In this document: positions 1 through 64,000 of the stretch, piece by piece
How the letters are laid out: every line of letters starts with the position of its first letter
How positions within the stretch are numbered: the first letter of the stretch is position 1
Origin: a virus
DNA length: 64,000 nucleotides
Virus record (IMG/VR): IMGVR_UViG_3300035698_018653
Coordinates: 1 to 64,000 of that record
Reading direction: 5' to 3' (one strand)
Notes under the pieces: model-generated
Database searches by the model: none
Told to the model about the DNA's origin: nothing
The model's input: only the letters and a program-made list of their open reading frames with translations
Made by a program: the position numbers and the translations under genes

Positions 1-2
1 AC

Positions 3-824
3 TTAATGAATGCACTTAACCGTCCAGGCACCACCAGGAGTGGGTTTGCGGTTAAATTTGTAGATAGAGTAATACACGGAAAGACACCAAAGGTTCACGA
101 GATTTATGACGAAGTTTGTAAAGAAACGCACGGTATAATATTATATCAAGAACAAGTGATGGAGTTATTTCATAAGCTTGGAAAGATGTCTTTATCTGAT
201 GCAGATGATGCAAGGAAAGCGATCAGTAAGAAAAAGAAAAAACTTTTAGATAGTTTTAAGGACGAGTTTATAAATGGTTGTATCAACAATAAGTTAAATA
301 AAAAGGTCGCTAACGACATATGGAAAAATATGGAAAAGTTTAGCAGCTATGCCTTTAATAAAGCCCACGCTGTTGGATATGCATATATAGCGTATATAGG
401 AATGTATTTGAGGAATTATTATCCCGAGTATTTTATGTGCTCACTTCTTTATCATGAAGACAAGGAAGAGAAAATAATTTCCTTTGTTCGAAAATGTAAA
501 AGCATGAATATAAAAGTATTGAAAGCGGAAATTAATTTATCAGAAGTTAATTTTAGTTTAAAGAATAGAAAGATAGTTGTGGGGCTGTCAAATATAAAGG
601 GAATAGGTGTCAAGGCAGCACCAGAGATAACGAAGGGTAAACCCTATAGTAACTTCAAAGACTTTCTCTCAAGGGTTAATAGGCGCATTGTGAATAAGAG
701 AGTCATTAACGTTCTGGTTGACGCTAGAGTATTTAGAAATTTTGATAAAATTGATAGATCGCTTTATGATTATGATTATAGAAAGAAAAAAAGTAAAGAA
801 AAACAACGCAAACTAAATTTTTAA
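3..824 (+). CDS. dnaE: DNA polymerase III alpha subunit (DnaE-type), C-terminal part; 5' end outside the window
   Basis: The frame is open to the left edge, so this is the C-terminal part of a replicative polymerase. The first residues (NRPGTTRSG, ILYQEQVM, DADDARKAISKKK, FNKAHAVGYA) are the fingers/active-site region of family C polymerases; the equivalent DnaE text is RPG, YQEQVM, AMGKK and FNKSHA. A helix-hairpin-helix (LSNIKGIGVKAA) follows at about residue 195. The protein stops about 60 residues later, without the OB-fold and tau-binding domain of host DnaE. Its last six residues are QRKLNF, matching the sliding-clamp motif QxxLxF. Family identity is clear; the clamp contact is inferred. 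Confidence 0.93.
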   Translation, partial: LMNALNRPGTTRSGFAVKFVDRVIHGKTPKVHEIYDEVCKETHGIILYQEQVMELFHKLGKMSLSDADDARKAISKKKKKLLDSFKDEFINGCINNKLNKKVANDIWKNMEKFSSYAFNKAHAVGYAYIAYIGMYLRNYYPEYFMCSLLYHEDKEEKIISFVRKCKSMNIKVLKAEINLSEVNFSLKNRKIVVGLSNIKGIGVKAAPEITKGKPYSNFKDFLSRVNRRIVNKRVINVLVDARVFRNFDKIDRSLYDYDYRKKKSKEKQRKLNF

Positions 825-825
825 T

Positions 826-838
826 CGTATATTATATA
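826..838 (+). promoter_or_regulatory. Candidate phage promoter core, CGTATATTAT motif
   Basis: The 58-bp gap after dnaE carries CGTATATTAT followed by ATATA. Nearly the same string occurs in four other gene-free gaps (28031, 32353, 48727, 61816), always a short way upstream of a gene or RNA. The recurrence supports a phage-specific -10-like promoter element. No matching -35 box is evident and the transcription start is unknown. Confidence 0.45.
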
Positions 839-882
839 TAAAGAGAGAGAAAATAAAATATGAATAATCTAAGGGAGAAATA

Positions 883-1476
883 TTGCCAAGAAAGTTGGAT
901 AGTAATGAAGACTATTTGACAAAAAATGACAAAGATAAATTAAACCTGAAAGATTTTAAGATTGATTTAGATGAATTTGAACTAGAGCTCTTCAAGAAGT
1001 TTAAGATAAAAAAAGAAGATGTAAAGCAGACCATACATCTCGACATACCTGATTCACTCCCAGAAATAAATAATATAGTTAAGCAGCACGGAAGCGTACA
1101 GGCTTTTTGGGGTATGATATACAAAAAGTCTGTAAGAGCGGAGAAGCTTGCCGAGGAAAAATTAATGGAGTTTAAGGTGAGGAGGAGAGAGAGGTGTCTA
1201 AAGGAATATAACAAGAGGAGGAAGAATAATAAAGGAATAGTAAAAAAACAAGCAACGAAAGACGATCTTGAACAAATGTTTTATGAGATATACGTGAAAC
1301 CTAGAGATGAAACTTATATGAAATTGAAAAATAGATCGGCTACATGTAAAGTAGTTAGGGATCAGATGGAAGTTGTACACGAAGTTATGAAGCAGAGAAA
1401 AGACATATTAATGATTTTAGCAAATAATGTTAGGTTAGAACAAGACTTAACTTTCAAAAGGAAAAATTATGCCTAA
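883..1476 (+). CDS. Possible UvsY-like recombination mediator (hypothetical)
   Basis: A 197-residue charged, mostly helical protein beginning at TTG, chosen because AGGGAG lies 6 bases upstream; the earlier ATG at 860 is in another frame and closes quickly. It has two helical blocks, at about residues 65-110 and 145-190. Their pattern recalls T4 UvsY, which loads recombinase onto SSB-coated DNA, although this protein is longer than UvsY (137 residues). The next genes are a gp32-like SSB, a uracil-DNA glycosylase and RecA, which is the expected neighbourhood. The stop overlaps the SSB start by 8 bases. The identity is an inference from context and gross pattern, not from a firm motif. Confidence 0.4.
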   Translation: MPRKLDSNEDYLTKNDKDKLNLKDFKIDLDEFELELFKKFKIKKEDVKQTIHLDIPDSLPEINNIVKQHGSVQAFWGMIYKKSVRAEKLAEEKLMEFKVRRRERCLKEYNKRRKNNKGIVKKQATKDDLEQMFYEIYVKPRDETYMKLKNRSATCKVVRDQMEVVHEVMKQRKDILMILANNVRLEQDLTFKRKNYA

Positions 1477-2665
1477 AAACATGAATGATGACCCCGTTGG
1501 TGGGGGCAGTAGTTTTCGGAGGGTAATGTTTCCGGCACCTGCAGAAACCAAAAGTACTATTGTATATATCAAGCTTTTTCAGGATAAAGATTATCAGAGA
1601 GCATATGCTCACTGGTTAAAAGACAGCGAAGGAAACACGAGGCGTGTTGTTTGCCCCGGTGGAGCCGAAGGTAAAGGAAAAGCCCCTGATAAATGTCCGA
1701 TTTGTAAGGCTATTGAAGAAGGGACATTGACAGATGTAAGAACCAATAATACATATTTCTTTAATGTACTTGTTGGTGAGCTTAAGAAAAACGTGACTGT
1801 GAAAACAAAGAAAGGAAAAAAGAAGCTTGATAAGGCTATTGTTTTTGATGACGGACAATCCTATCTCTTAGAGAAGGGATTTTCTATTGCCGGTGGTATC
1901 CAGGATGTTTTGACTGAAGAGGATGATGAATTTGACACCGCTAAACATGCTATCAAAATCAGGCGCAAGGGTTCTGGCCAGTTTGATACGAAGTATACCG
2001 TTGAAAAAGTTCATATTCCCGTTATTACAAAGGTAAAGGGAGACGATATTGAATTAGAAATTGAAGACCTTGACGAACTTGTTAAGCCAACTCCTATGGA
2101 GACTATCAATAATTATCTTGGTATAGGCGCTGACGAGGCTGATGATGAAGATGATTCCCTGGAAGATGATGACGATGACGACAAAGACACTAAGAAAGAG
2201 AAAAAGAAAAGCAAGAAAAAAGATAAGAAGAAAGAGGAAAAAGAGGAAGAAGAAGATGATGACGATGACTTAAATGACGATGATGATTCAGATTCCGATT
2301 CAGATTCTGACGATTCAGATGATGACGATGACGATTTTGGAGATGATGACGACGATGAAGATGAGGAAAAACAAGAGAAGAAAAGCAAGAAAAAAGATAA
2401 GAAGAAAGAAGCCAAGAAGTCAAAGAAGGATAAGAAAAAGAAAGACGAAGAAGAAGATGACGCAGATGATGACGAAGATGATGACTTTGACGCAGATGAT
2501 GATGACGAAGATGAAGATGACAAAGATACCAAGAAAGAGAAGAAAAGCAAGAAAGGGAAAACGGCGAAGAAGGGAAAGAAAAAGAAAGAGGAAGCAGAGG
2601 AAGATGATGATGACGATGATGATGATTTTCCCGACCTTGATGGTGATGACGACGATGACGAATAA
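1469..2665 (+). CDS. gp32-like single-stranded DNA-binding protein with very long charged tail
   Basis: Residues 1-220 form the core. His48, Cys62, Cys76 and Cys79 reproduce the His-Cys3 zinc-ligand order of T4 gp32 (H-x12-C-x9-C-x2-C), here H-x13-C-x13-C-x2-C. The protein would coat ssDNA during replication and recombination and contact partners through its acidic C-terminus. That tail is extreme: from about residue 221 to 398 it alternates Asp/Glu runs with Lys-rich blocks (KKSKKKDKKK type) and contains a Ser-Asp run. It ends in DDDDDE. It sits between a possible mediator and a UDG/RecA pair. The fold call rests on the zinc signature and the neighbours. Confidence 0.75.
   Translation: MPKNMNDDPVGGGSSFRRVMFPAPAETKSTIVYIKLFQDKDYQRAYAHWLKDSEGNTRRVVCPGGAEGKGKAPDKCPICKAIEEGTLTDVRTNNTYFFNVLVGELKKNVTVKTKKGKKKLDKAIVFDDGQSYLLEKGFSIAGGIQDVLTEEDDEFDTAKHAIKIRRKGSGQFDTKYTVEKVHIPVITKVKGDDIELEIEDLDELVKPTPMETINNYLGIGADEADDEDDSLEDDDDDDKDTKKEKKKSKKKDKKKEEKEEEEDDDDDLNDDDDSDSDSDSDDSDDDDDDFGDDDDDEDEEKQEKKSKKKDKKKEAKKSKKDKKKKDEEEDDADDDEDDDFDADDDDEDEDDKDTKKEKKSKKGKTAKKGKKKKEEAEEDDDDDDDDFPDLDGDDDDDE
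2130..2662 (+). repeat. Low-complexity GA-rich DNA encoding the SSB tail
   Basis: About 530 bases made almost only of gat/gac/gaa/gag/aag/aaa codons, with imperfect repeats of an Asp-rich block followed by a Lys-rich block (three to four rounds). The composition keeps other frames and the opposite strand open, which explains long antisense reading frames here. Such DNA is prone to slippage, so the exact tail length may vary between relatives. Confidence 0.8.
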
Positions 2666-3266
2666 GTGCAAGCTTAAAAGTAATAGAAAGTCGAACGCTT
2701 GCAAGCTTGGTCTGTCCTGCACTCAGGTGGTTCTGGGTGCAGGCAGTACTAAGGCTAAGTATATGATACTGGGCGAAGCCCCAGGGCGTGACGAGGACAA
2801 AGCCGGTGAACCGTTTGTGGGTCCAGCCGGAGATTGGCTTAATAGATATTTTAAATTTTTAGGAATTAAAAGAGAAGAAGTATATATAACATATACCATA
2901 AAATGTAGACCCCATAGAATACTTAAGGTAAAATGGCAGGGAAGGAAAACCAGAAATCGTGCACCCAAAAGAGAAGAAACAAAAGCCTGTAGTGCTTGGT
3001 TAGATCACGAGATAAAAAAAGTAAATCCAAAAATTATTATTATTCTTGGTAGTCAGGCGCTGACCAGAATCACGTGTCATGAAGATGAACCTTTAACAAA
3101 GATAACTCATCATAATGGCAGATTAATTAAGACGAAAAAATATGGTTGGATCTTCGGGACAATGCATCCAGCCTGCCTTTTATATAGAAAAACTGAAAGT
3201 TTAACTATAATACAGAAAGATTTGAGAAGGTTGAAGAAAATAATAAAGGAAGGTATTGATGGCTGA
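2655..3266 (+). CDS. Family 4-type uracil-DNA glycosylase
   Basis: Removes uracil from DNA. Motif A is GEAPGRDED (residues 40-48) followed by GEPFVGPAG, and the catalytic loop is HPA at 171-173. Cys16, Cys22, Cys84 and Cys112 fit the 4Fe-4S ligands of family 4/5 enzymes. The spacing between the last two (27) is wider than the usual 14-17, because about 12 basic residues are inserted before the RAP segment. A longer frame exists upstream inside the SSB tail. The start is placed at the ATG at 2655 (or 2646), where family-like sequence begins; this overlaps the SSB stop. It stops just inside the recA start region. Confidence 0.85.
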
Positions 3267-4308
3267 TAAGAAGAAAAAGAATAAAGAGAAAGTTAAAGAG
3301 AGGTCAAAGGAGAAAGACAGTTCAGTCACCAGTATAGTAAATGGTGTTTTTGGAGATGGAAGTATTTTTAAATTTAGTGACAATCCAATTAATGTAGAAT
3401 TTCTTTCTACAGGAATATATGATTTAGATATTGCTTTGGGTGGTGGAATTCCCAAAGGAAGAATTATAGAAATATATGGCCCAGAAGCAAGTGGTAAAAC
3501 TACATTAGCATTACATTTTATAAGGATGATGCAAGAGGCGGGAGGAGTTGCTGCATTTATTGACGCTGAGCACGCACTAGACCCTACCTGGGCAGCGGAT
3601 ATTATAAAAGTTGATATAGATAATTTATATATTAGTCAACCAGATTGTGGTGAAAACGCATTAGATATCGCAGAGACATTAGTTGGAACAAAAAAAGTTG
3701 ATATAATAGTCATAGATTCTGTCTCTGCATTGGTTCCCAGAAAAGAATTAGAAGGAGATATGGGTGATTCTCATATGGGACTTCATGCAAGATTAATGTC
3801 TCAAGCTTTAAGAAAATTATCTGGTATTACTCACGATAACAATGTAATAGTTATTTTTATAAATCAAATAAGAATGAAAATTGGTGTTATGTTTGGCAAT
3901 CCCGAAACAACTTCTGGTGGAAGAGCATTGGCTTTTTATGCTTCTCAAAGGCTTGATATAAGGAGAAAAAGTACATTAAAGGTTGGAGAGAAAAAGGTTG
4001 CTAATTTAACTGGAGTTAAAGTAGTAAAAAATAAAGTTGCACCGCCATTTAGATATTGTGAATATGAACTTAATTTTACAGAGGGAATAGATATAGATAA
4101 GGGTTTAATTTTAGCTGGATTAAATAAGGGAATAATAAAAATTAGAGATAAAGATAAGAAACATCATATAGTATACAGAAAAAAGAGTTTGGGGTTGTTT
4201 GGTCAAGCAAATATAAAGAAACTAAATAAAGAAAAAATAGCTACCGTAAGAGACGATATAATGAAAGAGCTAAAAGGAGAGAAAGGTGGAGGGAAAGTGG
4301 TGCTATGA
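3259..4308 (+). CDS. recA: RecA recombinase
   Basis: A full-length phage RecA of 349 residues for strand exchange and recombination-dependent replication. Walker A is GPEASGKT at 74-81. The family text [19 protein letters not shown], the L2-adjacent [12 protein letters not shown] and [14 protein letters not shown] are all present. ATG at 3259 is preferred over the TTG one codon earlier because AAGGAAGG lies 5 bases before it. The stop overlaps the next start as ATGA. A bacterial-type RecA beside gp32-, gp46- and gp47-like partners is a mixed set, since T4 itself uses UvsX. Confidence 0.97.
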
Positions 4309-4529
4309 AGCTAAATGACCGGTTAAAAAGGGTGTATAATGAACACAGTGTTTCCCCAGAGGACAGAAAAGAGATTAACAATATAATGGGTAGTTTTTCT
4401 GTTCTTTGGAATGATCGCGTTGGTGATCCCGGACTGAGGAGAGGAAAAAAATTAGGTTCTTTTCTTGTAGGCACTATGGAAATATTTTTTACTCTTATAA
4501 ATGAGAGAATAGCCGAGAGGAAAAAATAA
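4305..4529 (+). CDS. Hypothetical protein, 74 aa
   Basis: Not recognised. A charged, probably helical protein without Cys clusters or membrane segments. It is translationally coupled to recA by an ATGA overlap and to the next gene by a TAATG overlap, so it belongs to the recombination operon. Confidence 0.7.
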
Positions 4530-4942
4530 TGTTAAGTCAGGTATTTTTTAGTATAAACTCAAAGAAAGTAAATTATTTTTGTGAGCATTACAAACAAAGC
4601 AGAAAGCGTGGACTCCGTGCTTGTTCGAATCAAGACAAGATAAAGCATATGGAGCTTCTGGATAACGATAAGAAAAGAATACTATTAACATCTTGTAAGG
4701 GCTGCTCACTACACGGTGTTACAATTCCCAAAAAAGATAGTTACAGACCCTTAACTGGCGATGCTTGTTTGAAAATAAGAAATAGAATTAAGCAGGGGTT
4801 ATCTCCCGAAATAACAGAAGAGGAAAAAGAAAATAGATCAAAAGAGTTTGCTAATAAAAGAGAGAAAAAGAAAAGTGATCGAAAGAAATATTTAGATGAG
4901 AATCACGACAGCCCATTGGATTGGCCAGAGGAAGACTTATAA
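4529..4942 (+). CDS. Hypothetical Cys-containing protein, 137 aa
   Basis: Not recognised. The N-terminal 85 residues hold several Cys residues (FCEHY, RACSN, SCKGCSLHG, DACLK) that could bind a metal. The C-terminal 50 residues are charged and low in complexity, ending in PEEDL. It lies between recA and the sbcD-like gene with no spacing, so a role in DNA metabolism is likely but unproven. Confidence 0.7.
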   Translation: MLSQVFFSINSKKVNYFCEHYKQSRKRGLRACSNQDKIKHMELLDNDKKRILLTSCKGCSLHGVTIPKKDSYRPLTGDACLKIRNRIKQGLSPEITEEEKENRSKEFANKREKKKSDRKKYLDENHDSPLDWPEEDL

Positions 4943-5986
4943 ATGATTAGATTTTTACAAATAGCTGATCTTCACCTTACATTAAGCACTATTTATGGAA
5001 AAATTAGATTTGAATTTGTAAAGCTTGGAATAGAGAAAGTTGCGACGTATGCAAAAAAGAATAAAGTTGATTTTATTGTTCTTTGTGGGGATAATTTTTC
5101 TGTTGTTAACCCTTCGGAGGAAGAGCGTTTATTTTTCTCATCTTTACTTGATATACTTCTTGATTGTGATATTCCCGTTTTTATAATTCCCGGAAATCAC
5201 GATAGTAATGAGGCTCTTTCGTCATATGATTCACTTAATGTAATTATTAAAAGAACAAGTATGAATTTATTTATATTTGATGAGCCAACTTCGCTTGAAA
5301 TTAAAGATAAAAATATATATTTTCTTCCTTTTTCTGATGATATACCAAGTCACATTATTGAAGCTGGTGATAAGGATATTGATATTTTATTTTCTCATTT
5401 TAGTATTATTGGGGGTAAGCTTTCTTCTAGTAATTTTAGAATGAAAAGGTGGATAGATAAGAAATTACTTGCAGGAATACCTTACGTTGGACTTGGTGAC
5501 CTTCATTCTTATCAGAAAGTGGGAAAGAATATTTATTATAGCGGAAGTTTTTGTAGGGTTGGATGGGGCGAGAGAGAGGAGGTTAAGGGATTTCTTGATG
5601 TAAAACTTGATACTTTTCCAGATGTAAAATTTATTCCTATAGACGATATAGATTTTAGGCAGCTAGAAATAACAAAAGGAACAGAGAGAGCAAATTTATC
5701 GGATAAAAAGACAGCTTTAAAGATAAAATATAGAAATAAATTTTATGATTATGCATATAATCTTAAAAGAAAATACTCAAAGAATGAAAATATTATTGAT
5801 ATAAAGATGGAAGGAATAATTGAGGAAGAAAAAGAGAATAAAGACAAGAGAATAGAGTATAGTTTGCCTATAAGTGGAATATCAAAAGAGTTTCTCATTA
5901 AAGATCAAAATTTAAGCAAGAGCGAAAAGAAAGCAAGATATAAATATATAAAAAATGTCCTTGTAAATAGCGGAATAGGAAATTAA
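4943..5986 (+). CDS. sbcD: SbcD/Mre11/gp47-like nuclease subunit
   Basis: Metallophosphoesterase nuclease that pairs with the following SbcC-like ATPase to process double-strand ends. Motifs run in family order: D9-L-H11, GDN at 49-51, GNHD at 84-87, SHFS with His152, and GDLH at 185-188. In SbcD the last motif is usually GHxH, so an Asp replaces the first His here. YYSGSFCR after it matches the conserved SbcD segment. The ATG directly follows the previous stop, and the gene ends one base before sbcC. Confidence 0.9.
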   Translation: MIRFLQIADLHLTLSTIYGKIRFEFVKLGIEKVATYAKKNKVDFIVLCGDNFSVVNPSEEERLFFSSLLDILLDCDIPVFIIPGNHDSNEALSSYDSLNVIIKRTSMNLFIFDEPTSLEIKDKNIYFLPFSDDIPSHIIEAGDKDIDILFSHFSIIGGKLSSSNFRMKRWIDKKLLAGIPYVGLGDLHSYQKVGKNIYYSGSFCRVGWGEREEVKGFLDVKLDTFPDVKFIPIDDIDFRQLEITKGTERANLSDKKTALKIKYRNKFYDYAYNLKRKYSKNENIIDIKMEGIIEEEKENKDKRIEYSLPISGISKEFLIKDQNLSKSEKKARYKYIKNVLVNSGIGN

Positions 5987-8113
5987 ATGGATTTAATTAA
6001 ATTAGAAGCATATAATTTATTTTCCTATAGAAAGCTTGTTATAAATTTTTTTAAATATACTTTTTGTTTGATAACCGGTGTAAAAAATTCAGAAAGTGGA
6101 ACAAATAATGGAAGCGGAAAGTCAAAAATATTTGAGATTATAACTTGGATTCTTTTTGGAAAAGTTTCTTCGTTAGCGGTTAAGGGAAACGGAACCATAA
6201 AAGATGATGTTATCAGAGAGGGAAAAAATATAGGAAAAGGCAGGTTAATACTTAAAGATAATAAAGATAAATATATTATAACAAGAAAAAGAAAGCGTGG
6301 GAGCGCCGATATAATAAGATTTTATAAAAATGGAGTTAAGCAACACATTAAAGGCGAAACCCAAAAGAAAATAATTGCTATGTTAGGAACAGATTTTAAT
6401 TCGTTTACTTCGTCTGTATATATGCCACAAGAAATGATGTCTGCTTTCTGTTCGGGAACCAATTTAGAGCGTACAAAAATTATTCAGGGCGTTGTTCCTC
6501 AGATAAGCAATATGGATATTTTAAGGTCTGTTATTTCAGATGAGAAAAGCAAGATAGATAAGGAGCTTGAGACATTTGACGTGGAAAGAAGGGTTTATGA
6601 TGAAGCCATGGAAGATATTAATATAAAAGAGCAAAAGAAACAGCTTATGATTTCTTCCGACAAGGTTGAATGTTTTTCCGATAAAATAAAGAAAAATACT
6701 ATTTTGTTAAACTCTATAGAAAGTAAAATAAAGCTCAATAAAGAGCTTTTTGAGACAAAAGAACGCAGGGAAGATCTAAGAATTGAGGCGAAGTCTCGAC
6801 ATAAAAGGTATGCCGATAGTTTAGAAAAGAATAAAGATGAATTAGGCGGTATGAGTGTTGTTAAAAAGAAAGTAAAATTAGAGAGTAAAAGAAACTCTCT
6901 TGATGCTTTATCAAAAAAGGAAGAGAAGCTCAATAAAGAAATAGATACTAATATTGCAGAGACTCAAAGTATAATTGTTAATGATAAGTTTCTTGCTAAG
7001 CAGATATTGAAAAGAAAGAGGCGTTTAGGCATGAAAGATGACGTTAAATTTTCTCCTAGTCAGAAAATGGAAAAAATAAAAGTTCAATGTGATTCTTGTA
7101 TGATGTATCTCAATAAAGATGGCTTCCGCAGACTCATTAAAGACTCGATAGCAAAAGAAACAAAGCAGAGTAATGTTATTTTAGATAAGCAGAAAAAGCT
7201 TGACGAATACTCTAAGTTAATAGATAAAAAAAGAGAATTTGAGTCAAAAAGGTCTGAGTTTTTAGGTGATATATCGTCTTTAGAAATTGATATAAGTAGT
7301 CATAAGAGAATAACCGAAAAGCTCAAGGAGGTAATGTCTGAGATAAGGGAAAATATCAAGGTGTTGAAAAGGGATTTCAATATTGATAAAAAGAAGTATA
7401 AAAGTAAAATAAATAGTTTAGAAAAAACGCTTGAAAGATATAGGGATATAGACGATAGTGATTATGAAAATTTAAATAAAAAAAATAATAGCTATAACGA
7501 AAAGCTTGACAAATATAATACTGAATCTATTGAGATTCGTGCCGTTATAGCTAACTACAAAAGGAACCTGGAAAAGAGCGAGAGAATAAAGAAAAGTATA
7601 TCAAGGCTTTCTTCCGAAGCAGAGAGTTGTAAGTATTGGTTTGATAATATACCAAAGTTAAAAGTATATATGATTGGTAGTCTTTTGCCAGATATCAATA
7701 GGGGGATGAGAGATAGGCTTAAGAGAATGAGATTTAATTTTGACGTAAAGATAAAAATTGGCAAGGAAAGAAAGACGGGTAAAATTTCCGATGAGATAGT
7801 TACTGAAACTAGAAATTTGACAACCGGAAAATTAAGGCGTTGGGAGCTTATATCTGGTGGAGAAAAACAAAGGGTTGCTCTTGCAAATTTCCTATCCCTT
7901 AATGATGTATCTAAGTTTAATTTTATCTTTCTTGACGAAGTATTAAAAAGCCTTGATCCTGTAGGTAGGAAAATAGTATTGGGTTTACTTCATGACGAGT
8001 CGGTTAATAATAAAAAGATTTTCGTAATTGATCACCTTAATGACATAGAGTCTTCATTTAAGGAGAAAATAGTTGTGAGAAATAATGACGAGATAGCAGA
8101 GGTTGCAGCGTGA
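5987..8113 (+). CDS. sbcC: SbcC/Rad50/gp46-like SMC-type ATPase with zinc hook
   Basis: ATPase partner of the SbcD-like nuclease, 708 residues. Walker A is NGSGKS at 41-46, the ABC signature is LISGGEKQRVALANF near residue 625, and Walker B is FIFLDEVLKSLDP near 650. Between them lie two long coiled-coil arms. They meet at Cys368-Asp-Ser-Cys371, the CxxC zinc hook of Rad50/SbcC that dimerises two complexes. The stop overlaps the next start (GTGA). Host SbcC is usually longer, around 1,000 residues, so the arms are short, as in phage homologues. Confidence 0.93.
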   Translation: MDLIKLEAYNLFSYRKLVINFFKYTFCLITGVKNSESGTNNGSGKSKIFEIITWILFGKVSSLAVKGNGTIKDDVIREGKNIGKGRLILKDNKDKYIITRKRKRGSADIIRFYKNGVKQHIKGETQKKIIAMLGTDFNSFTSSVYMPQEMMSAFCSGTNLERTKIIQGVVPQISNMDILRSVISDEKSKIDKELETFDVERRVYDEAMEDINIKEQKKQLMISSDKVECFSDKIKKNTILLNSIESKIKLNKELFETKERREDLRIEAKSRHKRYADSLEKNKDELGGMSVVKKKVKLESKRNSLDALSKKEEKLNKEIDTNIAETQSIIVNDKFLAKQILKRKRRLGMKDDVKFSPSQKMEKIKVQCDSCMMYLNKDGFRRLIKDSIAKETKQSNVILDKQKKLDEYSKLIDKKREFESKRSEFLGDISSLEIDISSHKRITEKLKEVMSEIRENIKVLKRDFNIDKKKYKSKINSLEKTLERYRDIDDSDYENLNKKNNSYNEKLDKYNTESIEIRAVIANYKRNLEKSERIKKSISRLSSEAESCKYWFDNIPKLKVYMIGSLLPDINRGMRDRLKRMRFNFDVKIKIGKERKTGKISDEIVTETRNLTTGKLRRWELISGGEKQRVALANFLSLNDVSKFNFIFLDEVLKSLDPVGRKIVLGLLHDESVNNKKIFVIDHLNDIESSFKEKIVVRNNDEIAEVAA

Positions 8114-8424
8114 TAAGAGTAAAGAATATCAGTCCAGATATTATAATTGACAAGGATTACTTGAGAGATATGAGGTTGAGTTTTAATTATTACAAGAAAG
8201 GCAAAGGAATAAAGAAAAATACTGTTTCTCACTTTATGTCTCAGCCGAATTTAGCAAGATTATTGAGTAAGCATAAGAAGCAGATTGAGAGATATGAAGA
8301 TAAAGATTGTACGACACTACCACCGCCGGATATTATAAAGAAATTAATTTTGATTTTAAATTTAGATCCATATAAGTTATTTGGATTGTCGAAGTATGAG
8401 ACAGATGAGGATATATTACAATGA
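8110..8424 (+). CDS. Small HTH (XRE/Cro-like) protein
   Basis: A 104-residue protein starting at GTG within the sbcC stop. The segment LARLLSKHKKQIERYE (about residues 47-62) reads as a helix-turn-helix of the XRE type. It is followed by LILILNLDPYKLFGL, the usual fourth/fifth helix region. The C-terminal domain of the gene at 45654 has the same pattern (LAKLLGKNVKQIQRYE, LDLNKLFML), so the phage has two related DNA-binding domains. A regulatory role is inferred. Confidence 0.65.
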   Translation: MIRVKNISPDIIIDKDYLRDMRLSFNYYKKGKGIKKNTVSHFMSQPNLARLLSKHKKQIERYEDKDCTTLPPPDIIKKLILILNLDPYKLFGLSKYETDEDILQ

Positions 8425-9002
8425 AAATTTTTATGGGTATTGACCCCGGTCAGGATGGAGCCGTTGCCGTTATAAACGAAAAAGGAAAGATACTAAAGAT
8501 TTATTTTCGTTTTTATATAGATATAGGTAAGCGCAAAAGAGTGGCCAAAGGCAAACAAAAGGGGGAAATGAAAACTTACGCAAATAAAATACATAATGAG
8601 CGTAAGATAATGGATTCCGTTAATGCAGTTAGTAATTATTGTAGCGGAAGGAATTATGAGTTGAAAGCTTGTCTTGAGAAACAGCAAGCAATGAAAATAG
8701 CAGGAATATCGCAGGGTATATCTTCCGCTTTTAAAACGGGTTCTGGATATGGTCTATGGAGAATGGCGCTAATGTGTGCGGCGATACCTTACGAGAACCC
8801 AATGCCGAGGTCATGGCAGAAAGATTTTTTTCAGGGGGTGGGCGGATTAGATACGAAGGAAAAATCTGTAATAGTTGCTGAGAGACTATTCCCTAATGAT
8901 TGTAAAAGATTTATTCCTACAAAAAGAAGTAGAAAAGCAAATCATAATATTACAGATGCAGTTTTAATGGCCGAATGGTTAAGGAGAAAAGAAAATGGTT
9001 GA
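8421..9002 (+). CDS. RuvC-like Holliday junction resolvase
   Basis: RNase H-fold endonuclease of the RuvC group, expected to resolve recombination junctions. GIDPGQDG places the first catalytic acid at Asp8. Glu86 in CLEKQ is the second, and NHNITDA supplies His175 and Asp179. The length, 193 residues, fits the family. It is coupled to the HTH gene by ATGA and overlaps the zinc-ribbon gene downstream by 8 bases, at the end of the recombination cassette. Confidence 0.88.
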   Translation: MKIFMGIDPGQDGAVAVINEKGKILKIYFRFYIDIGKRKRVAKGKQKGEMKTYANKIHNERKIMDSVNAVSNYCSGRNYELKACLEKQQAMKIAGISQGISSAFKTGSGYGLWRMALMCAAIPYENPMPRSWQKDFFQGVGGLDTKEKSVIVAERLFPNDCKRFIPTKRSRKANHNITDAVLMAEWLRRKENG

Positions 9003-9360
9003 TATATTAAAAATGTTTGGAAAGAAAGTTAAGCCTGCAATAGAAATTGTTAAAAATGAATTCCCCATTAAGGGTAAGTTTAAAATTCCAAAAAAGAAAA
9101 TAACTTTAGCGGCAAAGTCATCCGAAACTAGTGCGATTATTTGTCCTCATTGTAGTGGTAAGGTTTATATAAAAGAAAGATATTCAACAGTTGTTTGTCC
9201 TGGTTGTAAAAAGAGTATAACGAACGTAAAAGATTTAGTAAAGGAGGTGTATAGGTGTACCACGTTTGAGGTTGATCAGTGTTATGAGTCTAAAGATAAT
9301 ATTGTATTTATTCTTGTAAATGAATCTAAAGTTAAAGCTGTGAGTGCGATAGATGAATAA
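8995..9360 (+). CDS. Zinc-ribbon protein, 121 aa
   Basis: Carries CPHC and CPGC about 20 residues apart near residues 51-72, a four-Cys zinc ribbon. The rest is unrecognised. The neighbouring gene has a similar ribbon, so the two may be diverged duplicates. Possible roles are DNA binding or transcription control; nothing in the sequence decides. Confidence 0.7.
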   Translation: MVDILKMFGKKVKPAIEIVKNEFPIKGKFKIPKKKITLAAKSSETSAIICPHCSGKVYIKERYSTVVCPGCKKSITNVKDLVKEVYRCTTFEVDQCYESKDNIVFILVNESKVKAVSAIDE

Positions 9361-9700
9361 ACATGATAATATGTTTGGTGACCACAATCTTACCGAGTCT
9401 GGTAGATTTGATGGATGGAAAAGAGCACCTTTGGATATGGGTCTTGGTTCTAAAAAGATGATATTTTTTAGATGTCCAAAATGTGAAACGGTAAATAGGG
9501 TAAGTAAAAGTACTTTTTCTTTGGAGTGTAGAAATTGTCATAAATATATTCGTGTTTCTGATTGTAAAGAAGTTAAACATAATGAAGAAACTTATGAAGC
9601 AACTAAACACCAAGGAAAAATAGTTACCCCTGAGCATATGGAAATGAGAAGAACGATGGAAAATAAGGCAGAGGCATATAGAAATGGGAAAAGAAAGTGA
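9353..9700 (+). CDS. Zinc-ribbon protein, 115 aa
   Basis: Contains CPKC and CRNC about 20 residues apart (residues 41-64), a zinc ribbon like that of the preceding protein, with which it overlaps by 8 bases. The C-terminus is charged. Function unknown. It is the last gene before a short gene-free gap with promoter-like AT-rich DNA. Confidence 0.7.
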   Translation: MNKHDNMFGDHNLTESGRFDGWKRAPLDMGLGSKKMIFFRCPKCETVNRVSKSTFSLECRNCHKYIRVSDCKEVKHNEETYEATKHQGKIVTPEHMEMRRTMENKAEAYRNGKRK

Positions 9701-9721
9701 AAACTTTTCTAGTCTCTACTT

Positions 9722-9738
9722 ATAGTATTATATACTAT
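9722..9738. promoter_or_regulatory. Perfect 7-bp inverted repeat in AT-rich intergenic DNA
   Basis: ATAGTAT and ATACTAT separated by three bases lie in the 79-bp gap before the gene at 9780. The gap also holds a TAATAAATATAATATATATA tract and then AAGGAG. It may be an operator or part of a promoter. The motif is very AT-rich, so chance is a real alternative. Confidence 0.3.
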
Positions 9739-9779
9739 GTAATAAATATAATATATATATTAAGTAAGGAGAATAAAGA

Positions 9780-10013
9780 ATGGCTAATAAATTATGTGTT
9801 ATTGTAGGTCATCTTGTTGATGACAATTGTGGGTCTACCTGCAAGTTTGGATTTCAAAGAATATCAGATGAAGTTGCTGTGAAGCGTGCAGAGAAAGGAA
9901 AGGAAATTGTTACTCACGGATGCCTTTTTGTCGAGACTATGAAAGGTTTTTATAAAATTATCAAGAAATCAAAGAAAAAGAAAGAGAATGATATTTTTAT
10001 AAAAGAAGATTGA
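9780..10013 (+). CDS. Hypothetical protein, 77 aa
   Basis: Not recognised. It begins at ATG 7 bases after AAGGAG. The N-terminal 45 residues look compact (CVIVGHLVDDNCGSTC); the C-terminal 20 are Lys-rich. First gene of a new transcription unit after the AT-rich gap. Confidence 0.65.
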   Translation: MANKLCVIVGHLVDDNCGSTCKFGFQRISDEVAVKRAEKGKEIVTHGCLFVETMKGFYKIIKKSKKKKENDIFIKED

Positions 10014-10015
10014 TA

Positions 10016-10240
10016 ATGGGCATTATAATTCTTTCTCCTAAGTCCGGTAGAAAACTTACTGATGGGGAAGTAAAGAGTTTTACTTCAGCGATAAAAATGG
10101 CAGAGAAAGCGAAAGAAAAAAATATGCCGTTTACCATAATGATTGAGGATATGGATGTATTTTGCTCTCCCGGTAGTGTCAATAGGATAGAGCCTAATGA
10201 TTTTGGACAGATACAGATTAATCTCAATGAGGATTTTTAA
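10016..10240 (+). CDS. Hypothetical protein, 74 aa
   Basis: Not recognised. ATG at 10016 is chosen; an in-frame TTG six bases earlier overlaps the previous stop. A small alpha/beta-looking protein with an acidic C-terminus. The next gene starts one base after its stop. Confidence 0.6.
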   Translation: MGIIILSPKSGRKLTDGEVKSFTSAIKMAEKAKEKNMPFTIMIEDMDVFCSPGSVNRIEPNDFGQIQINLNEDF

Positions 10241-10897
10241 TTGAATAAGAATCCATTTGATCTACCCTCTATAAGATCAACCGGAACGTGTAATTCCCGA
10301 AGTAAGGGTGGTTACTGTAAGAATACCGCCGGACTTAGGACCAGCCACCCAGGGAAAGGAAGGTGCCATCTTCATGCTGGACCACTTTATACTTCCCCTT
10401 ATGGTTATGATAAAAAGAAAGTTGTTACTTCTATGACAAAGGATTTGGCCCCCACGCTTCAAGATCAGTTTTCCGAGATAGCGAATGACCCCCTTTCTAA
10501 AAGTCTTGGAAATGAGTTATTGCTTTTAAAAGTCTTACTTAAGAATGTTATTGGTGCCCTGGGGACTGATCCAGAAACTTGGTTAAGGGCGGGTAAGGCG
10601 GGATGGACTGATGCCGATGAGAAGCGCCTCAATCACACTATAAAGCTCTCTCAACAAATCAATATAACTTTCAAGAATATTTCAGAAGCCGAAGTGCGTG
10701 CAAAACAATTACTTGACGTAAAGCAAGTATCATATCTGGTCCAGCAAATAATTTCAATTCTTAATACCGTTTGTAAAGATTGCCCGAAGCGTCAAGAGTT
10801 TGCCAAGAAAATACAGAAGGTTCAAATAGTTCAGCAGAGAGAATATAGAGAGCCAAATGAGGATGAACTTTTAGAAGGTCCAGTAATGAACATATAG
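10241..10897 (+). CDS. Small-terminase-like zinc protein (tentative)
   Basis: A 218-residue protein starting at TTG. Its N-terminus has Cys17, Cys26, Cys42, His43 and His45 in a C...G.YC...G...CHLHAG layout. This resembles the RC...G..C....CR.HGG zinc-binding start seen in many phage small-terminase-like proteins. The remainder is helical. No large terminase is in the window, so packaging is only a suggestion. It ends with TAG, which is embedded in the ribosome site of the next gene. Confidence 0.4.
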   Translation: MNKNPFDLPSIRSTGTCNSRSKGGYCKNTAGLRTSHPGKGRCHLHAGPLYTSPYGYDKKKVVTSMTKDLAPTLQDQFSEIANDPLSKSLGNELLLLKVLLKNVIGALGTDPETWLRAGKAGWTDADEKRLNHTIKLSQQINITFKNISEAEVRAKQLLDVKQVSYLVQQIISILNTVCKDCPKRQEFAKKIQKVQIVQQREYREPNEDELLEGPVMNI

Positions 10898-10907
10898 GAG
10901 GGGGATT

Positions 10908-11393
10908 ATGACAACTGAAGTTGCTTATTATACGATTAGGATGGCTGCCTTTAGTTTTTCGGGATTAGGCGCACTGATTGCCGTTTTAGGTTTTGTTTTA
11001 AAAGTGAGAAAAAATGGTAATGGAGATGTAAAGAAAAATGGAAATGGAAACGGTACAAAGAGTATGGAAAATTTCCTCAAACAAGAACTGGGTTATCAAT
11101 CAGAGGGTGACGGTAAGGTAAGAAGAAATTTTTTAGATATATTTGAGAATAATAAAATAGTCAATAAAGAAATTAGTGGCATAAAGGTAAGCTGCGAAAA
11201 GCAAAAGGGTGATTTTGGAAAGGACTTAGGGATAGTAAAAACAAAAGTAGAATCAATGGAAATAAGTATAGAGAGAATAGAGAAGGGTCAGGGAGCAACT
11301 CAAAAAATGTTAACAAATCATAAAACAGAGATAAGTCAAGAAATAAGAAGTATTGTAAGCGAAGTAAAAAAGGAAATGAAAAATGGCAGATAA
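10908..11393 (+). CDS. Membrane-anchored coiled-coil protein, candidate holin/lysis accessory
   Basis: One hydrophobic segment at residues 12-31 is followed by a Gly-Asn-Lys linker and then by a helical, coiled-coil-like region to residue 161. It directly precedes the amidase and overlaps it by 11 bases. This position fits a holin or another protein needed for endolysin release. No family motif is visible. A strong GGAGGGGG site precedes the ATG. Confidence 0.5.
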   Translation: MTTEVAYYTIRMAAFSFSGLGALIAVLGFVLKVRKNGNGDVKKNGNGNGTKSMENFLKQELGYQSEGDGKVRRNFLDIFENNKIVNKEISGIKVSCEKQKGDFGKDLGIVKTKVESMEISIERIEKGQGATQKMLTNHKTEISQEIRSIVSEVKKEMKNGR

Positions 11394-12009
11394 ATTAAAA
11401 GTTGCTTTATCTGTAGGTCATTATAAAGAAAAGCCGGGAGCAGAGAACAATAGCTTTTATTATCCGCTGCACGAATATTATCAATGTTATAAAATAACTA
11501 TGCATTGTGCTTCGAGACTTCAGGATTATGATTATATAGATGTAATTATTTTAGAAGATAAAAACCTTTACGAAAAGAAAAAAATAGTTGATAAAGAAAA
11601 ACCGGATATTATAATAGAGAATCACATGAATTGGAGTAAGATAAAATCTTATTCTGGTATAATGACTATTTATGAAACAAATAATAGTGAAAGTTATTTG
11701 TTATCGAAAATAGTACAAGATAATTTAGTAAAAAAGCTTTTAAGAAAAGACCTGGGAATATTTTCAGATAATGAAGTTCAGAGTTGGAGAAATTGGAGAC
11801 AGTTTTTTATCTTTGATAAGATAGAATATTTTGGAGAAACGATACTTGGAAATACAGTACCAACTATTTTAACAGAAATAGATTTTATAAGCAATAAAGA
11901 TGTAGCAAAAATGCTAGTAAAGGATAATGATTTTATCTCTAAGGCCGGAGAGGGGTTAGCGAATGGGATAAGTGAATATGTAGATGGAATTTTGAACTGT
12001 GGAGTATAA
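11383..12009 (+). CDS. N-acetylmuramoyl-L-alanine amidase (Amidase_3), endolysin
   Basis: Zinc amidase that cuts the bond between MurNAc and the peptide stem. Zinc ligands are His13 (SVGH), Glu31 (PLHEY) and His81 (ENHMN). The catalytic Glu166 lies in LTEIDFISN, matching LxExGFxSN of the family. It has no signal peptide and no separate cell-wall-binding domain (208 residues), so release depends on a holin. It is flanked on both sides by single-span membrane proteins. Confidence 0.87.
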   Translation: MADKLKVALSVGHYKEKPGAENNSFYYPLHEYYQCYKITMHCASRLQDYDYIDVIILEDKNLYEKKKIVDKEKPDIIIENHMNWSKIKSYSGIMTIYETNNSESYLLSKIVQDNLVKKLLRKDLGIFSDNEVQSWRNWRQFFIFDKIEYFGETILGNTVPTILTEIDFISNKDVAKMLVKDNDFISKAGEGLANGISEYVDGILNCGV

Positions 12010-12011
12010 GA

Positions 12012-12317
12012 ATGATAAAAAGATTTTTAAAGAAATATTTTGGCATAAGAGATGTAGTTTATATTATTCTCTTAATAGTAATGTCAATGGTTCTTTTGGT
12101 TTTTTATCTTGTAGTAGGACATAAAACAGAAACTATATCCAAGTTAGAATATAAGATAGAATTAAGGGATGAGATATTAAAAATGAATACCTTAAAGGAA
12201 GTTTTAAATAGCAGTTTAAATAAAGAGTATATGGAAATAGCAAATCATAATTTAGAGATGTTAATATTAAGCAGTAAGGGTAATAAAAATAAGAGAATGG
12301 GAGTTGGCGGAAAATAA
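12012..12317 (+). CDS. Single-span membrane protein, lysis cassette
   Basis: A 101-residue protein with a basic N-terminus, one hydrophobic segment at about residues 15-37 and a helical tail. This is the arrangement of an inner-membrane spanin or a holin. It starts 3 bases after the amidase stop. Its 3' end overlaps the start of the next gene, so its partner role is inferred only from position. Confidence 0.5.
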   Translation: MIKRFLKKYFGIRDVVYIILLIVMSMVLLVFYLVVGHKTETISKLEYKIELRDEILKMNTLKEVLNSSLNKEYMEIANHNLEMLILSSKGNKNKRMGVGGK

Positions 12318-13092
12318 TTTGAAATTAGTCTTCGGACTACAGGTGTTTGAGGAGGTTGATTTTATAGCCTCAGTACTTTTTAATATATATCCCTTTGCTC
12401 ATAAGATCGTGGTCTGTGAGGGCGCATGGAGGGCAAATAAGCAGTTTTTAAAGTATAGTACATCTAAAGATGGTACAATCCCTATTATAAAGAATTTTCC
12501 AGACCCTGACAAGAAAATAGATTTTTTTCATTATTCGGGTTCGTGTCAGACAGATCAAAGACAAGCCTGTTTTAATAGGGCGAAGAAATATTTTGATGAA
12601 AATTCCTGGTATGCACTTTGGGACGGTGATGAATTCGTTGAAAAAAAGAAATTAAAAAGACTTATTGAATTGTTACCTAGACTAAAGAAAGATTGTTATA
12701 ATTTTCCTTGGAGATTATACTGGAATGATTTTTATCATTATGAAAACGGAAAATCTCCCGAAAGATTATACAGGGTAAAAGATGGAATGTATGCTCACGG
12801 AACTTGCGGCATGAAATATAAAAATGGAAGTAAGTTCCAGGCCACTCTTTCAGATCTTCTTCTCTTATATCATCCCAGTTACTGTAGGGACTTAAAAAGA
12901 CACGCAAATAAAATAGAAATGAGAACGATGGATAATAGCAGGAAGTTCCCACACTACATACGAAAGGACAGGGTGTTCCGTGGAAATCAGGCAAGAGAAA
13001 AATGGGTAAAGAGTTTAAATATAGGGACCAAGAAAGAGTTACCGAAAGAGATGAGACAACATCATTTTTCTATTCGACGTTGGGGTTTATAA
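12304..13092 (+). CDS. Glycosyltransferase, GT-A type (family 2-like)
   Basis: Residues 6-40 read as the nucleotide-binding start of a GT-A fold. LWDGDEF (DGDE at 107-110) is the metal-binding acidic motif. The start is uncertain: TTG at 12304 overlaps the previous gene, and another TTG is at 12319. First gene of the long glycan cluster. Donor and acceptor are unknown. Confidence 0.6.
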   Translation: MAENNLKLVFGLQVFEEVDFIASVLFNIYPFAHKIVVCEGAWRANKQFLKYSTSKDGTIPIIKNFPDPDKKIDFFHYSGSCQTDQRQACFNRAKKYFDENSWYALWDGDEFVEKKKLKRLIELLPRLKKDCYNFPWRLYWNDFYHYENGKSPERLYRVKDGMYAHGTCGMKYKNGSKFQATLSDLLLLYHPSYCRDLKRHANKIEMRTMDNSRKFPHYIRKDRVFRGNQAREKWVKSLNIGTKKELPKEMRQHHFSIRRWGL

Positions 13093-13096
13093 AATT

Positions 13097-14044
13097 ATGA
13101 AAGTTAAATTATCTTTTAATAAAATTTATAATCTTTATATTAACGAAAAGAAATCATTACGCTATATAGCTAAAAAGTTCAATACTTATCATCGGTTAAT
13201 TAGTTATTTGTTAAGAAAAAATAACGTTAAGGTAAGAAAAAATGGCACTATTACAAGAAAATTAGAATCACACTATAATAAAATTTATGATCTTTATGTC
13301 AATAAGAAAAAAACATGTAAATATATTGGTAATATATTTTGTACCGACGGCAGTATGATAAGGTGTTTATTGAGAAAAAATGATGTTAAAATGAGAGGCA
13401 AGATTAATGTTAATTTTAATAAAGTTTATGATTTATATGTAAATAAAAAGATATTAATAACTTATATTGCTAATAAGCTTAATGTTTCATTCGGGACAAT
13501 AAGAAAAGTATTAATAGAAAACAATATAGAGATAAGGGATGAAAAAATAAAATTACCATATAATAGGGTTTATAATTTGTATATAAATAAAAATAGAACT
13601 TTAAAATACATAGGGAAAAAATTTAATGTTTCTTGCGATACAATTGGAAGGTTTTTAAAAAAACACAATATACCCATAAGACAATCCCGTGAATATAATT
13701 TGGGGAAAAATCATCATAGCTGGAATGGTGGATCTTCTAAATTTCCTTATCCATTTAATTTCAACGAAGATCTAAAAGAGAGTATTAGAGATAGAGATGG
13801 AAGATTATGTCAAATGTGTGGTAAAACAGAGAGGCAAAATTTAAAAGAAAGTGGTCAAAGACTGTGTGTTCATCACATAGATTATAATAAAGAAAATATA
13901 TTTGTTGAAAATCTTATTGCTCTTTGTAGGTATTGTCATTTAAAGACAAATCAAAAAACCAATAGAGAGGTTTGGACTAAATTTTTTAAACCGATAATGT
14001 TTGAAAAATATCCCTTTAAAAAAGTAAAAGTTTTAATAATGTAG
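13097..14044 (+). CDS. HNH homing endonuclease with four tandem HTH-like repeats
   Basis: Residues 6-195 consist of four copies of a unit of about 46-48 residues (FNKIYNLYINEKK...YIAKKFN...LLRKNNVKVR), each likely a helix-turn-helix. A linker with SWNGGSSKFPYPF follows. The HNH domain contains CQMC, VHHIDYNKEN and CRYCH, i.e. two zinc CxxC pairs around the catalytic His-His. It is free-standing between glycosyltransferase genes, as homing endonucleases often are. It ends with TAG. Its nuclease module is shared with the gene at 27176. Confidence 0.88.
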   Translation: MKVKLSFNKIYNLYINEKKSLRYIAKKFNTYHRLISYLLRKNNVKVRKNGTITRKLESHYNKIYDLYVNKKKTCKYIGNIFCTDGSMIRCLLRKNDVKMRGKINVNFNKVYDLYVNKKILITYIANKLNVSFGTIRKVLIENNIEIRDEKIKLPYNRVYNLYINKNRTLKYIGKKFNVSCDTIGRFLKKHNIPIRQSREYNLGKNHHSWNGGSSKFPYPFNFNEDLKESIRDRDGRLCQMCGKTERQNLKESGQRLCVHHIDYNKENIFVENLIALCRYCHLKTNQKTNREVWTKFFKPIMFEKYPFKKVKVLIM

Positions 14045-14052
14045 GGGAAATT

Positions 14053-14946
14053 ATGAAAAAGAAAATACTTTGCTTGTTTGATATCCCTAATTGGGCATTC
14101 CATCGAATTTGTAGATATATAAAAAAATATAGTAAATTCGATATTGATATATGCAGAATGAGTAAAGTAAAGGTAAAGAAAGATATTTATTCTTATGACC
14201 TTATATTTTCCCTTTTGGATTTTCGTCCGCAGCAACATATTGATTTTGAGTTTCCCTTAGGTAAACTTTTGATTGCGATTCGAAGTGATGTATTTGTAAA
14301 ACAAAAAGATTTCTACAATAATAAAAAGGCAGTAGATAATCTTTGTCTTGGTTATATATGTTCAAATCAACATTTATATAATAAGTTTAAAGAAAAAGGA
14401 CATAAAGCCTGGATGGTTGAGGGTGGTGTAGACCATAGATTATTTTGCCCAAATAAGCGCGATCAATTACATTACCCTATTCGTATTGGCTGGGCAGGTT
14501 CTTCTAAACATTTTACACAATGGCGTGGATTTGATATTATACAAGAAGCTTGTAAGCGTGGTGGTTTTATATGGAATCCAGCATTCAGGGAGCAGCGTTT
14601 CAGGCCCGAAAAAGAAATGGTTAAGTACTACCAAGACGAAATAGATGTATACGTGGACCTTGATACTCGTGGGGGGCGTCAAAATGGACTTTTAGAAGCC
14701 GCTAGTTGTGGAAAATTTGTTATAGCCATTAAAGGTGATTATGGAATAAATAACAAGCTAATAAGACATAGAGAAAACGGATTGTTAATTAATAGAAGTA
14801 TAAGGGGCGTTTTGAAAGGTATAAAAGAAATAGTAAAATGTCCTGAATATAAGAAAGAGGCAAGAAAGGAAGTTTTAAAAGAGTGGACGTGGGAAAAACA
14901 TGTAGAAGCTTTTGATAAAGTCTTCGAGGAGGTATTGAATAAATGA
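14053..14946 (+). CDS. Glycosyltransferase, GT-B (family 4-like)
   Basis: The C-terminal half has the GT-B nucleotide-sugar domain: IRIGWAGSSKHFTQWRG starts the second Rossmann domain. YVDLDTRGGRQNGLLEAASCG is the donor-binding E-x7-E-like region near residue 215. It overlaps the next glycosyltransferase by ATGA. Sugar and acceptor are unknown. Confidence 0.75.
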   Translation: MKKKILCLFDIPNWAFHRICRYIKKYSKFDIDICRMSKVKVKKDIYSYDLIFSLLDFRPQQHIDFEFPLGKLLIAIRSDVFVKQKDFYNNKKAVDNLCLGYICSNQHLYNKFKEKGHKAWMVEGGVDHRLFCPNKRDQLHYPIRIGWAGSSKHFTQWRGFDIIQEACKRGGFIWNPAFREQRFRPEKEMVKYYQDEIDVYVDLDTRGGRQNGLLEAASCGKFVIAIKGDYGINNKLIRHRENGLLINRSIRGVLKGIKEIVKCPEYKKEARKEVLKEWTWEKHVEAFDKVFEEVLNK

Positions 14947-15902
14947 TTAATATACTTTATCTCTGTCCAAAACAAATCGAACAACACAAAATGTCAAGGG
15001 TGCGATTTCACGGAATAGATTTTATTGCAAAGCACAAAGAGGTAATTTTACAAAGTTTATATCCAGATAAAGACATAAATGTTTTAGGTATGGTAATTTA
15101 TTCGAGCTTTAAACCAGATTTAATAGTTGCTTATAAACTTCACGAAATGAATAACTATAAAGAACTTGTAAAATACTGTAATAAAAATAATACACCTATT
15201 TGCCTTAGATATAATGAACAATATGATCGAAAGAAAACTACTCAGCAGATAAATGATAGCGGAGCAAGTATTGTTATTTCTCATCATGAAAACGATTATA
15301 AATGGTTTAATAAAAACTATAAAGATAAAAAAGTAAAATTTTATAATATTCCCCACGGAGCCAACGAAAATATTTTTCATGATTATGGTAGCACTCGCAA
15401 GACCGACGTGTTACTTGTGGGGCGTGCGACACCTAAGCACTACCCGCTGCGGGTGCGTCAAAAAGAATGGATAAGGAAATTAAGTAGGATGGGGTATAGC
15501 GCTAAAATACATCAGCACCCAGGGTATAATATTAGAAATGTAAATAAGGATGATATATTAAGAGAGTATGCAAAAGAAATTAATAGCTCAAAAATAGTTT
15601 TATCTTGTTCGAGTAGGTATTTTTACCTGCTTGGTAAGTATTCCGAAACGATGCTATGCAATTCATTATTATGTGCTGATAAACCAGATGATAATAATAT
15701 TCCAGACATTGAAAATAAAATGATGATTATAAATCCAAAAGAAGATGACGCTAAAATTATTTATAAAATATCAGCAATGTTAGGACAAAGAAAAGAGAGA
15801 AAAAGATTAACTGGAAATGGCAGAAAGTTTGCAGAAAAGAATCTCACTATGACTTGCTATGCAAATAAATTTATAAATGCTTTTAAAGACTTTAAAAAAT
15901 GA
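14943..15902 (+). CDS. CgeB-like glycosyltransferase
   Basis: A 319-residue GT-B-like protein. An N-terminal domain ends at IPHGANENIF, a hinge signature of CgeB/GT4 enzymes. It is followed by KTDVLLVGRATPKHYPLR and, near residue 245, LGKYSETMLCNSLL at the donor site. It overlaps both neighbours by 4 bases, so it is made together with the FkbM-type methyltransferase that follows. Confidence 0.7.
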   Translation: MINILYLCPKQIEQHKMSRVRFHGIDFIAKHKEVILQSLYPDKDINVLGMVIYSSFKPDLIVAYKLHEMNNYKELVKYCNKNNTPICLRYNEQYDRKKTTQQINDSGASIVISHHENDYKWFNKNYKDKKVKFYNIPHGANENIFHDYGSTRKTDVLLVGRATPKHYPLRVRQKEWIRKLSRMGYSAKIHQHPGYNIRNVNKDDILREYAKEINSSKIVLSCSSRYFYLLGKYSETMLCNSLLCADKPDDNNIPDIENKMMIINPKEDDAKIIYKISAMLGQRKERKRLTGNGRKFAEKNLTMTCYANKFINAFKDFKK

Positions 15903-16549
15903 GAGTCAACTTTTTCGATTTGGGAATGTATAATGGTGTAGTAACAAACATGTTTATAAATAATTTCGAAAGAATAGGGCTTGACTATAGGGTGTATGGA
16001 TTTGAACCATTAACTAAGCACTATAATCATTTAAATAGAATATTTAAGGATAACGAAAAAGTTTTTATAAGAAATAGAGCTATATCAAATATAAATTCAA
16101 AAAAAAGACTTTTTTATTGTAAGAATGAGCTTGGATATTCATTGTTTAATGATCATGAAAGTGTAAATTCAGGTTATGAGATGGTAAAAACAATAAAGTT
16201 TAGCGATTGGTTTAAGAAAAAATTTAAATATAAAAGGCATACAAACGATTACTTAATTATAAAAGCGGATATAGAGGGCGCAGAATATTATTTATTTGAT
16301 GACCTAATGAATAATAATCTAATGAAGTATTTTGATATATTTATTGGCGACGGATATATGGATATAAAGAAAGTCAAAAGATTTAAGTCAAAAGCCAAAT
16401 CATATATCGAAAATATAAAGAATCATATAAATGAGGTGGGTGCGGTTTATTATAGAGTTAATAGTAGAATGAATAAGAATATGATAAAGGTAAGAAGAAG
16501 ATTGAGAGCGTATAAAAACATAATACAAATTAGTAAGGAAAACAAATGA
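15899..16549 (+). CDS. FkbM-type SAM methyltransferase (copy 1)
   Basis: Residues 6-40 carry FFDLGMYNGVVTNMF and GFEP, the SAM-binding start of FkbM enzymes. KADIEGAEYYLF (Asp124, Glu126, Glu129) is the conserved acidic signature. The probable role is O-methylation of a sugar. A second copy is at 18460. The C-terminal 40 residues (NKNMIKVRRRLR) also match that copy. Confidence 0.78.
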   Translation: MRVNFFDLGMYNGVVTNMFINNFERIGLDYRVYGFEPLTKHYNHLNRIFKDNEKVFIRNRAISNINSKKRLFYCKNELGYSLFNDHESVNSGYEMVKTIKFSDWFKKKFKYKRHTNDYLIIKADIEGAEYYLFDDLMNNNLMKYFDIFIGDGYMDIKKVKRFKSKAKSYIENIKNHINEVGAVYYRVNSRMNKNMIKVRRRLRAYKNIIQISKENK

Positions 16550-17487
16550 AATGTCTTGCGTATTTATCCGGTGATCAGAACTTCGCCTCTTCCAGGATTA
16601 GGTTTTATAGAACACTGAAGTATCTGGAAAAGAAAGAAATATATTTTGATATATATCAAGGAACTGTAAAGCAGAAGATAAATGCTTTTTCTAGTTGGAT
16701 AAAGTTTTATGATTGCCTGTATGTTCAGAAACGTTGTGATGGAAAAGTAATTGCTTTATGTAAGCAGTTTATCGAAAGAAAGAAGCCGGTAATTTATGAT
16801 GTTGATGTTGCTATTGCAGATATGACTCCCCATCAAGAATGGGTTCTTAAATACTGCTCTGCAGTAATAGTAAATACCAATACCTGTTGTGAGATAGTAA
16901 GGAAAAAGAATAAAAGAGTTTATGTTATTCAAGACGCTATTGATTATGCAGATAAAAAGAAAAGAGTAAAGATAAAAGAAAATATTGATACTGTAGGCAC
17001 GTTTTTTGGAAGTAATATAAATTATGTAAATTGGACGAAGCAGTATATGAACAAGTTGCACTCTATTAATAAAGTATATATAACCGGAAAGAAAGGTGCA
17101 GGGATTAATGGAAATTTTGTAAGGTGGAGTTTACAATCGTTTTCTAATGAGCTTAGAAAATTTGATATCTGTATCCTTATTCATCCAGAGAGCGAGTACG
17201 GGAACCTGAAGAGCACTAACCGCTTGACTACTGCGATGGCATTCGGAATTCCATGCCTTGTGAGCAATACAAGTTCTTATGTTAAAATAATAGAAGATGT
17301 AGGATATAAAAAGCAATTAGTTGTTAATTCTCCAGATGAAATACAAATGAAGTTTAATTTGTTAAAGTTTAATTTTAAGTTAAGGGAAGAAATATCAAAG
17401 AAGTTTTTTGATTATGCTTGGAAATATTTTGCTCCCGAAAAGATAGCAGATGATGTTGCTAATGTTTTTAAAGGGGTGGTAAAGTGA
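16546..17487 (+). CDS. Glycosyltransferase, GT-B (family 4-like)
   Basis: The N-terminus YLSGDQNFASSRIRFYR is typical of GT4-like proteins of this type. The C-terminal domain has FGIPCLVSNTSSYVKIIED, the donor-binding region, preceded by ILIHPESEYGNLKSTNR. It overlaps the FkbM gene by ATGA and the next glycosyltransferase by GTGA. Confidence 0.7.
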   Translation: MKCLAYLSGDQNFASSRIRFYRTLKYLEKKEIYFDIYQGTVKQKINAFSSWIKFYDCLYVQKRCDGKVIALCKQFIERKKPVIYDVDVAIADMTPHQEWVLKYCSAVIVNTNTCCEIVRKKNKRVYVIQDAIDYADKKKRVKIKENIDTVGTFFGSNINYVNWTKQYMNKLHSINKVYITGKKGAGINGNFVRWSLQSFSNELRKFDICILIHPESEYGNLKSTNRLTTAMAFGIPCLVSNTSSYVKIIEDVGYKKQLVVNSPDEIQMKFNLLKFNFKLREEISKKFFDYAWKYFAPEKIADDVANVFKGVVK

Positions 17488-18467
17488 TAGTAATTAGTAT
17501 AAATAAACAACCCACTGCTGTAAATAGAGCTTATGGTGGCATGGGCCATTTTTTAAATTCTTTGGTTAGATTTATAAATGAAAAAAACAAGAAAAATTTA
17601 ATTCCAAAATATAAAATTATTCACGAGCTTAAAAAAGAAACAGATGTAATTATTTTCATGTCTAACAGAAAATATAAAACAACTTTCTGGATTGACGATG
17701 TTAAAAATCATTTAAGAAAATACGGAAAGAAAAGAATTATACATAGAGTTAATGATTGCGATAAACCAAGAGATTCAGATGAGATGGATAAAGCTGTTTT
17801 AAGAATATCAAATTTTAATCCTTATCATATATTTGTAAGTAATTGGGTGAAAGAATATTATGAAAATAAAGGATTGAAAATAAGAGATCATTCTGTAATA
17901 GAAAATTATCCAAATGTAAGATATTTTAATTTAAAATATGTAAAGCATAGGTTTGATGAACCTTTAAAAATTATTACCCATCATTATTCGAAGAACTATC
18001 AGAAGGGGCATAAGACTTATGAGATGCTTGATAGTTATTTATTAAAGAATAAGGATTTGGGAAGTTTTACGTATATGGGTAATAGACCAAAAAACCGCCT
18101 AGAGTACACCTGTAAGCTCGTTAGAGCGGTCCAATATAGGCATATCGCGAAGCACTTAAAGAAAAATAATGTCTATGTATCGGGTGCTAGATACGAGTCA
18201 GGCCCAAATCATATAACGGAAGCTATTTTTTGCGGATTGATTCCGGTAGTATCTGTTGAGGGTGGTGCTTGTGTTGAATACGTAAAAGATTTTGGAGTTG
18301 TATATAAAAACTTTTCCGAACTAATTAGTGGGTTGGAGGCGTTAAGGCACGACAATAAATTCTTTAATGAAAAAAAGAATAAGGTTGCAAATTATATTAC
18401 AGATAAATCACACAAGCTAATGTGTAAGAAATATTTTGATATAATTATGGGAGAAAATAATGCCTAA
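17484..18467 (+). CDS. Glycosyltransferase, GT-B (family 4-like)
   Basis: Starts at GTG inside the preceding stop. PNHITEAIFCGLIPVVSVEG near residue 240 is the GT4 donor-site helix (E-x7-E-like). ITHHYSKNYQKGHKTYE begins the second domain. It ends inside the start of FkbM copy 2. The pair thus repeats the glycosyltransferase/FkbM order of the preceding genes. Confidence 0.72.
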   Translation: MIVISINKQPTAVNRAYGGMGHFLNSLVRFINEKNKKNLIPKYKIIHELKKETDVIIFMSNRKYKTTFWIDDVKNHLRKYGKKRIIHRVNDCDKPRDSDEMDKAVLRISNFNPYHIFVSNWVKEYYENKGLKIRDHSVIENYPNVRYFNLKYVKHRFDEPLKIITHHYSKNYQKGHKTYEMLDSYLLKNKDLGSFTYMGNRPKNRLEYTCKLVRAVQYRHIAKHLKKNNVYVSGARYESGPNHITEAIFCGLIPVVSVEGGACVEYVKDFGVVYKNFSELISGLEALRHDNKFFNEKKNKVANYITDKSHKLMCKKYFDIIMGENNA

Positions 18468-19125
18468 AGTTTTGCTTTTTGATATTGGAATGAATCAGGG
18501 CAGGACATCTTTAATGTTTGTTAATAGTTTTAATAACATTGGTGTTGAGTACGAGATACATGGTTTTGAACCCATGGTTTATCTTTGTGATATAGCAAAG
18601 AAACGTTTTAAGGATAATGAAAATATTTTTATTTACAACTGTGCATTAACAGATAGTAACGGAAAGGCGAAAGTTTATTTTTGTAGAAATAATGTAGGGC
18701 ATTCGATATTCGAGGATCATGCAGGAATAAAGAAAGGATTATTTCAAGAAGTTGATTCATACAAGTTTTCAGATTGGCTGATAGAGAATATAGGATTTAA
18801 GAGGTTAGAAGAAAATTATGTAATATTAAAGGTAAATGCTGAGGGTGCAGAGTATCATATATTTAAAGATTTATTTGAAACAAAAATGATAAAATATTTT
18901 AAGATAGTTACTGGTGATGATTTTAGTGATATAGATAAGATAAAGAGTATTGAAAATGGTAAGAAATTTCGTGAGGATATATTTAAAATACTTTATAATT
19001 ATAATATATTCTATTATAGAATAACAAGATTTAGAGGTGCAAACATGATGAAGGTAAGAAGAAGGATAAGACGCTGGCTAGATGGAAAAATAGAAACTCC
19101 AGGAAGGATAGACGAAGATGATTAA
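18460..19125 (+). CDS. FkbM-type SAM methyltransferase (copy 2)
   Basis: Paralogue of the gene at 15899: FDIGMNQGRTSLMF, GFEP at 35-38, LKVNAEGAEYHIF and MKVRRRIRRW match it position by position. The first Asp of the DxEGAE signature is Asn here, which could affect activity or simply reflect variation. It overlaps both neighbours by 8 bases. The duplication suggests two methylation steps or two acceptors. Confidence 0.76.
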   Translation: MPKVLLFDIGMNQGRTSLMFVNSFNNIGVEYEIHGFEPMVYLCDIAKKRFKDNENIFIYNCALTDSNGKAKVYFCRNNVGHSIFEDHAGIKKGLFQEVDSYKFSDWLIENIGFKRLEENYVILKVNAEGAEYHIFKDLFETKMIKYFKIVTGDDFSDIDKIKSIENGKKFREDIFKILYNYNIFYYRITRFRGANMMKVRRRIRRWLDGKIETPGRIDEDD

Positions 19126-19738
19126 ATTTAAGCATTATAAGTTTGATGATATAGTTTCTTCTTCTAAAAAGAAAACAAGCAGTGGAAGGAATGCTTTTTT
19201 TCATATGAAAGAATATGATTTTTTAATGACAAGAAAGAATCCAAATGTCCTTGAGTTTGGGGTTGCGCTTGGTTATTCAACTTGCGTTTTTATAAATGCT
19301 GTTGAGAAAACCGGTGGCTTTCTTTACTCTTGTGACATTATTGATTGCGGAGACAGAGTAATAGGAAGTGGAAAGTGGAAGTTTATAAAATGTGATGACA
19401 GAAATGTAAATGTTATTATGCAAAGTGGTAGAATAAAAAAGTTTGATCTAATTCATATAGATAGCTTTATTGATTATCAAAAATCTAATTCTCACGTTAT
19501 AGAACTTTTAGAGAAGTGGAGCAAGTATCTTGTTAAGGGCGGTATAATAACGGTAAGAGGTGTTGACAATACTCCATACAAAAAAGGCGGCAGGAAAGAA
19601 AATTATAGAAAAGCTTTAATGTATGAGAGGGTACACGAAGGAATAGAGACGTTTTTAGAAGACAATAAAGGGTTATTTAAAGCTGAGTTTTTATACGGGT
19701 CAGTAGGAATGGCTTATTTAATAAAATTAAAGGATTGA
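19118..19738 (+). CDS. Class I SAM-dependent methyltransferase
   Basis: VLEFGVALGYSTCVF near residue 45 is the SAM glycine loop. FDLIHIDSFIDYQ near 110 is the acidic motif of O-methyltransferase/cephalosporin-hydroxylase-like proteins, and KGGIITVRGVD follows. The target is unknown; the setting implies a glycan. Confidence 0.7.
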   Translation: MIKFKHYKFDDIVSSSKKKTSSGRNAFFHMKEYDFLMTRKNPNVLEFGVALGYSTCVFINAVEKTGGFLYSCDIIDCGDRVIGSGKWKFIKCDDRNVNVIMQSGRIKKFDLIHIDSFIDYQKSNSHVIELLEKWSKYLVKGGIITVRGVDNTPYKKGGRKENYRKALMYERVHEGIETFLEDNKGLFKAEFLYGSVGMAYLIKLKD

Positions 19739-19742
19739 AAAT

Positions 19743-20345
19743 TTGAATAAATGGTTACTAGAATATTATTTAAAAATAATATTAGATGCTACTGGTAAAA
19801 ATTTAATTGATTTAAGAGTAAATAGAATATATAATAAAAAATTAGATATTGAAAACGCTTGTAGTTGGGGGTATAATCAAATAATAAAGCCTAGCTGTAG
19901 TATATTGAAAGCTTATGAAAAACATGGAAGAGAATATGATTTTACAAATTCAAGATACTGGAAAATGATTAAATATAGGAATAGAAAACATTAGATAAGT
20001 CCACCAAAAAATAAATTAAATGAATTTCTTAGTTTGTATGAAAGCATTAAAGATAATGGATTTGTGCGTAACAAAAAAGATATGATTGTATTTTTTGATT
20101 TAAAAAATATTTTACCGCTATTTAATTCAAATAAAATTAAAGACAGTATGAAAAGAAAAAAATATATTTATCAGAAAAAACCAGTTAGATATTTTAGGGT
20201 AGGTGGAAATCATAGATGTTCTATAATGAAATTTTTAGGTAAAGATAGTGTTTATTCTAAAATTATAGAACTTGATTTTGCAGATAAGTATCATATTGAA
20301 AAAACAAGTATAGCGTGTTTATCTTGCAAGAAAAATAAATTATAG
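19743..20345 (+). pseudogene. ParB/sulfiredoxin-like protein interrupted by an in-frame TAG
   Basis: Reading one frame from TTG 19743 gives 83 residues, a TAG at 19992-19994, then 116 further residues without any shift. The part after TAG has LYESIKDNGF and FRVGGNHRCSIMKFLG, the S-I-x-x-N-G and G-N-H-R signatures of ParB-like domains. The part before has ILKAYEKHGREYDF and YWKMIKY, which belong to the same protein in such families. It is therefore one gene with a premature amber or a readthrough codon. The final stop is also TAG and is in frame with the nitroreductase that follows. Confidence 0.65.
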
Positions 20346-20354
20346 AGGTTGATT

Positions 20355-20888
20355 ATGAAAAATAAGATAACAGAATTTATAAGGACCAGGAGAAGCGCTG
20401 GAGCTTTTGATATGTATAAAGAAGTACCCAACGCTTTAATATTTAAAATAATCGAGACTGGTTTATCTGCACCCTCAGCTTGCGATATTCAAGGATGGAG
20501 ATTTCTTGTTATTAAGGACGACAGTGTAAGAAAGCAATTAAGAAATATTGGATTTAGAAAACTTAGAAATTGTCCCGTTGGAATATTTGTTTTTTATTCA
20601 GATGAATTTGTTAATTATGAATATCAAGATCATATTCAAAGCGCTGCCGCCGGTATTCAGAATATGTTATTGGAAGCCCATAATTTAGGGCTTGGTGCTA
20701 GATGGATTTGTGATATTTCAGATAGGAGGAAGATATGTAAGATATTAAATATTCCAAAGGGATTTCAGCCGATAGCATTAGTCAAGGTGGGATATGAGCA
20801 AAAAAGAAATGTAAGTTTTAAGGCATATAAAAGAAATATATTAAACACAGTTCATTTTGATAAATATAACAAGGAGAAAAGTTGGTGA
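20355..20888 (+). CDS. Nitroreductase-family flavoprotein
   Basis: FMN-dependent oxidoreductase of 177 residues. RTRRSAGAF (residues 10-18) binds FMN phosphate. SAPSACDIQGWRF, SAAAGIQNMLLEAHNLGLG and VKVGYEQK are in the usual order. ATG at 20355 follows AGAGG at good spacing; an in-frame TTG is six bases upstream. The substrate is unknown. It may act on a cofactor or sugar intermediate of the cluster. Confidence 0.85.
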   Translation: MKNKITEFIRTRRSAGAFDMYKEVPNALIFKIIETGLSAPSACDIQGWRFLVIKDDSVRKQLRNIGFRKLRNCPVGIFVFYSDEFVNYEYQDHIQSAAAGIQNMLLEAHNLGLGARWICDISDRRKICKILNIPKGFQPIALVKVGYEQKRNVSFKAYKRNILNTVHFDKYNKEKSW

Positions 20889-21070
20889 GAAAAGTTTTAT
20901 TATTTGCATTAATTCTTATTGGGGGTTGCTCCAATCATAAGGCAATACATAAAAATATATTAAAGGAGGAAGTAAGAATAAGCTTGGAGATAGATAGTTT
21001 GAAAGTAAAGCAAAAAGAAATAATAAGATTGTTAGACATAGAAACGCTCAAAGAAATCAAAGGAGAGTAA
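20885..21070 (+). CDS. Small lipoprotein, 61 aa
   Basis: Starts at GTG overlapping the previous stop, 8 bases after AAGGAG. The signal peptide has basic residues, a hydrophobic core and lipobox IGGC with Cys at about residue 15. The mature part is a short charged helix. Length and type resemble an outer-membrane spanin lipoprotein, but it is far from the lysis genes, so surface or superinfection roles are equally possible. Confidence 0.6.
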   Translation: MRKVLLFALILIGGCSNHKAIHKNILKEEVRISLEIDSLKVKQKEIIRLLDIETLKEIKGE

Positions 21071-21072
21071 AG

Positions 21073-21834
21073 ATGAAAAAGCTTACAATAGGTGCTATTA
21101 TTAGAACAGCCGGGGAAAGAACTTTAAAGCTTTGTATTGATTCTGTCTTGCAACATATATTAAAGAAAAATATAGTAACGGTAATGGAAGCGCCGTTTAC
21201 AGCCGCAATGAAAAAGTGCGTGGAGATAGCGAAAAGAAAAGGGTGGGATAAATATTTAATGATAGACGCAGATGTAATTCTTACTAAAAATTGGAGAGAT
21301 ATAGTTGAGCCATTCCTAGGCAAGGAAACGTATGGTGTTTATGAGCATGATTTTGATGTACAGGATAGATTTATAGGTAAAACTCAAAAAGGTATTTATC
21401 TTGTTAATTCAAAGTATGATAGTTTAAGAATGGAAATGCTTGAGCAGACAAAAGACATGACGAAGCCGGAAGGAAGTATCAGACACCTAATGGGTAAAGA
21501 GGGAATTGATTTTTCTCATGCCGGTGACGATATTATTGGTTATCATGGCTTTAATCAATATAAGAAAGATATATTTAATACTTTTGCACTTAGGGCATTA
21601 AGGAATAAAGATTACATTGAAAGATATAAATTGTTTAAAGGAAAGCTTTCCAAAGAGGAAAGAGTTGCAAGAGCTGGTTGGAAGTTTGGACAGAGCCATC
21701 CCGAAATGCTAAAAGACTTTATGGATTTTACTAAAAAGGTTGATACAGAAAAAATGGGATGGAAGGAATATGATGAGGTTGATTATTCACTTAATATGTT
21801 TTATAAACTTGTAGAAAAACTAGGAGTAAAATAA
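21073..21834 (+). CDS. Glycosyltransferase-like protein, GT-A
   Basis: The N-terminus TIGAIIRTAGERTLKLCIDS is GT2-like and MIDADVIL holds the DxD at Asp65-Asp67. The C-terminal half is helical and not informative. It is coupled to the next small gene by a TAATG overlap. Confidence 0.6.
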   Translation: MKKLTIGAIIRTAGERTLKLCIDSVLQHILKKNIVTVMEAPFTAAMKKCVEIAKRKGWDKYLMIDADVILTKNWRDIVEPFLGKETYGVYEHDFDVQDRFIGKTQKGIYLVNSKYDSLRMEMLEQTKDMTKPEGSIRHLMGKEGIDFSHAGDDIIGYHGFNQYKKDIFNTFALRALRNKDYIERYKLFKGKLSKEERVARAGWKFGQSHPEMLKDFMDFTKKVDTEKMGWKEYDEVDYSLNMFYKLVEKLGVK

Positions 21835-22094
21835 TGCAAGTTGGAATAGTAGAGATATCAACAGAATTTATTGCTGATTGTGATAATTTTGCTTTTTATT
21901 GTTTATTTTTAACAAATTTTAAAATTCGCTCTATCGCACTTAAAAAGAGTCGTGACTTATATGAGATTACTGCTGAAAGTATTTATTTTGAAGAGATACC
22001 GGAAACAAGTAAGGTTCCAAAATATAAAATTAATTTTAGAACAGACGATGGACTAATTTCAATAGATAATGTTTCAAAGATTGTAGAGGAATAA
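21834..22094 (+). CDS. Hypothetical protein, 86 aa
   Basis: Not recognised. Predominantly beta-like with two Cys residues near residues 15 and 22. The start overlaps the previous stop and the next gene starts 3 bases later, so it is cotranscribed with glycan genes. Confidence 0.6.
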   Translation: MQVGIVEISTEFIADCDNFAFYCLFLTNFKIRSIALKKSRDLYEITAESIYFEEIPETSKVPKYKINFRTDDGLISIDNVSKIVEE

Positions 22095-22097
22095 AAA

Positions 22098-22829
22098 ATG
22101 GATGAGTGGAAGTACAGATCGGAGAAGTATGACAAGTTACAGTGGGTGAACAATAATCAATTTCTTGCCGAGTTTCTTGAGTTTGGTAATTTTAAGTCAA
22201 GCGATTTAGTACTTGATGTAGGAACAGGAACAGGCAAGATAGCCAAAGAAATTTCTCCCTTGGTTAACAAGATAATGGGAATTGATGATTCGATTTCTAT
22301 GCTTGACCATAGCCACGAAGATGAGGAGTTTAGAAACGTTGATTATGTTCAGATGGATGCTAGGGATTTATTGTTTAATAATGAAACTTTTGATAAAGCA
22401 ACTTGCCGATATGTACTTCACCATATTACCGAAGGTACTCAACGTGCTGTAAATGAGATATATCGAGTATTAAAGGGTGGTGGCAGCTTCCTTGTGTCAG
22501 AGGGTATTCCACCTACCGAAAGGTGTAGGGAGCTGTATGGAGAGATATTTGCCCTTAAGGAGCAGCGTTTAACGATATATGAGGCTGATTTAGTAAAGTG
22601 GATAAAAAATGCTGGTTTTGCCTCTATTGAAACAAGAAAAATAATACTTAAGGGAATGAGTATAAGAAACTGGTTGGATAACAGTGGACTATCTCAAATC
22701 ACGCAGGATAAGATTTTTTATATGCATATGAGAGCGCCGGAATTTTTCAAGGAAGATTATTGTATGAAAGAAGATGAAAATGATTGCTATTGTGATTTTC
22801 ATGTTTCTATTGTAAAGGGGATCAAATGA
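22098..22829 (+). CDS. Class I SAM methyltransferase (UbiE-like)
   Basis: VLDVGTGTGKIAKEI near residue 39 is the SAM loop. VDYVQMDARDLLFNNETFD and the post-motif VLKGGGSFLVSEG follow in family order. It is a stand-alone methyltransferase between glycosyltransferase and sulfotransferase genes. The target is unknown. Confidence 0.82.
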   Translation: MDEWKYRSEKYDKLQWVNNNQFLAEFLEFGNFKSSDLVLDVGTGTGKIAKEISPLVNKIMGIDDSISMLDHSHEDEEFRNVDYVQMDARDLLFNNETFDKATCRYVLHHITEGTQRAVNEIYRVLKGGGSFLVSEGIPPTERCRELYGEIFALKEQRLTIYEADLVKWIKNAGFASIETRKIILKGMSIRNWLDNSGLSQITQDKIFYMHMRAPEFFKEDYCMKEDENDCYCDFHVSIVKGIK

Positions 22830-22830
22830 T

Positions 22831-23688
22831 ATGGGAAAATATTCTGAATATAAAAAGAAACACAATAAAAAGTTAGTTCTTTCTGTTACGTCAGGTAGAT
22901 CTGGAACTCTTTGGCTTGCAGATATTTTTAATCAGCATACTAATGCGATTGGTACTTCAGAGAGGTACATGAATTTTGAGGCGTTTTACAGATACGTAAA
23001 ATTTAATCATTTGCTTGTTGATCTAACTGGCATTTATGATATGCTCAGACTTGGAATTTTAAGCGATTGGGCGCAAGGCAAAGCAGATTTATCTTTGGTT
23101 AATTCCCCTTTTCTTTCTCATGATTGTTATCATCTGTTTAAAGAATTGAAAGCAGATCAAATCATTTGGGGCATAACAGATATAAGATTTACAGTACATT
23201 CGTTTTTGAAAAAGAAATGGTATGAAAATTCAATATCTAAAACAAATCATAATCAAGTATGCGGACCACAACTTGCCTACAGAAACGGAATAGCATATAC
23301 ATTCGGCAGGGTGGTTCCTTATAATCAAGACAAATATAAAAAGTGGACTAAGCTGACCCAGGTGGGAAAAATATCTTGGTTCTTAAGCAATATTAATAAA
23401 GAAATATATTCTAATGTAAACAGAATAAGAAAAGAGTTTGGAAATGATAAAGTGCTTATTTATAGATTAGAAGAAGCAGATCAGAATTACGCATATTACA
23501 GAATGCTGGCGAGTAAATATAATTTAAAGCCGGTGATGTCAGAGAGAAAATTTTTATCGTTAAAAGGTAAAACTGTTAAGAGTAATGATAAATTTAGGGT
23601 GGTGAGATTTAATGGTAGGGCAGAGGATGAATTTAAAAGCGAAGCAAAAACCGCTATTGACATATACAAACAGGTGAAGCAATGGTGA
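22831..23688 (+). CDS. Sulfotransferase-like protein
   Basis: SVTSGRSGTLWLADIF (residues 18-33) is the 5'-phosphosulfate loop of PAPS-dependent sulfotransferases. The fold continues to VLIYRLEEAD near residue 210. A second, different sulfotransferase lies at 34123. No PAPS-synthesis gene is seen, so host PAPS would be needed. It overlaps the next gene by 7 bases. Confidence 0.7.
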   Translation: MGKYSEYKKKHNKKLVLSVTSGRSGTLWLADIFNQHTNAIGTSERYMNFEAFYRYVKFNHLLVDLTGIYDMLRLGILSDWAQGKADLSLVNSPFLSHDCYHLFKELKADQIIWGITDIRFTVHSFLKKKWYENSISKTNHNQVCGPQLAYRNGIAYTFGRVVPYNQDKYKKWTKLTQVGKISWFLSNINKEIYSNVNRIRKEFGNDKVLIYRLEEADQNYAYYRMLASKYNLKPVMSERKFLSLKGKTVKSNDKFRVVRFNGRAEDEFKSEAKTAIDIYKQVKQW

Positions 23689-25145
23689 AAAACTTTATAG
23701 AGAGAAAGCAGTGCCCGTGCTGCGGGTTCGATAAAGCTACAATTATTTTTAATGACGTTAAAGATGCAAGAAATTATATAAGGAATTATTATATAAAGGT
23801 TCCCGAAAAATTGTTAAGGGAGATGGAATTTGAGTTAAGGAAATGTTTAAAATGTACTCACATATATCAAGCATATATATTAACCAGTAAAAATATTGTA
23901 AGGCTATATTCGGAATGGATGGATAACAAAAAGTCATTGAACAAGAAGGAGAAGCCAGCGAAGAATATAGGGAGGCAGTATGAAAAGCAATGCGTGAGGA
24001 TGAGGGAGCTGTTTGATTCTGATGATGTGAGAATACTCGATTACGGAATGGGCTGGGGCTTCTGGTGCGATATGGCTAAGAATTATTTTAATAATATTTT
24101 CGGTTATGAGATAGATGAAGGTAGAGTGAAATATGCAATGGATAATTTTAGTTTTAGATGCGGCAGTTTAGTGCCACCTAAAGAAAAATTTAATTTTATA
24201 AATTTTGAGCAAGTATTTGAACATCTGACTCATCCGTTTGAGACCCTAAGAGATATAGTTAAAAATAATCTAGCCTCTAATGGAATTATTCATATAGCTG
24301 TCCCTGATGCAACTTTTGCAGTAGATGAAATAACAGAAGGAACATATGATATGGGGAGCTATATGCAACCGCTAGAACATATCAATATGTTCAACCTAAG
24401 ATCATTAAAAGCTTTATTGCTCAGGTGCGGACTTCACTTTCAATACAATATAGCCAGAACCATAGTCTATGCCTCTAAAAAAGATTTTTCATTATTAAAA
24501 GAACATAGAGATTATTTTGTAGAAAATTCAAAACCAATGATGGTTAAAAAAAGAAGGAGAAAAGGTGTCATGGTTGTGAGAGCTAAATATAATAAGTATC
24601 AGAAGTTTGGAGCGTATCATTGGGATTGGTATCGAAAGAATACAGATGAATATAAAGATCATGTGGATTACCTTTTGGGATTGTTCCCCCAGGGGAATAA
24701 TGCAACGTTGCTTGATGTAGGGTGCGGAGATGGCCTCATTGCCTCGAAGCTTGCTATACAGGGCTACAGGGTCACGGGGTTTGATAGTGACTCTACCGCT
24801 ATAAAATTAGCTACCGAGCTTTGTATGAATAGGGGTATCAGGTTATCTAAAAAAACATTTTATGACTTGCATGAATCGTACGATTTTTGCGTATGTTCAG
24901 AGGTGATCGAGCACGTCAAGAACCCAGAGGATTTAGTTAATATAATTTTTGCTCATACAAATAAGTTCGCAATTATCACCTCTCCGAATGCACGTGGAAC
25001 ACGCATGGGACTTTATGACTATAACAAATGGAGCAAGGAAAAATTTGGAAGGATGTTTAAGCAGCTTGGGTATAATGGGGAATTTTTGAAAGTTACAAGG
25101 CGTAAAATGTATTATTTGCTAGATTGTTCGTCCAGGAGAGTGTAA
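23682..25145 (+). CDS. Zinc-binding protein with two fused methyltransferase domains
   Basis: Residues 11-14 (CPCC) and KCLKC near 64 form a zinc site, as in C-methyltransferases of sugar pathways. The first SAM domain begins at VRILDYGMGWGFWCDM (about 115) and continues through FEQVFEHLTHPFETL. After a basic linker, a second complete SAM domain starts at LLDVGCGDGLIASKLA (about 342) with CSEVIEHVKNPEDL. Two tandem methyltransferases in one 487-residue chain is unusual and suggests successive methylations. It is coupled to the next gene by TAATG. Confidence 0.8.
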   Translation: MVKNFIERKQCPCCGFDKATIIFNDVKDARNYIRNYYIKVPEKLLREMEFELRKCLKCTHIYQAYILTSKNIVRLYSEWMDNKKSLNKKEKPAKNIGRQYEKQCVRMRELFDSDDVRILDYGMGWGFWCDMAKNYFNNIFGYEIDEGRVKYAMDNFSFRCGSLVPPKEKFNFINFEQVFEHLTHPFETLRDIVKNNLASNGIIHIAVPDATFAVDEITEGTYDMGSYMQPLEHINMFNLRSLKALLLRCGLHFQYNIARTIVYASKKDFSLLKEHRDYFVENSKPMMVKKRRRKGVMVVRAKYNKYQKFGAYHWDWYRKNTDEYKDHVDYLLGLFPQGNNATLLDVGCGDGLIASKLAIQGYRVTGFDSDSTAIKLATELCMNRGIRLSKKTFYDLHESYDFCVCSEVIEHVKNPEDLVNIIFAHTNKFAIITSPNARGTRMGLYDYNKWSKEKFGRMFKQLGYNGEFLKVTRRKMYYLLDCSSRRV

Positions 25146-26974
25146 TGTATAATCTAGATATTAAAGATAAATCAATATTAATAATTGCGGCACATTGTGA
25201 CGACGAATTAATCTTCGCCTCTTCAATATTAACTTCTAAGAAACCATGCAAGAAAATATTATTGACGGTACATAATGATCATGGTGACGGGAGGTACAAA
25301 GCCTTAAAGCAAAATTGTATAGATAATAATATAATACATCATTATTTAGCAATGGATGAACACAGGGAAAGTGACAGAAGCAAAACCTATTTTACAGAAA
25401 GACAGATCCCCACTATAATAGAAGCGATTAAGAATGCGATTAAGGTATATAAGCCGGATTATGTATTTACGCACAATGAATTCGGAGAGTATTACCATGG
25501 GCACCATAGGCACCTGCACAGGATAGTTACCGCCTTAGTACCCAAGAAAAAACTTGTGTTTTTTGGATTTAACTTCAATGACGTGAGGGAGAAAAATAAA
25601 TATTGGAAGCTGAGAAAGTATCACAATATTTTTAAGGCAAAAAAATGGCAAAACTATTATTATTGTTGCAATAGTTGTTACATTAGGCAAGGGGACAGAG
25701 AGGCTGTCAGAAGGATGATAAAGCTCTATGGTAGTTCTTTCCCTTATGACTCAAAACATTACTTCTACGAGCACGCAATGGCCGATATGCAGTACTTTTC
25801 GAAGGCTACGGCAATGAATAGAACGTTCCGCAGGAATACGTTCACCTGTAGTGCGAGAATACAGCATGAAGAACTGAAACGCTACCTAGAATTAGAGCTG
25901 GATGGGAATGGCATACGCACGGGGGATTTAAGCAAGGTAAAGGGGCGCTTAGATTGGTGTGATATTGATATTACGGATTCTGTGTTACTTTCTGAAGTAT
26001 TGAAAAAGTTGTCTCAGTGTTTAAAATCAAACCGTAGATTTTTGTTAGGTATACCGGGCAAGAACAATCGTGTTCAAAAACAAAAATACCAATTGGAACA
26101 CGTACTTAGTGTGATGAGGCGTCACGGATTAATACCTTGCGAAACTTTTAATGTGGCAGAGTCGTACGAATATATTTTTGTACATGGTTTTAAGCTTGCG
26201 GAGGACTACACTTTTAATGGGGAGCAACCAACGCTTTGCATTGTAACGCCTGCTATCAAAATACCTGAGCGCCAGTTTAAAAAACACATTTCGTGGAATA
26301 GAGAATTACTTGAGAAGTATAAGGGTAGAGTAAGAATTTTATACGTGACAGAGAGAGATGTGAGTCATTTAATGACATCTAATACCGATTTTATTATTTA
26401 CCCGAAAAAGCAGAAAATATTTTCGTTGTCAAATACAAATAACTACGGAATTAAGAGAGCAGAGTCAACAATTTGTGTAAAAGGTGATGTGGACATAAAG
26501 TATACCTCTGTCGCCGTAGAATTTTATTTTAAAAAATTAAGTACCCCTGGAACGGCAGTATCAATAGAATATTTTAAGGTAAACGAAAATTGTGAATTCC
26601 AGACAGAAAACGAAAGATATTTAAAAGACATGGATGGGATGAGCAAATCGTTTGGAAATTTGGCTATGCATCGGAGCGATTGGCAAACGTTTAGGGGGCT
26701 GTTCGATCAGAGAATGGTCCACGGATATGGCGGAGAAGACAAGGTTGCGTTTCGTGCTCTTATGCGGATTTCTGCTTTTAAAAAAATTCGTGTTACCGTA
26801 CAGAAAAAAATTCCTATCTATCATATGCCACATGATTCTCAATTGGGGTGCAGGTGGGGAGGGGAGGACGGTTTCAATCCTTATGCTTATTACGAAAATC
26901 GTCGTTGTGCTATGAGGCGTTGGGGAGGCACCAAAGAGAGTGAACGTTGGGGCGAGGGTGATTATGGAGAATGA
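25145..26974 (+). CDS. PIG-L/LmbE deacetylase fused to a GT-A glycosyltransferase
   Basis: ATG at 25145 follows CAGGAGAG; an in-frame TTG 21 bases earlier lies inside the previous gene. Residues 1-230 are a zinc de-N-acetylase: AHCDDE at 16-21 (usually AHPDDE) and HGHH at 118-121. A middle region of about 100 residues looks like a remnant methyltransferase fold (LSQCLKSNRRFLLGIPG). The C-terminus has CVKGDVDIKYT (DxD) and HGYGGEDKVAFRAL, the WGGED-like motif of GT2/GT7 enzymes. Deacetylating and then extending an amino sugar is the natural reading, by inference. Confidence 0.78.
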   Translation: MYNLDIKDKSILIIAAHCDDELIFASSILTSKKPCKKILLTVHNDHGDGRYKALKQNCIDNNIIHHYLAMDEHRESDRSKTYFTERQIPTIIEAIKNAIKVYKPDYVFTHNEFGEYYHGHHRHLHRIVTALVPKKKLVFFGFNFNDVREKNKYWKLRKYHNIFKAKKWQNYYYCCNSCYIRQGDREAVRRMIKLYGSSFPYDSKHYFYEHAMADMQYFSKATAMNRTFRRNTFTCSARIQHEELKRYLELELDGNGIRTGDLSKVKGRLDWCDIDITDSVLLSEVLKKLSQCLKSNRRFLLGIPGKNNRVQKQKYQLEHVLSVMRRHGLIPCETFNVAESYEYIFVHGFKLAEDYTFNGEQPTLCIVTPAIKIPERQFKKHISWNRELLEKYKGRVRILYVTERDVSHLMTSNTDFIIYPKKQKIFSLSNTNNYGIKRAESTICVKGDVDIKYTSVAVEFYFKKLSTPGTAVSIEYFKVNENCEFQTENERYLKDMDGMSKSFGNLAMHRSDWQTFRGLFDQRMVHGYGGEDKVAFRALMRISAFKKIRVTVQKKIPIYHMPHDSQLGCRWGGEDGFNPYAYYENRRCAMRRWGGTKESERWGEGDYGE

Positions 26975-27088
26975 TCATAAACTTCTTTAGTCTCTATGAT
27001 AAGAATTATGTATATTTTATTACTCCTTTTGCTTATATTTAATATTGTCACTGGAACTGGCAGTATTAATATACTTAGTTCAAAACAA

Positions 27089-27154
27089 AGCGCCTGTAGG
27101 GTTGGTAGTTTCCTACCATTTATTGTCATTCCAGTGATCAAACCTACAGGCGCT
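27089..27154 (+). ncRNA. Hairpin-forming RNA element upstream of the HNH gene
   Basis: AGCGCCTGTAGG-G-TT (27089-27103) pairs with AACCTACAGGCGCT (27141-27154) with a single bulged G. The loop holds a second small hairpin, GGTAG-TTTC-CTACC. A run of five T directly follows the stem, so it could terminate transcription of the glycan operon. The loop of 37 nt is long for a simple terminator. The rest of the gap, 26975-27175, shows only a further possible CACTGG/CCAGTG pairing. Confidence 0.55.
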
Positions 27155-27175
27155 TTTTGTATAGGAGAAAATAAG

Positions 27176-28024
27176 ATGCCCGCAAAAGGACAAAAGCAGA
27201 GTAAAGACGCTAGAAATAAAATATCTAAAGCATTGATGGGACATGATGTTTCTGAATAGTCTAGAAAGAAAATGAGTATTGCAAAGAAAGGAAAAAAACG
27301 ATCTCAAGAAGCTATAGAAAAAACTATAAAAACAAGAAGGGAAAGAAGCGATGATTGGCATACTAAAGAAACAAAAGAAAAAATGAGTAAGGCCAGTAAG
27401 GGCAAAAAGAAATCAAAAGAAGCCTGTGAAAATATGAGTAAGGTAAAGAGTGGTGAAAAACACCCAATGTATGGCCAGCACCATACAGAAGAAACAAAAA
27501 AGAAGATGAGTAAATCTCATAAGGGAATATTGCATACAGAAGAAACGAAAAGAAAAATAGGTAAAATATGTAAGGGATATAAACACACAGAAGAGTCAAA
27601 AAAGAAAATAGGGGAATCTTCTACTAGGAATAATTTAATTAGATTTTCTAATCCAGTAAATCACCCTAACTGGCAAGGTGGAGTATCAAAACTACCCTAC
27701 CCCTTTGAGTTTGATAAAGAGCTAAAAAAGTATATTAGAAAAAGAGATAAAAATATATGTCAATTATGTGGTAAAAGAAAGTATGGGGAAGAGCTTGCGG
27801 TTCATCATATAGACTACGATAAGGATAATATTAATGAAAGAAATTTAATTTCTTTACATAGAGGCTGTAATACTAAAGCAAATTATAATAGGGATTATTG
27901 GTATGCTTTCTTTACTGAAAAAATAAAGCAAATCTACAAAAAACCCCTAATCCTTGATGAAGAGATAACCCCTGTAGAAGCCCCTAATACTGCCTTAAAA
28001 AAGAAAAAACCACTAATCCCCTGA
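27176..28024 (+). pseudogene. HNH endonuclease with NUMOD3 repeats, split by in-frame TAG
   Basis: ATG 27176 follows AGGAG. The frame runs 27 codons, meets TAG at 27257-27259, and continues open to TGA at 28024 (282 codons in all). Residues about 10-150 are NUMOD3-type repeats (TKKKMSKSHKGILHTEE pattern). The TAG falls where other repeats have Glu, so it is one base from GAG. The C-terminus has CQLCG, VHHIDYDKDN and a final Cys, an HNH nuclease, preceded by NWQGGVSKLPYPF as in the gene at 13097. Either a recent pseudogene or amber readthrough; a shorter product could start at the ATG at 27272. Confidence 0.75.
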
Positions 28025-28030
28025 ACTCAT

Positions 28031-28043
28031 AGTATATTATATA
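28031..28043 (+). promoter_or_regulatory. Candidate phage promoter core, AGTATATTAT motif
   Basis: AGTATATTATATA lies 26 bases before the start at 28069, in the gap after the HNH gene. It matches the CGTATATTAT element found in other gaps. An AAAGGAG ribosome site follows it. Confidence 0.45.
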
Positions 28044-28068
28044 TATAAACTTTTAAAGGAGTTTGAAA

Positions 28069-28554
28069 ATGGAAGATAAATATGAATACCAAATTTGTAC
28101 TTGGGGTGGTTTTTATAATGACGAGCATCAAGTCAAGCATAAATTCAAAGAAGGATATTATTTTTTTAAAACGAAAGAAGAAAGAGAAGTATATGTTGAG
28201 AAGCTAAAAGAAGCAGAAAAGAAATATGATGCAAGAATGCTTTGTATTGATCTTAGAGAAGGAACAGGAGTAAGGTATAGCCTCATTGTAGTGGCCGAGT
28301 ATAGATATGAGGGTAAAATATATAAATGTAAATATAATTTTGGATATGGATATGAAAGTGATGACCTTTATTATATGTTCGAAGATGGAAATTATGCTTG
28401 CGATTGTAATAGAAGCATGCATATTATTAGTGAGCATGGAGATGTTATTCCTGAAATGGATTGCGGAGATAAAATAGAAATGATAGATATAAGCCATTAT
28501 AAGTCTGAGAAACTTCCAGATGATATAATGTATGTAGAATCAAAGGACCAATAA
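28069..28554 (+). CDS. Hypothetical protein, 161 aa
   Basis: Not recognised. Soluble, rich in aromatic residues and beta-like, with Cys-Asp-Cys near residue 111. ATG at 28069 is taken; an in-frame TTG two codons earlier is less likely given AAAGGAG spacing. First gene of an accessory block with its own candidate promoter. Confidence 0.65.
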   Translation: MEDKYEYQICTWGGFYNDEHQVKHKFKEGYYFFKTKEEREVYVEKLKEAEKKYDARMLCIDLREGTGVRYSLIVVAEYRYEGKIYKCKYNFGYGYESDDLYYMFEDGNYACDCNRSMHIISEHGDVIPEMDCGDKIEMIDISHYKSEKLPDDIMYVESKDQ

Positions 28555-28555
28555 A

Positions 28556-28999
28556 ATGGATGAAATTTTAGAGTTAATATCAATGAGTCCCAGAAAGAAT
28601 GTCGAGTATGTTAGGCAAAGGATGCACAATGACTGCATGGTGTCCACCATGGCCATGATACAGGGGTGCACCTATGAGGAGTCAGAAAAACAATTAAAGG
28701 ACTTAAACCCCGCTGGTCCTCCGTTTAAAGATGGCGACGCAATAATATGCTGCTTCAATAAAGATATTTACCTTGGCACCTTTGGAATCGCAAGCCAGTT
28801 TGTAAAAGAGACAGAAGTAATTAGATTTGATATATCGGTTAAGCTTGAAATGTTTGTTACTGTAAAAAGCTTGACAATGATAGGCTGTACTCATGCAATT
28901 TATTGGACAGGAGAAAAAGTAATGGACCCTTTTCCCGATAAAAAATATGATAATTTATATGATTATGATATTGTTGCAATTTATCCTATAGCGAGATAA
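28556..28999 (+). CDS. C39-like papain-fold protein (copy 1)
   Basis: Cys27 in HNDCMVSTMAM sits where C39 peptidases have Q...DCG.A.LAM. His113 in THAIYWTG and Asp124 in MDPFPD complete a Cys-His-Asp triad in the expected order. It could be a peptidase, or a binding domain with retained residues. A second copy is at 32381. No transporter domain is attached, unlike bacteriocin-processing C39 enzymes. Confidence 0.6.
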   Translation: MDEILELISMSPRKNVEYVRQRMHNDCMVSTMAMIQGCTYEESEKQLKDLNPAGPPFKDGDAIICCFNKDIYLGTFGIASQFVKETEVIRFDISVKLEMFVTVKSLTMIGCTHAIYWTGEKVMDPFPDKKYDNLYDYDIVAIYPIAR

Positions 29000-29017
29000 A
29001 CCTTTAAAGGAACTATA

Positions 29018-29431
29018 ATGAAAATCGAACTAGGCAAAATTGATATTAAAAGAAATCATGTTTATATTGGAAAGAATGATATAGCAACTATTTATAGGTC
29101 AACTACAGGGTTAATTGACTTGTTAGATGAGAAAGGTCAAGATAAGGAAAAAATGGATTATATTATTGATTATAATTTCCCCATTAACACTAGTGTAATT
29201 AAAACAACGTTGAAGGGCGCAAAGGAAAGGATACGAAGGGATATCGGGGAGTTTTTGGATAGCGAAAAAATAAAGAACGATAAAGATTATGACAAATTAA
29301 TGCCTGAAATATGGAGAAAGATAGTTAAGAATGCAAAACTAAAAATCGTAAAACCTAATCCAGATAATAATGTTTTACCGAAAGTTATAGCAAAAGCAAC
29401 TGTTGAAACCGAAAAGAGGAAATCTAAATGA
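29018..29431 (+). CDS. Hypothetical protein, 137 aa
   Basis: Not recognised. Highly charged and probably helical after residue 60. A good AAAGG site precedes the ATG, and the stop overlaps the next start by ATGA. Confidence 0.65.
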   Translation: MKIELGKIDIKRNHVYIGKNDIATIYRSTTGLIDLLDEKGQDKEKMDYIIDYNFPINTSVIKTTLKGAKERIRRDIGEFLDSEKIKNDKDYDKLMPEIWRKIVKNAKLKIVKPNPDNNVLPKVIAKATVETEKRKSK

Positions 29432-29655
29432 TAGAAAATCTCATAGTATTTTGGTACAGAATAAGAAGATTTATAAATAAAATATCGTTTGGTTTAATTT
29501 TTAATATTTCTATTAAAGAATATTTTATATTAAAGTTTGGATATAAAGTTGGTTTAATTAAATATAAAGAGTTTGCAGAAAAACTAGCAAAGCCGGTAAG
29601 ATATTTTAGAAACCTTAATTGGTGCAGAAGCATGTTTAAAGTGGAGAGGGTATAA
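29428..29655 (+). CDS. Hypothetical basic protein, 75 aa
   Basis: Not recognised. Rich in Ile, Phe, Tyr, Lys and Arg, with an amphipathic or weakly membrane-binding stretch at residues 15-45. It overlaps both neighbours by a few bases. Confidence 0.55.
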   Translation: MIENLIVFWYRIRRFINKISFGLIFNISIKEYFILKFGYKVGLIKYKEFAEKLAKPVRYFRNLNWCRSMFKVERV

Positions 29656-30074
29656 TGCAAAAGAAATTTAGAGCATACGATAAAGAAAGAAAAGAATATT
29701 TAACTGCCGGTAATTTATTACTTACAGTTAATCCAGGTAGAAATCCAACAGAATCTATTTTATTTTTAGACATACTTGATAAACCAGATAAATGGAAAGA
29801 TAGATTTATAATTGAGCAGTTTACGGGATTAAAGGATGTAGATAAAAAAGAAATATATGAGCACGATATAGTGGCTGGTGTAGGTTGGGGTGATAATGAA
29901 GAGTATAGACCAGTTTATATTGTTCGTTTTTTGGATGGAATGTTTGTAAGAGCAAGTAGCCTTGATAATGATGAATGTTATCAAAGTAGATTTTGGGATT
30001 TGTGTTATCACGGAAGGATAAAGCTATTGGGTAACATACATGAAAATCCAGAATTATTATTAGGGAAGGATTAA
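29655..30074 (+). CDS. YopX-family phage protein
   Basis: KFRAYD at residues 4-9, IIEQFTGLKDVDKKEIYEHDIV near 55-75 and LLGNIHENPELL at the end are the conserved blocks of the YopX family. That family is common in phages and has no firmly known function. The length of 139 residues is normal. It starts on the stop of the previous gene. Confidence 0.85.
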   Translation: MQKKFRAYDKERKEYLTAGNLLLTVNPGRNPTESILFLDILDKPDKWKDRFIIEQFTGLKDVDKKEIYEHDIVAGVGWGDNEEYRPVYIVRFLDGMFVRASSLDNDECYQSRFWDLCYHGRIKLLGNIHENPELLLGKD

Positions 30075-30081
30075 ATAAATA

Positions 30082-30153
30082 ATGGGATATATTGAAAATT
30101 TGTATGAAGATTGGGCAGAGAGTAAGCTCATTAAAGAGAGGGAAACAAAATGA
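30082..30153 (+). CDS. Possible very short protein, 23 aa
   Basis: An ATG-initiated frame between the YopX gene and the next membrane-protein gene. It ends in an ATGA overlap with that gene, the coupling style used throughout. The ribosome site is weak and the composition uninformative, so it may be only a translational bridge. Confidence 0.35.
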   Translation: MGYIENLYEDWAESKLIKERETK

Positions 30154-30350
30154 ATGATAAAGTTTTAACTATAATTGGATTTATAGGTGCTGCCGCATTT
30201 TTATTTGGCTGGCCTTATTATACAAAGTGGATTGAGGATTTATTTAAAAAGCCAATAAAATGGTTTTTTAGAAAATATTATGAATGTTCAAGTTGCTTAA
30301 GGGATAATGAATGTTTAGTTGATAATTATCTTCCACCCGAAAAGGAGTAA
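30150..30350 (+). CDS. Small membrane protein with C-terminal Cys cluster
   Basis: One hydrophobic segment at residues 6-25. It is followed by an amphipathic region and CSSC plus a further Cys near residue 55. Not recognised. GAGAGGGAAA precedes the start. Confidence 0.55.
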   Translation: MNDKVLTIIGFIGAAAFLFGWPYYTKWIEDLFKKPIKWFFRKYYECSSCLRDNECLVDNYLPPEKE

Positions 30351-30352
30351 TA

Positions 30353-30487
30353 ATGTTCTGCGTATCTTGCTATGACGGAAAAAATCTGGAGCTGGATGAA
30401 GTATGTAATGCATGCGGAATGGTCGGCAAAGAAGAAGATAAATTAAATTGTGATATTACTAATATAGAAGAAGAAACAGAGGAGTAG
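30353..30487 (+). CDS. Tiny zinc-ribbon protein, 44 aa
   Basis: CVSC and CNAC are 15 residues apart and make a minimal zinc ribbon; the tail is acidic. It ends with TAG, two codons before the next ATG and in the same frame, although GAGGAG before that ATG argues for separate translation. Confidence 0.55.
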   Translation: MFCVSCYDGKNLELDEVCNACGMVGKEEDKLNCDITNIEEETEE

Positions 30488-30490
30488 AAA

Positions 30491-30733
30491 ATGGACAATA
30501 GTGAAGCCGGTGCCTTTGTTGCAGGATTAGTAGTTGGAATTATATGTACATCTTTGTTAGTGCTTTCGGCAGTCTTTAGTTGTGACGCCAATATATGGAG
30601 ATGGCCAGATTTTGTAAAAGTAAAGATGGTAAAAGAAGGTGTTGCTAAATGGGAAACAGGTGAACACGGTAGACCCGAATGGATAATAATAAAACCAGAT
30701 AGTACTAAATCTTTACTGGAGAAAAAAGAATGA
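30491..30733 (+). CDS. Single-span membrane protein, 80 aa
   Basis: A Gly/Ala/Val-rich hydrophobic segment at residues 8-30 follows a short acidic N-terminus; the C-terminal 45 residues are soluble. Not recognised. The stop overlaps the next start (ATGA). Confidence 0.55.
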   Translation: MDNSEAGAFVAGLVVGIICTSLLVLSAVFSCDANIWRWPDFVKVKMVKEGVAKWETGEHGRPEWIIIKPDSTKSLLEKKE

Positions 30734-31209
30734 GCGATAAGACAGTTGTTAGTTGGTTAGAAGAAAATTTGAAAAATTACGATCTGAATATTGATGGCAC
30801 AAAAAAGAAAATGTTTCTTGCTTGTGCTAAAGAATTAAAGTCAACCTTTGGCTATGTAAGAAAGCGATATTATCAGTATGCATCCAAGAACAATCCACAG
30901 GCAGTGAAGAGAGAGGATGTTGGCGATAGAGTAAAGAATAATATAGAGAAGCTGTCTGTTGATGCTTCGGAAGTCAAGAAGGGATTTGATGTACCGGCAA
31001 TGATAAGAGATAGACTTATATCATTAGGTAATAAGGTTATAAAGGATCAGGACTTCAGGGCAGCCCTTGGAATTGGCAATGAGCGCTGGAGCAAAGCAGC
31101 GAATTTGGAAGAATTCGATATGTACAGAAGGAAATTCCCAAGTAGCGGATTCTGGTGGGGCAAGTCAGAAGTGCTTGATGACATACAGAATACAGTTGAC
31201 ATAATATAA
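30730..31209 (+). CDS. Hypothetical protein, 159 aa, partner of the phosphoesterase gene
   Basis: The N-terminal 50 residues (SWLEENLKNYDL...TFGYVRKRYYQYAS) look like a small helical, possibly DNA-binding domain. The remainder is unrecognised. The metallophosphoesterase gene starts 9 bases after its stop, and the two may act together. Confidence 0.6.
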   Translation: MSDKTVVSWLEENLKNYDLNIDGTKKKMFLACAKELKSTFGYVRKRYYQYASKNNPQAVKREDVGDRVKNNIEKLSVDASEVKKGFDVPAMIRDRLISLGNKVIKDQDFRAALGIGNERWSKAANLEEFDMYRRKFPSSGFWWGKSEVLDDIQNTVDII

Positions 31210-31218
31210 GGAGACAAT

Positions 31219-32328
31219 ATGGGAAGAAAAAAGAAAGTTAATTTAGATAAAGCGATAGACGCAGATGAGTTGAAAAGAGACCTTGACCCTGATCCTCGAA
31301 TAAGAACATTGCAGGGTGACGTTATAAGGTTAACGTCAATAGCGCGGAAGCTTAAGGTGGAGTTAGGCGAGAGGGATATGTTTTCGGGCAAGATATTAGA
31401 AGCAATTAAAAAGCTGCCAATACCTGCCCCGGTAAAGAGGCAGAAGTTGGCAAGCAAACATAGCCCTTCCCAGGCAATTCTTGTCTGTACCGACGAGCAC
31501 GGAGAGGAGTATGTGGACAAAATTGAAATGGAAGGATATGCGAAATACGACTGGAATACTTTTTTGAACAGGGAGTGGGCAACACAAGCAAAGGCGATAG
31601 AGCTGGTTGAAATAAACAGAAAAGCGTTTAATGTTTCGAAGCTCAATGTTTTTCGGCTTGGGGATGTTTTGACCGGCATTATACATGCGGAACTCGACAG
31701 GTCAAACACGTGGAATTTACCCGTGGCTGTAGTAAATATGGCAAATATAATTGCTCAGCAAACTAATTTACTATCCGCTCATTTTGATGAAGTAGAGAAT
31801 TGGTGCGTATGTGGAAATCATGGAAGGTTAGATAAGAAACCAAGTCAAAAGAATAAAGCAGATAGAAACTGGGATGGAGCAGTTTATAAGTTAGCAAGTA
31901 TGCTCACGGCCGGGAACCCGAAAATTAAATGGAATATTCCAAGGAGTCCGGCTATTGTAGCAAAGGTGTTTAATACAAAGTTTTTATTAAAGCACGGAGA
32001 TGGAATTTCTGCTGGTGGGGTAACACCTTACTATGGGCTGGCCAGGGACACCTCTAAGGAGCACGCTAAGAGAAGAAAAAGAGAGGACTTTGACTTTATA
32101 GTACAGGGTCATCTACATCACTTCGGAGTAGTTGAAGAGGAAAGGATTCTCTGTCCTTCGATGATTGGGGCAAATCAGTTCTCATCTTATAAGCTTCATA
32201 TGATCTCTGACCCTGCGCAGCTTCTGATGCTTGTAAACGAAAAGCATAAGATTGGAAGCTTCCACCCTATCTTTTTAGATAAAGCAAATCATAATGATTT
32301 TAATACTACGCACGCATGGGCAGAATAA
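31219..32328 (+). CDS. Calcineurin-like metallophosphoesterase
   Basis: Two-metal phosphoesterase of 369 residues. Asp92-Glu-His94 supplies the DxH motif, RLGDVLTG the GD motif, GNHG is at 199-202, LKHGDG follows, and GHLHH is at 297-301. The N-terminal 80 residues are helical. It is distinct from the SbcD-like gene and lacks an SbcC partner. Candidate substrates are nucleotides or nucleic acid. AAGGAG precedes the ATG. Confidence 0.85.
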   Translation: MGRKKKVNLDKAIDADELKRDLDPDPRIRTLQGDVIRLTSIARKLKVELGERDMFSGKILEAIKKLPIPAPVKRQKLASKHSPSQAILVCTDEHGEEYVDKIEMEGYAKYDWNTFLNREWATQAKAIELVEINRKAFNVSKLNVFRLGDVLTGIIHAELDRSNTWNLPVAVVNMANIIAQQTNLLSAHFDEVENWCVCGNHGRLDKKPSQKNKADRNWDGAVYKLASMLTAGNPKIKWNIPRSPAIVAKVFNTKFLLKHGDGISAGGVTPYYGLARDTSKEHAKRRKREDFDFIVQGHLHHFGVVEEERILCPSMIGANQFSSYKLHMISDPAQLLMLVNEKHKIGSFHPIFLDKANHNDFNTTHAWAE

Positions 32329-32352
32329 TATTTTTCACTATAGTTAAAGGTT

Positions 32353-32365
32353 CGTATATTATCTA
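32353..32365 (+). promoter_or_regulatory. Candidate phage promoter core, CGTATATTAT motif
   Basis: CGTATATTATCTA in the 52-bp gap after the phosphoesterase gene is identical over 10 bases to the element at 826. It lies 16 bases before the ATG of the second C39-like gene, with AAAAGG between. Confidence 0.45.
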
Positions 32366-32380
32366 AAAGGGATAATTATT

Positions 32381-32842
32381 ATGGGTAAGACAATTAAGCA
32401 GAAATTTTTTTGGGATTGTACGGTGGCCTCTTGTTCTATGGCGCTTAATGCCGATTATAAAAAGACTTTTCAGGATATGGTAAATATTATAAATGAAAAT
32501 CCACCTTATGATGATTTACAACTTGCTCAATATTTTGCTTTTAAAGGTTATTTCTACGGATTGTATTTTTCCCCTAAAGACGGAGAGAAAAAATATTTTG
32601 ATATGAAGAAGTATATTAAGAGAAATAAGATAACTATTTCTTTTAGCGTAGACCAGCCCGCACTACTAACCGTAAAGTCAAAGCATTACAAAGATGATTA
32701 TCATAGTGTCTATTGGGACGGAAAAGTTGTTCGTGATCCGTCGCAGAACTTCCAGGATGAACAATCATTAGATAACTATAAGATAATTGATTGGACACCT
32801 ATAATTGAGGTTGAAGTTGAAGACGCTAAAATGGAGGACTGA
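32381..32842 (+). CDS. C39-like papain-fold protein (copy 2)
   Basis: Cys13 in FFWDCTVASCSMAL, His108 in YHSVYWDG and Asp119 in VRDPS reproduce the Cys-His-Asp order of the gene at 28556, with the same YW(T/D)G turn. The two are diverged paralogues. The active residues are kept in both, which favours a catalytic role. The substrate is unknown. Confidence 0.6.
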   Translation: MGKTIKQKFFWDCTVASCSMALNADYKKTFQDMVNIINENPPYDDLQLAQYFAFKGYFYGLYFSPKDGEKKYFDMKKYIKRNKITISFSVDQPALLTVKSKHYKDDYHSVYWDGKVVRDPSQNFQDEQSLDNYKIIDWTPIIEVEVEDAKMED

Positions 32843-32848
32843 TTTAAT

Positions 32849-33115
32849 ATGATATTATGGCAAGATATTGTATTTACAGTTTGTAGTATTTCGTTTTCTT
32901 ATGCATTAATACCTCAGGTATTGAAACACCACAAAGAAAAGAAGGTGGGGATAGCTTGGCAGACCGTGATAGTTACTCCGATATCTTTATGGGTTTATAA
33001 TATAACAGCTTATACTCTTGGGTTATATTTCTCTGCAATAGTTGGAGTAGTAAGTTCTGCTTGTTGGACTACATTTTTAATACAAAAATTATATTATGGT
33101 AACCAAGAAATTTAA
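32849..33115 (+). CDS. Three-span membrane protein, PQ-loop/SemiSWEET-like
   Basis: An 88-residue hydrophobic protein with three predicted spans. YALIPQVLKHHKEKKV after the first span resembles the PQ-loop motif of SemiSWEET sugar transporters. If real, it would fit the glycan setting by moving a small solute, but the match is short. Confidence 0.5.
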   Translation: MILWQDIVFTVCSISFSYALIPQVLKHHKEKKVGIAWQTVIVTPISLWVYNITAYTLGLYFSAIVGVVSSACWTTFLIQKLYYGNQEI

Positions 33116-33156
33116 TAGTAACCAATAGATAGTCACAATAAAATTTAGAGGTTAAT

Positions 33157-33810
33157 ATGAGACCAGGATTCGATGTTGACGGAGTACTTGCTAATTTCTC
33201 AGAGGGTAATAGAAAGCTCTTTGAAAGTTATTATAAAATAAAGCTTCCAGATAAGTTATATGATAAAAAGACCGGCAGAGCAAAAGAGTGGTATTGGAAT
33301 ATGGTTGATCCTTTATACTCTAAGGAACTCGAAACAGAAAACCTTACAAGAGTGATACCGGGGCAGTATAGATTTTGGTGGAGCTTAAGGCCATTTTATG
33401 ATCTTGTAAAGAATAGAAAATTATTTGATAAGGTGGTTAGGAAAGTAAAGGATGTTTATTTTATATCCAATAGGATAGAGAATCCAACCTTGATCGATAC
33501 AAGAAATCAAACAGCTCTCTGGCTTTATAGCAATACAGGAGAGTCATACAGCTTCTATCAAGACAGAACTATTATAACCAAGAATAAAGTGCTTGTTGCA
33601 AAGCTTCTAAAGCTCGATTGTTACATAGAAGATAACTATAAGAATTTTGATAAGTTTAATAAAGCAGGGATAAAGTGTTTTCTTTTAAAGACTCCGTATA
33701 ATGAAAAGGAAAGAAATAGATTTAATCAATGGCCGCATTTATGGATAGATTCGATTTCTGAATATCTTAACTATATATTAAAATGCAAGGAGAATGATAA
33801 TGAAGCGTGA
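33157..33810 (+). CDS. HAD-family phosphatase (5'-nucleotidase-like)
   Basis: FDVDGVLANF places the nucleophile Asp6 and acid/base Asp8. IEDNYKNFDKFNKAGIKCFL near residue 165 is the final HAD acidic motif, and a ThrAsn/Lys region lies between. The length of 217 residues matches phage deoxynucleotidase-like HAD proteins. RBS GAGG precedes the ATG. Confidence 0.75.
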   Translation: MRPGFDVDGVLANFSEGNRKLFESYYKIKLPDKLYDKKTGRAKEWYWNMVDPLYSKELETENLTRVIPGQYRFWWSLRPFYDLVKNRKLFDKVVRKVKDVYFISNRIENPTLIDTRNQTALWLYSNTGESYSFYQDRTIITKNKVLVAKLLKLDCYIEDNYKNFDKFNKAGIKCFLLKTPYNEKERNRFNQWPHLWIDSISEYLNYILKCKENDNEA

Positions 33811-34126
33811 GAATTTTGAAATGTTTATTGATAAGGAGATGATACCCCTCTGCCTCAGAATACTAAAGGTAAAGGGAAAATCATATTCGGGTGACGAGGA
33901 TGCTTTTAAAAACTTTAAGGAAACCGCCAAGGAAGCCGGTATAACAGTTGAGCAATCGTGGCTTACACAGTATCTTAAGCATTACAACGCCATACGGTCG
34001 TTTTTAAACGATGAATATACCGATAGCGAACCTATTAAGCTGAGAATAGCGGACGCCATAAACTACCTCCTAATGCTTTCAGGCATACTGCGGGAACAAG
34101 GAAAGATAAAGGGAGAGATGAAGTGA
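33800..34126 (+). CDS. MazG/DUF1599-like helical protein (tentative)
   Basis: ATG at 33800 is chosen because AAGGAG sits 7 bases upstream; the ATG at 33794 is too close. The 108-residue protein has SYSGDEDAFKNFKE, YLKHYNAIRSF and RIADAINYLLML. This helical layout resembles phage all-alpha nucleotide pyrophosphohydrolase-like proteins. It overlaps the HAD gene, also a nucleotide-type enzyme. Confidence 0.5.
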   Translation: MKRENFEMFIDKEMIPLCLRILKVKGKSYSGDEDAFKNFKETAKEAGITVEQSWLTQYLKHYNAIRSFLNDEYTDSEPIKLRIADAINYLLMLSGILREQGKIKGEMK

Positions 34127-34866
34127 TACCTGAAAATCTAATAGTTAGTTTTCAGAAGGCAGGACGTACGTTTTTGCGTACGCTTATTGGCAAGGTAATT
34201 GTAGATTCATATGATATAAATTTACCGGACAATAAAAAACACAGAATTTTGGAGATAGAAAAGTTAAACGAAATGAACAGTAAAGTTCCATCTATTAAAT
34301 TTATTCATTGGGACTTAACAAAAATGTGCACTAAAGAAACAAATATAATGATAATGACCAGGGATATAAGGGACTTGGTTGTATCGAATTATTTTGCAAT
34401 CAAGTACTGGGGCATAAAGAGAGAGGAAAGTATATCAGAACATATGAAAAAGACAAAAGGCAAAGCCAGCCCCATGGTTATAGTGAAATATTATAATAAT
34501 TATCTTTCATATAGCAATAAGTGTGAGAAAAGAGGTATAATAAGATATGAAGATCTAAATTTAAAAACAAATAAGACTATAAAGAGAGTATTAAACTTTT
34601 TTAATGTAGAATATACAGAGAAAGCGATAACAGAAGCTATTGAGTTTTGTAAGTTTGAGAATATGAGAAAGATGGAAGAGGAAAATTATTTTCATTCTCC
34701 CAGGATGATGCCGAGTAATCCGGCAGATAAGACATCTCTGAAAACAAGAAAAGGAAAGGTACATGGATTCAAAGAGTATTTAAGTGATAACGATACAGAT
34801 TATATAATGGATATATTACATAAGAACGGAAGTGACGAAACAAAGAAATATTTGGAATGGAGATAA
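34123..34866 (+). CDS. PAPS-dependent sulfotransferase
   Basis: SFQKAGRTFLRTLIG (residues 9-23) is the 5'-phosphosulfate loop (SYPKSGTTWL in SULT enzymes). MTRDIRDLVVSNYF (78-91) is the 3'-phosphate-binding RDxRD-x3-S motif. RKGKVHGFKEYLS near the C-terminus matches the RKGxxGDW signature. All three cofactor motifs are present. GTG start within an overlap. Confidence 0.82.
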   Translation: MIPENLIVSFQKAGRTFLRTLIGKVIVDSYDINLPDNKKHRILEIEKLNEMNSKVPSIKFIHWDLTKMCTKETNIMIMTRDIRDLVVSNYFAIKYWGIKREESISEHMKKTKGKASPMVIVKYYNNYLSYSNKCEKRGIIRYEDLNLKTNKTIKRVLNFFNVEYTEKAITEAIEFCKFENMRKMEEENYFHSPRMMPSNPADKTSLKTRKGKVHGFKEYLSDNDTDYIMDILHKNGSDETKKYLEWR

Positions 34867-35345
34867 AAGATAAACCATTTATGCTTAGTAGTGCTATTAA
34901 GCATTTTGAAAGTATATTAAATAAGAAGCAATATGTTCTTGAGTTTGGTGGTGGTTCGTCAACTATCTGGCTTGCTAAAAGGGTAAATAAAGTAATATCT
35001 TTAGAGAATGATTTAAGATGGCAACACGCAATAAAAGAACAGGCGAGAGACGAAGAGGTAAACAATATTGATTTATACTATTATAATGTAATTGAATATC
35101 TTTCTAATTTAAGAACAAGTTTTGATATAATATTTGTAGATGGAAAAAGTAACAGGCGCCCCGAGTTTATATCTGAATCATACATGCTGTTAAGCGCTGG
35201 AGGGTACATGATATTAGACGATTCCGAGAGAGATAGGTATAAGAGCGCCATAGTCTTTCTGGACAACTTAGGCTGGACCAAAGAGGCAATAGGGAAACGA
35301 GGTAAAGCAAAACAAACTACTTTCTGGAGAAAGAATGGCAATTAG
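34857..35345 (+). CDS. Small class I methyltransferase-like protein
   Basis: YVLEFGGGSSTIWLAKRV is the SAM loop. VISLENDLRW and FDIIFVDGKSNRRPEF follow, with GGYMILDDSERDRY. Similar Gly-rich SSTIWLA proteins occur with sugar-modification genes. It ends in TAG inside the start of the next gene; readthrough would add only four residues before TGA. Confidence 0.65.
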   Translation: MEIKDKPFMLSSAIKHFESILNKKQYVLEFGGGSSTIWLAKRVNKVISLENDLRWQHAIKEQARDEEVNNIDLYYYNVIEYLSNLRTSFDIIFVDGKSNRRPEFISESYMLLSAGGYMILDDSERDRYKSAIVFLDNLGWTKEAIGKRGKAKQTTFWRKNGN

Positions 35346-35964
35346 AAAAGATACAATTGATTTGATTTATAGGGCCATAGGATTAACAGATAAAAAGTTT
35401 AAAGATATTTCTATCTGTGAATTAGGAAATCAAAATATAAGACATATAGAAAATCTTGATTATCCACATAAAACTGTTCAGTTTCCCGAGTATAGCAAAA
35501 GATATTTTGAGAGATTAGGAATAGGAAAGGTAACTTCAATAGATTGGAATGGGAAAGATGGAGCATTAAAATGTGATTTATCAAAACCCTTAAAAATAGA
35601 GAGAGGGTTTGATATAATAACTAATTACGGAACCTCAGAGCATATATCAAATCAGTATGATGTATTTAATAATATACATAATCTAATTGGGTTTGATAGT
35701 TTCATGGTTCATTGTCTGCCTGGCAAAAGTAATGTTTGGAAAAGACATGGTTATTTTTATTATTCAACAGAATTTTTTGAGCACCTAGCAAACGCAATGG
35801 AGTATGAGATTGTTATAAATGAAGTCAGGAGAATTAAATCTTGTATATGCGTTTTGCTAATTAAAAAATATCATTCTCAATTTATGAATAGAGAAAAATT
35901 TAATTTACTATTTAGTACACATACAGAATTAAATGAAAAAGGAAAGAAAAAATGGAAGCTGTAA
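35335..35964 (+). CDS. Methyltransferase-like protein, 209 aa
   Basis: ISICELGNQNIR replaces the classical glycine loop. VTSIDWNGKDGALKCDLSKP, ITNYGTSEHI and FMVHCLPGKSNVWKRHGYF follow the order of a Rossmann SAM protein. Weak motifs mean another ligand is possible. It overlaps both neighbours. Confidence 0.5.
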   Translation: MAIRKDTIDLIYRAIGLTDKKFKDISICELGNQNIRHIENLDYPHKTVQFPEYSKRYFERLGIGKVTSIDWNGKDGALKCDLSKPLKIERGFDIITNYGTSEHISNQYDVFNNIHNLIGFDSFMVHCLPGKSNVWKRHGYFYYSTEFFEHLANAMEYEIVINEVRRIKSCICVLLIKKYHSQFMNREKFNLLFSTHTELNEKGKKKWKL

Positions 35965-37169
35965 AATTTGTTAAGGTAGAAAATCCAGAGGAAGGAATAA
36001 AATTACTATTAGATGAGACGGGTAGCTGGCTAGATGAGCTATGTGAAAAGTATGAGAATGTAGAATGGCAAGGAGGACACGATGAAGCAAATTTTTTAAC
36101 AAGTTTTAAAGATTATTATGAGATAACAAAATCAAGTAAAGTATTGGATTTAGCAACTAAGTTTTTTCTTGCTTGGAGAAATTCAGAAGAAATGGATTTT
36201 GAAATAAAAGATATTCATCACGATACAGAGCACTATAGTATTTTTCTTAAATGGTATTATGATATAAGTAAAGATGATTTAGCAAAAGATATTTTAATTA
36301 GATATGCAGAATTTATAATGGAAAATTTTAACGAGAAATTTGGGAGTAATTCTAGCGAATGTGTTAGGTTAATAAAATGTGTTTTAAATGCTTACGAAGT
36401 AACAGAAGATAGAAAATATTATGAATGGGCAAATGAAAAATTACAAGCATATTTTTCTCATTTAGACAACGATATAATTTATTTAAATGAAATAGAAAAA
36501 TATATTGCAGATGGATTAGTAAATACAATGTTTAATGACTATAAAACAACTGGATTGAAATATAAAGAGACAATAAAAAAAATAATTAATCCTTTAATGT
36601 TTGAATTAGATAATTTTTATGCAAATGTAGCAGGGTATTTTATTTTAAAATATATAAAAAAATATAGCTGGAATTTTGAATTATCTAATTCAGTATATGG
36701 AATGATATTAGAGCAATTAGATAATATTAATTTTGGTGATTTAAGTGATTATGAGATGAAGTATGGCAATGAATTATATTTTCATTCTCAAACTGGAATG
36801 AATTTTATTACTTGGGGAAAGCTAGGAAATAGAAAGAAAATGAAATATACTGCTATATATAAAATAGAAGAGAAAAGTAAAGCATGGTTTGATCATTATC
36901 CTAGTGTAGGTGCTTTGATGCTTGGGCATTATATTTCTAAAGATGATAAATATTTAAACAATGCTCTTTCCATAGCTCTAACAAAACTAAAGTTATTTAG
37001 AATAAATAAAATGGATGATGGAAGAACCTCAGCTTGTAGTGCAAATACAATATCTACTGTTTTCAGAGGACACGGCCGAAGTGATGGAATAGGGGATATA
37101 AGTTGTATACTTTCAGATACTGGTGTAAGAAATATAATAAGTAAAGAATTTCAGAAACTAGGAGAATAA
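35952..37169 (+). CDS. Hypothetical 405-aa helical (alpha/alpha barrel-like) protein
   Basis: Not recognised by a firm motif. Repeated helical pairs with aromatic and Trp residues (YYEITKSSKVLDLA, YYEWANEKLQAYF, YPSVGALMLGHYI) suggest an alpha/alpha toroid. That fold is common among glycoside hydrolases, lyases and epimerases. It starts inside the previous gene and abuts the next glycosyltransferase, so a role on the glycan is likely. Confidence 0.5.
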   Translation: MEAVKFVKVENPEEGIKLLLDETGSWLDELCEKYENVEWQGGHDEANFLTSFKDYYEITKSSKVLDLATKFFLAWRNSEEMDFEIKDIHHDTEHYSIFLKWYYDISKDDLAKDILIRYAEFIMENFNEKFGSNSSECVRLIKCVLNAYEVTEDRKYYEWANEKLQAYFSHLDNDIIYLNEIEKYIADGLVNTMFNDYKTTGLKYKETIKKIINPLMFELDNFYANVAGYFILKYIKKYSWNFELSNSVYGMILEQLDNINFGDLSDYEMKYGNELYFHSQTGMNFITWGKLGNRKKMKYTAIYKIEEKSKAWFDHYPSVGALMLGHYISKDDKYLNNALSIALTKLKLFRINKMDDGRTSACSANTISTVFRGHGRSDGIGDISCILSDTGVRNIISKEFQKLGE

Positions 37170-37982
37170 ATGAAAGTGTCAGTAATTATTCCAACATATA
37201 ATAGGCCAGAACTACTTCACAATACCCTCTTGTCTATTTATAATCAAAAAGATAAAGGTGATTATGAAGTAATAGTTCTCATTGACGACGATGACATGTA
37301 TATTAGAAACGCTACAAATGGTACTGTTATTAATTTTATGCTTATTTCAAAATTAAATATAAAAAATTATAACACCTATCTGTATAAAAAGAAAGGGTGG
37401 AGTGTAGAGACTTATCCCGTTAATGTAGGAATACAGAAATCAACAGGTGATATTATAATGCTTAATAGCGCCGATACTATGAGTATATCAAATACGATCA
37501 ATCAGCATAGAAAGTTGCATGAGGAATACGATAAAAAGATTGTAGTAAGCAGTGTATATGCTCAAAGGGAAGAATGTAAAGGAATGAAGCTAGATGAATA
37601 TAATACTTTATCCTTAAAGAAAAGTAGCAGGTGTATTTATTCTGGAATAGGGGTATTGAGCAAGAATGCAGAGATTCTTATAAGAAGAAGAAGATTATAT
37701 ACTTTTCAAATGAGTGTGAGGAAAAAATATCTAATGCAGATAGGTGGAATGGATGAAAGTATTACCGGTTTTTATTATGGTCGTGCAGGGGCAGACCGAG
37801 ATTTGGGCAATAGATTAAAGTTGATAGGGTTGAAACCTGTATTTAGTAAAGATATAATTGCAGTACATCAATATCATGAGTCAGCAACATCTGGGGCAGA
37901 AGCAGGGGAAAGAATGAAAGTAAATAATGATCCAGTAAGAAATAAAAATGTTAAATGGGGAGAGTATCCAAAAAATGTATAA
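37170..37982 (+). CDS. Family 2 glycosyltransferase
   Basis: SVIIPTYNRPELLHNTLLSI (residues 4-23) and the acidic stretch DDDD at 39-42 form the GT-A donor site. MLNSADTM near 95 replaces the usual DxD. A C-terminal segment with GGMDESITGFYYGR resembles the acceptor-domain region. It overlaps the following methyltransferase. Confidence 0.85.
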   Translation: MKVSVIIPTYNRPELLHNTLLSIYNQKDKGDYEVIVLIDDDDMYIRNATNGTVINFMLISKLNIKNYNTYLYKKKGWSVETYPVNVGIQKSTGDIIMLNSADTMSISNTINQHRKLHEEYDKKIVVSSVYAQREECKGMKLDEYNTLSLKKSSRCIYSGIGVLSKNAEILIRRRRLYTFQMSVRKKYLMQIGGMDESITGFYYGRAGADRDLGNRLKLIGLKPVFSKDIIAVHQYHESATSGAEAGERMKVNNDPVRNKNVKWGEYPKNV

Positions 37983-38706
37983 CGAAAAACTATATGACAA
38001 TATAAATTACTTTATTGGTAAGCCTCAAAGTAAAGAGCAAAGACCCTGGGGGCATGGACAATTAAGATACGGAACACAATGCTGCGCTATTGGATATGCA
38101 TTAGGGTATCCTGATTTTGAAAGCGTAAGAGATATTTTAGGGTTTAAAAATAAAGGAAAGGGTATTAAACCAATAGTAGGAGCAAATAAACAAATTGAAA
38201 GATTATGTATGAATAGCAAATATTGTAATAGATTTCCAAATGGTGTTTTGGAAATCGGCGCAGGAAGAGGTGAAATCTCTGTATCAATTGCTTCAAAATG
38301 TTGTAATGTATATTCAATAGAACCAAATGAAAATGCCCTAATATTAGCTTATGATACGAGACAAATTTTTAAAATAGACCTTTATCATCTTGAAAAATAT
38401 TATAATTTAATAAATAAAGATTTAGCCAATGCATTAAAGTATATTGAATGGGATAAAATAGATACAATCATAATGGATGAAACAATAGAACATATTACAG
38501 AAGATGATTTTGAATATTTTCTTTTAGAAGTAAGAAGGAATTTTAAAGGATTGTTTATTATAACAAATTGGATAGATGCACACCCAATAGAATTAAAAGG
38601 TGATTTTCATATAAGAAAAATTGACGATGGCGTATATGATAGACTTTGTAAATATGGTAAAACAATTTATAGGAATGGAAGTCATCTAGTGGTGGAGTAC
38701 AAATGA
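37975..38706 (+). CDS. SAM methyltransferase-like protein
   Basis: ATG at 37975 is preferred because GGGGAGAG lies about 10 bases before it. VLEIGAGRGEISVSIA is the SAM loop, YSIEPNENAL the acidic strand, and IIMDETIEHITEDD follows. The N-terminal 85 residues are an extra domain. The stop overlaps the AsnB-like start (ATGA). Confidence 0.7.
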   Translation: MYNEKLYDNINYFIGKPQSKEQRPWGHGQLRYGTQCCAIGYALGYPDFESVRDILGFKNKGKGIKPIVGANKQIERLCMNSKYCNRFPNGVLEIGAGRGEISVSIASKCCNVYSIEPNENALILAYDTRQIFKIDLYHLEKYYNLINKDLANALKYIEWDKIDTIIMDETIEHITEDDFEYFLLEVRRNFKGLFIITNWIDAHPIELKGDFHIRKIDDGVYDRLCKYGKTIYRNGSHLVVEYK

Positions 38707-40109
38707 TAAGAAAAATATTTGATTTAAATAATCTAAAAGAATGTCAAGAAGTCGAAGGGATAACAGATCTTCTCTTTAAAGATAACCTAAACATAAAAGA
38801 TATAGAGAAGTCAAGGGGCGAGTTTGCAGGTTATTTTGTAAAGAACAATAAAGTATATCTATTTAGAGATAGAGTTGGTGCAAGAAATATTTATTATCGT
38901 TTAATAAAAAACAAGCTGTATGTTTCGACAGACATATGGTGGATAGCAAAACAAATTAAAGCAAAGATAAATGACCTGTATTTATCTTACGAGTATTTTG
39001 AATATCAGGTTCCATTCGGCGCAGCTACAGTTTATGAAGGTATTTTTAAAATTATGCCATCGATTATTAAAAGTTTTTATATTGATGGTGTTGATGAACA
39101 TAGATATTGGAGACTTGATTTTTGGGGAGAATGTGGAGAAGAGTTTAATTCGGGTAGCTTAAATATGATAATTGATGATGCAGTTAGATTTAGAAGAGGT
39201 ATTTTAGCAAGATTGGGGAAAAATTATACTTCATATTTAAGCGGTGGAATAGATTCTAGTTGTGTAACAGAATTATTAAATCCAGAAGAAAGTTTTTCGG
39301 GTATCTATAAAGACGAAGAGTATTCTGAAAAGAGTTTTATAAAAGCATTAAAAAGAAAAACAAATTATGTTGATATTACAGAAAAGGTATTTAAAAATTT
39401 TCTAAAAGATATTTCTAAAATAATGCCTGATCCAATGTGTGGACTAGGTGTTATTTCTCAAGCTATGGTTGCTTGTAAAGCAATGAGTAAGGGATATAAT
39501 TATGCTTTTACGGGAGAAGGTGGGGATGAAATTTTTGGTGGTTATATTTGGAATATGGTTGGAAGTAAATTAGATGAATATTTATTTTTATTAAATGACA
39601 ATAAATATTTTATAAGATATGAAAAAACATTGGAAAAATTTAATAAAGAATTGTTACCGTATTTTGTAGCTATAAGTTTAAATCGGGGAGCAAAAAGACA
39701 TATAGATAATATTCTTGATAGATGGAATTATAAATTGTCTCCTGCAAATAATATGATGAAAATAGCAATTGAAGTTAGTTTACCCGCTATATTAACGGTA
39801 GACGAATGTGTTGGAAAATATACTAGCGTAATGCCTGTATCTCCATTAGTAGACCATAAAATAATTGAGTATGTTGCTTCTGTTGATGATAAAGAAAGAA
39901 ATATAATTCCAAAATATTTTTTAAGGCAATCAATGCAAGGGTGTTTACCAAGTAAGATAATAAATAGATATGATAAGATGGGATTTCCAGTGCCTCACGA
40001 AAAGTGGGATTGGAGCGAGTTTGGATATGACAATATGAGAAGGGAAACGTGGGCCGAATTAAATATAAAAATGTTAAAGGAGAGATTAAATGAACCAGGA
40101 ATTTCTTGA
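38703..40109 (+). CDS. Asparagine synthase-like amidotransferase lacking the glutaminase Cys
   Basis: The ATP-pyrophosphatase domain is intact: LSGGIDSS (180-186), GEGGDEIFGGY (271-281) and a C-terminal YDKMGFPVPHEKW. The N-terminal Ntn domain is shortened. It begins with MIRKIF rather than MCG and picks up the family at GEFAGYF and FRDRVGARNIYYRL. Without the Cys2 nucleophile it cannot split glutamine in the usual way. Such proteins can use ammonia or form other amides, for example on sugar acids. The next three genes are sugar-tailoring enzymes. Confidence 0.82.
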   Translation: MIRKIFDLNNLKECQEVEGITDLLFKDNLNIKDIEKSRGEFAGYFVKNNKVYLFRDRVGARNIYYRLIKNKLYVSTDIWWIAKQIKAKINDLYLSYEYFEYQVPFGAATVYEGIFKIMPSIIKSFYIDGVDEHRYWRLDFWGECGEEFNSGSLNMIIDDAVRFRRGILARLGKNYTSYLSGGIDSSCVTELLNPEESFSGIYKDEEYSEKSFIKALKRKTNYVDITEKVFKNFLKDISKIMPDPMCGLGVISQAMVACKAMSKGYNYAFTGEGGDEIFGGYIWNMVGSKLDEYLFLLNDNKYFIRYEKTLEKFNKELLPYFVAISLNRGAKRHIDNILDRWNYKLSPANNMMKIAIEVSLPAILTVDECVGKYTSVMPVSPLVDHKIIEYVASVDDKERNIIPKYFLRQSMQGCLPSKIINRYDKMGFPVPHEKWDWSEFGYDNMRRETWAELNIKMLKERLNEPGIS

Positions 40110-40893
40110 TAAATATTGTAATTGGAATGGATTAAAAACAATATTTTTAACCTTTGATATAGATTGGGCACCAGACTATATGATAGAAAATGTAGTAAAA
40201 ATATTAAGCGAGTTTCCAGAGATAAAAGCAACATTTTTTATTACTCATTATGAACAAATATTACAAGAAATATATAAGAAATATGAAATTGGTTCTCATA
40301 TAAATCTAGGCAATAAACATTCAAGTGAATATTTCGAGAAAGCAAAAGAATATTTTGATTATCAACATGGCAGAGATATTCTGAAATATACTGGAAATAG
40401 ATTTCATAAATTAAACTACTCTTATGGTGATTTAATTAAATTAAAAAATCTAAACTATCTTTATGATGCTTCTAATTTGAGATTTGGTTGTGAGTATCTT
40501 ATTCCAAATTTAATGATCGAGACAGAACTTGTTTTAATTCCTTATTTTTGGGAAGATGGAATTCATGAAAACATAAAGACAAGAAATATTTATTGGAGTA
40601 GAAATAATATATGGGAAGGCAAAGGGTTAAGGGTTTTAAATTTTCATCCATTGAATTTATATTTAAATAATTCTGACAGTGGGTTAAGAGTGCAATTTTT
40701 AAAGGACATTAAAGATTGTAATATTAATTTATTAGATTGCCCTAAAGAATTAGCAGATCAATACGTTAATAACGAAAGTGTAACACATAAGATGTGTGAT
40801 AATTTTAAAGAGTGGTTACAAAAGATAAGGGATGAAAAAATTAATACTTATACTTTAGGCGAATTAGCAAAAGCCTTTAAGGAGAGTATATGA
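40090..40893 (+). CDS. NodB-type polysaccharide deacetylase-like protein
   Basis: TFDIDWAPDY (Asp23, Asp25) corresponds to motif 1 (TFDDG). KATFFITHY and GSHINLGNKH (His70, His77) follow as motif 2. The spacing between the His residues is longer than in the classical HSxxH. LNFHPLNLYL near residue 185 resembles the late His motif. The likely role is removal of an acetyl group from an amino sugar before the formyltransferase step. It overlaps neighbours on both sides. Confidence 0.65.
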   Translation: MNQEFLDKYCNWNGLKTIFLTFDIDWAPDYMIENVVKILSEFPEIKATFFITHYEQILQEIYKKYEIGSHINLGNKHSSEYFEKAKEYFDYQHGRDILKYTGNRFHKLNYSYGDLIKLKNLNYLYDASNLRFGCEYLIPNLMIETELVLIPYFWEDGIHENIKTRNIYWSRNNIWEGKGLRVLNFHPLNLYLNNSDSGLRVQFLKDIKDCNINLLDCPKELADQYVNNESVTHKMCDNFKEWLQKIRDEKINTYTLGELAKAFKESI

Positions 40894-41819
40894 ATTTAGC
40901 GGTAGCCGGTAATCAGTGGATAACGAAGTATTTAATTGATAGGTTAATAGAAGTAAATTTAAAACCTAGCCTTATAATTAATTTAGATTCTAATTTTAAA
41001 AATATAAGTGGCTATTGTGATTTTTCAGACGGTAGCCCATATATATCTATTTATGACGAAATAAAATTGTATAGTCCAAAAAGTTATTCTTTAAAAAACG
41101 ATAAAGAATTATTATCTTGCGATATTGATATACTACTTGTCTTTGGTTGGCAAAGATTAATTCCCGAATGGCTAATAGATCACTGTAAGCTTGGAGCGTT
41201 TGGAGTACATGGATCAATTCATGAATTACCAGACGGAAGAGGTAGAGCTGTGTTTAATTGGACATTAATAAATGAATGCTATGATTATTATCATACTTTT
41301 AAAATGTATATGTTAAAGCTTAATAAAAATATTGATGATGGAGAAATAGTTGACAAAAGAGAATTTGATCTTTTAGAAACAGACAATATTAAAACCCTTT
41401 ATCATAAAAATTGTATCGTATCGAGTGATATGTTTATAGAGAATATCCCAAAGATAATTAATAGTACAGTAAAATACAAAGAACAGCCAAAAAGAAAAAA
41501 AGAAAAGACACTTTATTATGAAAAAAGAACACCGGAACAAAGTCAAATAAATTGGGAAAATTCTGCCCATTCAATACTTTATTTTATAAAAGCATTAACT
41601 GACCCTTACCCTAATGCTTTTAGTTATATAAAGGACAACATAATAAAAATAAAAAAAGCGTCAGGTTTTGATAGCAGAATAAAGTTTAAGGGTAATGTTG
41701 GTGAAGTTGTAGATGTATTTCCAGATGGAGAATTTTTAGTAATAACAGAAGAGTTCCCTATTTATATAGAAGAGTATAGTTATAATGGTAAAATTAAAAA
41801 AGGAGATGTATTAAGGTGA
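40890..41819 (+). CDS. Formyltransferase (sugar N-formyltransferase-like)
   Basis: The N10-formyl-THF transferase fold: LLVFGWQRLIPEWLI, then GVHGSIHELPDGRG with catalytic His107, then NIDDGEIVDKREF with Asp150. The catalytic Asn two residues before the His is Gly here. A C-terminal OB-like domain has GEVVDVFPDGEFLV. Following a deacetylase, it would formylate a free amine on a sugar; that substrate is inferred. Confidence 0.78.
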   Translation: MNLAVAGNQWITKYLIDRLIEVNLKPSLIINLDSNFKNISGYCDFSDGSPYISIYDEIKLYSPKSYSLKNDKELLSCDIDILLVFGWQRLIPEWLIDHCKLGAFGVHGSIHELPDGRGRAVFNWTLINECYDYYHTFKMYMLKLNKNIDDGEIVDKREFDLLETDNIKTLYHKNCIVSSDMFIENIPKIINSTVKYKEQPKRKKEKTLYYEKRTPEQSQINWENSAHSILYFIKALTDPYPNAFSYIKDNIIKIKKASGFDSRIKFKGNVGEVVDVFPDGEFLVITEEFPIYIEEYSYNGKIKKGDVLR

Positions 41820-42745
41820 AAATATTGATTACCGGAAACGCTGGCTTCATCGGAAGTAATATAGCGGATAGATTAATAGAAGAAGTACATAAAGTTGCCG
41901 GAGTAGATAATTTTTTAACTGGCAATATTGAAAATATAAATGAAAAAGTACATCAATATTATTATTCTTTAACAGATGAAAAACAAATGGATATTGTTTT
42001 TAGAAATTTTAAACCGGAAATGGTTTTCCATTGTGCTGCCTCTTATAATGATGCAGATAATTGGAATAGAGATATAGAAACAAATTGTGTTGGAACTTCA
42101 AATATAGTAAAGTGTTGTCAGAAGTACAATGTTAAAAAATTAGTTTATTTCCAAACAGCTTTATGCTATGGGGATTTTATTGAGCAACCAATAACCTTAA
42201 GTCACCCAATCAATCCTACAAGATGTTCTTATGCTATCACTAAAACAACGGCAGAGCAAATAATTGATATGAGCGGAATACCTTGCCTTACTTTTAGAAT
42301 GGCAAATGTTTATGGGCCGAGGCATTTGAGCAGCTGTATTCCCACTTTCTATTTAAAGCTAAAGAATAGAGAAAAAACCATTATTACAAATACCAAAAGA
42401 TCATTCGTATATATTTCAGACTTAGTTGATTTAATCGTTAAAACAATGGACAGTAAGATTACTGGCGTTTATCATTTATCTACATTACAAGAGGTTTCTA
42501 TTAAATTTATATTTGAAGCTATGGCAGAATTGATGAATATAGACATAAGAGATATTGAAGTTAATTATCAAGAGCCAAAAGAAGATAATGTAAAAACAAT
42601 ATTGCTTGATAATTTAAAAACAAAAATGGATTTTTCTGACTGGTACCCTAAAGTTGGCATAATAGATGGGTTAAAAAGATCAATAGAGTGGTATAATAAA
42701 AATAAATTTGATAAAACATTTACTCATTTGAAGTTAGGGAAATAA
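41816..42745 (+). CDS. NAD-dependent nucleotide-sugar epimerase/dehydratase
   Basis: Extended SDR with GNAGFIG at 7-13, FHCAASYND, TALCYGD and the catalytic SYAITKT (YxxxK). It also has FRMANVYGPRHLS and RSFVYISDLVDLIV, all in family order. GTG start inside the previous stop. It probably makes or interconverts the nucleotide sugar used in this block. Confidence 0.85.
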   Translation: MKILITGNAGFIGSNIADRLIEEVHKVAGVDNFLTGNIENINEKVHQYYYSLTDEKQMDIVFRNFKPEMVFHCAASYNDADNWNRDIETNCVGTSNIVKCCQKYNVKKLVYFQTALCYGDFIEQPITLSHPINPTRCSYAITKTTAEQIIDMSGIPCLTFRMANVYGPRHLSSCIPTFYLKLKNREKTIITNTKRSFVYISDLVDLIVKTMDSKITGVYHLSTLQEVSIKFIFEAMAELMNIDIRDIEVNYQEPKEDNVKTILLDNLKTKMDFSDWYPKVGIIDGLKRSIEWYNKNKFDKTFTHLKLGK

Positions 42746-42746
42746 A

Positions 42747-43217
42747 ATGGAAGGCTTATATTTTGGTTTGATGGACAACTTTGTTATGATAATTGGTGCT
42801 TTTTTTGGTTTGAATTTGGAGAGACTTTTTTCAAAAAGAGACAATGGATTGGGGGCGGTTATAGGTGCGGGGATAGGGAATGCTATTTCAGACTTTTTAG
42901 GTGGTGTAGTAGAGGGCAATATGTCACTAGCCTATGGAACTGCACTTGGGTGCATGCTTTGTTTAGCGATTATTCCACTTTTTGTTATTATTATTAGATT
43001 TAAAAAACCATCTGCGATAGCTGAATATAGATTTCAGTTAGATAAAGATTTATTTATAACGGCAAAAGAAAAAAGAATAAAAGGCAATGAAGGAAAAACA
43101 ATAGAGAACACTACAAGATACATTTTGTCAATTTTGTTTTCAAAAATATTGATACATAAAGAAAAGCATGAAAGAGTAAATGTATTAACCCTATGTCAAA
43201 AGGAGAAGATAAAGTGA
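42747..43217 (+). CDS. Membrane protein, 156 aa
   Basis: Hydrophobic segments at about residues 8-25, 35-53 and 62-85, Gly-rich (GLGAVIGAGIGNAISDFLGG), followed by a basic soluble tail. The first half resembles small phage membrane proteins with a GLxDNxVMIxGA start. Function unknown. It ends in a GTGA overlap with the next gene. Confidence 0.6.
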   Translation: MEGLYFGLMDNFVMIIGAFFGLNLERLFSKRDNGLGAVIGAGIGNAISDFLGGVVEGNMSLAYGTALGCMLCLAIIPLFVIIIRFKKPSAIAEYRFQLDKDLFITAKEKRIKGNEGKTIENTTRYILSILFSKILIHKEKHERVNVLTLCQKEKIK

Positions 43218-43465
43218 TATACTTGATAGGGTTTGGATGTTTTTTATTGGGGTATATACTTTCATCTATAAGGTGTATTATATGGTATAATAAATTAATT
43301 AATAAACAGGGAAAGCGCTTTGAAGGGGTAATGAAAAAAGTAGTTTGTCCACATATATCGCCAAGAATAGGTGATGGAGAACAATATTGTTGTGACCAAC
43401 AAAAGAAATTAACCGGAACACATCATATGCTTGATGATAATAAATGGATATATTTAATTAATTAA
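43214..43465 (+). CDS. Small membrane-anchored Cys protein, 83 aa
   Basis: GTG at 43214 overlaps the previous stop and follows AAAAGGAG; an ATG 21 bases upstream in the same frame lacks a ribosome site. An N-terminal hydrophobic segment (residues 2-20) is followed by VCPHIS and YCCDQQ near the C-terminus. Not recognised. Confidence 0.5.
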   Translation: MIYLIGFGCFLLGYILSSIRCIIWYNKLINKQGKRFEGVMKKVVCPHISPRIGDGEQYCCDQQKKLTGTHHMLDDNKWIYLIN

Positions 43466-43477
43466 GGAGAAGATAAA

Positions 43478-43633
43478 ATGAGCAATAACGAAAAAGATTT
43501 AGAAAAGATTTTTGAAGGGCTTTGGAAGGATAAACTGTTTGATAAATGGTTTAATGGTGGAAATACAAAGGCAAAAGATATTTGTAAAAAGTCTTTTATG
43601 TTTGGTGTAAAATTAAAGGAGAAAAAAGAATAA
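43478..43633 (+). CDS. Hypothetical protein, 51 aa
   Basis: ATG after AAGGAG at good spacing; the stop overlaps the next ATG (TAATG). A charged, aromatic, helical mini-protein (IFEGLWKDKLFDKWF). Not recognised. Confidence 0.55.
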   Translation: MSNNEKDLEKIFEGLWKDKLFDKWFNGGNTKAKDICKKSFMFGVKLKEKKE

Positions 43634-44601
43634 TGAATTTTGTAAATGTCTCTGACACAATGGTTGGTGTAAAAGACGGAAAGAATATTACAAATTTTCC
43701 AGGCATATATCCGTTCTTTGACGAAAGAAATAAGTTTACTAACATAATTGGTGTCGGGAATAAAAACGGAATAGATAAAAATATTGATTTGCTAAAAATA
43801 AAAAAAGTATTTAAAGGGTGTAAGTTTGTTTTTAATGGTCGTCTTGCTTCTTACCTAATAAAGAACTGGGATTTTATAGTTTCTAATTTTGATGGTATTA
43901 TGGGTGCGGAGTTAAATAAAAATCATCCGAAGTCATTGAATATGGTTCATTCTTCCATGGCACGAAGCATGCCATATAAGGGTTTTTATTGGGAACCAAC
44001 AAACGAAAAAAAGGATTTTGATTTTAGTATCTTATCTAAAATAAATGATTATAAGAATAAGAGATGGGGGCGTTGTTTAAAATTAATTGATATTCTCTGC
44101 ACCTCCAAGCTTAAGGGCATACTTATAACGCAAAGTGGTGATTTAAATAAGGTTTCAGAGCTGAAACAGCACGTTAAGAGCGGATATTTAAAGATATCTA
44201 ATAATATAGACGAAAGAGAGTTTCACAGGCTTCACAACAGGGCTAGAGTCGGTATATTCCCAAATACACTGGATAGCTTTCCCAAGCATATGATAGAGAG
44301 TATACTTTCAAATAAGCCAATAATATTTTCGTCTGATTTAACTATGGGCAAAGAGATTGCGTTAGAGTTTGGTATAAAGCTAAATTTTGACAATAGAAGA
44401 TCTTATAAGAGAGTAAAGACTTTTTTGAGAGAGGGATATAAAGAATATACTACAAATAGGATAAAATATATTTGGAAGTATTCATTTGAAAGCGTATCTG
44501 CTTTTTGGGCTTCTGAAATTAATAGATTATTTAAAACAAAATTTAAAAGAGTTTATATGTTTAATCATTATCAAAGGTTAAAGGAAAATAAATTGATATG
44601 A
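43633..44601 (+). CDS. Glycosyltransferase-like protein, GT-B
   Basis: Two-domain GT-B appearance. GILITQSGD starts the second domain. RARVGIFPNTLDSFPKHMIES, ILSNKPIIFSSD and EIALEFGIKL form the donor-site region. Starts on the stop of the preceding mini-gene. Confidence 0.62.
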   Translation: MNFVNVSDTMVGVKDGKNITNFPGIYPFFDERNKFTNIIGVGNKNGIDKNIDLLKIKKVFKGCKFVFNGRLASYLIKNWDFIVSNFDGIMGAELNKNHPKSLNMVHSSMARSMPYKGFYWEPTNEKKDFDFSILSKINDYKNKRWGRCLKLIDILCTSKLKGILITQSGDLNKVSELKQHVKSGYLKISNNIDEREFHRLHNRARVGIFPNTLDSFPKHMIESILSNKPIIFSSDLTMGKEIALEFGIKLNFDNRRSYKRVKTFLREGYKEYTTNRIKYIWKYSFESVSAFWASEINRLFKTKFKRVYMFNHYQRLKENKLI

Positions 44602-44834
44602 ACAAATTTAAAAAGTGTTGTGATTGCGGAACGTACGAGCATCAAGTATTAATGCCAATTAAGGGTAGGGTTCAGGGAATAGATTTATGTATATCTCATA
44701 TAGTTGCCGCCTTAAATGCCGGTAATGTAATAACAGAAGCTTCTTGTTGCGGACACGGTAAAATAGACGGAAGTATAATTTTAGAGGATGGAAGGGAATT
44801 AGTGATTAAGAAATGGAAAAAAGGAATAAATTAA
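44598..44834 (+). CDS. Conserved-type phage Cys protein, 78 aa
   Basis: CCDCG at residues 7-11 and CCGHGKIDGSIILEDGREL near 50-68 resemble a small phage family with a CGHG...DGR signature and no known function. A Cys/His metal site is likely. Overlaps the preceding glycosyltransferase by ATGA. Confidence 0.6.
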   Translation: MNKFKKCCDCGTYEHQVLMPIKGRVQGIDLCISHIVAALNAGNVITEASCCGHGKIDGSIILEDGRELVIKKWKKGIN

Positions 44835-44838
44835 TATT

Positions 44839-45657
44839 ATGGGAAAGAATTTTTTAGACAAAGATCACACTAAAGATTCGGACATAAAGAATTTTATACA
44901 AGAGAGTAGGATTGAGAATAGAAAGCCTTTCTCCCGTGACCTGATTTCCATTTGTGTATCCATAAAGAACAGAAGTAGATTTAAGATTGGCAAGAAAGAG
45001 TATAAGCCGTTTGTTCATTTTATCCATTCCATTGTTAGGCTCCCAAAGCATTTAATGAATATTGAATTGATCATAGCAGACTTCTTTTCTGATGATTATC
45101 CGTTAAAAGAATGGATTCCTTTCGAGTCTCAACACATTAAGTATAAGATAGTGTCTGTCCCTGGTCCATTTTCGAGAGGAAAGGGGCTAAATGCGGCCGC
45201 TAAGCAGTCTAAAGGCAAGTATCTATTCTTTACCGACGCAGACATGCTATTAAGCACACAGGTGATTGAGAGGGGCTTACATTATGCTAAGAAAAGTAAG
45301 GCTTTCTTTCCCATTGCTTTCCGCCATGTTGATGAGCAATTAAAAGTTGGAAGGTGGTTTCAAAGCGGATTCGGAAATATGTTTTTAAGGAGGAGTCAGT
45401 TTGAGAAACGTGGTGGATATATGGAGCACGATAGGTGGGGGCGAGAGGACTTTTATTTTCATAGACAACTTGTTCAGAAGAGTCAAGTAAAATGTGTAAG
45501 GGAACAAATACAAACCTTCTATCATCAATTCCACCCAGACGATGTTGTTTGGAAAAATAGATTTGTAGAAAAAAATGTTTTCAAAGAAATCCAGGCATCG
45601 TATACTATTAGTAAAGGAAATAAAGAGCATTTTGATAAAAATAGGAGCAAGAAATGA
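44839..45657 (+). CDS. Family 2 glycosyltransferase with GT7-like C-terminus
   Basis: SICVSIKNRSRF begins the GT-A fold. GKGLNAAAKQSKGKYLFFTDADML contains the DxD at Asp133-Asp135. GNMFLRRSQFEKRGGYME and WGREDFYFHRQL near 195-205 match the C-terminal acceptor/base motif of chondroitin-synthase-like enzymes. Good family fit; sugar unknown. Confidence 0.82.
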   Translation: MGKNFLDKDHTKDSDIKNFIQESRIENRKPFSRDLISICVSIKNRSRFKIGKKEYKPFVHFIHSIVRLPKHLMNIELIIADFFSDDYPLKEWIPFESQHIKYKIVSVPGPFSRGKGLNAAAKQSKGKYLFFTDADMLLSTQVIERGLHYAKKSKAFFPIAFRHVDEQLKVGRWFQSGFGNMFLRRSQFEKRGGYMEHDRWGREDFYFHRQLVQKSQVKCVREQIQTFYHQFHPDDVVWKNRFVEKNVFKEIQASYTISKGNKEHFDKNRSKK

Positions 45658-46187
45658 ATATTAAAAACGACACCAAAAAGATAAGGAAGGCAGTAAGAGA
45701 TAATTTTACATTTAAGTCAGCTATACCGTATGTAAATTTTATGCAGACTATAGGGAAGGTTGCGACAGATAAAATAAGGATAGAGTTAAAGCTAAAGAAT
45801 GAGGGTAATTTAAATATTGGAACGTTGTATTTACATTATAGCATAAAAGACAAGAGTTATATAATAAGTTCAAAATCTGGGTGCTTTACCTATAAACATT
45901 TTAAGGATAAAATTTTTAGTGTTTTAAGTGAGGTAAATCATGGAACAAAAATAGTCAATAAGACAGATAATATTTTTATGGATAATAATTATTTAATTAA
46001 AAGAAGAGAAGCAAAAAAGTTAAATCAATTACAGTTAGCGAAATTATTAGGAAAGAATGTAAAGCAGATACAAAGATATGAAATAAGCGGAAGTGTTCAG
46101 AATCCTTATGGCAGAACATTAAGGGATTTAGCTATAATACTTGATCTTGATTTAAATAAGTTATTTATGTTAGGGAAAAAGAAATGA
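45654..46187 (+). CDS. HTH (XRE-like) DNA-binding protein with N-terminal domain
   Basis: Residues 118-177 form an XRE-type HTH (KLNQLQLAKLLGKNVKQIQRYE, read in two parts around the turn) like the small protein at 8110. The N-terminal 110 residues are an unrecognised beta-rich domain. A regulator is likely. It overlaps both neighbours by ATGA. Confidence 0.65.
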   Translation: MNIKNDTKKIRKAVRDNFTFKSAIPYVNFMQTIGKVATDKIRIELKLKNEGNLNIGTLYLHYSIKDKSYIISSKSGCFTYKHFKDKIFSVLSEVNHGTKIVNKTDNIFMDNNYLIKRREAKKLNQLQLAKLLGKNVKQIQRYEISGSVQNPYGRTLRDLAIILDLDLNKLFMLGKKK

Positions 46188-46807
46188 TAGATAAAATATT
46201 ACTTGCTATATGGATAGGGGTAATTATATTTGCCTGGTGGTATCCACTTAGAAAAAGAAAAAAGAAAGGTGAGTTTCAAGACACAAGCGATTATCAAAAA
46301 TGTATAAAGAAAAATAAAGAAGGAAAATATTATCTTGATAAAAATGCCACAAAGATAATATTTGGTGATTATGATAAACCATTTAAAACTCCTCACTCTA
46401 AAATATGGGATGAAAAACCAATGAGTTTTGATAAATTTTTTAAAGAGCTAAACAATAATATAATAGATCACGGATGGGGAGTTGAGTTTAAATCCATTAA
46501 AGATGGAGAAGAGAAAAAATATATTCAATGTAAAAAATGTGGGTCAAAAAGACAAATAATAAGTACGGTTCCGGCTTTCTGTCTTAATTGTGATAATGGA
46601 TTATATGATCTTCCTTGTGAAGTTGATATAGAAAGTAAAATGGGTGATATATCACAAGCAATGATAGAGGATTTTGAAAAAAGAATATTAGATGGAGAAA
46701 GCGATATAAAGAATCCAAAAGGATTATTTAATAATCGTGAAATGATTGCTAATGCAATTAAAAACTCAAAAGAATTTAAGGAGAGATATGGGAAAGATCA
46801 AGATTAA
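46184..46807 (+). CDS. Membrane-anchored zinc-ribbon protein
   Basis: A hydrophobic N-terminal segment (residues 3-20) is followed by a basic stretch and a soluble domain with CKKC and CLNC 15-20 residues apart (about residues 112-132). The C-terminal helix is charged. Function not evident. Confidence 0.6.
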   Translation: MIDKILLAIWIGVIIFAWWYPLRKRKKKGEFQDTSDYQKCIKKNKEGKYYLDKNATKIIFGDYDKPFKTPHSKIWDEKPMSFDKFFKELNNNIIDHGWGVEFKSIKDGEEKKYIQCKKCGSKRQIISTVPAFCLNCDNGLYDLPCEVDIESKMGDISQAMIEDFEKRILDGESDIKNPKGLFNNREMIANAIKNSKEFKERYGKDQD

Positions 46808-47162
46808 TGAAGTTATGCTAGAGAGATTAAAGCTTAATCATTCGGTAATAATATCTAAAGACGCTATTGGTCAAGCAATGAAACCAATTTTTAATACATT
46901 ACCTGATCAGGACGCTATAAATATATTATTTAGAAATTACGTTGCTTCCGAAGTTCAAAAGAAAATTCAAATACAATACCCAAAGGATTGGTGGAATGCC
47001 TTTAAAGAAAGATGGTTTCCAAATTGGTTAAAATGGAGATATCCAGTTATATATAGAAAGCATGATTTTTCACCTAAAGTACTTTATCCTTTCATGAAAA
47101 TAAGTTTACCTAACGAAAGGCGGTTTCCAATAGTTATAGAATCAATAGAGGAGAAAGAATAA
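46788..47162 (+). CDS. Hypothetical protein, 124 aa
   Basis: ATG at 46788 follows AAGGAG at 4 bases; the longer frame from 46746 lacks a ribosome site. Trp-rich central part (WWNAFKERWFPNWLKWRYP) of the kind common in phage proteins of unknown function. The stop overlaps the next ATG. Confidence 0.6.
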   Translation: MGKIKINEVMLERLKLNHSVIISKDAIGQAMKPIFNTLPDQDAINILFRNYVASEVQKKIQIQYPKDWWNAFKERWFPNWLKWRYPVIYRKHDFSPKVLYPFMKISLPNERRFPIVIESIEEKE

Positions 47163-47722
47163 TGACTTGTATAATTGGCTGGATTAAAAACAAAAAGATG
47201 TATATGGGTTGTGATAATATCGGCTCTAATGGGTCTATAGTTATACAAAGGAATGACAGTAAAATATTTACAAGAAATAACGAAATGATTTTTGGATATA
47301 CTTCATCTTATAGAATGGGTCAGCTTTTGAGATATTCGCTTAAGATTCCTTTGCATGATCCCAAGATACCTGATGACGAATATATGAGTACGAAGTTCAT
47401 CGATGAAGTTAGGAATTGCCTAAAAGATGGTGGCTATATGATTAGAGATAATAATGAGGAGTCTGGTGGAACATTTCTTGTTGGATATAAAGGTAAGCTA
47501 TATCTTATCTCTGATGATTTTCAAGTTGGAATTCCTTCTGATGGTTTTTTCTCCGTTGGTTGCGGAATGTATTATGCATTAGGGGCAATGAAAGTTCTTG
47601 TAAAATCAAATAAAAATCCAGTGGCGATAATAGAGGAGGCGTTGTCTATCGCAGAATATTATAGCCCCGGTGTTCGTGGACCATACCAGATAGATCACTT
47701 AGATATAGGGGAGAAAAAATAA
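47162..47722 (+). CDS. Proteasome/HslV-like Ntn hydrolase
   Basis: After removal of Met1 the chain starts Thr1-Cys-Ile-Ile-Gly. Counting from that Thr, Asp17 (GCDN) and Lys33 (DSKIF) fall exactly at the catalytic positions of proteasome beta and HslV. GCGMYYALGAM corresponds to the GSGxxxA segment around Ser129, with Cys for Ser. No ATPase partner such as HslU is in the window. It could be a self-contained phage protease or peptidase. Starts on the previous stop and ends on the next start. Confidence 0.75.
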   Translation: MTCIIGWIKNKKMYMGCDNIGSNGSIVIQRNDSKIFTRNNEMIFGYTSSYRMGQLLRYSLKIPLHDPKIPDDEYMSTKFIDEVRNCLKDGGYMIRDNNEESGGTFLVGYKGKLYLISDDFQVGIPSDGFFSVGCGMYYALGAMKVLVKSNKNPVAIIEEALSIAEYYSPGVRGPYQIDHLDIGEKK

Positions 47723-48693
47723 TGAAAAGAGTTTTAGTTACAGGTGCCAGCGGGTTCGTCGGGTCACACTTACTTGACTTACTTCTTGACGATATTGATT
47801 GTTCTGAATGTGAAGTTCACGGTACAATGAGGTACAGGAGCAATCTTGATAATATAAAACATAACATAGGAAAAGATTGCCTTAAGCTGCACACCTGCGA
47901 TTATACAGATCAGAAGTCTGTCGATGAGCTTATTAAGGAGGTTAATCCACATAAGATATTTCACCTGGCAGCTCATTCCTTTGTTCCTGATTCGTTTCAT
48001 ATGCCTCACTATATGCTTGATAATGTAAAGATGACTTTAAATATTTTGGAGTCGGTTAAAACGCACGCTCCAAATTGTAAGGTACATATCGCAGGTAGTT
48101 CCGAGGAGTATGGGATGGTAGAAGCAAGCGAATGCCCTATTGACGAAACGCAACCATTAAGGCCGATGTCACAATATGGTGTCTCTAAAATTGCTTGCGA
48201 GTATCTTGCTTTTCAATATCAAACAACTTATAATATAAAGGTAATAGTAACCAGGAGTTTTAATCATACTGGACCACGCAGAAATTCAAGATTTGTTTGT
48301 AGTCATTTTGCTCGTGAGCTTGCACTTATGAATATGGGCAAGAAAGCGTATTCGATAGAGCATGGCAATCTTGACGCTATACGTGACTATACAGATGTAA
48401 GAGATATAGTAAGGGCGTACTGGGATTTGTCTGAACTTGAAGAAGAAATTAAATATCCAATTAATCTTTGTAGCGGTAAAGGACATAAGATAGAAGAAGT
48501 ATTAAATATGCTTCAGAGTATGTCGGGCATTTCCCCTCAAAGGAATTGGGTTGAGAGCAGGATGAGACCCTCTGATGTTCCGTTGCTTGTTGGTAGTAGT
48601 GAGAAAGCAAAGATGCTTATAGGGTGGAAACCGGAAATTAATTTTAAGAAAACATTAGAAGATCTATATGATTATTGGCTTGAGAACGTATAG
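47722..48693 (+). CDS. gmd: GDP-mannose 4,6-dehydratase-like enzyme
   Basis: Extended SDR of 323 residues: TGASGFVG at 7-14, SFVPDSF, GSSEEYG, QYGVSKIACEYLAFQY (YxxxK), RSFNHTGPRR and AIRDYTDVRDIVRAYW. It ends in RPSDVPLLVGSSEKAK and GWKPEINFKKTL, the C-terminal signature of GDP-mannose dehydratases and RMD-type reductases. It would supply a deoxysugar donor (rhamnose or fucose type). Ends in TAG followed by TAA three codons later. Confidence 0.83.
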   Translation: MKRVLVTGASGFVGSHLLDLLLDDIDCSECEVHGTMRYRSNLDNIKHNIGKDCLKLHTCDYTDQKSVDELIKEVNPHKIFHLAAHSFVPDSFHMPHYMLDNVKMTLNILESVKTHAPNCKVHIAGSSEEYGMVEASECPIDETQPLRPMSQYGVSKIACEYLAFQYQTTYNIKVIVTRSFNHTGPRRNSRFVCSHFARELALMNMGKKAYSIEHGNLDAIRDYTDVRDIVRAYWDLSELEEEIKYPINLCSGKGHKIEEVLNMLQSMSGISPQRNWVESRMRPSDVPLLVGSSEKAKMLIGWKPEINFKKTLEDLYDYWLENV

Positions 48694-48726
48694 TTAATAA
48701 AATAATTTTTCAACTTTTTAAATATA

Positions 48727-48740
48727 GTGTATATTGTTTA
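48727..48740 (+). promoter_or_regulatory. Candidate phage promoter core, GTGTATATTG motif
   Basis: GTGTATATTGTTTA lies in the 83-bp gap before the nicotinamidase gene and resembles the CGTATATTAT element of other gaps. An AAAAAGGAG site follows. It would start the pncA-vWA-PP2C-kinase-nadE-pncB unit. Confidence 0.4.
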
Positions 48741-48776
48741 TAGATAACATTTAACCTTTTAAAAAGGAGAAGCAAG

Positions 48777-49577
48777 ATGAAAGAAAGTACTTGTTTGTTT
48801 GTAATTGACCCTCAAGTTGACTTCTGTGACCCCGTAGGAAACTTATTTGTACCGGGAGCAGACGAAGATATGAGGCGTTTATCGTCAATGGTAATAAATA
48901 ATAAGGGAGAGATAGATGATATTCAGTTGACTCTTGACTCCCATCACTATGTCCACGTGGCGCATCCTTGCTCGTGGATAGACAGTAAAGGAAAGCATCC
49001 TGACCCGTTTACAGTTATTACAGTAGAGGACGTTGAGAAAGGAACGTGGATGGCAACTAATCCTGGGTTCAGAGATAGATATAAGGAATACGTACAGAAG
49101 CTTCAGGACAATAATCGATACGTACTTTGTATCTGGCCTTATCATTGCCTTATTGGTAGCCCCCATGCCGCTATCTCTCCTGATTTTTACGCCTCCATGA
49201 TTTCCTGGGAACGTCTGTATGCTGTAGCCGGAAAGACCACTAAGGGTTCAAATATATTTACCGAGCATTACTCTGCTGTTAAAGCAGACGTACCGGATGA
49301 CGAAGATGTAGGAACTCATTTAAATACCGATGGGCTGATTAATGTTTTAAAGAAACACGATAGTATCCTTATAGCTGGAGAGGCACTGTCACATTGCGTG
49401 GCCTCTACCATTAGAGATATAGCTTCTGAGTTCTCTGACGAGCAGGTTAAGAAGTTTGTCTTGCTTGAGGATGCTTCGTCACCCGTTACCGGTTTTGAGA
49501 AGTTGGGAGAGGATTTTGTAAACGATATGGTTGCGAAAGGAATGAGAATTTCCAAAACAACTGAATATTTTAAATAG
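48777..49577 (+). CDS. pncA: Nicotinamidase (PncA-like)
   Basis: Converts nicotinamide to nicotinic acid. Asp11 (VIDPQVDFCDP) is the catalytic acid. Asp54-x-His56 with His123 in WPYHCLIGS supplies the metal site, as in PncA (D-x-H ... WPxHC). Lys157 is a candidate for the triad Lys, and Cys207 in GEALSHCVAST is the nucleophile. At 266 residues it is longer than bacterial PncA and closer to larger eukaryal/phage forms. Ends in TAG overlapping the next AGGAG. The gene set downstream (nadE, pncB) supports the substrate. Confidence 0.85.
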   Translation: MKESTCLFVIDPQVDFCDPVGNLFVPGADEDMRRLSSMVINNKGEIDDIQLTLDSHHYVHVAHPCSWIDSKGKHPDPFTVITVEDVEKGTWMATNPGFRDRYKEYVQKLQDNNRYVLCIWPYHCLIGSPHAAISPDFYASMISWERLYAVAGKTTKGSNIFTEHYSAVKADVPDDEDVGTHLNTDGLINVLKKHDSILIAGEALSHCVASTIRDIASEFSDEQVKKFVLLEDASSPVTGFEKLGEDFVNDMVAKGMRISKTTEYFK

Positions 49578-49587
49578 GAGATTGACC

Positions 49588-50352
49588 ATGAAATTAATGA
49601 ATGTAGATGCAAGCGAAGTGGCGAAGTCGGTACAGGGTTTTGATTATAGCCACATTGAGTTTGATAAGTTAGGCGCTCCAGAATATACCATTGTTGCTAT
49701 CGTTACAGATAAGTCAGGTTCAGTATCGGAATTTAAAACTGAGCTGGAGAATATTAATAAGACTTGCGTGGAGTCCTGCCAGAAATCTCCCAAAGCGGAG
49801 AACTTACTTATTCGGTCCACCGCTTTTAATGGTATTGACGGAATAGAGGAGCTTCACGGCTTTACATTACTTTCTGCTATTGATATTAATCAGTATGACG
49901 GAAGTATTGAGGCGGACGGTATGACTCCGCTCTATGACGCAACTCTTGACGGTATAGATACCGTTCTTGATTATTCAAAGAAGCTGTATGACCGTCAGTA
50001 CTTTTGTAACGCAATAGTATTTGTTATTACCGATGGCATAGAGAACAGTTCGCACTCTGGTTCTGTTTCTAAGATTAAAGATGCCATTAGTAAAATAAAG
50101 AAAGGAGAGATGCTTGAGTCTTTTACTTCTGTACTAATCGGAGTGGGGACGGAAGACGATCAGGTCAAAGATTTCCTGGAGAATTTTAATAAGGAAGCCG
50201 GCTTTGATCAGTATGTAGAAATTACAGAAGCAACCCCACAGAAGCTTGCCAAGCTTGCGAAGTTTGTAAGCCAAAGTGTTTCCAGTACGTCGCAAGCTCT
50301 TGGAACGCAAGGCCCGTCTCAGCCTATTGATATTAAAACCGTAACTATCTAA
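49588..50352 (+). CDS. TerY-like vWA domain protein
   Basis: A 254-residue von Willebrand A domain with a full metal-adhesion site: DKSGS at 41-45, TPLYD near 112, and VITDGIEN near 140. Single-domain vWA proteins of this type (TerY) occur with a PP2C phosphatase and a protein kinase in tellurite-resistance-type stress systems. Exactly those two genes follow, with TAATG and ATGA overlaps. ATG at 49588 follows AGGAG. The metal-dependent ligand is unknown. Confidence 0.85.
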   Translation: MKLMNVDASEVAKSVQGFDYSHIEFDKLGAPEYTIVAIVTDKSGSVSEFKTELENINKTCVESCQKSPKAENLLIRSTAFNGIDGIEELHGFTLLSAIDINQYDGSIEADGMTPLYDATLDGIDTVLDYSKKLYDRQYFCNAIVFVITDGIENSSHSGSVSKIKDAISKIKKGEMLESFTSVLIGVGTEDDQVKDFLENFNKEAGFDQYVEITEATPQKLAKLAKFVSQSVSSTSQALGTQGPSQPIDIKTVTI

Positions 50353-51152
50353 TGAATTCTAATTCGTATTTTGAGATTGGATCTTCTCACCTGATCTGCC
50401 AGGACTATGCTCTTTCTGGTAGGTCAGGTGATGGGGGTCTTCAGTATGGGATTATATCTGATGGTTGTAGTTCGTCAAAGCATTCGGAAGTGGGCGCTCA
50501 GATATTATCTTTTGTAGCAAAGTATTGCGTAACACTTTTATACCCACGTATGGATTTCTTAGGGGAGACACTAAGAGATTTTATAATTGATAGGGTAGAA
50601 AAGTTAAGAGCGCTTTATGGTTTACCGGAAGAAGCTCTTGACGCAACTTTATTTATTGTTATTTATGCCGATGGTTTCTGGAGTGTATTTGGTTGGGGTG
50701 ACGGTACAGTTATAATTGAAAAACCATTTGGCGTAGTCAATATTGAAATGATAGAGTACAAACAAAACGCACCTTACTATCTTTCTTATTTGAGAAATTG
50801 CGACAGAAAAGAAAGATATATGAAAGAGTTTAATGATAACAATATAATTCAATCTAGTTATGGTACCTTAAGTACTCCCAGTAAAGTTGAAAGACATGTT
50901 GAAGCTCCATTCTTTTATTCGACTGCTGACGACGAAATTAAATCGATAACTGTTTGCTCAGATGGAATATCAAGTTATATAGACGAATTTGCAAATCCTG
51001 TTGGTATTTTTAAGATGGCCCATGAATTTATTGGTTTTAAAAGAACTAACGGAGAATTTGTTAAATCAAATATGATGTTTCTTAAAAGAAAGATGGAGAG
51101 GGAAGGGATTCAGCATTATGACGATATAAGTTGCGCAACGGTAACGTTATGA
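50352..51152 (+). CDS. PP2C-family Ser/Thr phosphatase
   Basis: GSSHLICQDYAL corresponds to motif 1 (GxR..NED). ISDGCSSSKHSEVGA is the DG motif with the metal Asp. VCSDGISSYID and HYDDISCATVTL are motifs 8 and 11. At 266 residues it is a minimal PP2C. It lies between the vWA and kinase genes and is translationally coupled to both, so it probably reverses the kinase's phosphorylation. Confidence 0.83.
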   Translation: MNSNSYFEIGSSHLICQDYALSGRSGDGGLQYGIISDGCSSSKHSEVGAQILSFVAKYCVTLLYPRMDFLGETLRDFIIDRVEKLRALYGLPEEALDATLFIVIYADGFWSVFGWGDGTVIIEKPFGVVNIEMIEYKQNAPYYLSYLRNCDRKERYMKEFNDNNIIQSSYGTLSTPSKVERHVEAPFFYSTADDEIKSITVCSDGISSYIDEFANPVGIFKMAHEFIGFKRTNGEFVKSNMMFLKRKMEREGIQHYDDISCATVTL

Positions 51153-52846
51153 GCAAATCAATAAAAGTATTCCGTAAGGGTAAGCAACCATTAACGCTTA
51201 CCGAGAATCACTATAAGGGTGGTGGTGGAGAGGGAGCAGTATACAAAAGAGATAGATATGCTTATAAAATATATCATGATCCTTCAAAGATGATTTCGGA
51301 AGATAAAATAAAAGAACTTAAAAAGATAAAGAGAAAGAATGTTTTAAATCCTATTGATATTTTATACAATAGCAAAAATAAGCCTATTGGGTTTATGATG
51401 AATTATGTCAAAGATACAGAATATCTTTGTAAATTATTTGTTAAGAACTTTAAAGATCAAAATGGAATTTCAACATCTAATATAACAAATATAGTAATCG
51501 AGATGGAAAAAACATTATCCGATATACATAAATATAATATGCTGGTAGTTGATTATAATGAAATGAATTTTCTGATAGATAAGAAATTTAGTATTCCTTA
51601 TTATATAGATGTAGATTCGTGGCAGACTAAAGATCATAAAGCAAAAGCTTTGATGGAGACAGTTAGGGATAGGGTAACGAAGTATGGAGAGTTTACCGAG
51701 CTGACTGATTGGTTTTCGTTCGCTGTAGTAACGTTCCAGCTTTATACTGGTCTTCACCCTTATAGGGGCGGCAGACACCCTAATTATAAGCCTAGAGACT
51801 GGTCAAAGAGGATGGATGACAACGTATCGGTATTTAATAAAGATGTAGCGCTTCCAAAATTTATACCAAGCTTTTCTTTTATACCAAAGAATTATCTTGC
51901 ATGGTATCAGGAGATATTTGAAAAGAAAGTAAGAAGCGCACCCCCTTCTGTAGCTGGGACAGTTTCTATGCCTTCGATAGTGGTAAAGGTTTCTGGAAAT
52001 GATATATTTGATATTGAGTTATTAGGAAGCTTTACCGGAAATATAAAAGGCGTTTATTATATCGATGGAAATAGATATATAATGACAAATAAGAATGTAT
52101 ATTTTAATACTGACAATAAAACAATATTTACTTTCGGTAGCGATATAAAAAACATAAGGGTGGGAATGGCTTCTATATTTAATGATACATCTCCCGTTAT
52201 CGCATATATAAAAGATACTCAATGTATTTTTCTTGACCTACGGAGAACTTATCAGACCGCTATATTGGCAGATGATTTTATGGAAGCTAACAATGCAATA
52301 TATACGGTACATGGTGGCAAGCTTATAGAGAATACGTTTGAGAAGTTTGGAAAGATAATTCATAAGACCAAGAATGTATGCAATATATATGAGAGCGCAT
52401 ACAAAGTATTTGACAGTATTGTATCTCAAGATATTATGGGTACATGTTGGCTTGCGATTCCGTATGATATAGGTAAATGTGCTCACGTAAGAATGAAAGA
52501 GCTAGACGGATATAGAATTATTGACGCTAAGTATTGTAATCGAACTGCCGTTATTATCGGAGAGAAAGCAGGACTTTATAATCTCTTTACAATATTCTTT
52601 TCTAAAGATGGTCATTCTGTATATGATATAAAGAAAGATGATGTAAGTTATCATTCAATAAATTTTGTAAGAAAAGATGAAGCTTGTGTACTTATAGACA
52701 ATGAAAAGATGACTTTATTTGTTGATAATATAGGCAGGAAGGAACTAAAAAATCCACCACTTGATCTTTCAATGAAAATGTATTGTGAAAATAGCGACGT
52801 TATGTTTGCTAATGAAAATAAACTTTATAAAGTGAGGATGAAATGA
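51149..52846 (+). CDS. Ser/Thr protein kinase of the TerY-P triad type
   Basis: ATG 51149 overlaps the phosphatase stop. Residues 24-33 (GGGGEGAVYK) are the Gly loop and Lys40 (YAYK) the ATP lysine. VVDYNEMNFL gives Asp135 and Asn140 of the catalytic loop, and IDVDSWQ at 153-159 replaces DFG. The IDxDSxQ form is characteristic of kinases found with TerY and PP2C. The kinase domain ends near residue 275. The remaining 290 residues are beta-rich, possibly a sensor or propeller domain. Substrate unknown. Confidence 0.85.
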   Translation: MSKSIKVFRKGKQPLTLTENHYKGGGGEGAVYKRDRYAYKIYHDPSKMISEDKIKELKKIKRKNVLNPIDILYNSKNKPIGFMMNYVKDTEYLCKLFVKNFKDQNGISTSNITNIVIEMEKTLSDIHKYNMLVVDYNEMNFLIDKKFSIPYYIDVDSWQTKDHKAKALMETVRDRVTKYGEFTELTDWFSFAVVTFQLYTGLHPYRGGRHPNYKPRDWSKRMDDNVSVFNKDVALPKFIPSFSFIPKNYLAWYQEIFEKKVRSAPPSVAGTVSMPSIVVKVSGNDIFDIELLGSFTGNIKGVYYIDGNRYIMTNKNVYFNTDNKTIFTFGSDIKNIRVGMASIFNDTSPVIAYIKDTQCIFLDLRRTYQTAILADDFMEANNAIYTVHGGKLIENTFEKFGKIIHKTKNVCNIYESAYKVFDSIVSQDIMGTCWLAIPYDIGKCAHVRMKELDGYRIIDAKYCNRTAVIIGEKAGLYNLFTIFFSKDGHSVYDIKKDDVSYHSINFVRKDEACVLIDNEKMTLFVDNIGRKELKNPPLDLSMKMYCENSDVMFANENKLYKVRMK

Positions 52847-53583
52847 AAACTAAAGATCAAATAGTTTTTTGGCTTAAACAAATGTTAATTAAAACAAAGA
52901 AAGATGGGTATGTAGTGGGTTTAAGTGGCGGTATTGATTCGGCGGTTGTTGCTTGTTTAATAAAGGAAGCCGTTCCTGAAAATAGCCTTGGAATTATAAT
53001 GCCATGTTTAAGCGATATATTAGATAAAAATTATGCAGTAAAATTAGCAAATCAAATAAATTTAAGGTATTCAATAAAAGATTTAGAAAGTACCTATTAT
53101 CATTTTATAGGAGAAATCGAAGGAGATGGATTAAGGTCCGATGGGTATAATACAATGCTTGGCAATATAAAAGCAAGATTAAGGATGACAACATTATATC
53201 ACACCGCTTCTCTACATAATTATCTTGTGGTTGGCACCTCTAATAAAACAGAAATTTATCTTGGTTATTATACTAAGTATGGAGATGGTGGAGTTGACCT
53301 TGAGCCGATAGGGGATTTATTAAAGAGAGAAGTATATGAACTTGGTAATTATTTTAATATACCTCCCGAAATACAAATAAGAAAACCTTCTGCTGGATTA
53401 TGGGAAGGACAAACAGATGAAGATGAGTTAGGCTTAAGTTATGAGATAATGGATAAGTTTGTAGAGAAACATCCAACAAGAGAATTAAAAGAATGTGATA
53501 GTATAAAGCTTTGTAATTTAAGAATGAATTCAATTCATAAAAGAAATACGCCTGAAATTTGTACCATTAAAAAGGAGTTATAA
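52843..53583 (+). CDS. nadE: NH3-dependent NAD synthetase
   Basis: Amidates nicotinic acid adenine dinucleotide to NAD. GLSGGIDSAVVA is the ATP-pyrophosphatase loop. GNIKARLRM, VGTSNKTEIYLGYYTKYGDG and KPSAGLWEGQTDEDELGLSY are diagnostic of NadE. There is no glutaminase domain, so ammonia is the amide donor. It is coupled to the kinase by ATGA and followed one base later by the phosphoribosyltransferase. Confidence 0.95.
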   Translation: MKTKDQIVFWLKQMLIKTKKDGYVVGLSGGIDSAVVACLIKEAVPENSLGIIMPCLSDILDKNYAVKLANQINLRYSIKDLESTYYHFIGEIEGDGLRSDGYNTMLGNIKARLRMTTLYHTASLHNYLVVGTSNKTEIYLGYYTKYGDGGVDLEPIGDLLKREVYELGNYFNIPPEIQIRKPSAGLWEGQTDEDELGLSYEIMDKFVEKHPTRELKECDSIKLCNLRMNSIHKRNTPEICTIKKEL

Positions 53584-53584
53584 A

Positions 53585-54703
53585 ATGATTATGCCTGATG
53601 ATCACAAACCGTATATTGATTTATATTTCTTAAGGGCAAAAGAGATACTACAGAAGGAGGGATTAAACCCAATAGTAAGGGCTAAAGTATTTATTAGAAA
53701 AGTAAAAGATGGAAGTAATCAGGTTTATGGAATAAATGAAGCAGTTGATATTATAGATAGATATAGTAATTTATTTAAGAATGGCGGTAAGGTTTATGCT
53801 CTTGCCGAAGGGTCTGAGTATTACTCTAAAGAAACTATTATGATTTTAGAGGGAAGGATACAAGATTTTATTGATTTAGAAACAATGTATTTGGGGGTTA
53901 TTAGCTATAATACAACAATGAAGAATGACAGCAGACATGTTGATATAGATAAAGTAAAAACAAACGCAAAAGAAATAGTTGACGTTGTTGAAGGTAGACC
54001 AATTACGTATATGGGGCCAAGGCACTGGCATTATATTTACGATTATGATATTACAGAAGCCGCTTTAAGTGGTGGATTTACAAATTGTTCTACGTATAAT
54101 GGTTCAAGAGAAAAAGTTGTTGGAACAATTCCCCACGCTCTCGAAAATATTTATGCCTGGAAGTACGGAAAAGAAAATGCAGTATTAACTTCCACACTTG
54201 CTTTTGATAGACATATGAATATAGATATCCCCAGAATAGCGTTAGTTGATTATAACAACCGGGAAATAACAGATTCATTGGTTTGTGCTTATGTTTTAAA
54301 AGATAGACTATCCGGTGTAAGGGTCGACACTTGCGGCGAGAATCACATGGAAGATATTGGCGCTGGCCCTGACGAACTCGCTATTACTAGTGGAGTTTCT
54401 GTAAGGGGAGTATATCAGTTAAGAAAGAAATTAAATGAAGTAGGTTTTAAAAATATTAAAATAACTCTTTCAAGTGGATTTGGAGATATTGAAAAGGTAA
54501 AAAGTTTTATAGAGGCAGAAAAGTATTTTGGGGTTAAGCTATTCGATTCTTTAGGGGTTGGTGGATTGTTCGAATCAAGAATGGCTACCATGGACATATT
54601 TGAAGTGGGGGAAAATCTTAATCGCATGAAATTGATAAGCAAAGAAGGCAGAGAGATAAATGATCCTAGTATTCCTTCAGAATTAAAGGAAGTAAAAATA
54701 TAA
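53585..54703 (+). CDS. pncB: Nicotinate phosphoribosyltransferase
   Basis: Makes nicotinate mononucleotide from nicotinic acid and PRPP. ETMYLGVISYNTT, GPRHWHYIYDYDITEAALSGG, TNCSTYNGSREKVVGTIPHA and LSSGFGDIEK are the conserved blocks of the NAPRTase family (type-II phosphoribosyltransferase barrel). AAGGAG lies 8 bases before the ATG. Together with PncA and NadE it covers all steps of nicotinamide-to-NAD salvage except adenylylation (NadD). Confidence 0.88.
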   Translation: MIMPDDHKPYIDLYFLRAKEILQKEGLNPIVRAKVFIRKVKDGSNQVYGINEAVDIIDRYSNLFKNGGKVYALAEGSEYYSKETIMILEGRIQDFIDLETMYLGVISYNTTMKNDSRHVDIDKVKTNAKEIVDVVEGRPITYMGPRHWHYIYDYDITEAALSGGFTNCSTYNGSREKVVGTIPHALENIYAWKYGKENAVLTSTLAFDRHMNIDIPRIALVDYNNREITDSLVCAYVLKDRLSGVRVDTCGENHMEDIGAGPDELAITSGVSVRGVYQLRKKLNEVGFKNIKITLSSGFGDIEKVKSFIEAEKYFGVKLFDSLGVGGLFESRMATMDIFEVGENLNRMKLISKEGREINDPSIPSELKEVKI

Positions 54704-54731
54704 GTTTTATGTTACTAAAATATATACATTG

Positions 54732-54742
54732 TATTATAAATA
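54732..54742 (+). promoter_or_regulatory. Possible T4-late-like TATAAATA element
   Basis: TATTATAAATA in the 53-bp gap after pncB contains TATAAATA, the T4 late promoter core. The same TATTATAAATA occurs at 63405. Two copies, both in gene-free gaps upstream of small genes, suggest a second promoter class. Confidence 0.35.
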
Positions 54743-54756
54743 GAGAATAAAAAATC

Positions 54757-54882
54757 ATGATAGATGACAGAGATTCAAATGAGGATAGTCACGAAGATCA
54801 TAAATCATTTTATAAAAGAATTGGTTTTACTTTTGGTTTAATTTTATTAATTCTATTTATATTAAAAATAACAGGTTGTTAA
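54757..54882 (+). CDS. Small tail-anchored membrane protein, 41 aa
   Basis: The acidic N-terminal half (DDRDSNEDSHEDH) is followed by one hydrophobic span at residues 23-39 and a final Cys. The next gene begins one base after the stop. Function unknown. Confidence 0.5.
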   Translation: MIDDRDSNEDSHEDHKSFYKRIGFTFGLILLILFILKITGC

Positions 54883-54883
54883 A

Positions 54884-55291
54884 ATGTCTTTAAAGATTCA
54901 AAGAAAAATAAATAGATGGAATAGAAGTAATGTTAGCTTAAGTGTGCTCTGCCCTTCTGATTTAAAAAAAGATACTCGTATATATAAACCTCAAAAAGCA
55001 ACACTATTAGATAAATGTATTATACCAAAATTAAATTCCTCTTTATTTGATTGGCAGAAGTGGAGAGCAAATTCAATACATTCTCTTGGATTTATAGCAT
55101 GCAGATATAGATTTATAGTTTCTGTTTACGGTAAGTATATATTAAAGAAACATGCTGTTGGATATTGTGAGGGAGAGAATCTTGCATGTCGTCCAAAGCT
55201 TTATGAAATAGCCTTAATGTGTTTTAAAGATGGAGGGGAGTTTTGGTTTCATATGAGAAGCAATGAATTCGAAGAGGTATTTTGTAATTAG
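54884..55291 (+). CDS. Hypothetical protein, 135 aa
   Basis: Not recognised. Basic N-terminus, several scattered Cys and aromatic residues. It ends in TAG 13 bases before tRNA-Ile; no other stop is close downstream in that frame except inside the tRNA. Confidence 0.55.
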   Translation: MSLKIQRKINRWNRSNVSLSVLCPSDLKKDTRIYKPQKATLLDKCIIPKLNSSLFDWQKWRANSIHSLGFIACRYRFIVSVYGKYILKKHAVGYCEGENLACRPKLYEIALMCFKDGGEFWFHMRSNEFEEVFCN

Positions 55292-55304
55292 GAAAAATAT
55301 GAAA

Positions 55305-55377
55305 CGGGGTGTAACTCAGCGGTTAGAGTGCCTGTCTGATATACAGGTGGTCGGTGGTTCAATTCCATCCATCCCGA
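55305..55377 (+). tRNA. tRNA-Ile (anticodon GAT)
   Basis: Cloverleaf of 73 nt. Acceptor CGGGGTG pairs with CATCCCG. The anticodon stem CCTGT/ACAGG encloses loop CTGATAT with GAT at 55338-55340. The T arm is GGTGG-TTCAATT-CCATC. Discriminator A; CCA is not encoded. It lies directly before the radical SAM gene. Confidence 0.88.
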
Positions 55378-55398
55378 TTATTTTAATGAGGAGTTGAT

Positions 55399-56370
55399 AT
55401 GAAGTTAGAGGATATAGGGTTTTATACATTATCGGATCAGAGGGCAAAGGGGGCTTCCGAAGTTTCTAACTTAAAGCGCTGTGAGCTTATACTTACAGAT
55501 AGATGTAATTTTAAGTGTACTTATTGCCGAGGCATAAAGAAAGAATATCAGGGTGATCTTGACTTTAAAGAAGCAGAAAGAATTGTAAGTTATTGGCTGG
55601 ATAACGAATTAGAGAATATCCGGTTCAGCGGTGGAGAGCCAACACTGTATCAGGGGCTGAATGAGCTTGTTGAGAGGTGTAAATTCTGTGGGGTTAAGAA
55701 TATAGCCGTGTCCACTAATGGATATTCTGAAATGGACGTATATGAAAGATTAATAAAAGATGGAGTAAATGATTTTTCAATATCTTTAGATGCTTGTTGT
55801 TCTGTTATAGGAAACGAAATAAGTAATACTAAGGGTAGCTGGGAGAAAGTTGTTGATAATATAAGGAAGCTTTCAAAGCTAACATATGTTTCTGTCGGTA
55901 TGGTATTTACAGAAGAGAATATTGACTCTTGTGTTGAGAGTGCATTATTTGCAGATGGTCTTGGTGTTTCCGATATTCGTATTATTCCTTCTGCTCAATA
56001 TAACGAAGCTTTAATAATGCTTGCAAAATTACCAGAGGATATATTAAATAAATATCCTATTTTAAAATACAGAATAAACAATATAAGAAACGGAAGACAC
56101 GTAAGGGGAATACAAGAAAGCGATTGTAATAAATGTTGGTTAATGATGGATGATATGGCTGTAATGAAAGGATTTCATTTTCCATGTATTATATATTTAA
56201 GGGAAGGTGGAGAGCCAATAGGGAAGGTGGGCGAGAATTGCAGGAAAGAAAGAGTCAAATGGATAATGGATAACAACACAAAAGAAAATATTATATGTAA
56301 AAATAATTGCCTTGATGTTTGTATTGATTATAATAATAAAGTTGAATCTTTTAACAAGGAGTTAGTATGA
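55399..56370 (+). CDS. Radical SAM enzyme (MoaA/SPASM-like)
   Basis: CNFKCTYC (Cys36, Cys40, Cys43) binds the SAM 4Fe-4S cluster, FSGGEPT near residue 76 is the SAM-binding GGE motif, and ISLDACC follows. C-terminal Cys residues (DCNKCW, CKNNCLDVC) could hold an auxiliary cluster as in SPASM/twitch proteins. AGGAG precedes ATG. Between tRNAs and RtcB an RNA-modifying role is tempting, but the substrate cannot be read from sequence. Confidence 0.85.
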   Translation: MKLEDIGFYTLSDQRAKGASEVSNLKRCELILTDRCNFKCTYCRGIKKEYQGDLDFKEAERIVSYWLDNELENIRFSGGEPTLYQGLNELVERCKFCGVKNIAVSTNGYSEMDVYERLIKDGVNDFSISLDACCSVIGNEISNTKGSWEKVVDNIRKLSKLTYVSVGMVFTEENIDSCVESALFADGLGVSDIRIIPSAQYNEALIMLAKLPEDILNKYPILKYRINNIRNGRHVRGIQESDCNKCWLMMDDMAVMKGFHFPCIIYLREGGEPIGKVGENCRKERVKWIMDNNTKENIICKNNCLDVCIDYNNKVESFNKELV

Positions 56371-56870
56371 AAGATACGATTTTTATTCATTATGGTCATA
56401 ATGAATTTAATAAGAGTAAATTTCAAAATATAAGTAATGATGGTGCTTGGATAAAGCCCAAAGGGGGGCTATGGGGTTCTCCCATTAACTCTAGTTGGGG
56501 TTGGAAAACTTGGTGTAAAGAAAATAATTTTCAAGATGATGATTTTTCTATTTATTTTGAATTTAAATTAAATATAATATATAGCAATGTTCTTGTTATA
56601 AATTCTTATGGCGATATGCTTAAACTTCCTTGGAAAAATGTCAAATACAGTGATAAAATTAAACGTATTGATTTTGAAGAAATAAATCGATGGTATGATG
56701 CTATTTATTTAACAGAAAATGGACAAAGAGAAACACACTTACCTAAATTTACAGTTAAAGACTATAAGATTGATCATTTTAAAAATCTTTACGGGTGGGA
56801 TTGTGAAAGTGTATTAGTTATGAATCCAAATATAATAGAGGAGTTAAAAAATGAAAAGTGTTATAAGTGA
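56367..56870 (+). CDS. Possible ADP-ribosyltransferase-like protein, 167 aa
   Basis: IHYGHNEF (His8-Tyr9) and KGGLWGSP (33-40) have the spacing of the H-Y...G-G-x-[YW] start of ART folds (LYHGS...GGLY). YDAIYLTENG and GWDCESVLVMNP resemble the later strands of that fold. It overlaps rtcB by 20 bases and radical SAM by 4. If an ART, it would use NAD, consistent with the nearby NAD genes. The assignment is a structural guess from motif spacing. Confidence 0.4.
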   Translation: MKDTIFIHYGHNEFNKSKFQNISNDGAWIKPKGGLWGSPINSSWGWKTWCKENNFQDDDFSIYFEFKLNIIYSNVLVINSYGDMLKLPWKNVKYSDKIKRIDFEEINRWYDAIYLTENGQRETHLPKFTVKDYKIDHFKNLYGWDCESVLVMNPNIIEELKNEKCYK

Positions 56871-58071
56871 TGTTGTAAATGGAAGTCATCTTCCAATAAA
56901 ATTATGGTTAGATAAAGACAAGATAGAAGAAAAAGCATTAGAGCAAGCAAAGAATTTAGCAAGACTCCCTTTTGCTTTTCGTCATATAGCAATTATGCCT
57001 GATGCTCATGTTGGTTATGGAATGTGTATTGGCGGTGTCGTAGCATGCAAAGGTGTAATAATTCCCTATGCTGTTGGTTATGATATTTCATGTGGTATGA
57101 TAGCTGTTAAAACTTCTTTAAAAGAAATAGATAAAGAAACCATAAAGAAAATATTTGGAGGAAGTAGTAAGTATAAGGGAGGGATAAGAAGTTGTATTCC
57201 GGTAGGTAGGGGTCATCATAGTAAAGCACAAGATGAAAGATTTATGCCCAGTGAAGAAATGTTTATGCCTGATTTTCATAACGAAAGAAGTATTTGCGAA
57301 GAGCAATATCAATCTGCTAGAAAACAAGTAGGCACTATGGGGTCAAATAATCATTTCATAGAAATACAAAAAGGAGATGATGGATATATTTGGATTATGA
57401 TTCATTCTGGAAGTAGAAATATAGGATATAGAGTTGCTGATCATTATAATAAAATTGCCGTTAAGTTAAATGAAAAATATTATTCTCAAGTTCCTAAGAG
57501 TTGGCAATTAGCTTACCTTCCTTTAGATTCAAAAGAGGGGCAAAGGTATAAAAAAGAAATGGAGTACTGTATCGAGTTCGCTAATTGTAATAGACAATTA
57601 ATGATGGAAAGAGCAAAAGAATGTTTTAATGAAATAGTTCCAGAAGTAGAATTTACAAATATAACAAATATAGATCATAATTATGCTTCTATGGAGAATC
57701 ATTTTGGTGAAAACGTAATGGTTCATAGAAAGGGGGCTACATTAGCGAGAGCAGGAAAGACCGGAATTATACCTGGTAGTATGGGCACGAAAAGTTATAT
57801 AACCGAAGGACTTGGTAATCCAGAAAGTTTTATGAGTTGCTCTCATGGTGCTGGTAGGGTTTTAAGTAGAACTAAGGCAAAGGAAGATTTAAATTTAAAT
57901 GAAGAAAAAAAGAAGATGGACGATAAGGGAATTATACACAGTATAAGAAATATAAAAGATTTAGAAGAAGCGTCATCAGCTTACAAGAATATTGACGAGG
58001 TAATGGAGAATCAAAAAGACCTCGTAAAGATACTAGTAACTTTAAGTCCACTAGCAGTTATAAAAGGCTAA
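56851..58071 (+). CDS. rtcB: RNA ligase RtcB
   Basis: GTP/Mn-dependent ligase joining 2',3'-cyclic phosphate to 5'-OH RNA ends, 406 residues. GYDISCGM holds the metal Cys81. GTMGSNNHFIE is the GTLGxxNHF motif, HRKGAT follows, and SCSHGAGR carries the guanylylated-His region. Three tRNA genes start 25 bases after it and one lies upstream, so repair of cleaved tRNA is the natural role. Confidence 0.95.
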   Translation: MKSVISDVVNGSHLPIKLWLDKDKIEEKALEQAKNLARLPFAFRHIAIMPDAHVGYGMCIGGVVACKGVIIPYAVGYDISCGMIAVKTSLKEIDKETIKKIFGGSSKYKGGIRSCIPVGRGHHSKAQDERFMPSEEMFMPDFHNERSICEEQYQSARKQVGTMGSNNHFIEIQKGDDGYIWIMIHSGSRNIGYRVADHYNKIAVKLNEKYYSQVPKSWQLAYLPLDSKEGQRYKKEMEYCIEFANCNRQLMMERAKECFNEIVPEVEFTNITNIDHNYASMENHFGENVMVHRKGATLARAGKTGIIPGSMGTKSYITEGLGNPESFMSCSHGAGRVLSRTKAKEDLNLNEEKKKMDDKGIIHSIRNIKDLEEASSAYKNIDEVMENQKDLVKILVTLSPLAVIKG

Positions 58072-58095
58072 TGCTAATGAGAACAATAAATAAAT

Positions 58096-58167
58096 TGTCA
58101 GGTACCCAAGTGGTAAGGGGACTGATTGTTAATCAGTTTGTCGCAAGTTCGAATCTTGCCCTGACAG
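58096..58167 (+). tRNA. tRNA-Asn (anticodon GTT)
   Basis: Acceptor TGTCAGG/CCTGACA, anticodon stem ACTGA/TCAGT with loop TTGTTAA (GTT), T arm GCAAG-TTCGAAT-CTTGC. 72 nt, discriminator G, CCA not encoded. A clean cloverleaf. Confidence 0.95.
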
Positions 58168-58175
58168 TAAAAATA

Positions 58176-58249
58176 ACCCGATTGGTCTATTGGATGGGCG
58201 CATGGCTACGGACTATGTTAGAGGGGTTCGATTCCTCTATCGGGTACCA
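58176..58249 (+). tRNA. tRNA-Arg (anticodon ACG), CCA encoded
   Basis: Acceptor ACCCGAT/ATCGGGT, D stem GTCT/GGGC, anticodon stem CATGG/CTATG with loop CTACGGA (ACG at 58208-58210), T arm AGGGG-TTCGATT-CCTCT. Discriminator A is followed by CCA at 58247-58249, unlike the other tRNAs here. Reading CGN with ACG normally needs A34 deamination by host TadA. Confidence 0.92.
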
Positions 58250-58257
58250 AATTTAAT

Positions 58258-58333
58258 CGTGGTGTGGCGAAGCCTGGTTCAACGCACCGGATTTTGGGTC
58301 CGGCACTCGCAGGTTCGAATCCTGTCACTACCG
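58258..58333 (+). tRNA. tRNA-Gln (anticodon TTG), irregular acceptor stem
   Basis: Anticodon stem CCGGA/TCCGG with loop TTTTGGG (TTG at 58294-58296). T arm GCAGG-TTCGAAT-CCTGT and D stem GCG/CGC. The acceptor pairs GTGGTG with CACTAC but has an extra or mismatched C at the end (CGTGGTG versus CACTACCG), so its exact ends are uncertain. Maturation or function could be affected. Confidence 0.8.
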
Positions 58334-58357
58334 AACAATTTAACAGAGGGGGAATAA

Positions 58358-58684
58358 TTGGCAGCACCGAAATCAAAGAATTTTCAAGAAGCGTTTGACC
58401 GCTGTGGTGGTTTTCTTGCGAAACTTGGAACAGATATAGCTTTAATGAAAAATATTGACCGTGCCTTTGAAAAGAATTATGATTTTGTAGAGAAAGATAT
58501 ACCTGTTGATGAGTTAAATAAAGAACAGCTACAGGGCTATTTACAAAAGCACTTAGTTAATATGAGTATGGAGATTAGGCTTGGTATAAGTAATCTGATG
58601 GCGCTCCTCTATCACGTTAAGACCGATAATAAAATTGAGATAGTTAAAGGAAATTTAGAAAACCAAAATTTAAGTGGGAAATAA
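58358..58684 (+). CDS. Hypothetical protein, 108 aa
   Basis: Starts at TTG after GAGGGGG. Helical throughout with no cofactor motif. First gene after the tRNA cluster and coupled to the following small genes. Not recognised. Confidence 0.6.
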   Translation: MAAPKSKNFQEAFDRCGGFLAKLGTDIALMKNIDRAFEKNYDFVEKDIPVDELNKEQLQGYLQKHLVNMSMEIRLGISNLMALLYHVKTDNKIEIVKGNLENQNLSGK

Positions 58685-58686
58685 AA

Positions 58687-58842
58687 ATGGGTGATCATAT
58701 CCAAGAAATGCTTGCTAAATATTTTAGTAAACTTACGCTTCAAATAGAAAGTGGAAAGTATGGAAATGGAGATCGTGTTGATACAATTGCTTTAAAAAAC
58801 GATGTTGAAGAAAATATAAATACAATAGAGATAGGAGAATAA
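58687..58842 (+). CDS. Hypothetical protein, 51 aa
   Basis: ATG 2 bases after the previous stop; the next gene follows 2 bases after its own stop. An amphipathic, acidic small protein. Not recognised. Confidence 0.5.
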   Translation: MGDHIQEMLAKYFSKLTLQIESGKYGNGDRVDTIALKNDVEENINTIEIGE

Positions 58843-58844
58843 AG

Positions 58845-59009
58845 ATGGAGAAAGAAAACAATCCAAATAGTTTTAACAAAAAAGAAAAAGAGGAGGGAAA
58901 GGATTTAAAGAAAGAAAATACAGTAACCTGTAATAATTGTAAAGCAAAGTTTGTACTTGAAGGTGAAGAAGATAATTGTCCAAATTGTGGATTAGTGTAT
59001 AGGAGATAA
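58845..59009 (+). CDS. Small zinc-ribbon protein, 54 aa
   Basis: CNNC and CPNC about 18 residues apart in the C-terminal half form a zinc ribbon; the N-terminal half is Lys/Glu-rich. GAGATAGGAG precedes the ATG. Function unknown. Confidence 0.6.
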   Translation: MEKENNPNSFNKKEKEEGKDLKKENTVTCNNCKAKFVLEGEEDNCPNCGLVYRR

Positions 59010-59013
59010 TAAA

Positions 59014-59625
59014 ATGGTTCCAAAAATAAGTAAATGGAAAATAGCGTTTTATATTATTGGTAGTCTTATTGGAATAATAGGAGTTGTTTTTATTCTTGAA
59101 TTAGCAGGACTTGGCTTCATGAAATTCTTTGAACCAAAGAAAGAAAACATTAGGAGGGAAATATTTGAGAATACAAAGTCATACAGTCATGGCAAGATGC
59201 AGGATTTAGCAAAACAGGCACTAAGTGAAGCACAGAGACAAATTGGAATGCCCAATATAGTTAATTTTCAACAAAGAAAATTACTAAAGGGAATTCTTGA
59301 GCTTTGCGACAAAGAGAAACTTATTTGTTTTGCTTATTTGAAAAGTGATTATACCGGTAAATTAATCTTTATTGGAAAATGTATTGGTTACGGAATTCCT
59401 TTTAGTGCTCAGTTTACAAATCCAGATAAAGTTAAAACTGTAGACGGCGGACAATACAGGGCGAGAAACCCATATACGCTTCCGCAAGCAGATCCTAATG
59501 GATTATTTATGCCCACTTCCAGTAGTGCTACCTGGCTTATTATGATTGACCCCAAAACAAGTAAGCCACGAGCAGTATATATTGAACCCGAAATTGTAGT
59601 GTCACCTTTCCCTCTTCATAAATAA
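59014..59625 (+). CDS. Membrane-anchored phage protein, 203 aa
   Basis: A hydrophobic span at residues 9-31 precedes FFEPKKENIRREIFENTKSY, a helical region, and then a soluble domain with LPQADPNGLFMP, SSSATWLIMIDP and IVVSPFPLH. This layout recalls a widespread phage family with a ribonuclease/SPFH-like N-terminus and unknown function. Recognition is by pattern only. Confidence 0.6.
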   Translation: MVPKISKWKIAFYIIGSLIGIIGVVFILELAGLGFMKFFEPKKENIRREIFENTKSYSHGKMQDLAKQALSEAQRQIGMPNIVNFQQRKLLKGILELCDKEKLICFAYLKSDYTGKLIFIGKCIGYGIPFSAQFTNPDKVKTVDGGQYRARNPYTLPQADPNGLFMPTSSSATWLIMIDPKTSKPRAVYIEPEIVVSPFPLHK

Positions 59626-59634
59626 GGAATAAAT

Positions 59635-59883
59635 ATGAAGTGTCCGCTTTGTACAAAAGAAAAGGATTATGAAGAGGAATCTCTTTGTTGTGACGATTGC
59701 AGCACTAAGATAATAAAAGCAGCCAAAGATGTATCGCCATCTACCGATACAGATGAAGTCAGCCCATTGATAAATGATTTAAGGGAACTTTATAATCAAA
59801 TAAAGAATAGCGGAGAGTCAGTAGATGATCAGATGATAGAATTGCTTAAATTACGTGTTGAGATGATTACTTTAATTTGGTAA
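59635..59883 (+). CDS. Hypothetical Cys protein, 82 aa
   Basis: The N-terminal CPLC and CCDDC are 13 residues apart and form a probable zinc ribbon. A helical acidic domain follows. Not recognised. RBS AAGGAA. Confidence 0.6.
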   Translation: MKCPLCTKEKDYEEESLCCDDCSTKIIKAAKDVSPSTDTDEVSPLINDLRELYNQIKNSGESVDDQMIELLKLRVEMITLIW

Positions 59884-59894
59884 GGAGAAATATA

Positions 59895-60149
59895 ATGCCA
59901 AAGAAAATAGTAAAAGACAAAGAAAAGAAAGCGATTTCAAAAGAGCAGAAGGAAATCAATAATCTCAAGGTAGAACTTCAGGAAGCAAACGACAAGATAG
60001 AAGATCTATATAAAAGGTATAAAAAGTTTGACGTTATTGAAGAGCGCCTTTATAAAAACGACAAACTTGACAATAAGATGATGGAAGCCATTAATGAATT
60101 CTGCCATCACTTAGGCAAGTATGAGTTTGCAGTAAAGAGGGAGAAATAA
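59895..60149 (+). CDS. Coiled-coil protein, 84 aa
   Basis: ATG at 59895 is chosen since AAGGAG is 7 bases upstream; the TTG at 59877 overlaps the previous gene. Lys/Glu-rich heptads from residue 20 to 65 indicate a coiled coil. Function unknown. Confidence 0.6.
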   Translation: MPKKIVKDKEKKAISKEQKEINNLKVELQEANDKIEDLYKRYKKFDVIEERLYKNDKLDNKMMEAINEFCHHLGKYEFAVKREK

Positions 60150-60152
60150 GTT

Positions 60153-60737
60153 ATGGAAATAAGGTATTATAATTCAAATGGAGCTATTGAAAAGACTGAA
60201 ATTACTTCCAAGCGTGAGGCAGCAGCGTTCCTTTCCATCCTTTCATTAGAGGTTAAGGAACTTTCTTCTCAGGTAGATTTAGAAGAGGTATTTCAAAAGA
60301 TCATGGAAGCTGTTGGCAAGAATAGTTTAATGCTTAATCAGAATGTTGAAATACTTAGTATATTGACCGACTATGTTAATGGTGACGCCGAAGTCCTCTC
60401 ACTCCTTGAGGAGATAGACAAGAAAATAGATTTGCCTCAAGAGAAAGTAAAAAAGGAAAAAGCTGCCGATGATGATTTTCTTGACGAGGACGAAGATGAA
60501 GATCCACCACCTAAAAAGCAAGCCAAGAAAAAGGCAAAAGAGGAAGATGATGATTTCGAGGAAGAAGAGGAAACGGGTGGTGCTGCAGATGCCGATGACG
60601 ACGTAACGAATCAGGCTAATGCTGTTGATGTCGCAGAAGATAGGAGAGCTAATTTACATAGGAAAAAGACAGAAGCGGCAACTCATCGTTTTGAAACAGA
60701 ACTTAAGAATAAAAAAAAGAAAGGTAAGAAAAAATGA
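60153..60737 (+). CDS. Protein with charged low-complexity tail, 194 aa
   Basis: The N-terminal 105 residues are helical (EVKELSSQVDLEEVFQ). Residues 106-160 alternate Asp/Glu runs and Lys blocks like the SSB tail; the end is Lys-rich. Possibly a scaffold-like or nucleic-acid-linked protein. Not recognised. The stop overlaps the next start. Confidence 0.6.
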   Translation: MEIRYYNSNGAIEKTEITSKREAAAFLSILSLEVKELSSQVDLEEVFQKIMEAVGKNSLMLNQNVEILSILTDYVNGDAEVLSLLEEIDKKIDLPQEKVKKEKAADDDFLDEDEDEDPPPKKQAKKKAKEEDDDFEEEEETGGAADADDDVTNQANAVDVAEDRRANLHRKKTEAATHRFETELKNKKKKGKKK

Positions 60738-61045
60738 TTACTGTAATTGAAGTAAAAGGGATAGATGAAGGTTGTGTTAGTTTTCAAGTAGTAGGTATAA
60801 TTACAATGGGAAAATTGAAGGGGGTAGCATATAGTTCAAATTCAACGGGAAATGAAGAAGGGAAAAGAAGTAAATATAAAAATATAGAAAACGGCAGAGG
60901 ATTTATACTTTCATATCCAATTCAAATAGCTTCTTTATTTAAAATAAAAGATAGACTGTATACAGAAAAGACAGAGCAAGAAATTGTGGATGCCATAAAC
61001 AATAAAGAAGTTCCTTTTGAATTGAAATTGGAGATAAGAGAATAA
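60734..61045 (+). CDS. Hypothetical protein, 103 aa
   Basis: Beta-rich N-terminal half and helical C-terminal half; no motif. It is coupled to both neighbours by overlaps, so translated as one unit with them. Confidence 0.6.
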   Translation: MITVIEVKGIDEGCVSFQVVGIITMGKLKGVAYSSNSTGNEEGKRSKYKNIENGRGFILSYPIQIASLFKIKDRLYTEKTEQEIVDAINNKEVPFELKLEIRE

Positions 61046-61788
61046 TGCCTAAATCAAAAGCAGCAAGGATATTTGATGAGTATAAGGAACTTGAAAGATT
61101 TCTTAAATTAGAAGAGGTTCCGCTTAAGCTTGTCAATATTGAAATGACAATTACCGAAAGAATAAAGTGGGTGATAGGTAGAAAAAGAGGTGTTGAATTT
61201 ACTATTGGTGAGTTAATGAAAGAGAGAGTTGAAGATTATGAATTAAGAAATAAGAAAATGAAGGAAGGTGTAAGTTCGACTACCGGTGGAGAGGAAGTAA
61301 AACAAGTTGGGGTAAAGGAAGAAAAGAAAGAGCTTACAGAAGAAGAAATAGAAAAACTCCCCATAATACAAAGACCAGATAAAAAACCAGAAGAGAAAGT
61401 TGAATTTCTTTTTAAAGAAATAATGAATAACTTAGAATTTCCACAACAACGTGGTTTTGATTATATTAATATTATTTTTGGTGTATTTATGGCAGATGAT
61501 GGAAATTTATTTCTAGTTATGGCCAAAGAAAATTATTATAAACATGGTGTAAAGGAAGTAAGTTTTAATATTGGAAGTTTTCTTACGTTTTGGAAGTTAG
61601 ATAAAATTGCAGAAATGTTTCGACATACCGTTATTAAAAAGGATGATTTTTCTTCCCTTGAAGGAATGTGGTTTGACAAAGAGGGTGGTGATATAAAAAT
61701 GATAATATCGTGTTTTACAAATCCTGATCAAAATGATCCACAGGACTTAGGTGAAGAAGATGATTATGGGACTACAAAATTTATTTAA
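61045..61788 (+). CDS. Hypothetical protein, 247 aa
   Basis: Not recognised. A helical N-terminal domain, a Glu/Lys linker at about 75-110, and a C-terminal alpha/beta domain (FDYINIIFGVFMADDGNLFLVM). Last gene before the gap with non-coding RNAs. Confidence 0.6.
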   Translation: MPKSKAARIFDEYKELERFLKLEEVPLKLVNIEMTITERIKWVIGRKRGVEFTIGELMKERVEDYELRNKKMKEGVSSTTGGEEVKQVGVKEEKKELTEEEIEKLPIIQRPDKKPEEKVEFLFKEIMNNLEFPQQRGFDYINIIFGVFMADDGNLFLVMAKENYYKHGVKEVSFNIGSFLTFWKLDKIAEMFRHTVIKKDDFSSLEGMWFDKEGGDIKMIISCFTNPDQNDPQDLGEEDDYGTTKFI

Positions 61789-61815
61789 AATATATAATTC
61801 AATTGTAAAATAACA

Positions 61816-61830
61816 GCGTATATTATTAAT
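61816..61830 (+). promoter_or_regulatory. Candidate promoter for a non-coding RNA, GCGTATATTAT motif
   Basis: GCGTATATTATTAAT matches the recurrent CGTATATTAT element over ten bases and lies just upstream of a hairpin-rich stretch with no gene. This placement is independent of ribosome sites and strengthens the promoter reading. Confidence 0.5.
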
Positions 61831-61837
61831 AACGGGC

Positions 61838-61960
61838 TACCTCAGAGAGGTTGGCTGAAGTACAGTAAAGAAGTACAGAAGTAAGTTGTTCTTTGAAAAG
61901 CGGGGAGAAACAAAATAGTATTTAATTTAGCTATTTTGATTGCCTATTTCTCCCCGCTTC
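61838..61960 (+). ncRNA. Structured non-coding RNA with boxA-like element
   Basis: No gene occupies 61789-62026. A small hairpin ACCTC-AGA-GAGGT opens the region, followed by GAAGTACAG twice. A long hairpin follows: AAGCGGGGAGAAA (61898-61910) pairs 13 of 13 with TTTCTCCCCGCTT (61947-61959), extended by CAAAATAG (61911-61918) with CTATTTTG (61931-61938). No T-run follows, so it is not a plain terminator. A promoter motif precedes it. Function unknown. Confidence 0.6.
61887..61899 (+). promoter_or_regulatory. boxA-like antitermination sequence
   Basis: TGTTCTTTGAAAA directly before the long hairpin resembles the boxA of Gram-positive rRNA leaders (TGTTCTTTGAAAACT). BoxA RNA binds NusB/NusE and protects untranslated RNA from early termination. 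A near copy stands before the second RNA at 62697. Confidence 0.45.
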
Positions 61961-62026
61961 TTAATCTTTAAAAAAGGGACTGAATTTGATAATGACTATG
62001 AAGCGAAATAAGGAGTTTTCCTTACA

Positions 62027-62098
62027 ATGAGCAATAAACTACTAGAAAGTACATATAATCGCTTAAACCGTCCTGTTTGGCGCTCAAAACAGCTATAA
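62027..62098 (+). CDS. Possible 23-aa peptide
   Basis: ATG at 62027 with AAGGAG about 11 bases upstream, basic 23-residue product, stop 12 bases before the next gene start. Weak evidence; it may be a leader or nothing. Confidence 0.3.
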   Translation: MSNKLLESTYNRLNRPVWRSKQL

Positions 62099-62110
62099 TA
62101 AGGAGTTGAT

Positions 62111-62356
62111 ATGTCTAAAGTGAAGGTATTTGTTACCTGTACTGTTCCGAAGTTAGGGGATATGGAAGTAAGTGAACGAATTTTAGTTAATAAAAAGGAT
62201 GTTGAATTTTTTACTTTACAAAAGATATTAAGGGAAAAATACAAAGACAAAAGAACGGTAATTGGAATTGGAGTATATAATAAAGCAGGCGATAAACAAG
62301 TGCCGCTTGAAGAAGTGAAGAAAATACAAAAGAAAAAGAAAGCATTAATATTATAA
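62111..62356 (+). CDS. Hypothetical protein, 81 aa
   Basis: AAGGAG lies 7 bases before the ATG. A small alpha/beta protein with a Lys-rich end. It stands between the two structured RNAs. Not recognised. Confidence 0.6.
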   Translation: MSKVKVFVTCTVPKLGDMEVSERILVNKKDVEFFTLQKILREKYKDKRTVIGIGVYNKAGDKQVPLEEVKKIQKKKKALIL

Positions 62357-62415
62357 ACAATTGAAACTATACAAAATCAGGAAAGTAGCATTTAAACTAA
62401 ATAAGGGAGGTTGTA

Positions 62416-62651
62416 ATGGCTAATAAAAAAGAAGCATCAATAAAGAGAGAAAAAATAACCTTAAGAGTATGTACTTTAGATTTAAACGATGATGAGTTTT
62501 GGGGCCAACTTGTGAGCGTAGGGGCAAAATAGACTTTATATTTGACAATAAGAACCTCCAGCCACAATGGGGTGCATGTAATTCACCGGATACGTGTAAA
62601 TATAGTGCATATAAAAAAGGAGTGTTAGTGTTACGGGTAGGGGAAGTATAA
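62416..62651 (+). pseudogene. Small Cys protein split between two frames
   Basis: From ATG 62416 (after GGGAGG) 38 codons run to TAG at 62530. The frame one base back opens just before and continues to TAA at 62649 with RGKIDFIFDNKNLQPQWG and ACNSPDTCKYSAY, a coding-looking Cys-containing stretch. The two parts would make one protein of about 75 residues if the frame changed near 62497-62520. Frameshift mutation, programmed shift or sequencing indel cannot be told apart. Confidence 0.4.
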
Positions 62652-62696
62652 GTAAATTTACAATTATAATTGAGAAAAATGTTCTTAAAGATATAA

Positions 62697-62708
62697 GCTC
62701 TTTGAAAA
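62697..62708 (+). promoter_or_regulatory. boxA-like antitermination sequence
   Basis: GCTCTTTGAAAA stands immediately 5' of the large structured RNA. It matches both the E. coli rRNA boxA start (GCTCTTTAACA) and the phage's other copy at 61887 in CTTTGAAAA. A 12-bp palindrome (CAATTATAATTG, 62661-62672) lies shortly upstream. Confidence 0.45.
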
Positions 62709-63038
62709 TTTATGTGGGAGGCGCCGTACTATAGGTGAAAGTGATGAATTTGTCTATAGCACAACGCCCCCGAACTTGTGATTCGGGGTAGCAACTAAAC
62801 CGTAACCTGTTCTGAATTTCTAAAAGTATAGTGGTAATCACCCACCAGGGGCTTTTAAAGCTATATGTTTTTTCAGCGACGTATTCCAACGTCATTATAC
62901 ATATGGCCAGTTCAGTCATTGGCTACGATAAAGTAAGCGCCATTCAGTCAAGAGGTTTGTCAATAAATACTGCATGATTGGCCTCCTTTGCATTATTAGT
63001 ACGGTGACGGAAAGCGTCTGCGCCTCCCACATAAAAAT
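62705..63038 (+). ncRNA. Large ornate structured RNA, about 330 nt, unknown class
   Basis: A perfect 16-bp helix closes the element: TTTATGTGGGAGGCGC (62709-62724) with GCGCCTCCCACATAAA (63020-63035). It continues as CGTACT (62725-62730) with AGTACG (62998-63003), with a side hairpin GACG-GAAAG-CGTC (63006-63018). Inside are CCCCGAA/TTCGGGG (62768-62788), GACGT/ACGTC (62878-62893) enclosed by GCTATATG/CATATGGC (62860-62907), and CTATAG/CTATAG (62729-62759, competing). No credible gene overlaps. Motifs of tmRNA, RNase P and SRP RNA are absent. Confidence 0.75.
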
Positions 63039-63064
63039 TTTATAAAAAAACAGGAGAAATTAAC

Positions 63065-63379
63065 ATGAAATTATCTAGAGAAGAAAATTATAAGAGATAT
63101 AAAAAGGTAACAATGTTAGCGAGAATAATTAGGTCTGGTAGAAAATTGAGTAAAGATAATTTAAAGTTTTACGACAAAGAAGTAGAAAGAATAAGAAAAC
63201 ATAGGGAAGAATCAGATAAGATTAAGTGGGAAAATTACGATAAAGACATAAAAGGGCTTTCAAAAAAGTTTAAAAGATTAGATAGGGCAATATCAAAAAA
63301 TGACGCATTAGAGTCTATAAAAATAATACGAGATATACTAGTGATCGATGTAGATTTTGGAGGTTTTTGTGAAAGATGA
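63065..63379 (+). CDS. Hypothetical charged helical protein, 104 aa
   Basis: Not recognised. Lys/Arg/Glu-rich and helical for its whole length. CAGGAG precedes the ATG directly after the large RNA, so both may share a transcript. Confidence 0.6.
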   Translation: MKLSREENYKRYKKVTMLARIIRSGRKLSKDNLKFYDKEVERIRKHREESDKIKWENYDKDIKGLSKKFKRLDRAISKNDALESIKIIRDILVIDVDFGGFCER

Positions 63380-63404
63380 ACAGTTAGATAAAGCGATTAA
63401 TTAA

Positions 63405-63415
63405 TATTATAAATA
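63405..63415 (+). promoter_or_regulatory. Possible T4-late-like TATAAATA element
   Basis: TATTATAAATA in the 55-bp gap repeats the string at 54732 and contains TATAAATA. AAAGGAG and an ATG follow within 20 bases. Promoter identity is inferred from recurrence. Confidence 0.35.
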
Positions 63416-63434
63416 ATACAAAGGAGCGTATTAA

Positions 63435-63623
63435 ATGAATCAAAACGACCTGATCAACATGAACAAAGAAATAATTTCTGTAATGAAGGATATGTTAACC
63501 TTTATAAATCATAGATCAAATTGCCAGATGGTTATGTATGCTGCATTCGAAGGTCAGAAGTGCGATTGTGGATATGACAATCTCATTAATCAATTAAAGA
63601 AATTGAAAAAGGAAGCCGAGTAA
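63435..63623 (+). CDS. Hypothetical Cys protein, 62 aa
   Basis: Not recognised. A helical protein with His27, Cys31, Cys43 and Cys45 (HRSNCQMV, KCDCGYD) that could bind zinc. Its stop overlaps the next ATG. Confidence 0.6.
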   Translation: MNQNDLINMNKEIISVMKDMLTFINHRSNCQMVMYAAFEGQKCDCGYDNLINQLKKLKKEAE

Positions 63624-64000
63624 TGAGCAGAACAAAATTTATTAAGATAGACTATACTTGCGATGTAGATGCACTAGGGCATAAAGAGTGTGATGAGAAA
63701 TTAGAAACCGCTTGTAATACCTCATCGAAGTGTGACAAGGAAGCGAAAGAGAAAGGGTGGTATCTGGGATATAAGTATACTGGGGGCGAAAGAGTGCCGG
63801 TGACGTTATGCCCTAAACATGCAAATTTAATTCATGTGCCCAAAAGAGTAAATAGAGAGGGAAATATATATCTTTATGAAGAGGGAGATTATCTTGCCAA
63901 GGTAAAGGTAATTGATGATCTAAGCAATAGAACATCTGACAATAACTTTTCTTTCTGTTTAAAGATTCTTGTTATCATAAGGCAAGTAAAAGATATGAGT
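63623..64000 (+). CDS. Hypothetical Cys-rich protein, 3' end outside the window
   Basis: ATG 63623 overlaps the previous stop, and the frame is open to the right edge (126 codons). Cys residues in YTCDVDA, KECDEK, TACNTSSKCDKE and TLCPKHA suggest zinc binding. Not recognised. Confidence 0.65.
   Translation, partial: MSRTKFIKIDYTCDVDALGHKECDEKLETACNTSSKCDKEAKEKGWYLGYKYTGGERVPVTLCPKHANLIHVPKRVNREGNIYLYEEGDYLAKVKVIDDLSNRTSDNNFSFCLKILVIIRQVKDMS

Follow-up and report, generated by a model that had tools for sequence, protein, structure and literature searches.

Seroconversion by temperate phages relies on gtrA-gtrB-gtrX clusters of about three genes, which include those for polytopic membrane proteins. 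The locus described here likewise consists of phage genes directed at a glycan, but it lacks the polytopic GtrA and the membrane-bound glycosyltransferases of those clusters; no match to the GtrA family was obtained in Pfam scans. The initial annotation of the locus had judged it to exceed what is usual for surface-antigen conversion, and this holds against the three-gene seroconversion clusters. It does not hold against cyanophages P-SSM2 and S-SSM7, where very large glycan (LPS) clusters enlarge the genome in some members of the group as well (PMC3037559). Those clusters were not described as capsid-linked, whereas here a conserved capsid-side glycosyltransferase (GT) and, in relatives, glycan cassettes on the capsid side point to the virion.

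Few phages have been shown to glycosylate their virions, and the gene sets involved are simple. PMC12363180 and PMC12619734 describe glycosylation of capsid and tail-tube proteins by phage-encoded GTs in mycobacteriophages, the cases being Che8 gp110, Corndog gp38 and Myrna (Freeman et al. 2023, via PMC12363180 and PMC12619734). What was shown there is proposed here; as far as those accounts go, there are one or two GTs per mycobacteriophage, whereas the present locus combines about ten GTs with methyl, sulfo, formyl, amide and deacetylase tailoring functions. A further difference is the two-domain GT that is fixed at the major capsid protein (MCP) gene across a diverse group. Among bacteria, the Bordetella wbm O-antigen locus (WbmG, WbmH, WbmS; PMC2279256, PDB 3hft) is matched in one sub-module, in which a WbmG/WbmH-like SDR, a WbmS-like deacetylase, an AsnB-like enzyme and a formyltransferase adjoin one another. 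Only this sub-module matches, its sequences are remote, and genes for polymer export or ligation were not found here by Pfam or hydropathy.

Phage ownership of the glycan region

The window, i.e., the whole stretch of DNA covered by the initial annotation, comprises the first 64,000 nucleotides of a tailed-phage record of 126,906 bp (G000), which is a fragment known as metagenome DNA only. The record is that of a genuine tailed phage. Phage-type genes lie inside the glycan region and on either flank, and strand and skew are uniform through the record. A homing-endonuclease family is common to the glycan region and the structural region, the HNH region of 13097 being 50% identical to the copies at 27272 and 98440, and members of a small-protein family lie at 28.6, 32.4 and 72.9 kb. 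Since codon usage in the glycan region follows the rest of the record (RSCU r 0.93-0.97) and gene packing is likewise even, a host island joined by misassembly is unlikely.

Searches of phage collections with MCP, the capsid-side GT, 23682 and 25124 as queries gave no match, and viral contigs scanned with the single sequences of terminase, MCP and WbmS-like protein yielded no relatives; these were then obtained through alignments of MCP and GT. Contigs chosen by kinase (L006-L012) or UvsX (most of L013-L092) mostly had only those genes in common with the record.

Enzymes of the two glycan blocks

About 30 genes for building or decorating glycans were found in two blocks, the first at 12304-26974, with the following features:

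12304..13092, + strand, GT2-like glycosyltransferase (Pfam GT2, E 0.0019, weak)
13097..14044, + strand, HNH homing endonuclease, an invader outside the pathway (Pfam HTH_38 and HNH)
14053..14946, + strand, GT-B glycosyltransferase (PF00534, 3.7e-5)
14943..15902, + strand, GT-B glycosyltransferase (PF13524, 3.4e-5)
15899..16549, + strand, FkbM methyltransferase (PF05050, 6.6e-4)
16546..17487, + strand, GT-B glycosyltransferase, weak (PF00534, 0.0033; 3.9e-4 in the whole-record search)
17484..18467, + strand, GT-B glycosyltransferase with EX7E motif (PF00534, 2.3e-6)
18460..19125, + strand, FkbM methyltransferase (PF05050, 2.7e-5)
19118..19738, + strand, class I methyltransferase (PF13578, 3.9e-8)
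20349..20888, + strand, nitroreductase-family flavoprotein (PF00881, 1.2e-22)
21073..21834, + strand, putative GT-A glycosyltransferase, by eye (DAD motif, DxD at residue 65; no Pfam match)
22098..22829, + strand, class I methyltransferase (PF08241, 1.3e-20)
22831..23688, + strand, possible second sulfotransferase, unconfirmed (P-loop-like SGRSGT, by eye)
23682..25145, + strand, double methyltransferase (PF13489, 4e-33, in two stretches with two copies of motif I)
25124..26974, + strand, PIG-L deacetylase fusion (PF02585, 1.1e-7, with AHCDDE)

The second block, at 34123-48693, contains:

34123..34866, + strand, sulfotransferase (PF00685, 1.5e-21)
34857..35345, + strand, class I methyltransferase (PF13578, 2.4e-5)
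35335..35964, + strand, class I methyltransferase, by eye (no Pfam match)
35952..37169, + strand, possible alpha-toroid sugar-acting enzyme, GH127-like (PF07944, 2.4e-4, below the curated cut-off)
37170..37982, + strand, GT2 glycosyltransferase (PF00535, 2.5e-12)
37948..38706, + strand, class I methyltransferase (PF13649, 2.6e-5)
38703..40109, + strand, AsnB-like amide synthetase (PF00733, 8.6e-30; SGGIDSS loop present)
40090..40893, + strand, WbmS-like polysaccharide deacetylase (PF22537, 8.1e-26; WbmS 3hft, 1.4e-14)
40890..41819, + strand, sugar N-formyltransferase-like protein (PF02911, 8.6e-12; PF00551, 2.5e-8; closest solved structure ArnA)
41816..42745, + strand, WbmG/WbmH-like SDR (2q1w, WbmH, 1.3e-64; 2pzk, WbmG, 3e-56)
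43633..44601, + strand, putative GT-B glycosyltransferase, by eye (no Pfam match)
44839..45657, + strand, GT2 glycosyltransferase, chondroitin-GT-like (PF00535, 1.3e-9; PF05679, 4.3e-8)
47722..48693, + strand, SDR closest to GDP-6-deoxy-4-hexulose reductase, RMD (PF16363, 2.3e-73; 2pk3, 4.6e-63)

The blocks are separated by about 7 kb of non-glycan phage genes, and two homing endonucleases are inserted in the region. The interruptions are:

26996..34126, + strand, non-glycan genes, among them a NUMOD3-HNH homing endonuclease (27272, + strand), a phosphoesterase-like protein (31219, + strand), an NT5C nucleotidase (33157, + strand) and small proteins
45654-47162, second interruption, with an HTH protein, an unassigned protein and a proteasome-like hydrolase

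The relative L111 carries 30730 and 31219 homologs just upstream of its terminase gene.

The domain tally amounts to about ten GTs, nine to ten methyltransferases, one or two sulfotransferases, two deacetylases, one N-formyltransferase, one AsnB-like enzyme and two sugar-nucleotide dehydrogenases/reductases (the SDRs 41816 and 47722). Most calls are supported by Pfam, and about five were made by eye only. Pfam matches were obtained for the GTs 14053, 14943, 16546 (weak), 17484, 37170, 44839 and 12304 (weak), while three (21073, 43633 and the C-terminal third of 25124) were assigned by eye. Methyltransferases are 15899 and 18460 (both FkbM, paralogs with 39% identity over 205 aa), 19118, 22098, 23682 (two domains), 34857, 37948 and, by eye, 35335. 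Several island enzymes have intact catalytic motifs. For judging 38703 and 40890, we took the catalytic Cys of AsnB and the Asn-His-Asp triad of formyltransferases as reference: 38703 begins with MIRKIF and is devoid of the catalytic Cys expected at its N-terminus, and in 40890 a Gly stands where the triad usually has Asn. For the SDR at 41816, whose matches 2q1w and 2pzk are named WbmH and WbmG after PMC2279256, no close bacterial relative was present in the genome contigs searched. In 25124, the C-terminal third is possibly GT-like and the middle part has no family assignment; its single-sequence structure model was of low confidence (pLDDT 34).

These data bear out the enzyme inventory of the initial annotation, the counts of which were nearly right. 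Of its two sulfotransferases, 34123 is solid and 22831 stays unconfirmed, having no Pfam match, being absent from the PF13469 search and yielding an uninformative single-sequence structure model (pLDDT 34). The single continuous 36-kb cluster it had described is broken by the two interruptions listed above. The coupled starts are real as dense packing (28 of 53 gene junctions overlap in the cluster) but are not specific to it (9 of 16 upstream); tight gene coupling was thus dropped as a hallmark, packing being a genome-wide trait.

Hydropathy analysis revealed no polytopic membrane protein in the cluster and no GT with a predicted multi-pass membrane region, two hydrophobic segments being confined to small cluster proteins of 87-156 aa. 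Pfam scans identified neither a flippase nor a polymerase, initiating transferase, ligase or other export machinery. A Pfam scan of nearly all ORFs >60 aa of the incomplete record revealed no thymidylate synthase homolog, hydroxymethylase or TET/JBP dioxygenase.

A conserved glycosyltransferase at the capsid gene

A two-domain GT (GT4 plus GT2) is encoded outside the window, 75 bp after the MCP gene:

record 87370-89646, two-domain MCP-adjacent GT

The same GT was found 3' of MCP, with 0-4 ORFs in between, in 29 of 29 distinct related contigs extending far enough past MCP to be informative. MCP and GT co-diverge, their distances being correlated over 17 phages (r = 0.88, Mantel p = 2e-4), and the catalytic motifs EX7E (E401/E409) and DxDE (D596, D598, E599) of the GT are invariant in 17/17. 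The MCP was inspected for a Ser/Thr-rich tail as an obvious glycan site, which is absent. The conserved GT is placed among capsid genes and not among replication genes.

Two island proteins are related to this enzyme. The product of 12304 is homologous to its C-terminal GT2 domain (31% over 145 aa, E 6e-11) and has an ortholog just upstream of the terminase gene in the closest relative, G036 (35% over 260 aa, E 4.5e-47); 43633 aligns with its GT4 half at 22% over 202 aa (E 1.3e-4).

Location of glycan genes in relatives

In four relatives (G013, G021, G025, L138), the head-tail operon carries extra glycan genes behind the MCP-adjacent GT, namely GTs, a methyltransferase and a DegT aminotransferase or pyruvyl transferase. 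In four others (G036, G038, G040, G041), the GT stands alone at MCP and a separate island lies upstream of the terminase gene, as in G000; this synteny, which the initial annotation had proposed to examine, places comparable islands at the corresponding position. That capsid-side cassette and island strictly exclude each other is suggestive only, several contigs being fragments. The islands of G038, G040 and G041 contain a gene family that G025 has in its capsid-side cassette; homologs of 15899 are present in the same three islands, and 34123 has a homolog in that of G040 (30% over 246 aa, E 7e-28). An identical glycan gene set was found in no relative examined. The record measures 126.9 kb against 87.9-90 kb for G013, G025 and G031, and the 10241 gene and the terminase gene are 66 kb apart, compared with 20.5 kb in G013 and 7.4 kb in G021, all of these lengths being taken from records that may be fragments. 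An island this large is absent from those relatives whose genomes are inferred to be about 90-95 kb.

Discussion

We consider it probable that the product of the cluster is a glycan on a virion protein, with methyl and sulfate groups and probably also N-formyl and amide groups, and that this protein is probably the capsid protein; most likely, these viruses cover their own shells in sugars that are variable and chemically elaborate. In G000, the large island stands apart from the structural operon, and the connection with the capsid GT is drawn from the pattern in the relatives and from one domain homology. Gene neighbourhood cannot prove the acceptor, which may be a tail protein.

Attachment to protein, acceptor, glycan structure and benefit are inferred as follows. 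The cluster would be the variable island that sets glycan composition in a virion-glycosylating phage. The MCP-adjacent GT, made together with the head proteins, would attach the priming sugar to a virion protein, with the capsid as the likeliest candidate. The chain would be lengthened in the cytoplasm by the roughly ten soluble island GTs, either on maturing particles or on free capsid protein. The RMD-like reductase (47722) may provide a deoxyhexose from a GDP-sugar, and an amidated sugar of the hexuronate type may come from the WbmG/WbmH-like SDR acting together with the AsnB-like enzyme. The deacetylases would free amines that the formyltransferase then caps, and methyl- and sulfotransferases would cap the glycan. 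The likeliest benefit would be altered surface charge and antigenicity, governing unproductive adsorption or recognition.

The initial annotation had named virion decoration, masking of the infected cell and DNA modification as products, unranked; the MCP-GT linkage, the operon-borne glycan genes and the homology of 12304 favour the first. Masking would mean that the soluble GTs and tailoring enzymes have lipid-linked intermediates of O-antigen or capsule as their substrates at the cytoplasmic face, that export of the product falls to the host's flippase and ligase and that the new surface blocks superinfection. The sub-module resembling the Bordetella O-antigen locus speaks for this, as do the large cyanophage LPS clusters (PMC3037559), but lipid carrier, initiating enzyme, flippase and ligase would all have to come from the host, the cluster having no initiating transferase, flippase, polymerase, ligase or polytopic membrane protein, and relatives carry similar kinds of genes inside the head-tail operon beside MCP; we regard it as unlikely. 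Far less probable is DNA modification, in which the GTs and methyltransferases would assemble glycans on modified bases of the phage's DNA. Hypermodification of DNA by phage GTs has precedent (Pyle 2024, as cited in PMC12619734), and G000 also encodes a 5'-nucleotidase and radical SAM proteins. The ORFs scanned include no base-modifying enzyme of the kinds sought, however, and the conserved GT sits with capsid genes. To our knowledge, sulfation, deacetylation and formylation do not occur as DNA chemistry.

Hardly more probable than DNA modification is a horizontally acquired, largely silent island that fills a headful genome. Invasion by homing endonucleases and the smaller inferred genomes of relatives would fit such stuffer DNA, and the cyanophage LPS clusters drew the same suspicion (PMC3037559), but the frames are open, packing is dense, codon usage is phage-like, catalytic motifs are intact in several enzymes and four relatives have comparable islands at the corresponding place. 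The least probable explanation is fusion of a host glycan locus to a phage contig, which the initial annotation had named as a refutation and which was not borne out: although none of the relatives shares this gene set and some enzymes have bacterial O-antigen proteins as their closest sequence relatives, phage-type genes within and around the region, its uniform strand, skew and codon usage, the gene families it shares with other parts of the record and the terminase-adjoining ortholog of 12304 in G036 speak against it.

Virion glycosylation looks like a core trait of a diverse group of environmental phages, linked to the capsid gene and fed by large swappable islands. Should this be so, the surface chemistry of virions would evolve in the manner of serotypes and would bear on adsorption, on the survival of particles and on their recognition by immune systems; the loci would also offer soluble enzymes for tailoring glycans. 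Somewhat short of an even chance, we would give a broader reading, namely a tailed-phage group with core capsid glycosylation, in which the two-domain GT beside MCP primes every capsid and the make-up of the glycan (sulfate, methyl, N-formyl, uronamide, pyruvate) changes with islands, up to about 30 kb in size, that are exchanged at two genomic sites. Phages would then fall into 'serotypes' much like the O-antigen variants of bacteria.

Two glycan gene blocks in the phage record

The record is 126,906 bp long, with the window covering its bases 1-64000, and is a genuine tailed phage, incomplete. At its start the window cuts into a DNA polymerase III-type gene; genes for an ssDNA-binding protein, UvsX and SbcCD come next. 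The record beyond the window also encodes primase-type domains. The main features are listed below.

Window coordinates
12304-26974, first glycan block
26996-34126, NUMOD3-HNH homing endonuclease, nucleotidase, phosphoesterase-like protein (by eye), small proteins
34123-48693, second glycan block
47162-47722, proteasome-beta/HslV-like Ntn hydrolase (PF00227, E 7e-4, below cut-off; Thr at position 2)
48777-54703, nicotinamidase/isochorismatase-like, vWA-like (by eye), PP2C phosphatase, Ser/Thr-kinase-like, NAD synthase and nicotinate/quinolinate phosphoribosyltransferase-like proteins
55305-58334, four tRNA genes (Ile, Asn, Arg, Gln), RtcB RNA ligase, radical SAM protein
Record coordinates
76900, terminase-like protein
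79697, portal
86300-87295, major capsid protein (MCP)
87370-89646, 758-aa protein made up of GT4 and GT2 halves, directly after the MCP
95227, tape measure
110448, helicase
114285, DnaB-like helicase

The initial annotation had described one 36-kb cluster at 12304-48693. Its glycan genes were borne out, most calls being recovered with Pfam; five domain calls, made by eye on the sequence, are unconfirmed (genes 21073, 22831, 35335, 43633 and the C-terminal part of 25124). The cluster is not continuous, being divided into two blocks by a stretch assigned to the phage backbone because homologs of 30730 and 31219 adjoin the terminase in a relative. A second homing endonuclease of the glycan region starts at 13097; three related HNH/NUMOD3 enzymes were found (13097-14044, 27272-28024 and record 98440-99510), the first two lying within or next to the glycan blocks. 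A nitroreductase-family flavoprotein lies within a block (20349-20888), and the Ntn hydrolase adjoins a protein with a single N-terminal membrane segment.

The first four genes of the 48777-54703 cassette recur in seven other phage contigs (L006-L012), in five together with NAD synthase. The cassette could serve NAD+ restoration against NAD-depleting defences, and its putative phospho-switch recalls TerY-P triads. The tRNA/RtcB/radical SAM group is a possible tRNA-repair island.

Glycosyltransferase beside the capsid gene

An alignment-based scan for the MCP revealed a two-domain glycosyltransferase (GT) of the same family as the 758-aa protein, behind the MCP with 0-4 intervening ORFs, in 29/29 distinct contigs reaching far enough past the MCP, the studied phage included; independent cases are nearer 24, since some contigs are near duplicates (e.g., L115/L116, L140/L141/L146, L151/L152/L153). 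Six contigs ending at or soon after the MCP were uninformative (L112, L114, L120, L142, L143, L163). Across 17 phages, with identities down to 35% (MCP) and 27% (GT), MCP and GT distances were correlated (r 0.88, Mantel p 2e-4), and EX7E and DxDE were invariant in the GT. Conserved linkage, correlated distances and invariant motifs mark the GT, as judged from these comparisons, as an old companion of the capsid gene, kept vertically. A LamG (concanavalin-like) protein shortly past the GT (record 90723-91418; L003:6723-7418) is a candidate sugar-binding virion protein.

Contig G013 shares the MCP-GT order of the studied phage (GT 35% identical over 717 aa); behind these genes its head-tail operon encodes a further GT and a polysaccharide pyruvyl transferase. 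In G021, GT, GT2, GT, methyltransferase and DegT aminotransferase genes follow before connector genes resume; the cassettes of G025 and L138 are longer. The metagenome bin that holds L138, a phage contig, is named Chloroherpeton thalassium (Chlorobiota), which hints only weakly at a host, as a binning error is possible. G031 and the G039 fragment carry the GT with little or no other glycan gene.

Contigs G036, G038, G040 and G041 carry the two-domain GT alone beside the MCP; their packed GT/methyltransferase/FkbM run stands apart, upstream of the terminase, and is 15-18 kb long and on the opposite strand in the last three and cut off by the contig end in G036, the closest relative (terminase 47%, MCP 58%). 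The studied phage is of this second type, but its island lies farther from the terminase (about 28 kb). The C-terminal domain of the capsid-side GT and gene 12304 share 31% identity, and the G036 island holds a 12304 ortholog (35% over 260 aa); the sulfotransferase of the studied phage has a homolog in the G040 island, and L111:16966 from the G025 cassette has homologs in the G038, G040 and G041 islands. In gene content the island of the studied phage is very unlike the others, which is what a diversifying locus should show.

Proposed product and alternatives

The tailoring set comprises an RMD-like reductase (closest structure 2pk3), a WbmG/H-like SDR, AsnB-like and WbmS-like proteins, formylation, methylation and sulfation, which suggests an acidic, partly capped glycan. 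Bordetella uses WbmG, WbmH and WbmS to make its O antigen, a polymer of diacetamido-galacturonic acid (PMC2279256); the phage resembles this system in its WbmG/H-like, WbmS-like and AsnB-like proteins. In the AsnB-like protein the N-terminal Cys typical of glutamine-dependent enzymes is missing, and the catalytic triad of the formyltransferase is altered, so that the activity of either may be shifted or lost.

A simple hydropathy scan of the cluster gave no multi-pass membrane protein of consequence, and Pfam no initiating transferase, flippase, polymerase or ligase. Assembly by soluble cytoplasmic enzymes on a virion protein would therefore fit best. Remodelling of the host envelope, which would have the phage borrow host export, is possible but unlikely. 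DNA hypermodification, also offered initially, is very improbable, since Pfam scans covering nearly all ORFs longer than 60 aa gave no base-modifying enzyme, and the evidence assembled here leaves passenger DNA scarcely more credible. A host island joined by misassembly, the concern raised at the outset, is the most remote reading: RSCU of both blocks correlates at 0.94-0.97 with every other part of the record, GC skew and strand are uniform over the window, one homing-endonuclease family is common to island and structural region, and a small-protein family has dispersed paralogs at 28.6, 32.4 and 72.9 kb (28556-28999, 32381-32842, record 72888-73346), all of which speak for phage ownership.

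In cyanophages P-SSM2 and S-SSM7, large LPS-type clusters of unknown role explain genome expansion (PMC3037559). In mycobacteriophages, phage GTs are known to glycosylate capsid and tail tube (Freeman et al. 2023, as cited in PMC12363180 and PMC12619734). A partial literature search found no description of a two-domain GT beside the capsid gene together with exchangeable glycan islands.

Follow-up and report, generated by a model that had tools for sequence, protein, structure and literature searches.

A four-gene phage module joining a nicotinamidase-like hydrolase to a TerY-P-like triad, with a probable link to NAD salvage

Introduction

Destruction of NAD+ is a widespread host defence, and to our knowledge only a few phage answers to it are known, namely the NARP1 and NadV routes. 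In the described pathways, NARP1 (Adps and Namat) as well as NadV, NadM and NadR, phage-encoded enzymes rebuild NAD+ from the products of NADases (PMC12774641, PMC9503650). For phage NAD synthesis, the survey of NAD-related viruses (PMC9503650) presents NadV, NadM and NadR, with no mention of PncA, NadE or a nicotinamidase. The available portions of a jumbo-phage survey (PMC7824862) describe Ter genes and NadV-type NAD synthesis, and contain no pncA-vWA-PP2C-kinase module.

The TerY-P triad comprises a TerY vWA protein, a PP2C phosphatase and a Ser/Thr kinase (Anantharaman 2012 and Gao 2020, as cited in PMC11090510); in published examples the C-terminus of the kinase forms a zinc ribbon or an OB fold (PMC11090510). 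E. coli encodes a triad of the same kind of proteins, yegL-pphC(yegK)-yegI.

Here we describe a locus in a stretch of 64,000 nucleotides (hereafter the window; positions 1 to 64,000 of the IMG/VR record IMGVR_UViG_3300035698_018653). Similar to TerY-P, it encodes three homologous proteins in one operon, with a MIDAS-containing vWA protein, a PP2C and a kinase fused to a C-terminal domain. By contrast, the kinase ends in a predicted β-propeller instead of a zinc ribbon or OB fold, and the triad is phage-borne and linked with pncA and NAD salvage rather than with Ter, restriction or CoCoNuT genes. The window triad shares with yegL-pphC-yegI an identical gene order, homologous proteins and the Ser-rich tail of the vWA protein, whereas the E. 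coli triad has no adjoining nicotinamidase or NAD genes, is interrupted between pphC and yegI by yegJ on the opposite strand, and has a kinase, YegI, whose C-terminal part weakly matches a helix-hairpin-helix. Compared to NARP1 and NadV/NadM/NadR, which likewise rebuild NAD+, the phage module would use a deamidating Preiss-Handler route (PncA, PncB, NadD and NadE) and has a kinase/phosphatase/vWA triad, neither of which is described for those systems. Among the genes scanned for this locus, none was named as Adps or Namat. The initial annotation, made from the letters of the window, knew of no phage system with this gene order; in agreement, no paper joining these elements was found in the openly searchable full-text literature, and subscription papers may hold a prior mention.

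Results

Gene layout of the locus

The window derives from a 126,906-base record of a tailed phage, in which portal, major head, tape-measure, primase and UvsX proteins were matched. Six genes, all on the + strand and free of internal stops, follow one another with gaps of +10, −1, −4, −4 and +1 nt. Thus pncA and the vWA gene are separated by 10 nt, the vWA and PP2C genes overlap by 1 nt, the PP2C and kinase genes by 4 nt (ATGA), and the kinase stop and nadE start share another 4-nt ATGA. The features are as follows.

48777..49577, + strand: pncA, nicotinamidase-like cysteine hydrolase of 266 aa, core gene 1 (PDB profile matches, active-site residues)
49588..50352, + strand: TerY/YegL-like vWA protein of 254 aa, core gene 2 (hhalign to YegL, MIDAS, PHROG 7371)
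50269..50292, + strand: Ser-rich C-terminal motif of the vWA protein, residues 228-235, S-x-S-x-S-x-x-S (conservation)
50352..51152, + strand: PP2C-type phosphatase of 266 aa, core gene 3 (Pfam PP2C_2, hhalign to PphC)
51149..52846, + strand: Ser/Thr-type kinase with a predicted C-terminal β-propeller, 565 aa, core gene 4 (hhalign to YegI, AlphaFold2)
52007..52843, + strand: predicted β-propeller tail of the kinase, residues ~287-565 (AlphaFold2 model, Foldseek)
52843..53583, + strand: nadE, NAD synthase of the ammonia-dependent type (PF02540, TIGR00552)
53585..54703, + strand: pncB, divergent nicotinate phosphoribosyltransferase (NF006415, QRPTase_N)

This layout confirms the initial annotation in its reading of three overlapping genes at 49588-52846, carried by a phage and lying between pncA and nadE-pncB.

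The four core proteins

The best PDB matches of the pncA profile (A4) are nicotinamidases, with yeast Pnc1 (PDB 2h0r) at 2.3e-14. The catalytic triad D11/K156/C207 and the zinc ligands D54/H56/H123 are kept in 94-95 of 95 homologues.

The vWA protein of the window alone is too diverged to match VWA in a Pfam scan, whereas hhalign places a profile of its relatives on E. coli YegL (95%, E 2e-8) over a region spanning the MIDAS into the Ser-rich tail. The vWA protein also matches PHROG 7371 (9e-12). The MIDAS motif D-x-S-x-S...T...D is intact, as had been annotated, with D41, S45, T113 and D149 invariant across 95 homologues and position 43 occupied by Ser or Thr. The Ser-rich motif is aligned by hhalign with the YegL tail FSWLSSSLRSVSRS. 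As its serines are conserved in 91-95 of the 95 homologues (S228 in 91, S230 in 95, S232 in 92 and S235 in 93), they are candidate phospho-acceptors. Stand-alone relatives of the vWA protein occur in Rhodococcus phage Trina and Arthrobacter phage Mimi, with no PP2C or kinase annotated nearby.

The PP2C matches Pfam PP2C_2 (E 1.8e-11) and aligns with E. coli PphC (hhalign 65%, 6e-5). Its metal-site residues D18, D37-G38, D117, D204-G205 and D257-D258 are invariant across 95 homologues. As the sole query, it retrieved no relatives among the viral contigs.

The kinase matches Pfam Pkinase at 8e-6, with a score below the Pfam cut-off of 31.7 bits, and aligns with the kinase domain of YegI (hhalign 98.5%, 1.5e-15), where its IDVDSWQ motif is aligned with IDSDSFQ. 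Catalytic residues are near-invariant among 79 homologues (K40 in 77, D135 in 79, N140 in 77 and D154 in 79). The profile match to YegI ends with the kinase domain. For the following C-terminal region, which the initial annotation had described as a β-rich tail of 290 residues, both the strands and the approximate length (~280-290 residues) hold, and the description is refined by AlphaFold2, which confidently predicts a β-propeller. With 72-73 homologues as input, rows from GenBank phage records being left out, the whole kinase was modelled at a pLDDT of 93.6 and the tail alone at a pLDDT of 94.2 and a pTM of 0.91, with 28 strands, which by our count would make seven four-stranded blades. Structural similarity search using Foldseek demonstrated that the modelled tail resembles the WD40-like propellers of Nup159, Vps18, Nup133 and WDR91 (E 3e-6 to 7e-6, TM ~0.5); its top viral match is a phage Ser/Thr kinase.

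The three proteins therefore fall in the families expected for them, and the profile alignments to YegL, PphC and YegI, together with the common gene order, indicate that the window triad is homologous to the YegL and TerY-P triads. Given the predicted β-propeller and a kinase sequence without any CxxC, the triad is TerY-P-like rather than textbook TerY-P. The earlier assignment to the TerY-P type thus stands for the TerY-like vWA protein, the PP2C and the same-subfamily kinase, whereas the zinc ribbon or OB fold at the kinase C-terminus is missing.

Conservation of the four-gene module

Scanning viral contigs with the kinase sequence alone gave seven relatives, compared to 72 with a kinase profile; an independent scan with the pncA profile yielded 80 kept loci. 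Around the 72 kinase-seeded viral loci, within the fetched flank, pncA was found in 67, the vWA gene in 67 and the PP2C gene in 71. Of the five loci without pncA, four are truncated on their upstream side; the remaining one, L056, shares its contig with a pncA located ~12 kb off, as seen in L126. The non-redundant set, defined by the presence of all four genes and kinases less than 90% identical to each other, holds 98 loci, of which 11 were drawn from genome bins of bacteria or archaea and the remainder from phage or virus records. By profile searches, all four genes lie on one strand in every locus, and the order pncA-vWA-PP2C-kinase is found in 92, the other six being rearrangements; the median gap between pncA and the vWA gene is ~10 bp.

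As all four genes co-occur in the 98 loci, 92 of them in the same order, pncA is part of the core unit and not merely a flank of the triad. The initial annotation was right that the triad is operonic with NAD salvage genes, but it had taken pncA as a flank of an inserted triad; likewise, of its proposed order pncA-vWA-PP2C-kinase-nadE-pncB, the first four genes are nearly fixed, whereas nadE and pncB move around this core. Neither of the two outcomes that it had named as speaking against a functional unit, unrelated protein families or an order absent from all relatives, was observed.

The near-invariant catalytic residues in all four proteins form the pattern of selection for four working proteins. 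Moreover, distance matrices of the four proteins correlate with Spearman coefficients of 0.59-0.75, whereas the null reached at most 0.20; such a correlation is also compatible with shared phage ancestry. With contigs of up to 619 kb, the carriers are largely huge phages. In INPHARED, four of the 50,697 phage records are carriers, three of them from uncultured huge phages and the fourth a fecal fragment; no cultured phage has the whole module, and matches to the pncA family fall in the same four records as the kinase matches. Altogether, we regard the four-gene module as almost certainly real.

NAD genes around the module

All 2,686 neighbouring ORFs were clustered without prior choice, and families present in at least eight loci were kept. 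Beyond the core, the commonest families are nadE (33 loci), pncB (31), Nudix (26), nadD (14), NADAR (12) and metallophosphoesterase (10). A further family at 12 loci was discarded as an antisense ORF of pncA. The clustering was assessed by 20,000 random placements in 33 records that are 100 kb or longer and may be fragments. In 17 of the 33 records NadE and the kinase are no more than 10 kb apart, against 2.1 expected; for nicotinate phosphoribosyltransferase (NAPRT) this holds in 14, against 1.9 expected. For both, none of the 20,000 placements was as extreme. Overall, 27 of these records encode NadE or NAPRT and six, which may be fragments, encode neither. It is thus very probable that the module is functionally linked to NAD salvage.

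In the window, NadE is well supported (PF02540 NAD_synthase, 1.5e-65; TIGR00552, 225 bits against a cut-off of 63.65) and lacks a glutaminase domain, as in the ammonia-dependent type. At certain related loci, NadE instead carries a glutaminase (CN_hydrolase) domain. The pncB product matches NF006415 at 1.6e-42, below the model cut-off, and QRPTase_N at 3e-6, whereas the NAPRTs at related loci score above the TIGR01514 cut-off. The window NAPRT shares only 16-22% identity with these and belongs to a different lineage, which suggests that the activity has been retained while the gene itself was exchanged. Hence, of the Preiss-Handler features, the window has the PncA triad and zinc ligands, NAPRT and NadE, whereas NadD is absent; no nadD was found in the entire 126.9-kb record, which is possibly incomplete. 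It is encoded in L002, L007 and further relatives. In L002 the gene order is pncB-pncA-vWA-PP2C-kinase-nadE-nadD, and in both L002 and L007 PncA, PncB, NadE and NadD all adjoin the triad.

Discussion

A possible phosphorylation switch on NAD salvage

We propose that the locus encodes a Preiss-Handler NAD-salvage module of phages under a TerY-like phosphorylation switch, a reading that, taken whole, has about an even chance of being correct. PncA would convert nicotinamide, the waste of host NADases, to nicotinate, which PncB would turn into NaMN. NadD, supplied by the host for the window phage and by the phage itself in some relatives, would then form NaAD, and NadE would complete the route to NAD+. 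The vWA protein may use its metal site to dock on PncA or a different NAD enzyme, and the kinase, guided by its predicted β-propeller, may phosphorylate the Ser-rich tail of the vWA protein and/or the docked enzyme. The PP2C would undo this phosphorylation, so that salvage could be toggled on and off in infection; the triad may also sense infection, as the initial annotation suggested. That NAD enzymes are controlled by phosphorylation in this manner is, in our estimate, evenly balanced. Points against the proposal are the long records with neither NadE nor NAPRT, the missing nadD of the window record, the phage NAD genes found apart from the triad, the lone cellular kinases of the family and the Variovorax locus with PP2C-kinase-pncB but neither vWA nor pncA.

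Nicotinamide inhibits NAD-consuming enzymes such as sirtuins; because of this, its removal would have to be timed, and control may be needed. The likely purpose would be to restore NAD+ that host defences have destroyed, with nicotinamide removed at the proper time. For such a counter-defence purpose we judge the chance to fall a little short of even. More tentatively still, the module may represent an undescribed and widespread class of phage NAD reconstitution, in which the nicotinamidase is the client of the vWA/PP2C/kinase-propeller phospho-switch.

If true, this would be a phosphorylation-regulated phage answer to NAD+ depletion, present in roughly a hundred diverged loci, mostly of huge phages. 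It would also provide a candidate client, an assayable nicotinamidase, for the poorly understood TerY-P and YegL-PphC-YegI triads, and thereby reveal a substrate class for TerY-P-like triads generally.

Alternative explanations

It is conceivable, though unlikely, that the module provides plain metabolic support, in which more NAD is made for phage replication and the phospho-switch tunes the flux to the state of the host, unrelated to NADase defence. A Preiss-Handler set would work in any nicotinamide-releasing host, and phage ligases and RNA-repair enzymes use NAD (PMC7824862). Nevertheless, with NADAR, Nudix and PARG as neighbours, the surroundings suggest the kind of ADP-ribose chemistry that is typical of NAD conflicts, and the known phage NAD pathways have been interpreted as counter-defence (PMC12774641, PMC9503650).

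We doubt that the triad is instead a phage-carried defence or superinfection-exclusion system of the TerY-P type, directed against rival phages, in which PncA serves as effector or sensor while the remaining NAD genes are a separate salvage set that shares the neighbourhood by coincidence. In its favour, stand-alone anti-phage activity is reported for TerY-P-like modules whose kinase has an OB fold (Gao 2020, as cited in PMC11090510), a role in excluding rivals has been proposed for the Ter genes of jumbo phages (PMC7824862), and the window kinase weakly matches PD-T4-6 of PADLOC (9.8e-5). Yet the vWA protein and the PP2C have no PADLOC match, the conserved neighbours of the triad are NAD and ADP-ribose enzymes and include no toxic effector such as a nuclease or membrane protein, and its most constant partner is a metabolic enzyme, pncA. 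In PADLOC, nothing named TerY-P matched either the window triad or the E. coli triad.

Equally improbable is that the NAD genes and the triad are mere neighbours in an auxiliary-gene hot spot of huge phages, with the kinase serving host takeover and PncA acting independently. In its favour, unrelated ORFs often sit between the core genes, and the proposed vWA-PncA contact is an inferred one. In addition, phages of this kind frequently carry NAD genes: the triad accompanies only about 1 in 80 NadE-seeded phage loci, and in a small RtcB-seeded control two of 11 loci had pncA, nadE or pncB matches without the triad. Mere neighbourhood is nevertheless difficult to reconcile with a four-gene order nearly fixed over ~100 diverged loci and a cellular contig carrying NrtR, with NadE/NAPRT clustering well above chance inside the same records, or with INPHARED, where no pncA of the module family occurs without the kinase.

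Chance or artefact as the source of the module is rejected by the conserved order and the neighbour clustering.

Relatives in cellular genomes

Among the genome-bin loci, pncA is present in 15 of 24. In the Acidobacteriota contig L084 (511 kb), the module lies directly behind a gene for NrtR, composed of a Nudix and an NrtR winged-helix domain (2e-25). A PARG gene lies close by, and the surrounding genes are ordinary chromosomal ones. The position of NrtR before the module is similar to NrtR regulons of NAD salvage genes, but the set includes the triad, and the control proposed for the module is post-translational. The full-length kinase was found in one of 297 sampled Acidobacteriota genomes. 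The loci in the Thermoplasmatales and Lokiarchaeota bins (L080 and L081) and on a 1.36-Mb Armatimonadetes contig (L091) are either cellular or misbinned phage. In the cultured Variovorax sp. SRS16, an 801-kb replicon encodes PP2C-kinase-pncB, followed by NADAR and NadE, with neither the vWA gene nor pncA near PP2C-kinase-pncB. Two further cellular kinases of the same family as the window kinase, in L086 and L094, stand alone.

Base composition and flanking regions of the module

The pncA and vWA genes (window positions 48777-50352) have a G+C content of 0.41-0.42, compared to 0.326 across the window, and the genes from PP2C through pncB range from 0.31 to 0.36. The higher G+C of the pncA-vWA pair may mark its separate or later acquisition.

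Long runs of ORFs resembling glycosyltransferases, methyltransferases and sugar-nucleotide enzymes occupy positions 12304-28000 and 36000-48700, suggesting that the phage carries a putative surface-glycan cluster.

ORFs at 47162-48693 of the window
47162-47722, small protein weakly matching a proteasome subunit (Ntn-hydrolase; E 7e-4, under the Pfam cut-off)
47722-48693, GDP-mannose dehydratase (Pfam), one of the sugar-nucleotide enzymes of the runs above

In addition, a radical SAM protein and the RNA ligase RtcB are encoded at 55305-58334, with four tRNA genes beside them, an arrangement that suggests a candidate RNA-repair region adjoining the NAD module.

Relatives in phages and bacteria

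In a human fecal phage fragment (MT837596.1), a DUF2828/DUF7788 protein with a vWA-like domain is encoded at 2255-3706, immediately upstream of pncA-vWA-PP2C-kinase. Stand-alone relatives of the module vWA, annotated as hypothetical proteins, are found in the cultured Rhodococcus phage Trina and Arthrobacter phage Mimi, with no PP2C or kinase annotated nearby.

An Acidobacteriota contig (L084, 4003-8152) harbors the pncA-vWA-PP2C-kinase module adjoined by PARG and NrtR genes. Moreover, plasmid 2 of the cultured soil bacterium Variovorax sp. SRS16, an 801-kb replicon, contains PP2C-kinase-pncB together with NADAR and NAD+ synthase genes (608964-626358), providing a tractable relative of the module.

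Follow-up and report, generated by a model that had tools for sequence, protein, structure and literature searches.

A putative noncoding RNA gene of a phage, organised like a miniature rRNA precursor, with a candidate rRNA-style boxA leader

Introduction

The boxA element recruits NusB and S10, and RNase III cleaves leader-trailer helices; production of 16S rRNA cannot do without the leader-trailer helix and also benefits from boxA (PMC10250234). boxA also relieves the Rho-dependent repression of long noncoding inserts (PMC4807359) and raises the levels of CRISPR-array transcripts (PMC7862264). Among phages, ROOL and GOLLD are large phage-encoded noncoding RNAs, often found near tRNAs (PMC12286853). 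Here we describe a 334-nt phage element (62705-63038) in which a boxA-like site abuts a long closing helix, and compare it with these systems. The window analysed, 64,000 nt, covers the first half of a virus record of 126,906 bp (IMG/VR IMGVR_UViG_3300035698_018653) with genes almost wholly on the + strand; coordinates are those of the window unless given as record positions. A preliminary description had presented the element as a large, ornate noncoding RNA.

Results and discussion

Genomic setting

No close relative of the record was found in the collections searched, which may exclude records very near it. Its terminase (TerL) gene (record 76900-78615) has 25-28% identity to those of large actinobacterial phages, which is distant, and the best TerL matches in IMG/VR (34% and 31%) lie on two ~16-kb contigs. 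Two of the distant TerL relatives, Rhodococcus phage Trina (L018 27571-29175) and Streptomyces phage Faust (L019 25890-27521), each have an annotated Ro-like RNA-binding protein beside a tRNA cluster, and Faust also has a tmRNA. A Y RNA acting with a Ro protein was considered for the element and rejected: though TerL relatives are annotated with Ro, the record contains no TROVE domain (a control genome was positive).

Elsewhere in the window, an RtcB RNA ligase lies directly 5' of three tRNAs (Asn, Arg and Gln; 56851-58334), with a fourth (Ile) at 55305, and the set perhaps serves repair of cleaved tRNAs. NAD synthase adjoins a phosphoribosyltransferase-like protein (Pfam; 52843-54703), suggesting phage NAD metabolism. 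At 49582-52846 three neighbouring genes resemble a phosphorylation triad: one product looks like a vWA domain by eye but matches nothing in Pfam, another is a PP2C-type phosphatase, and the last is kinase-like, with a Pfam score short of the cut-off. The protein encoded at 1469-2665 matches no Pfam family, has a C-terminal half made up nearly entirely of D/E/K runs, and is overlapped in that stretch by long open antisense frames. A 915-nt noncoding gap at record 66870-67784 starts purine-rich, contains several words resembling TATTCGAATA and folds strongly in its 3' half; it may be an origin of replication or a further RNA.

The element lies in a gene-poor gap of 1.3 kb (61789-63064), the largest in the record between + strand ORFs when ranked with a non-overlapping ORF set, by which 7.4% of the record is noncoding and which leaves an 81-aa ORF (62111-62356) within the gap. 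The element itself has no + strand ORF of at least 60 aa and a single 69-aa ORF on the strand opposite to the surrounding genes; the stretch is gene-free, as previously described. Its sequence occurs once in the record.

Closing helix and interior fold

The helices and hairpins of the element are as follows:

62709-62724, + strand: 5' (leader) strand of P1, a 16-bp perfect closing helix
62725-62731, + strand: 5' strand of P2 (CGTACTA), continuing P1; mean pair probability 0.84
62768-62788, + strand: predicted internal hairpin CCCCGAA/TTCGGGG; mean pair probability 0.97, interior overall not beyond chance
62860-62907, + strand: predicted internal hairpin with a 9-bp stem and inner GACGT/ACGTC; interior overall not beyond chance
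62997-63003, + strand: 3' strand of P2 (TAGTACG) in the predicted fold
63006-63018, + strand: side hairpin GACG-GAAAG-CGTC; mean pair probability 0.93
63020-63035, + strand: 3' (trailer) strand of P1

The 16-bp terminal helix is real and far beyond chance, and its pairing is exactly as first described. Among GC-containing inverted repeats spanning up to 600 nt, P1 is the longest in the 127-kb record, and 28 of 30 whole-genome dinucleotide shuffles had no repeat of its kind of even 12 bp, the other two having one. The helix continuing from P1 and the side hairpin, which sits between the 3' strands of P2 and P1, are likewise present; the loop, previously typed as GAAA, is GAAAG closed by GACG/CGTC and forms no GNRA tetraloop. 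Stacked on P2 with the hairpin inserted, P1 would form a three-way junction typical of RNA.

Folded as a whole, the stretch reaches -105.8 kcal/mol (z -4.7 to -4.9), and no shuffled sequence was equally stable. This score comes from the terminal helix: for the sequence inside P1 z is only -1.7, a value reached by 11 of 200 shuffles, and for that inside P1 and P2 only -1.0 (36 of 200). For the several internal hairpins of the preliminary description, an excess over chance is thus not demonstrated. The strand cannot be told from folding, as the reverse complement is slightly more stable (-109.1), and with an interior that barely beats shuffled sequence the term ornate is unproven. The closed helix is established and the ornate interior is not; of the earlier characterisation, a noncoding, end-closed RNA agrees with the data.

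Known families and homologue searches

A search with Rfam models (4227 families), proposed earlier as a check, returned no match in the stretch at the gathering threshold; relaxing the cut-off to E<=10 added just two eukaryotic snRNA matches (U7/U6), both weak and spurious. No tmRNA, RNase P RNA, SRP RNA, group I or II intron or tRNA was recognised (Rfam, ARAGORN), in agreement with the first reading of the sequence, which had seen no hallmarks of the first three. BLAST of phage and plasmid collections gave no match to the element, and exact 18- and 19-mers drawn from it, including the 18-mer GTGGGAGGCGCCGTACTA, are absent from IMG/VR. A covariance model of the element (R1, 334 positions) recovered from 20 sources only the element, weakly its own reverse complement, and one chance match at E 0.8, and found nothing over 50 related phage records. 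Among 150 loci selected by pattern, one (L138) gave a 14-bit partial match to the model, which did not coincide with the seed match and was attributed to chance. Homologues were also sought by way of RtcB, an approach abandoned as the 11 loci obtained (50-61% identity, IMG/VR) had no gene order in common. The element is real and previously uncatalogued; to call it a large ornate RNA of a new class requires homologues with covariation, and no homologue was found in these searches.

boxA sites

The feature that best accounts for the architecture was absent from the preliminary description. Directly upstream of P1 lies a boxA-like site, and a second one, also followed by a helix, lies in the same gap:

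61887-61899, + strand: second boxA-like site TGTTCTTTGAAAA, core GTTCTTTGAAAA, 0.8 kb upstream in the same gap
61898-61959, + strand: hairpin immediately following the second boxA; its closing helix is perfect over 13 bp (61898-61910/61947-61959)
62696-62708, + strand: boxA-like antitermination site AGCTCTTTGAAAA, directly abutting P1 (starts 62709)

The core of the site next to P1, GCTCTTTGAAAA (62697-62708), is one base off the gamma-proteobacterial consensus GYTCTTTAANA (PMC5725501). The gap thus holds two CTTTGAAAA motifs, each directly 5' of a long helix. A third boxA-like site, CGCTCTTTAAAAA at record 117346, fits the gamma-proteobacterial consensus exactly and is followed by no strong closing helix. 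The noncoding gap in which it lies (record 117180-117521) continues with a GC-rich segment of ~47 nt and a strong hairpin, and is possibly another RNA, with no Rfam match.

The pattern [CT]TCTTT[AG]A[AC]AA has four + strand matches in the record, three of them noncoding in a genome that is 7.4% noncoding, and four on the minus strand, all in coding DNA. Within 25 nt, the 13-bp helix following the boxA at 61889 was equalled at a fraction of 0.0005 of 4000 random positions and the 16-bp helix following that at 62698 at none of 4000, figures that are indicative, as the test was framed once the motif had already been noticed. In other phage loci (~4 Mb, both strands), none of 19 boxA matches was followed by such a closing helix. 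Chance hardly accounts for two independent co-occurrences of boxA and helix within a single gap. As boxA lies directly upstream on the + strand, it also provides independent support for an RNA transcribed from that strand. A promoter-like TTGAGA-16-TATAAG, noted by eye and ending at 62697, was set aside: its start would fall inside boxA, and sigma-70-like sites are about as common in shuffled sequence.

Comparison with bacterial 16S rRNA leaders

The plasmid-borne 16S leader of Niallia has a boxA core, GCTCTTTGAAAA, identical to the phage site at 62697-62708, and that of Peribacillus a core, GTTCTTTGAAAA, identical to the phage site at 61887-61899. In other plasmid-borne 16S operons boxA reads GATCTTTGAAAA (Paenibacillus, Latilactobacillus) or GTTCTTTGAAAC (Phocaeicola), and in the chromosomal rrnB of E. 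coli GCTCTTTAACAA; the 16S leaders of Priestia, Legionella and Deinococcus have no boxA recognisable by this pattern. The longest perfect leader-trailer helix has 18 bp in E. coli, 14 in Peribacillus and 12 in Niallia, and in all three it begins at the 3' end of boxA or a few bases beyond, as in the phage. In a 16S leader as in the phage element, boxA adjoins the leader strand of a long helix, and this helix closes a noncoding RNA. They differ in that the phage element is phage-borne, has a body of 334 nt vs ~1540 in 16S, and is without 16S similarity or an Rfam rRNA match. A body derived from rRNA was rejected on these grounds (no 16S similarity; no SSU, LSU or 5S rRNA match in Rfam). The host was also sought through an exact leader match, and the 18-mer AGCTCTTTGAAAATTTAT matched no rRNA leader in bacterial genomes. 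Like the element, boxA-protected CRISPR arrays have a boxA that precedes a long stretch of noncoding RNA (PMC7862264); the element differs from them in being a single closed structure without a repeat-spacer array.

On sequence grounds, the explanation we favour, at somewhat better than even, is that the element is a putative phage gene for a noncoding RNA, organised as a miniature rRNA precursor with a candidate rRNA-style boxA leader. This reading draws directly on the helix, the exact boxA match, the adjacency of the two, the second boxA-plus-helix and the identical arrangement of 16S leaders in bacteria; counting against it are that no homologue was found, that the interior fold is near chance, that the minus strand folds equally well, that the third boxA site lacks a strong closing helix, that the single ROOL locus examined has no boxA just upstream, and that predicted pairing of boxA with a downstream Shine-Dalgarno sequence hints at a cis role. 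A + strand transcript would carry, in order, boxA (62696-62708), leader (62709-62731), a body of ~265 nt and trailer (62997-63035), and may arise by read-through from upstream phage genes, shielded by boxA. Host NusB-S10 would bind boxA in the nascent RNA and render RNA polymerase Rho-resistant, allowing it to cross the 1.3-kb gene-poor stretch (61789-63064) without stopping. The leader would stay close to the polymerase while the body is transcribed and, once the trailer appears, pair with it into a helix of 16+7 bp, which would close the RNA, protect its ends and perhaps, like that of 16S rRNA, serve as a substrate for RNase III. We infer transcription, NusB binding, processing and stability of the RNA from this arrangement, which suggests that the phage borrows the host machinery for making rRNA; a structural or ribosome-related role for the product would be a guess.

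Alternative explanations

The element could instead be a cis-acting, nut- or put-like antitermination element that modifies the polymerase for downstream read-through, the RNA having no separate role. Two boxA sites 0.8 kb apart among genes almost wholly on the + strand are in keeping with this, but a closed RNA of 334 nt is much longer than needed, nut and put elements being far shorter, and by eye no boxB-like hairpin follows directly after boxA. Lambda nut sites do contain boxA, and like the phage element the lambdoid sites place it in a phage transcript, where it recruits Nus factors (PMC10250234), although they are short boxA-boxB elements whereas here boxA abuts a long-range closing helix. 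We regard this alternative as unlikely.

Two further readings concern the 3' side of the element:

62982-62989, + strand: CCTCCTTT, the 16S anti-Shine-Dalgarno core; only + strand copy in the record, significance uncertain
63050-63379, + strand: Shine-Dalgarno AGGAG (63052-63056) and a 104-aa ORF (63065-63379), downstream of the element

The element might act as a 5' leader controlling translation of ORF 63065, in which formation of the closing helix would lead to pairing of boxA with the Shine-Dalgarno sequence, and Nus binding or unfolding would free or block the latter. P1 ends 17 nt upstream of the Shine-Dalgarno sequence, boxA pairs with it in the predicted fold (unpaired probability about 0.3 to 0.6), and there is precedent in E. 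coli suhB, which is repressed by Nus factors at a boxA in its 5' UTR (PMC5725501). The pairing is weak support, since pyrimidine-rich boxA and purine-rich Shine-Dalgarno sequences are complementary in general; moreover no alternative switching fold was identified, and ORF 63065 matched no known family. Such a leader is accordingly a rather improbable account of the locus.

A bolder version of the rRNA comparison would make the RNA a phage mimic of pre-16S rRNA, with boxA, leader-trailer helix and, just interior to the trailer strand, an anti-Shine-Dalgarno core (CCUCCUUU), all in the right order. If so, host antitermination, ribosome-assembly or initiation factors would be captured during infection. 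The mimic reading is post hoc and the body is without 16S similarity; about 0.5 copies of CCTCCTTT are expected per genome, and the predicted fold leaves little of the site unpaired. We think it quite improbable.

A DNA element, that is, an inverted repeat serving replication or recombination or marking the end of a mobile element, would agree with the perfect 16-bp inverted repeat and with two strands that fold equally well. Against this, the helix resumes beyond the side hairpin in the manner of RNA junctions, boxA gives the element a direction, and a DNA or repeat-flanked mobile element is at odds with its single copy in the record and the lack of an 18-mer match in IMG/VR; we consider it highly improbable. 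Least probable of all is a ROOL- or GOLLD-like scaffold or cage made solely of RNA, to which the phage origin, the large closed RNA and the tRNAs at 58095-58334 might point, but neither model (RF03087 and RF02032, both in the library searched) matched even at E<=10, the element is shorter, as first noted, at about half their length or less (334 nt vs 574 ROOL model positions), its interior fold is not beyond chance, the nearest tRNAs are 4.4 kb away, and the one ROOL locus examined has no boxA just upstream.

Implications

boxA antitermination outside rRNA has already been described in lambdoid nut sites, suhB mRNA and CRISPR arrays. If the miniature rRNA precursor reading is true, a phage structured RNA equipped with both boxA and a leader-trailer helix would mean that the host's rRNA production line has been borrowed. 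A boxA directly followed by a long-range closing helix would also offer a simple sequence handle by which further orphan RNAs of phages could be recognised even where homologues are lacking.
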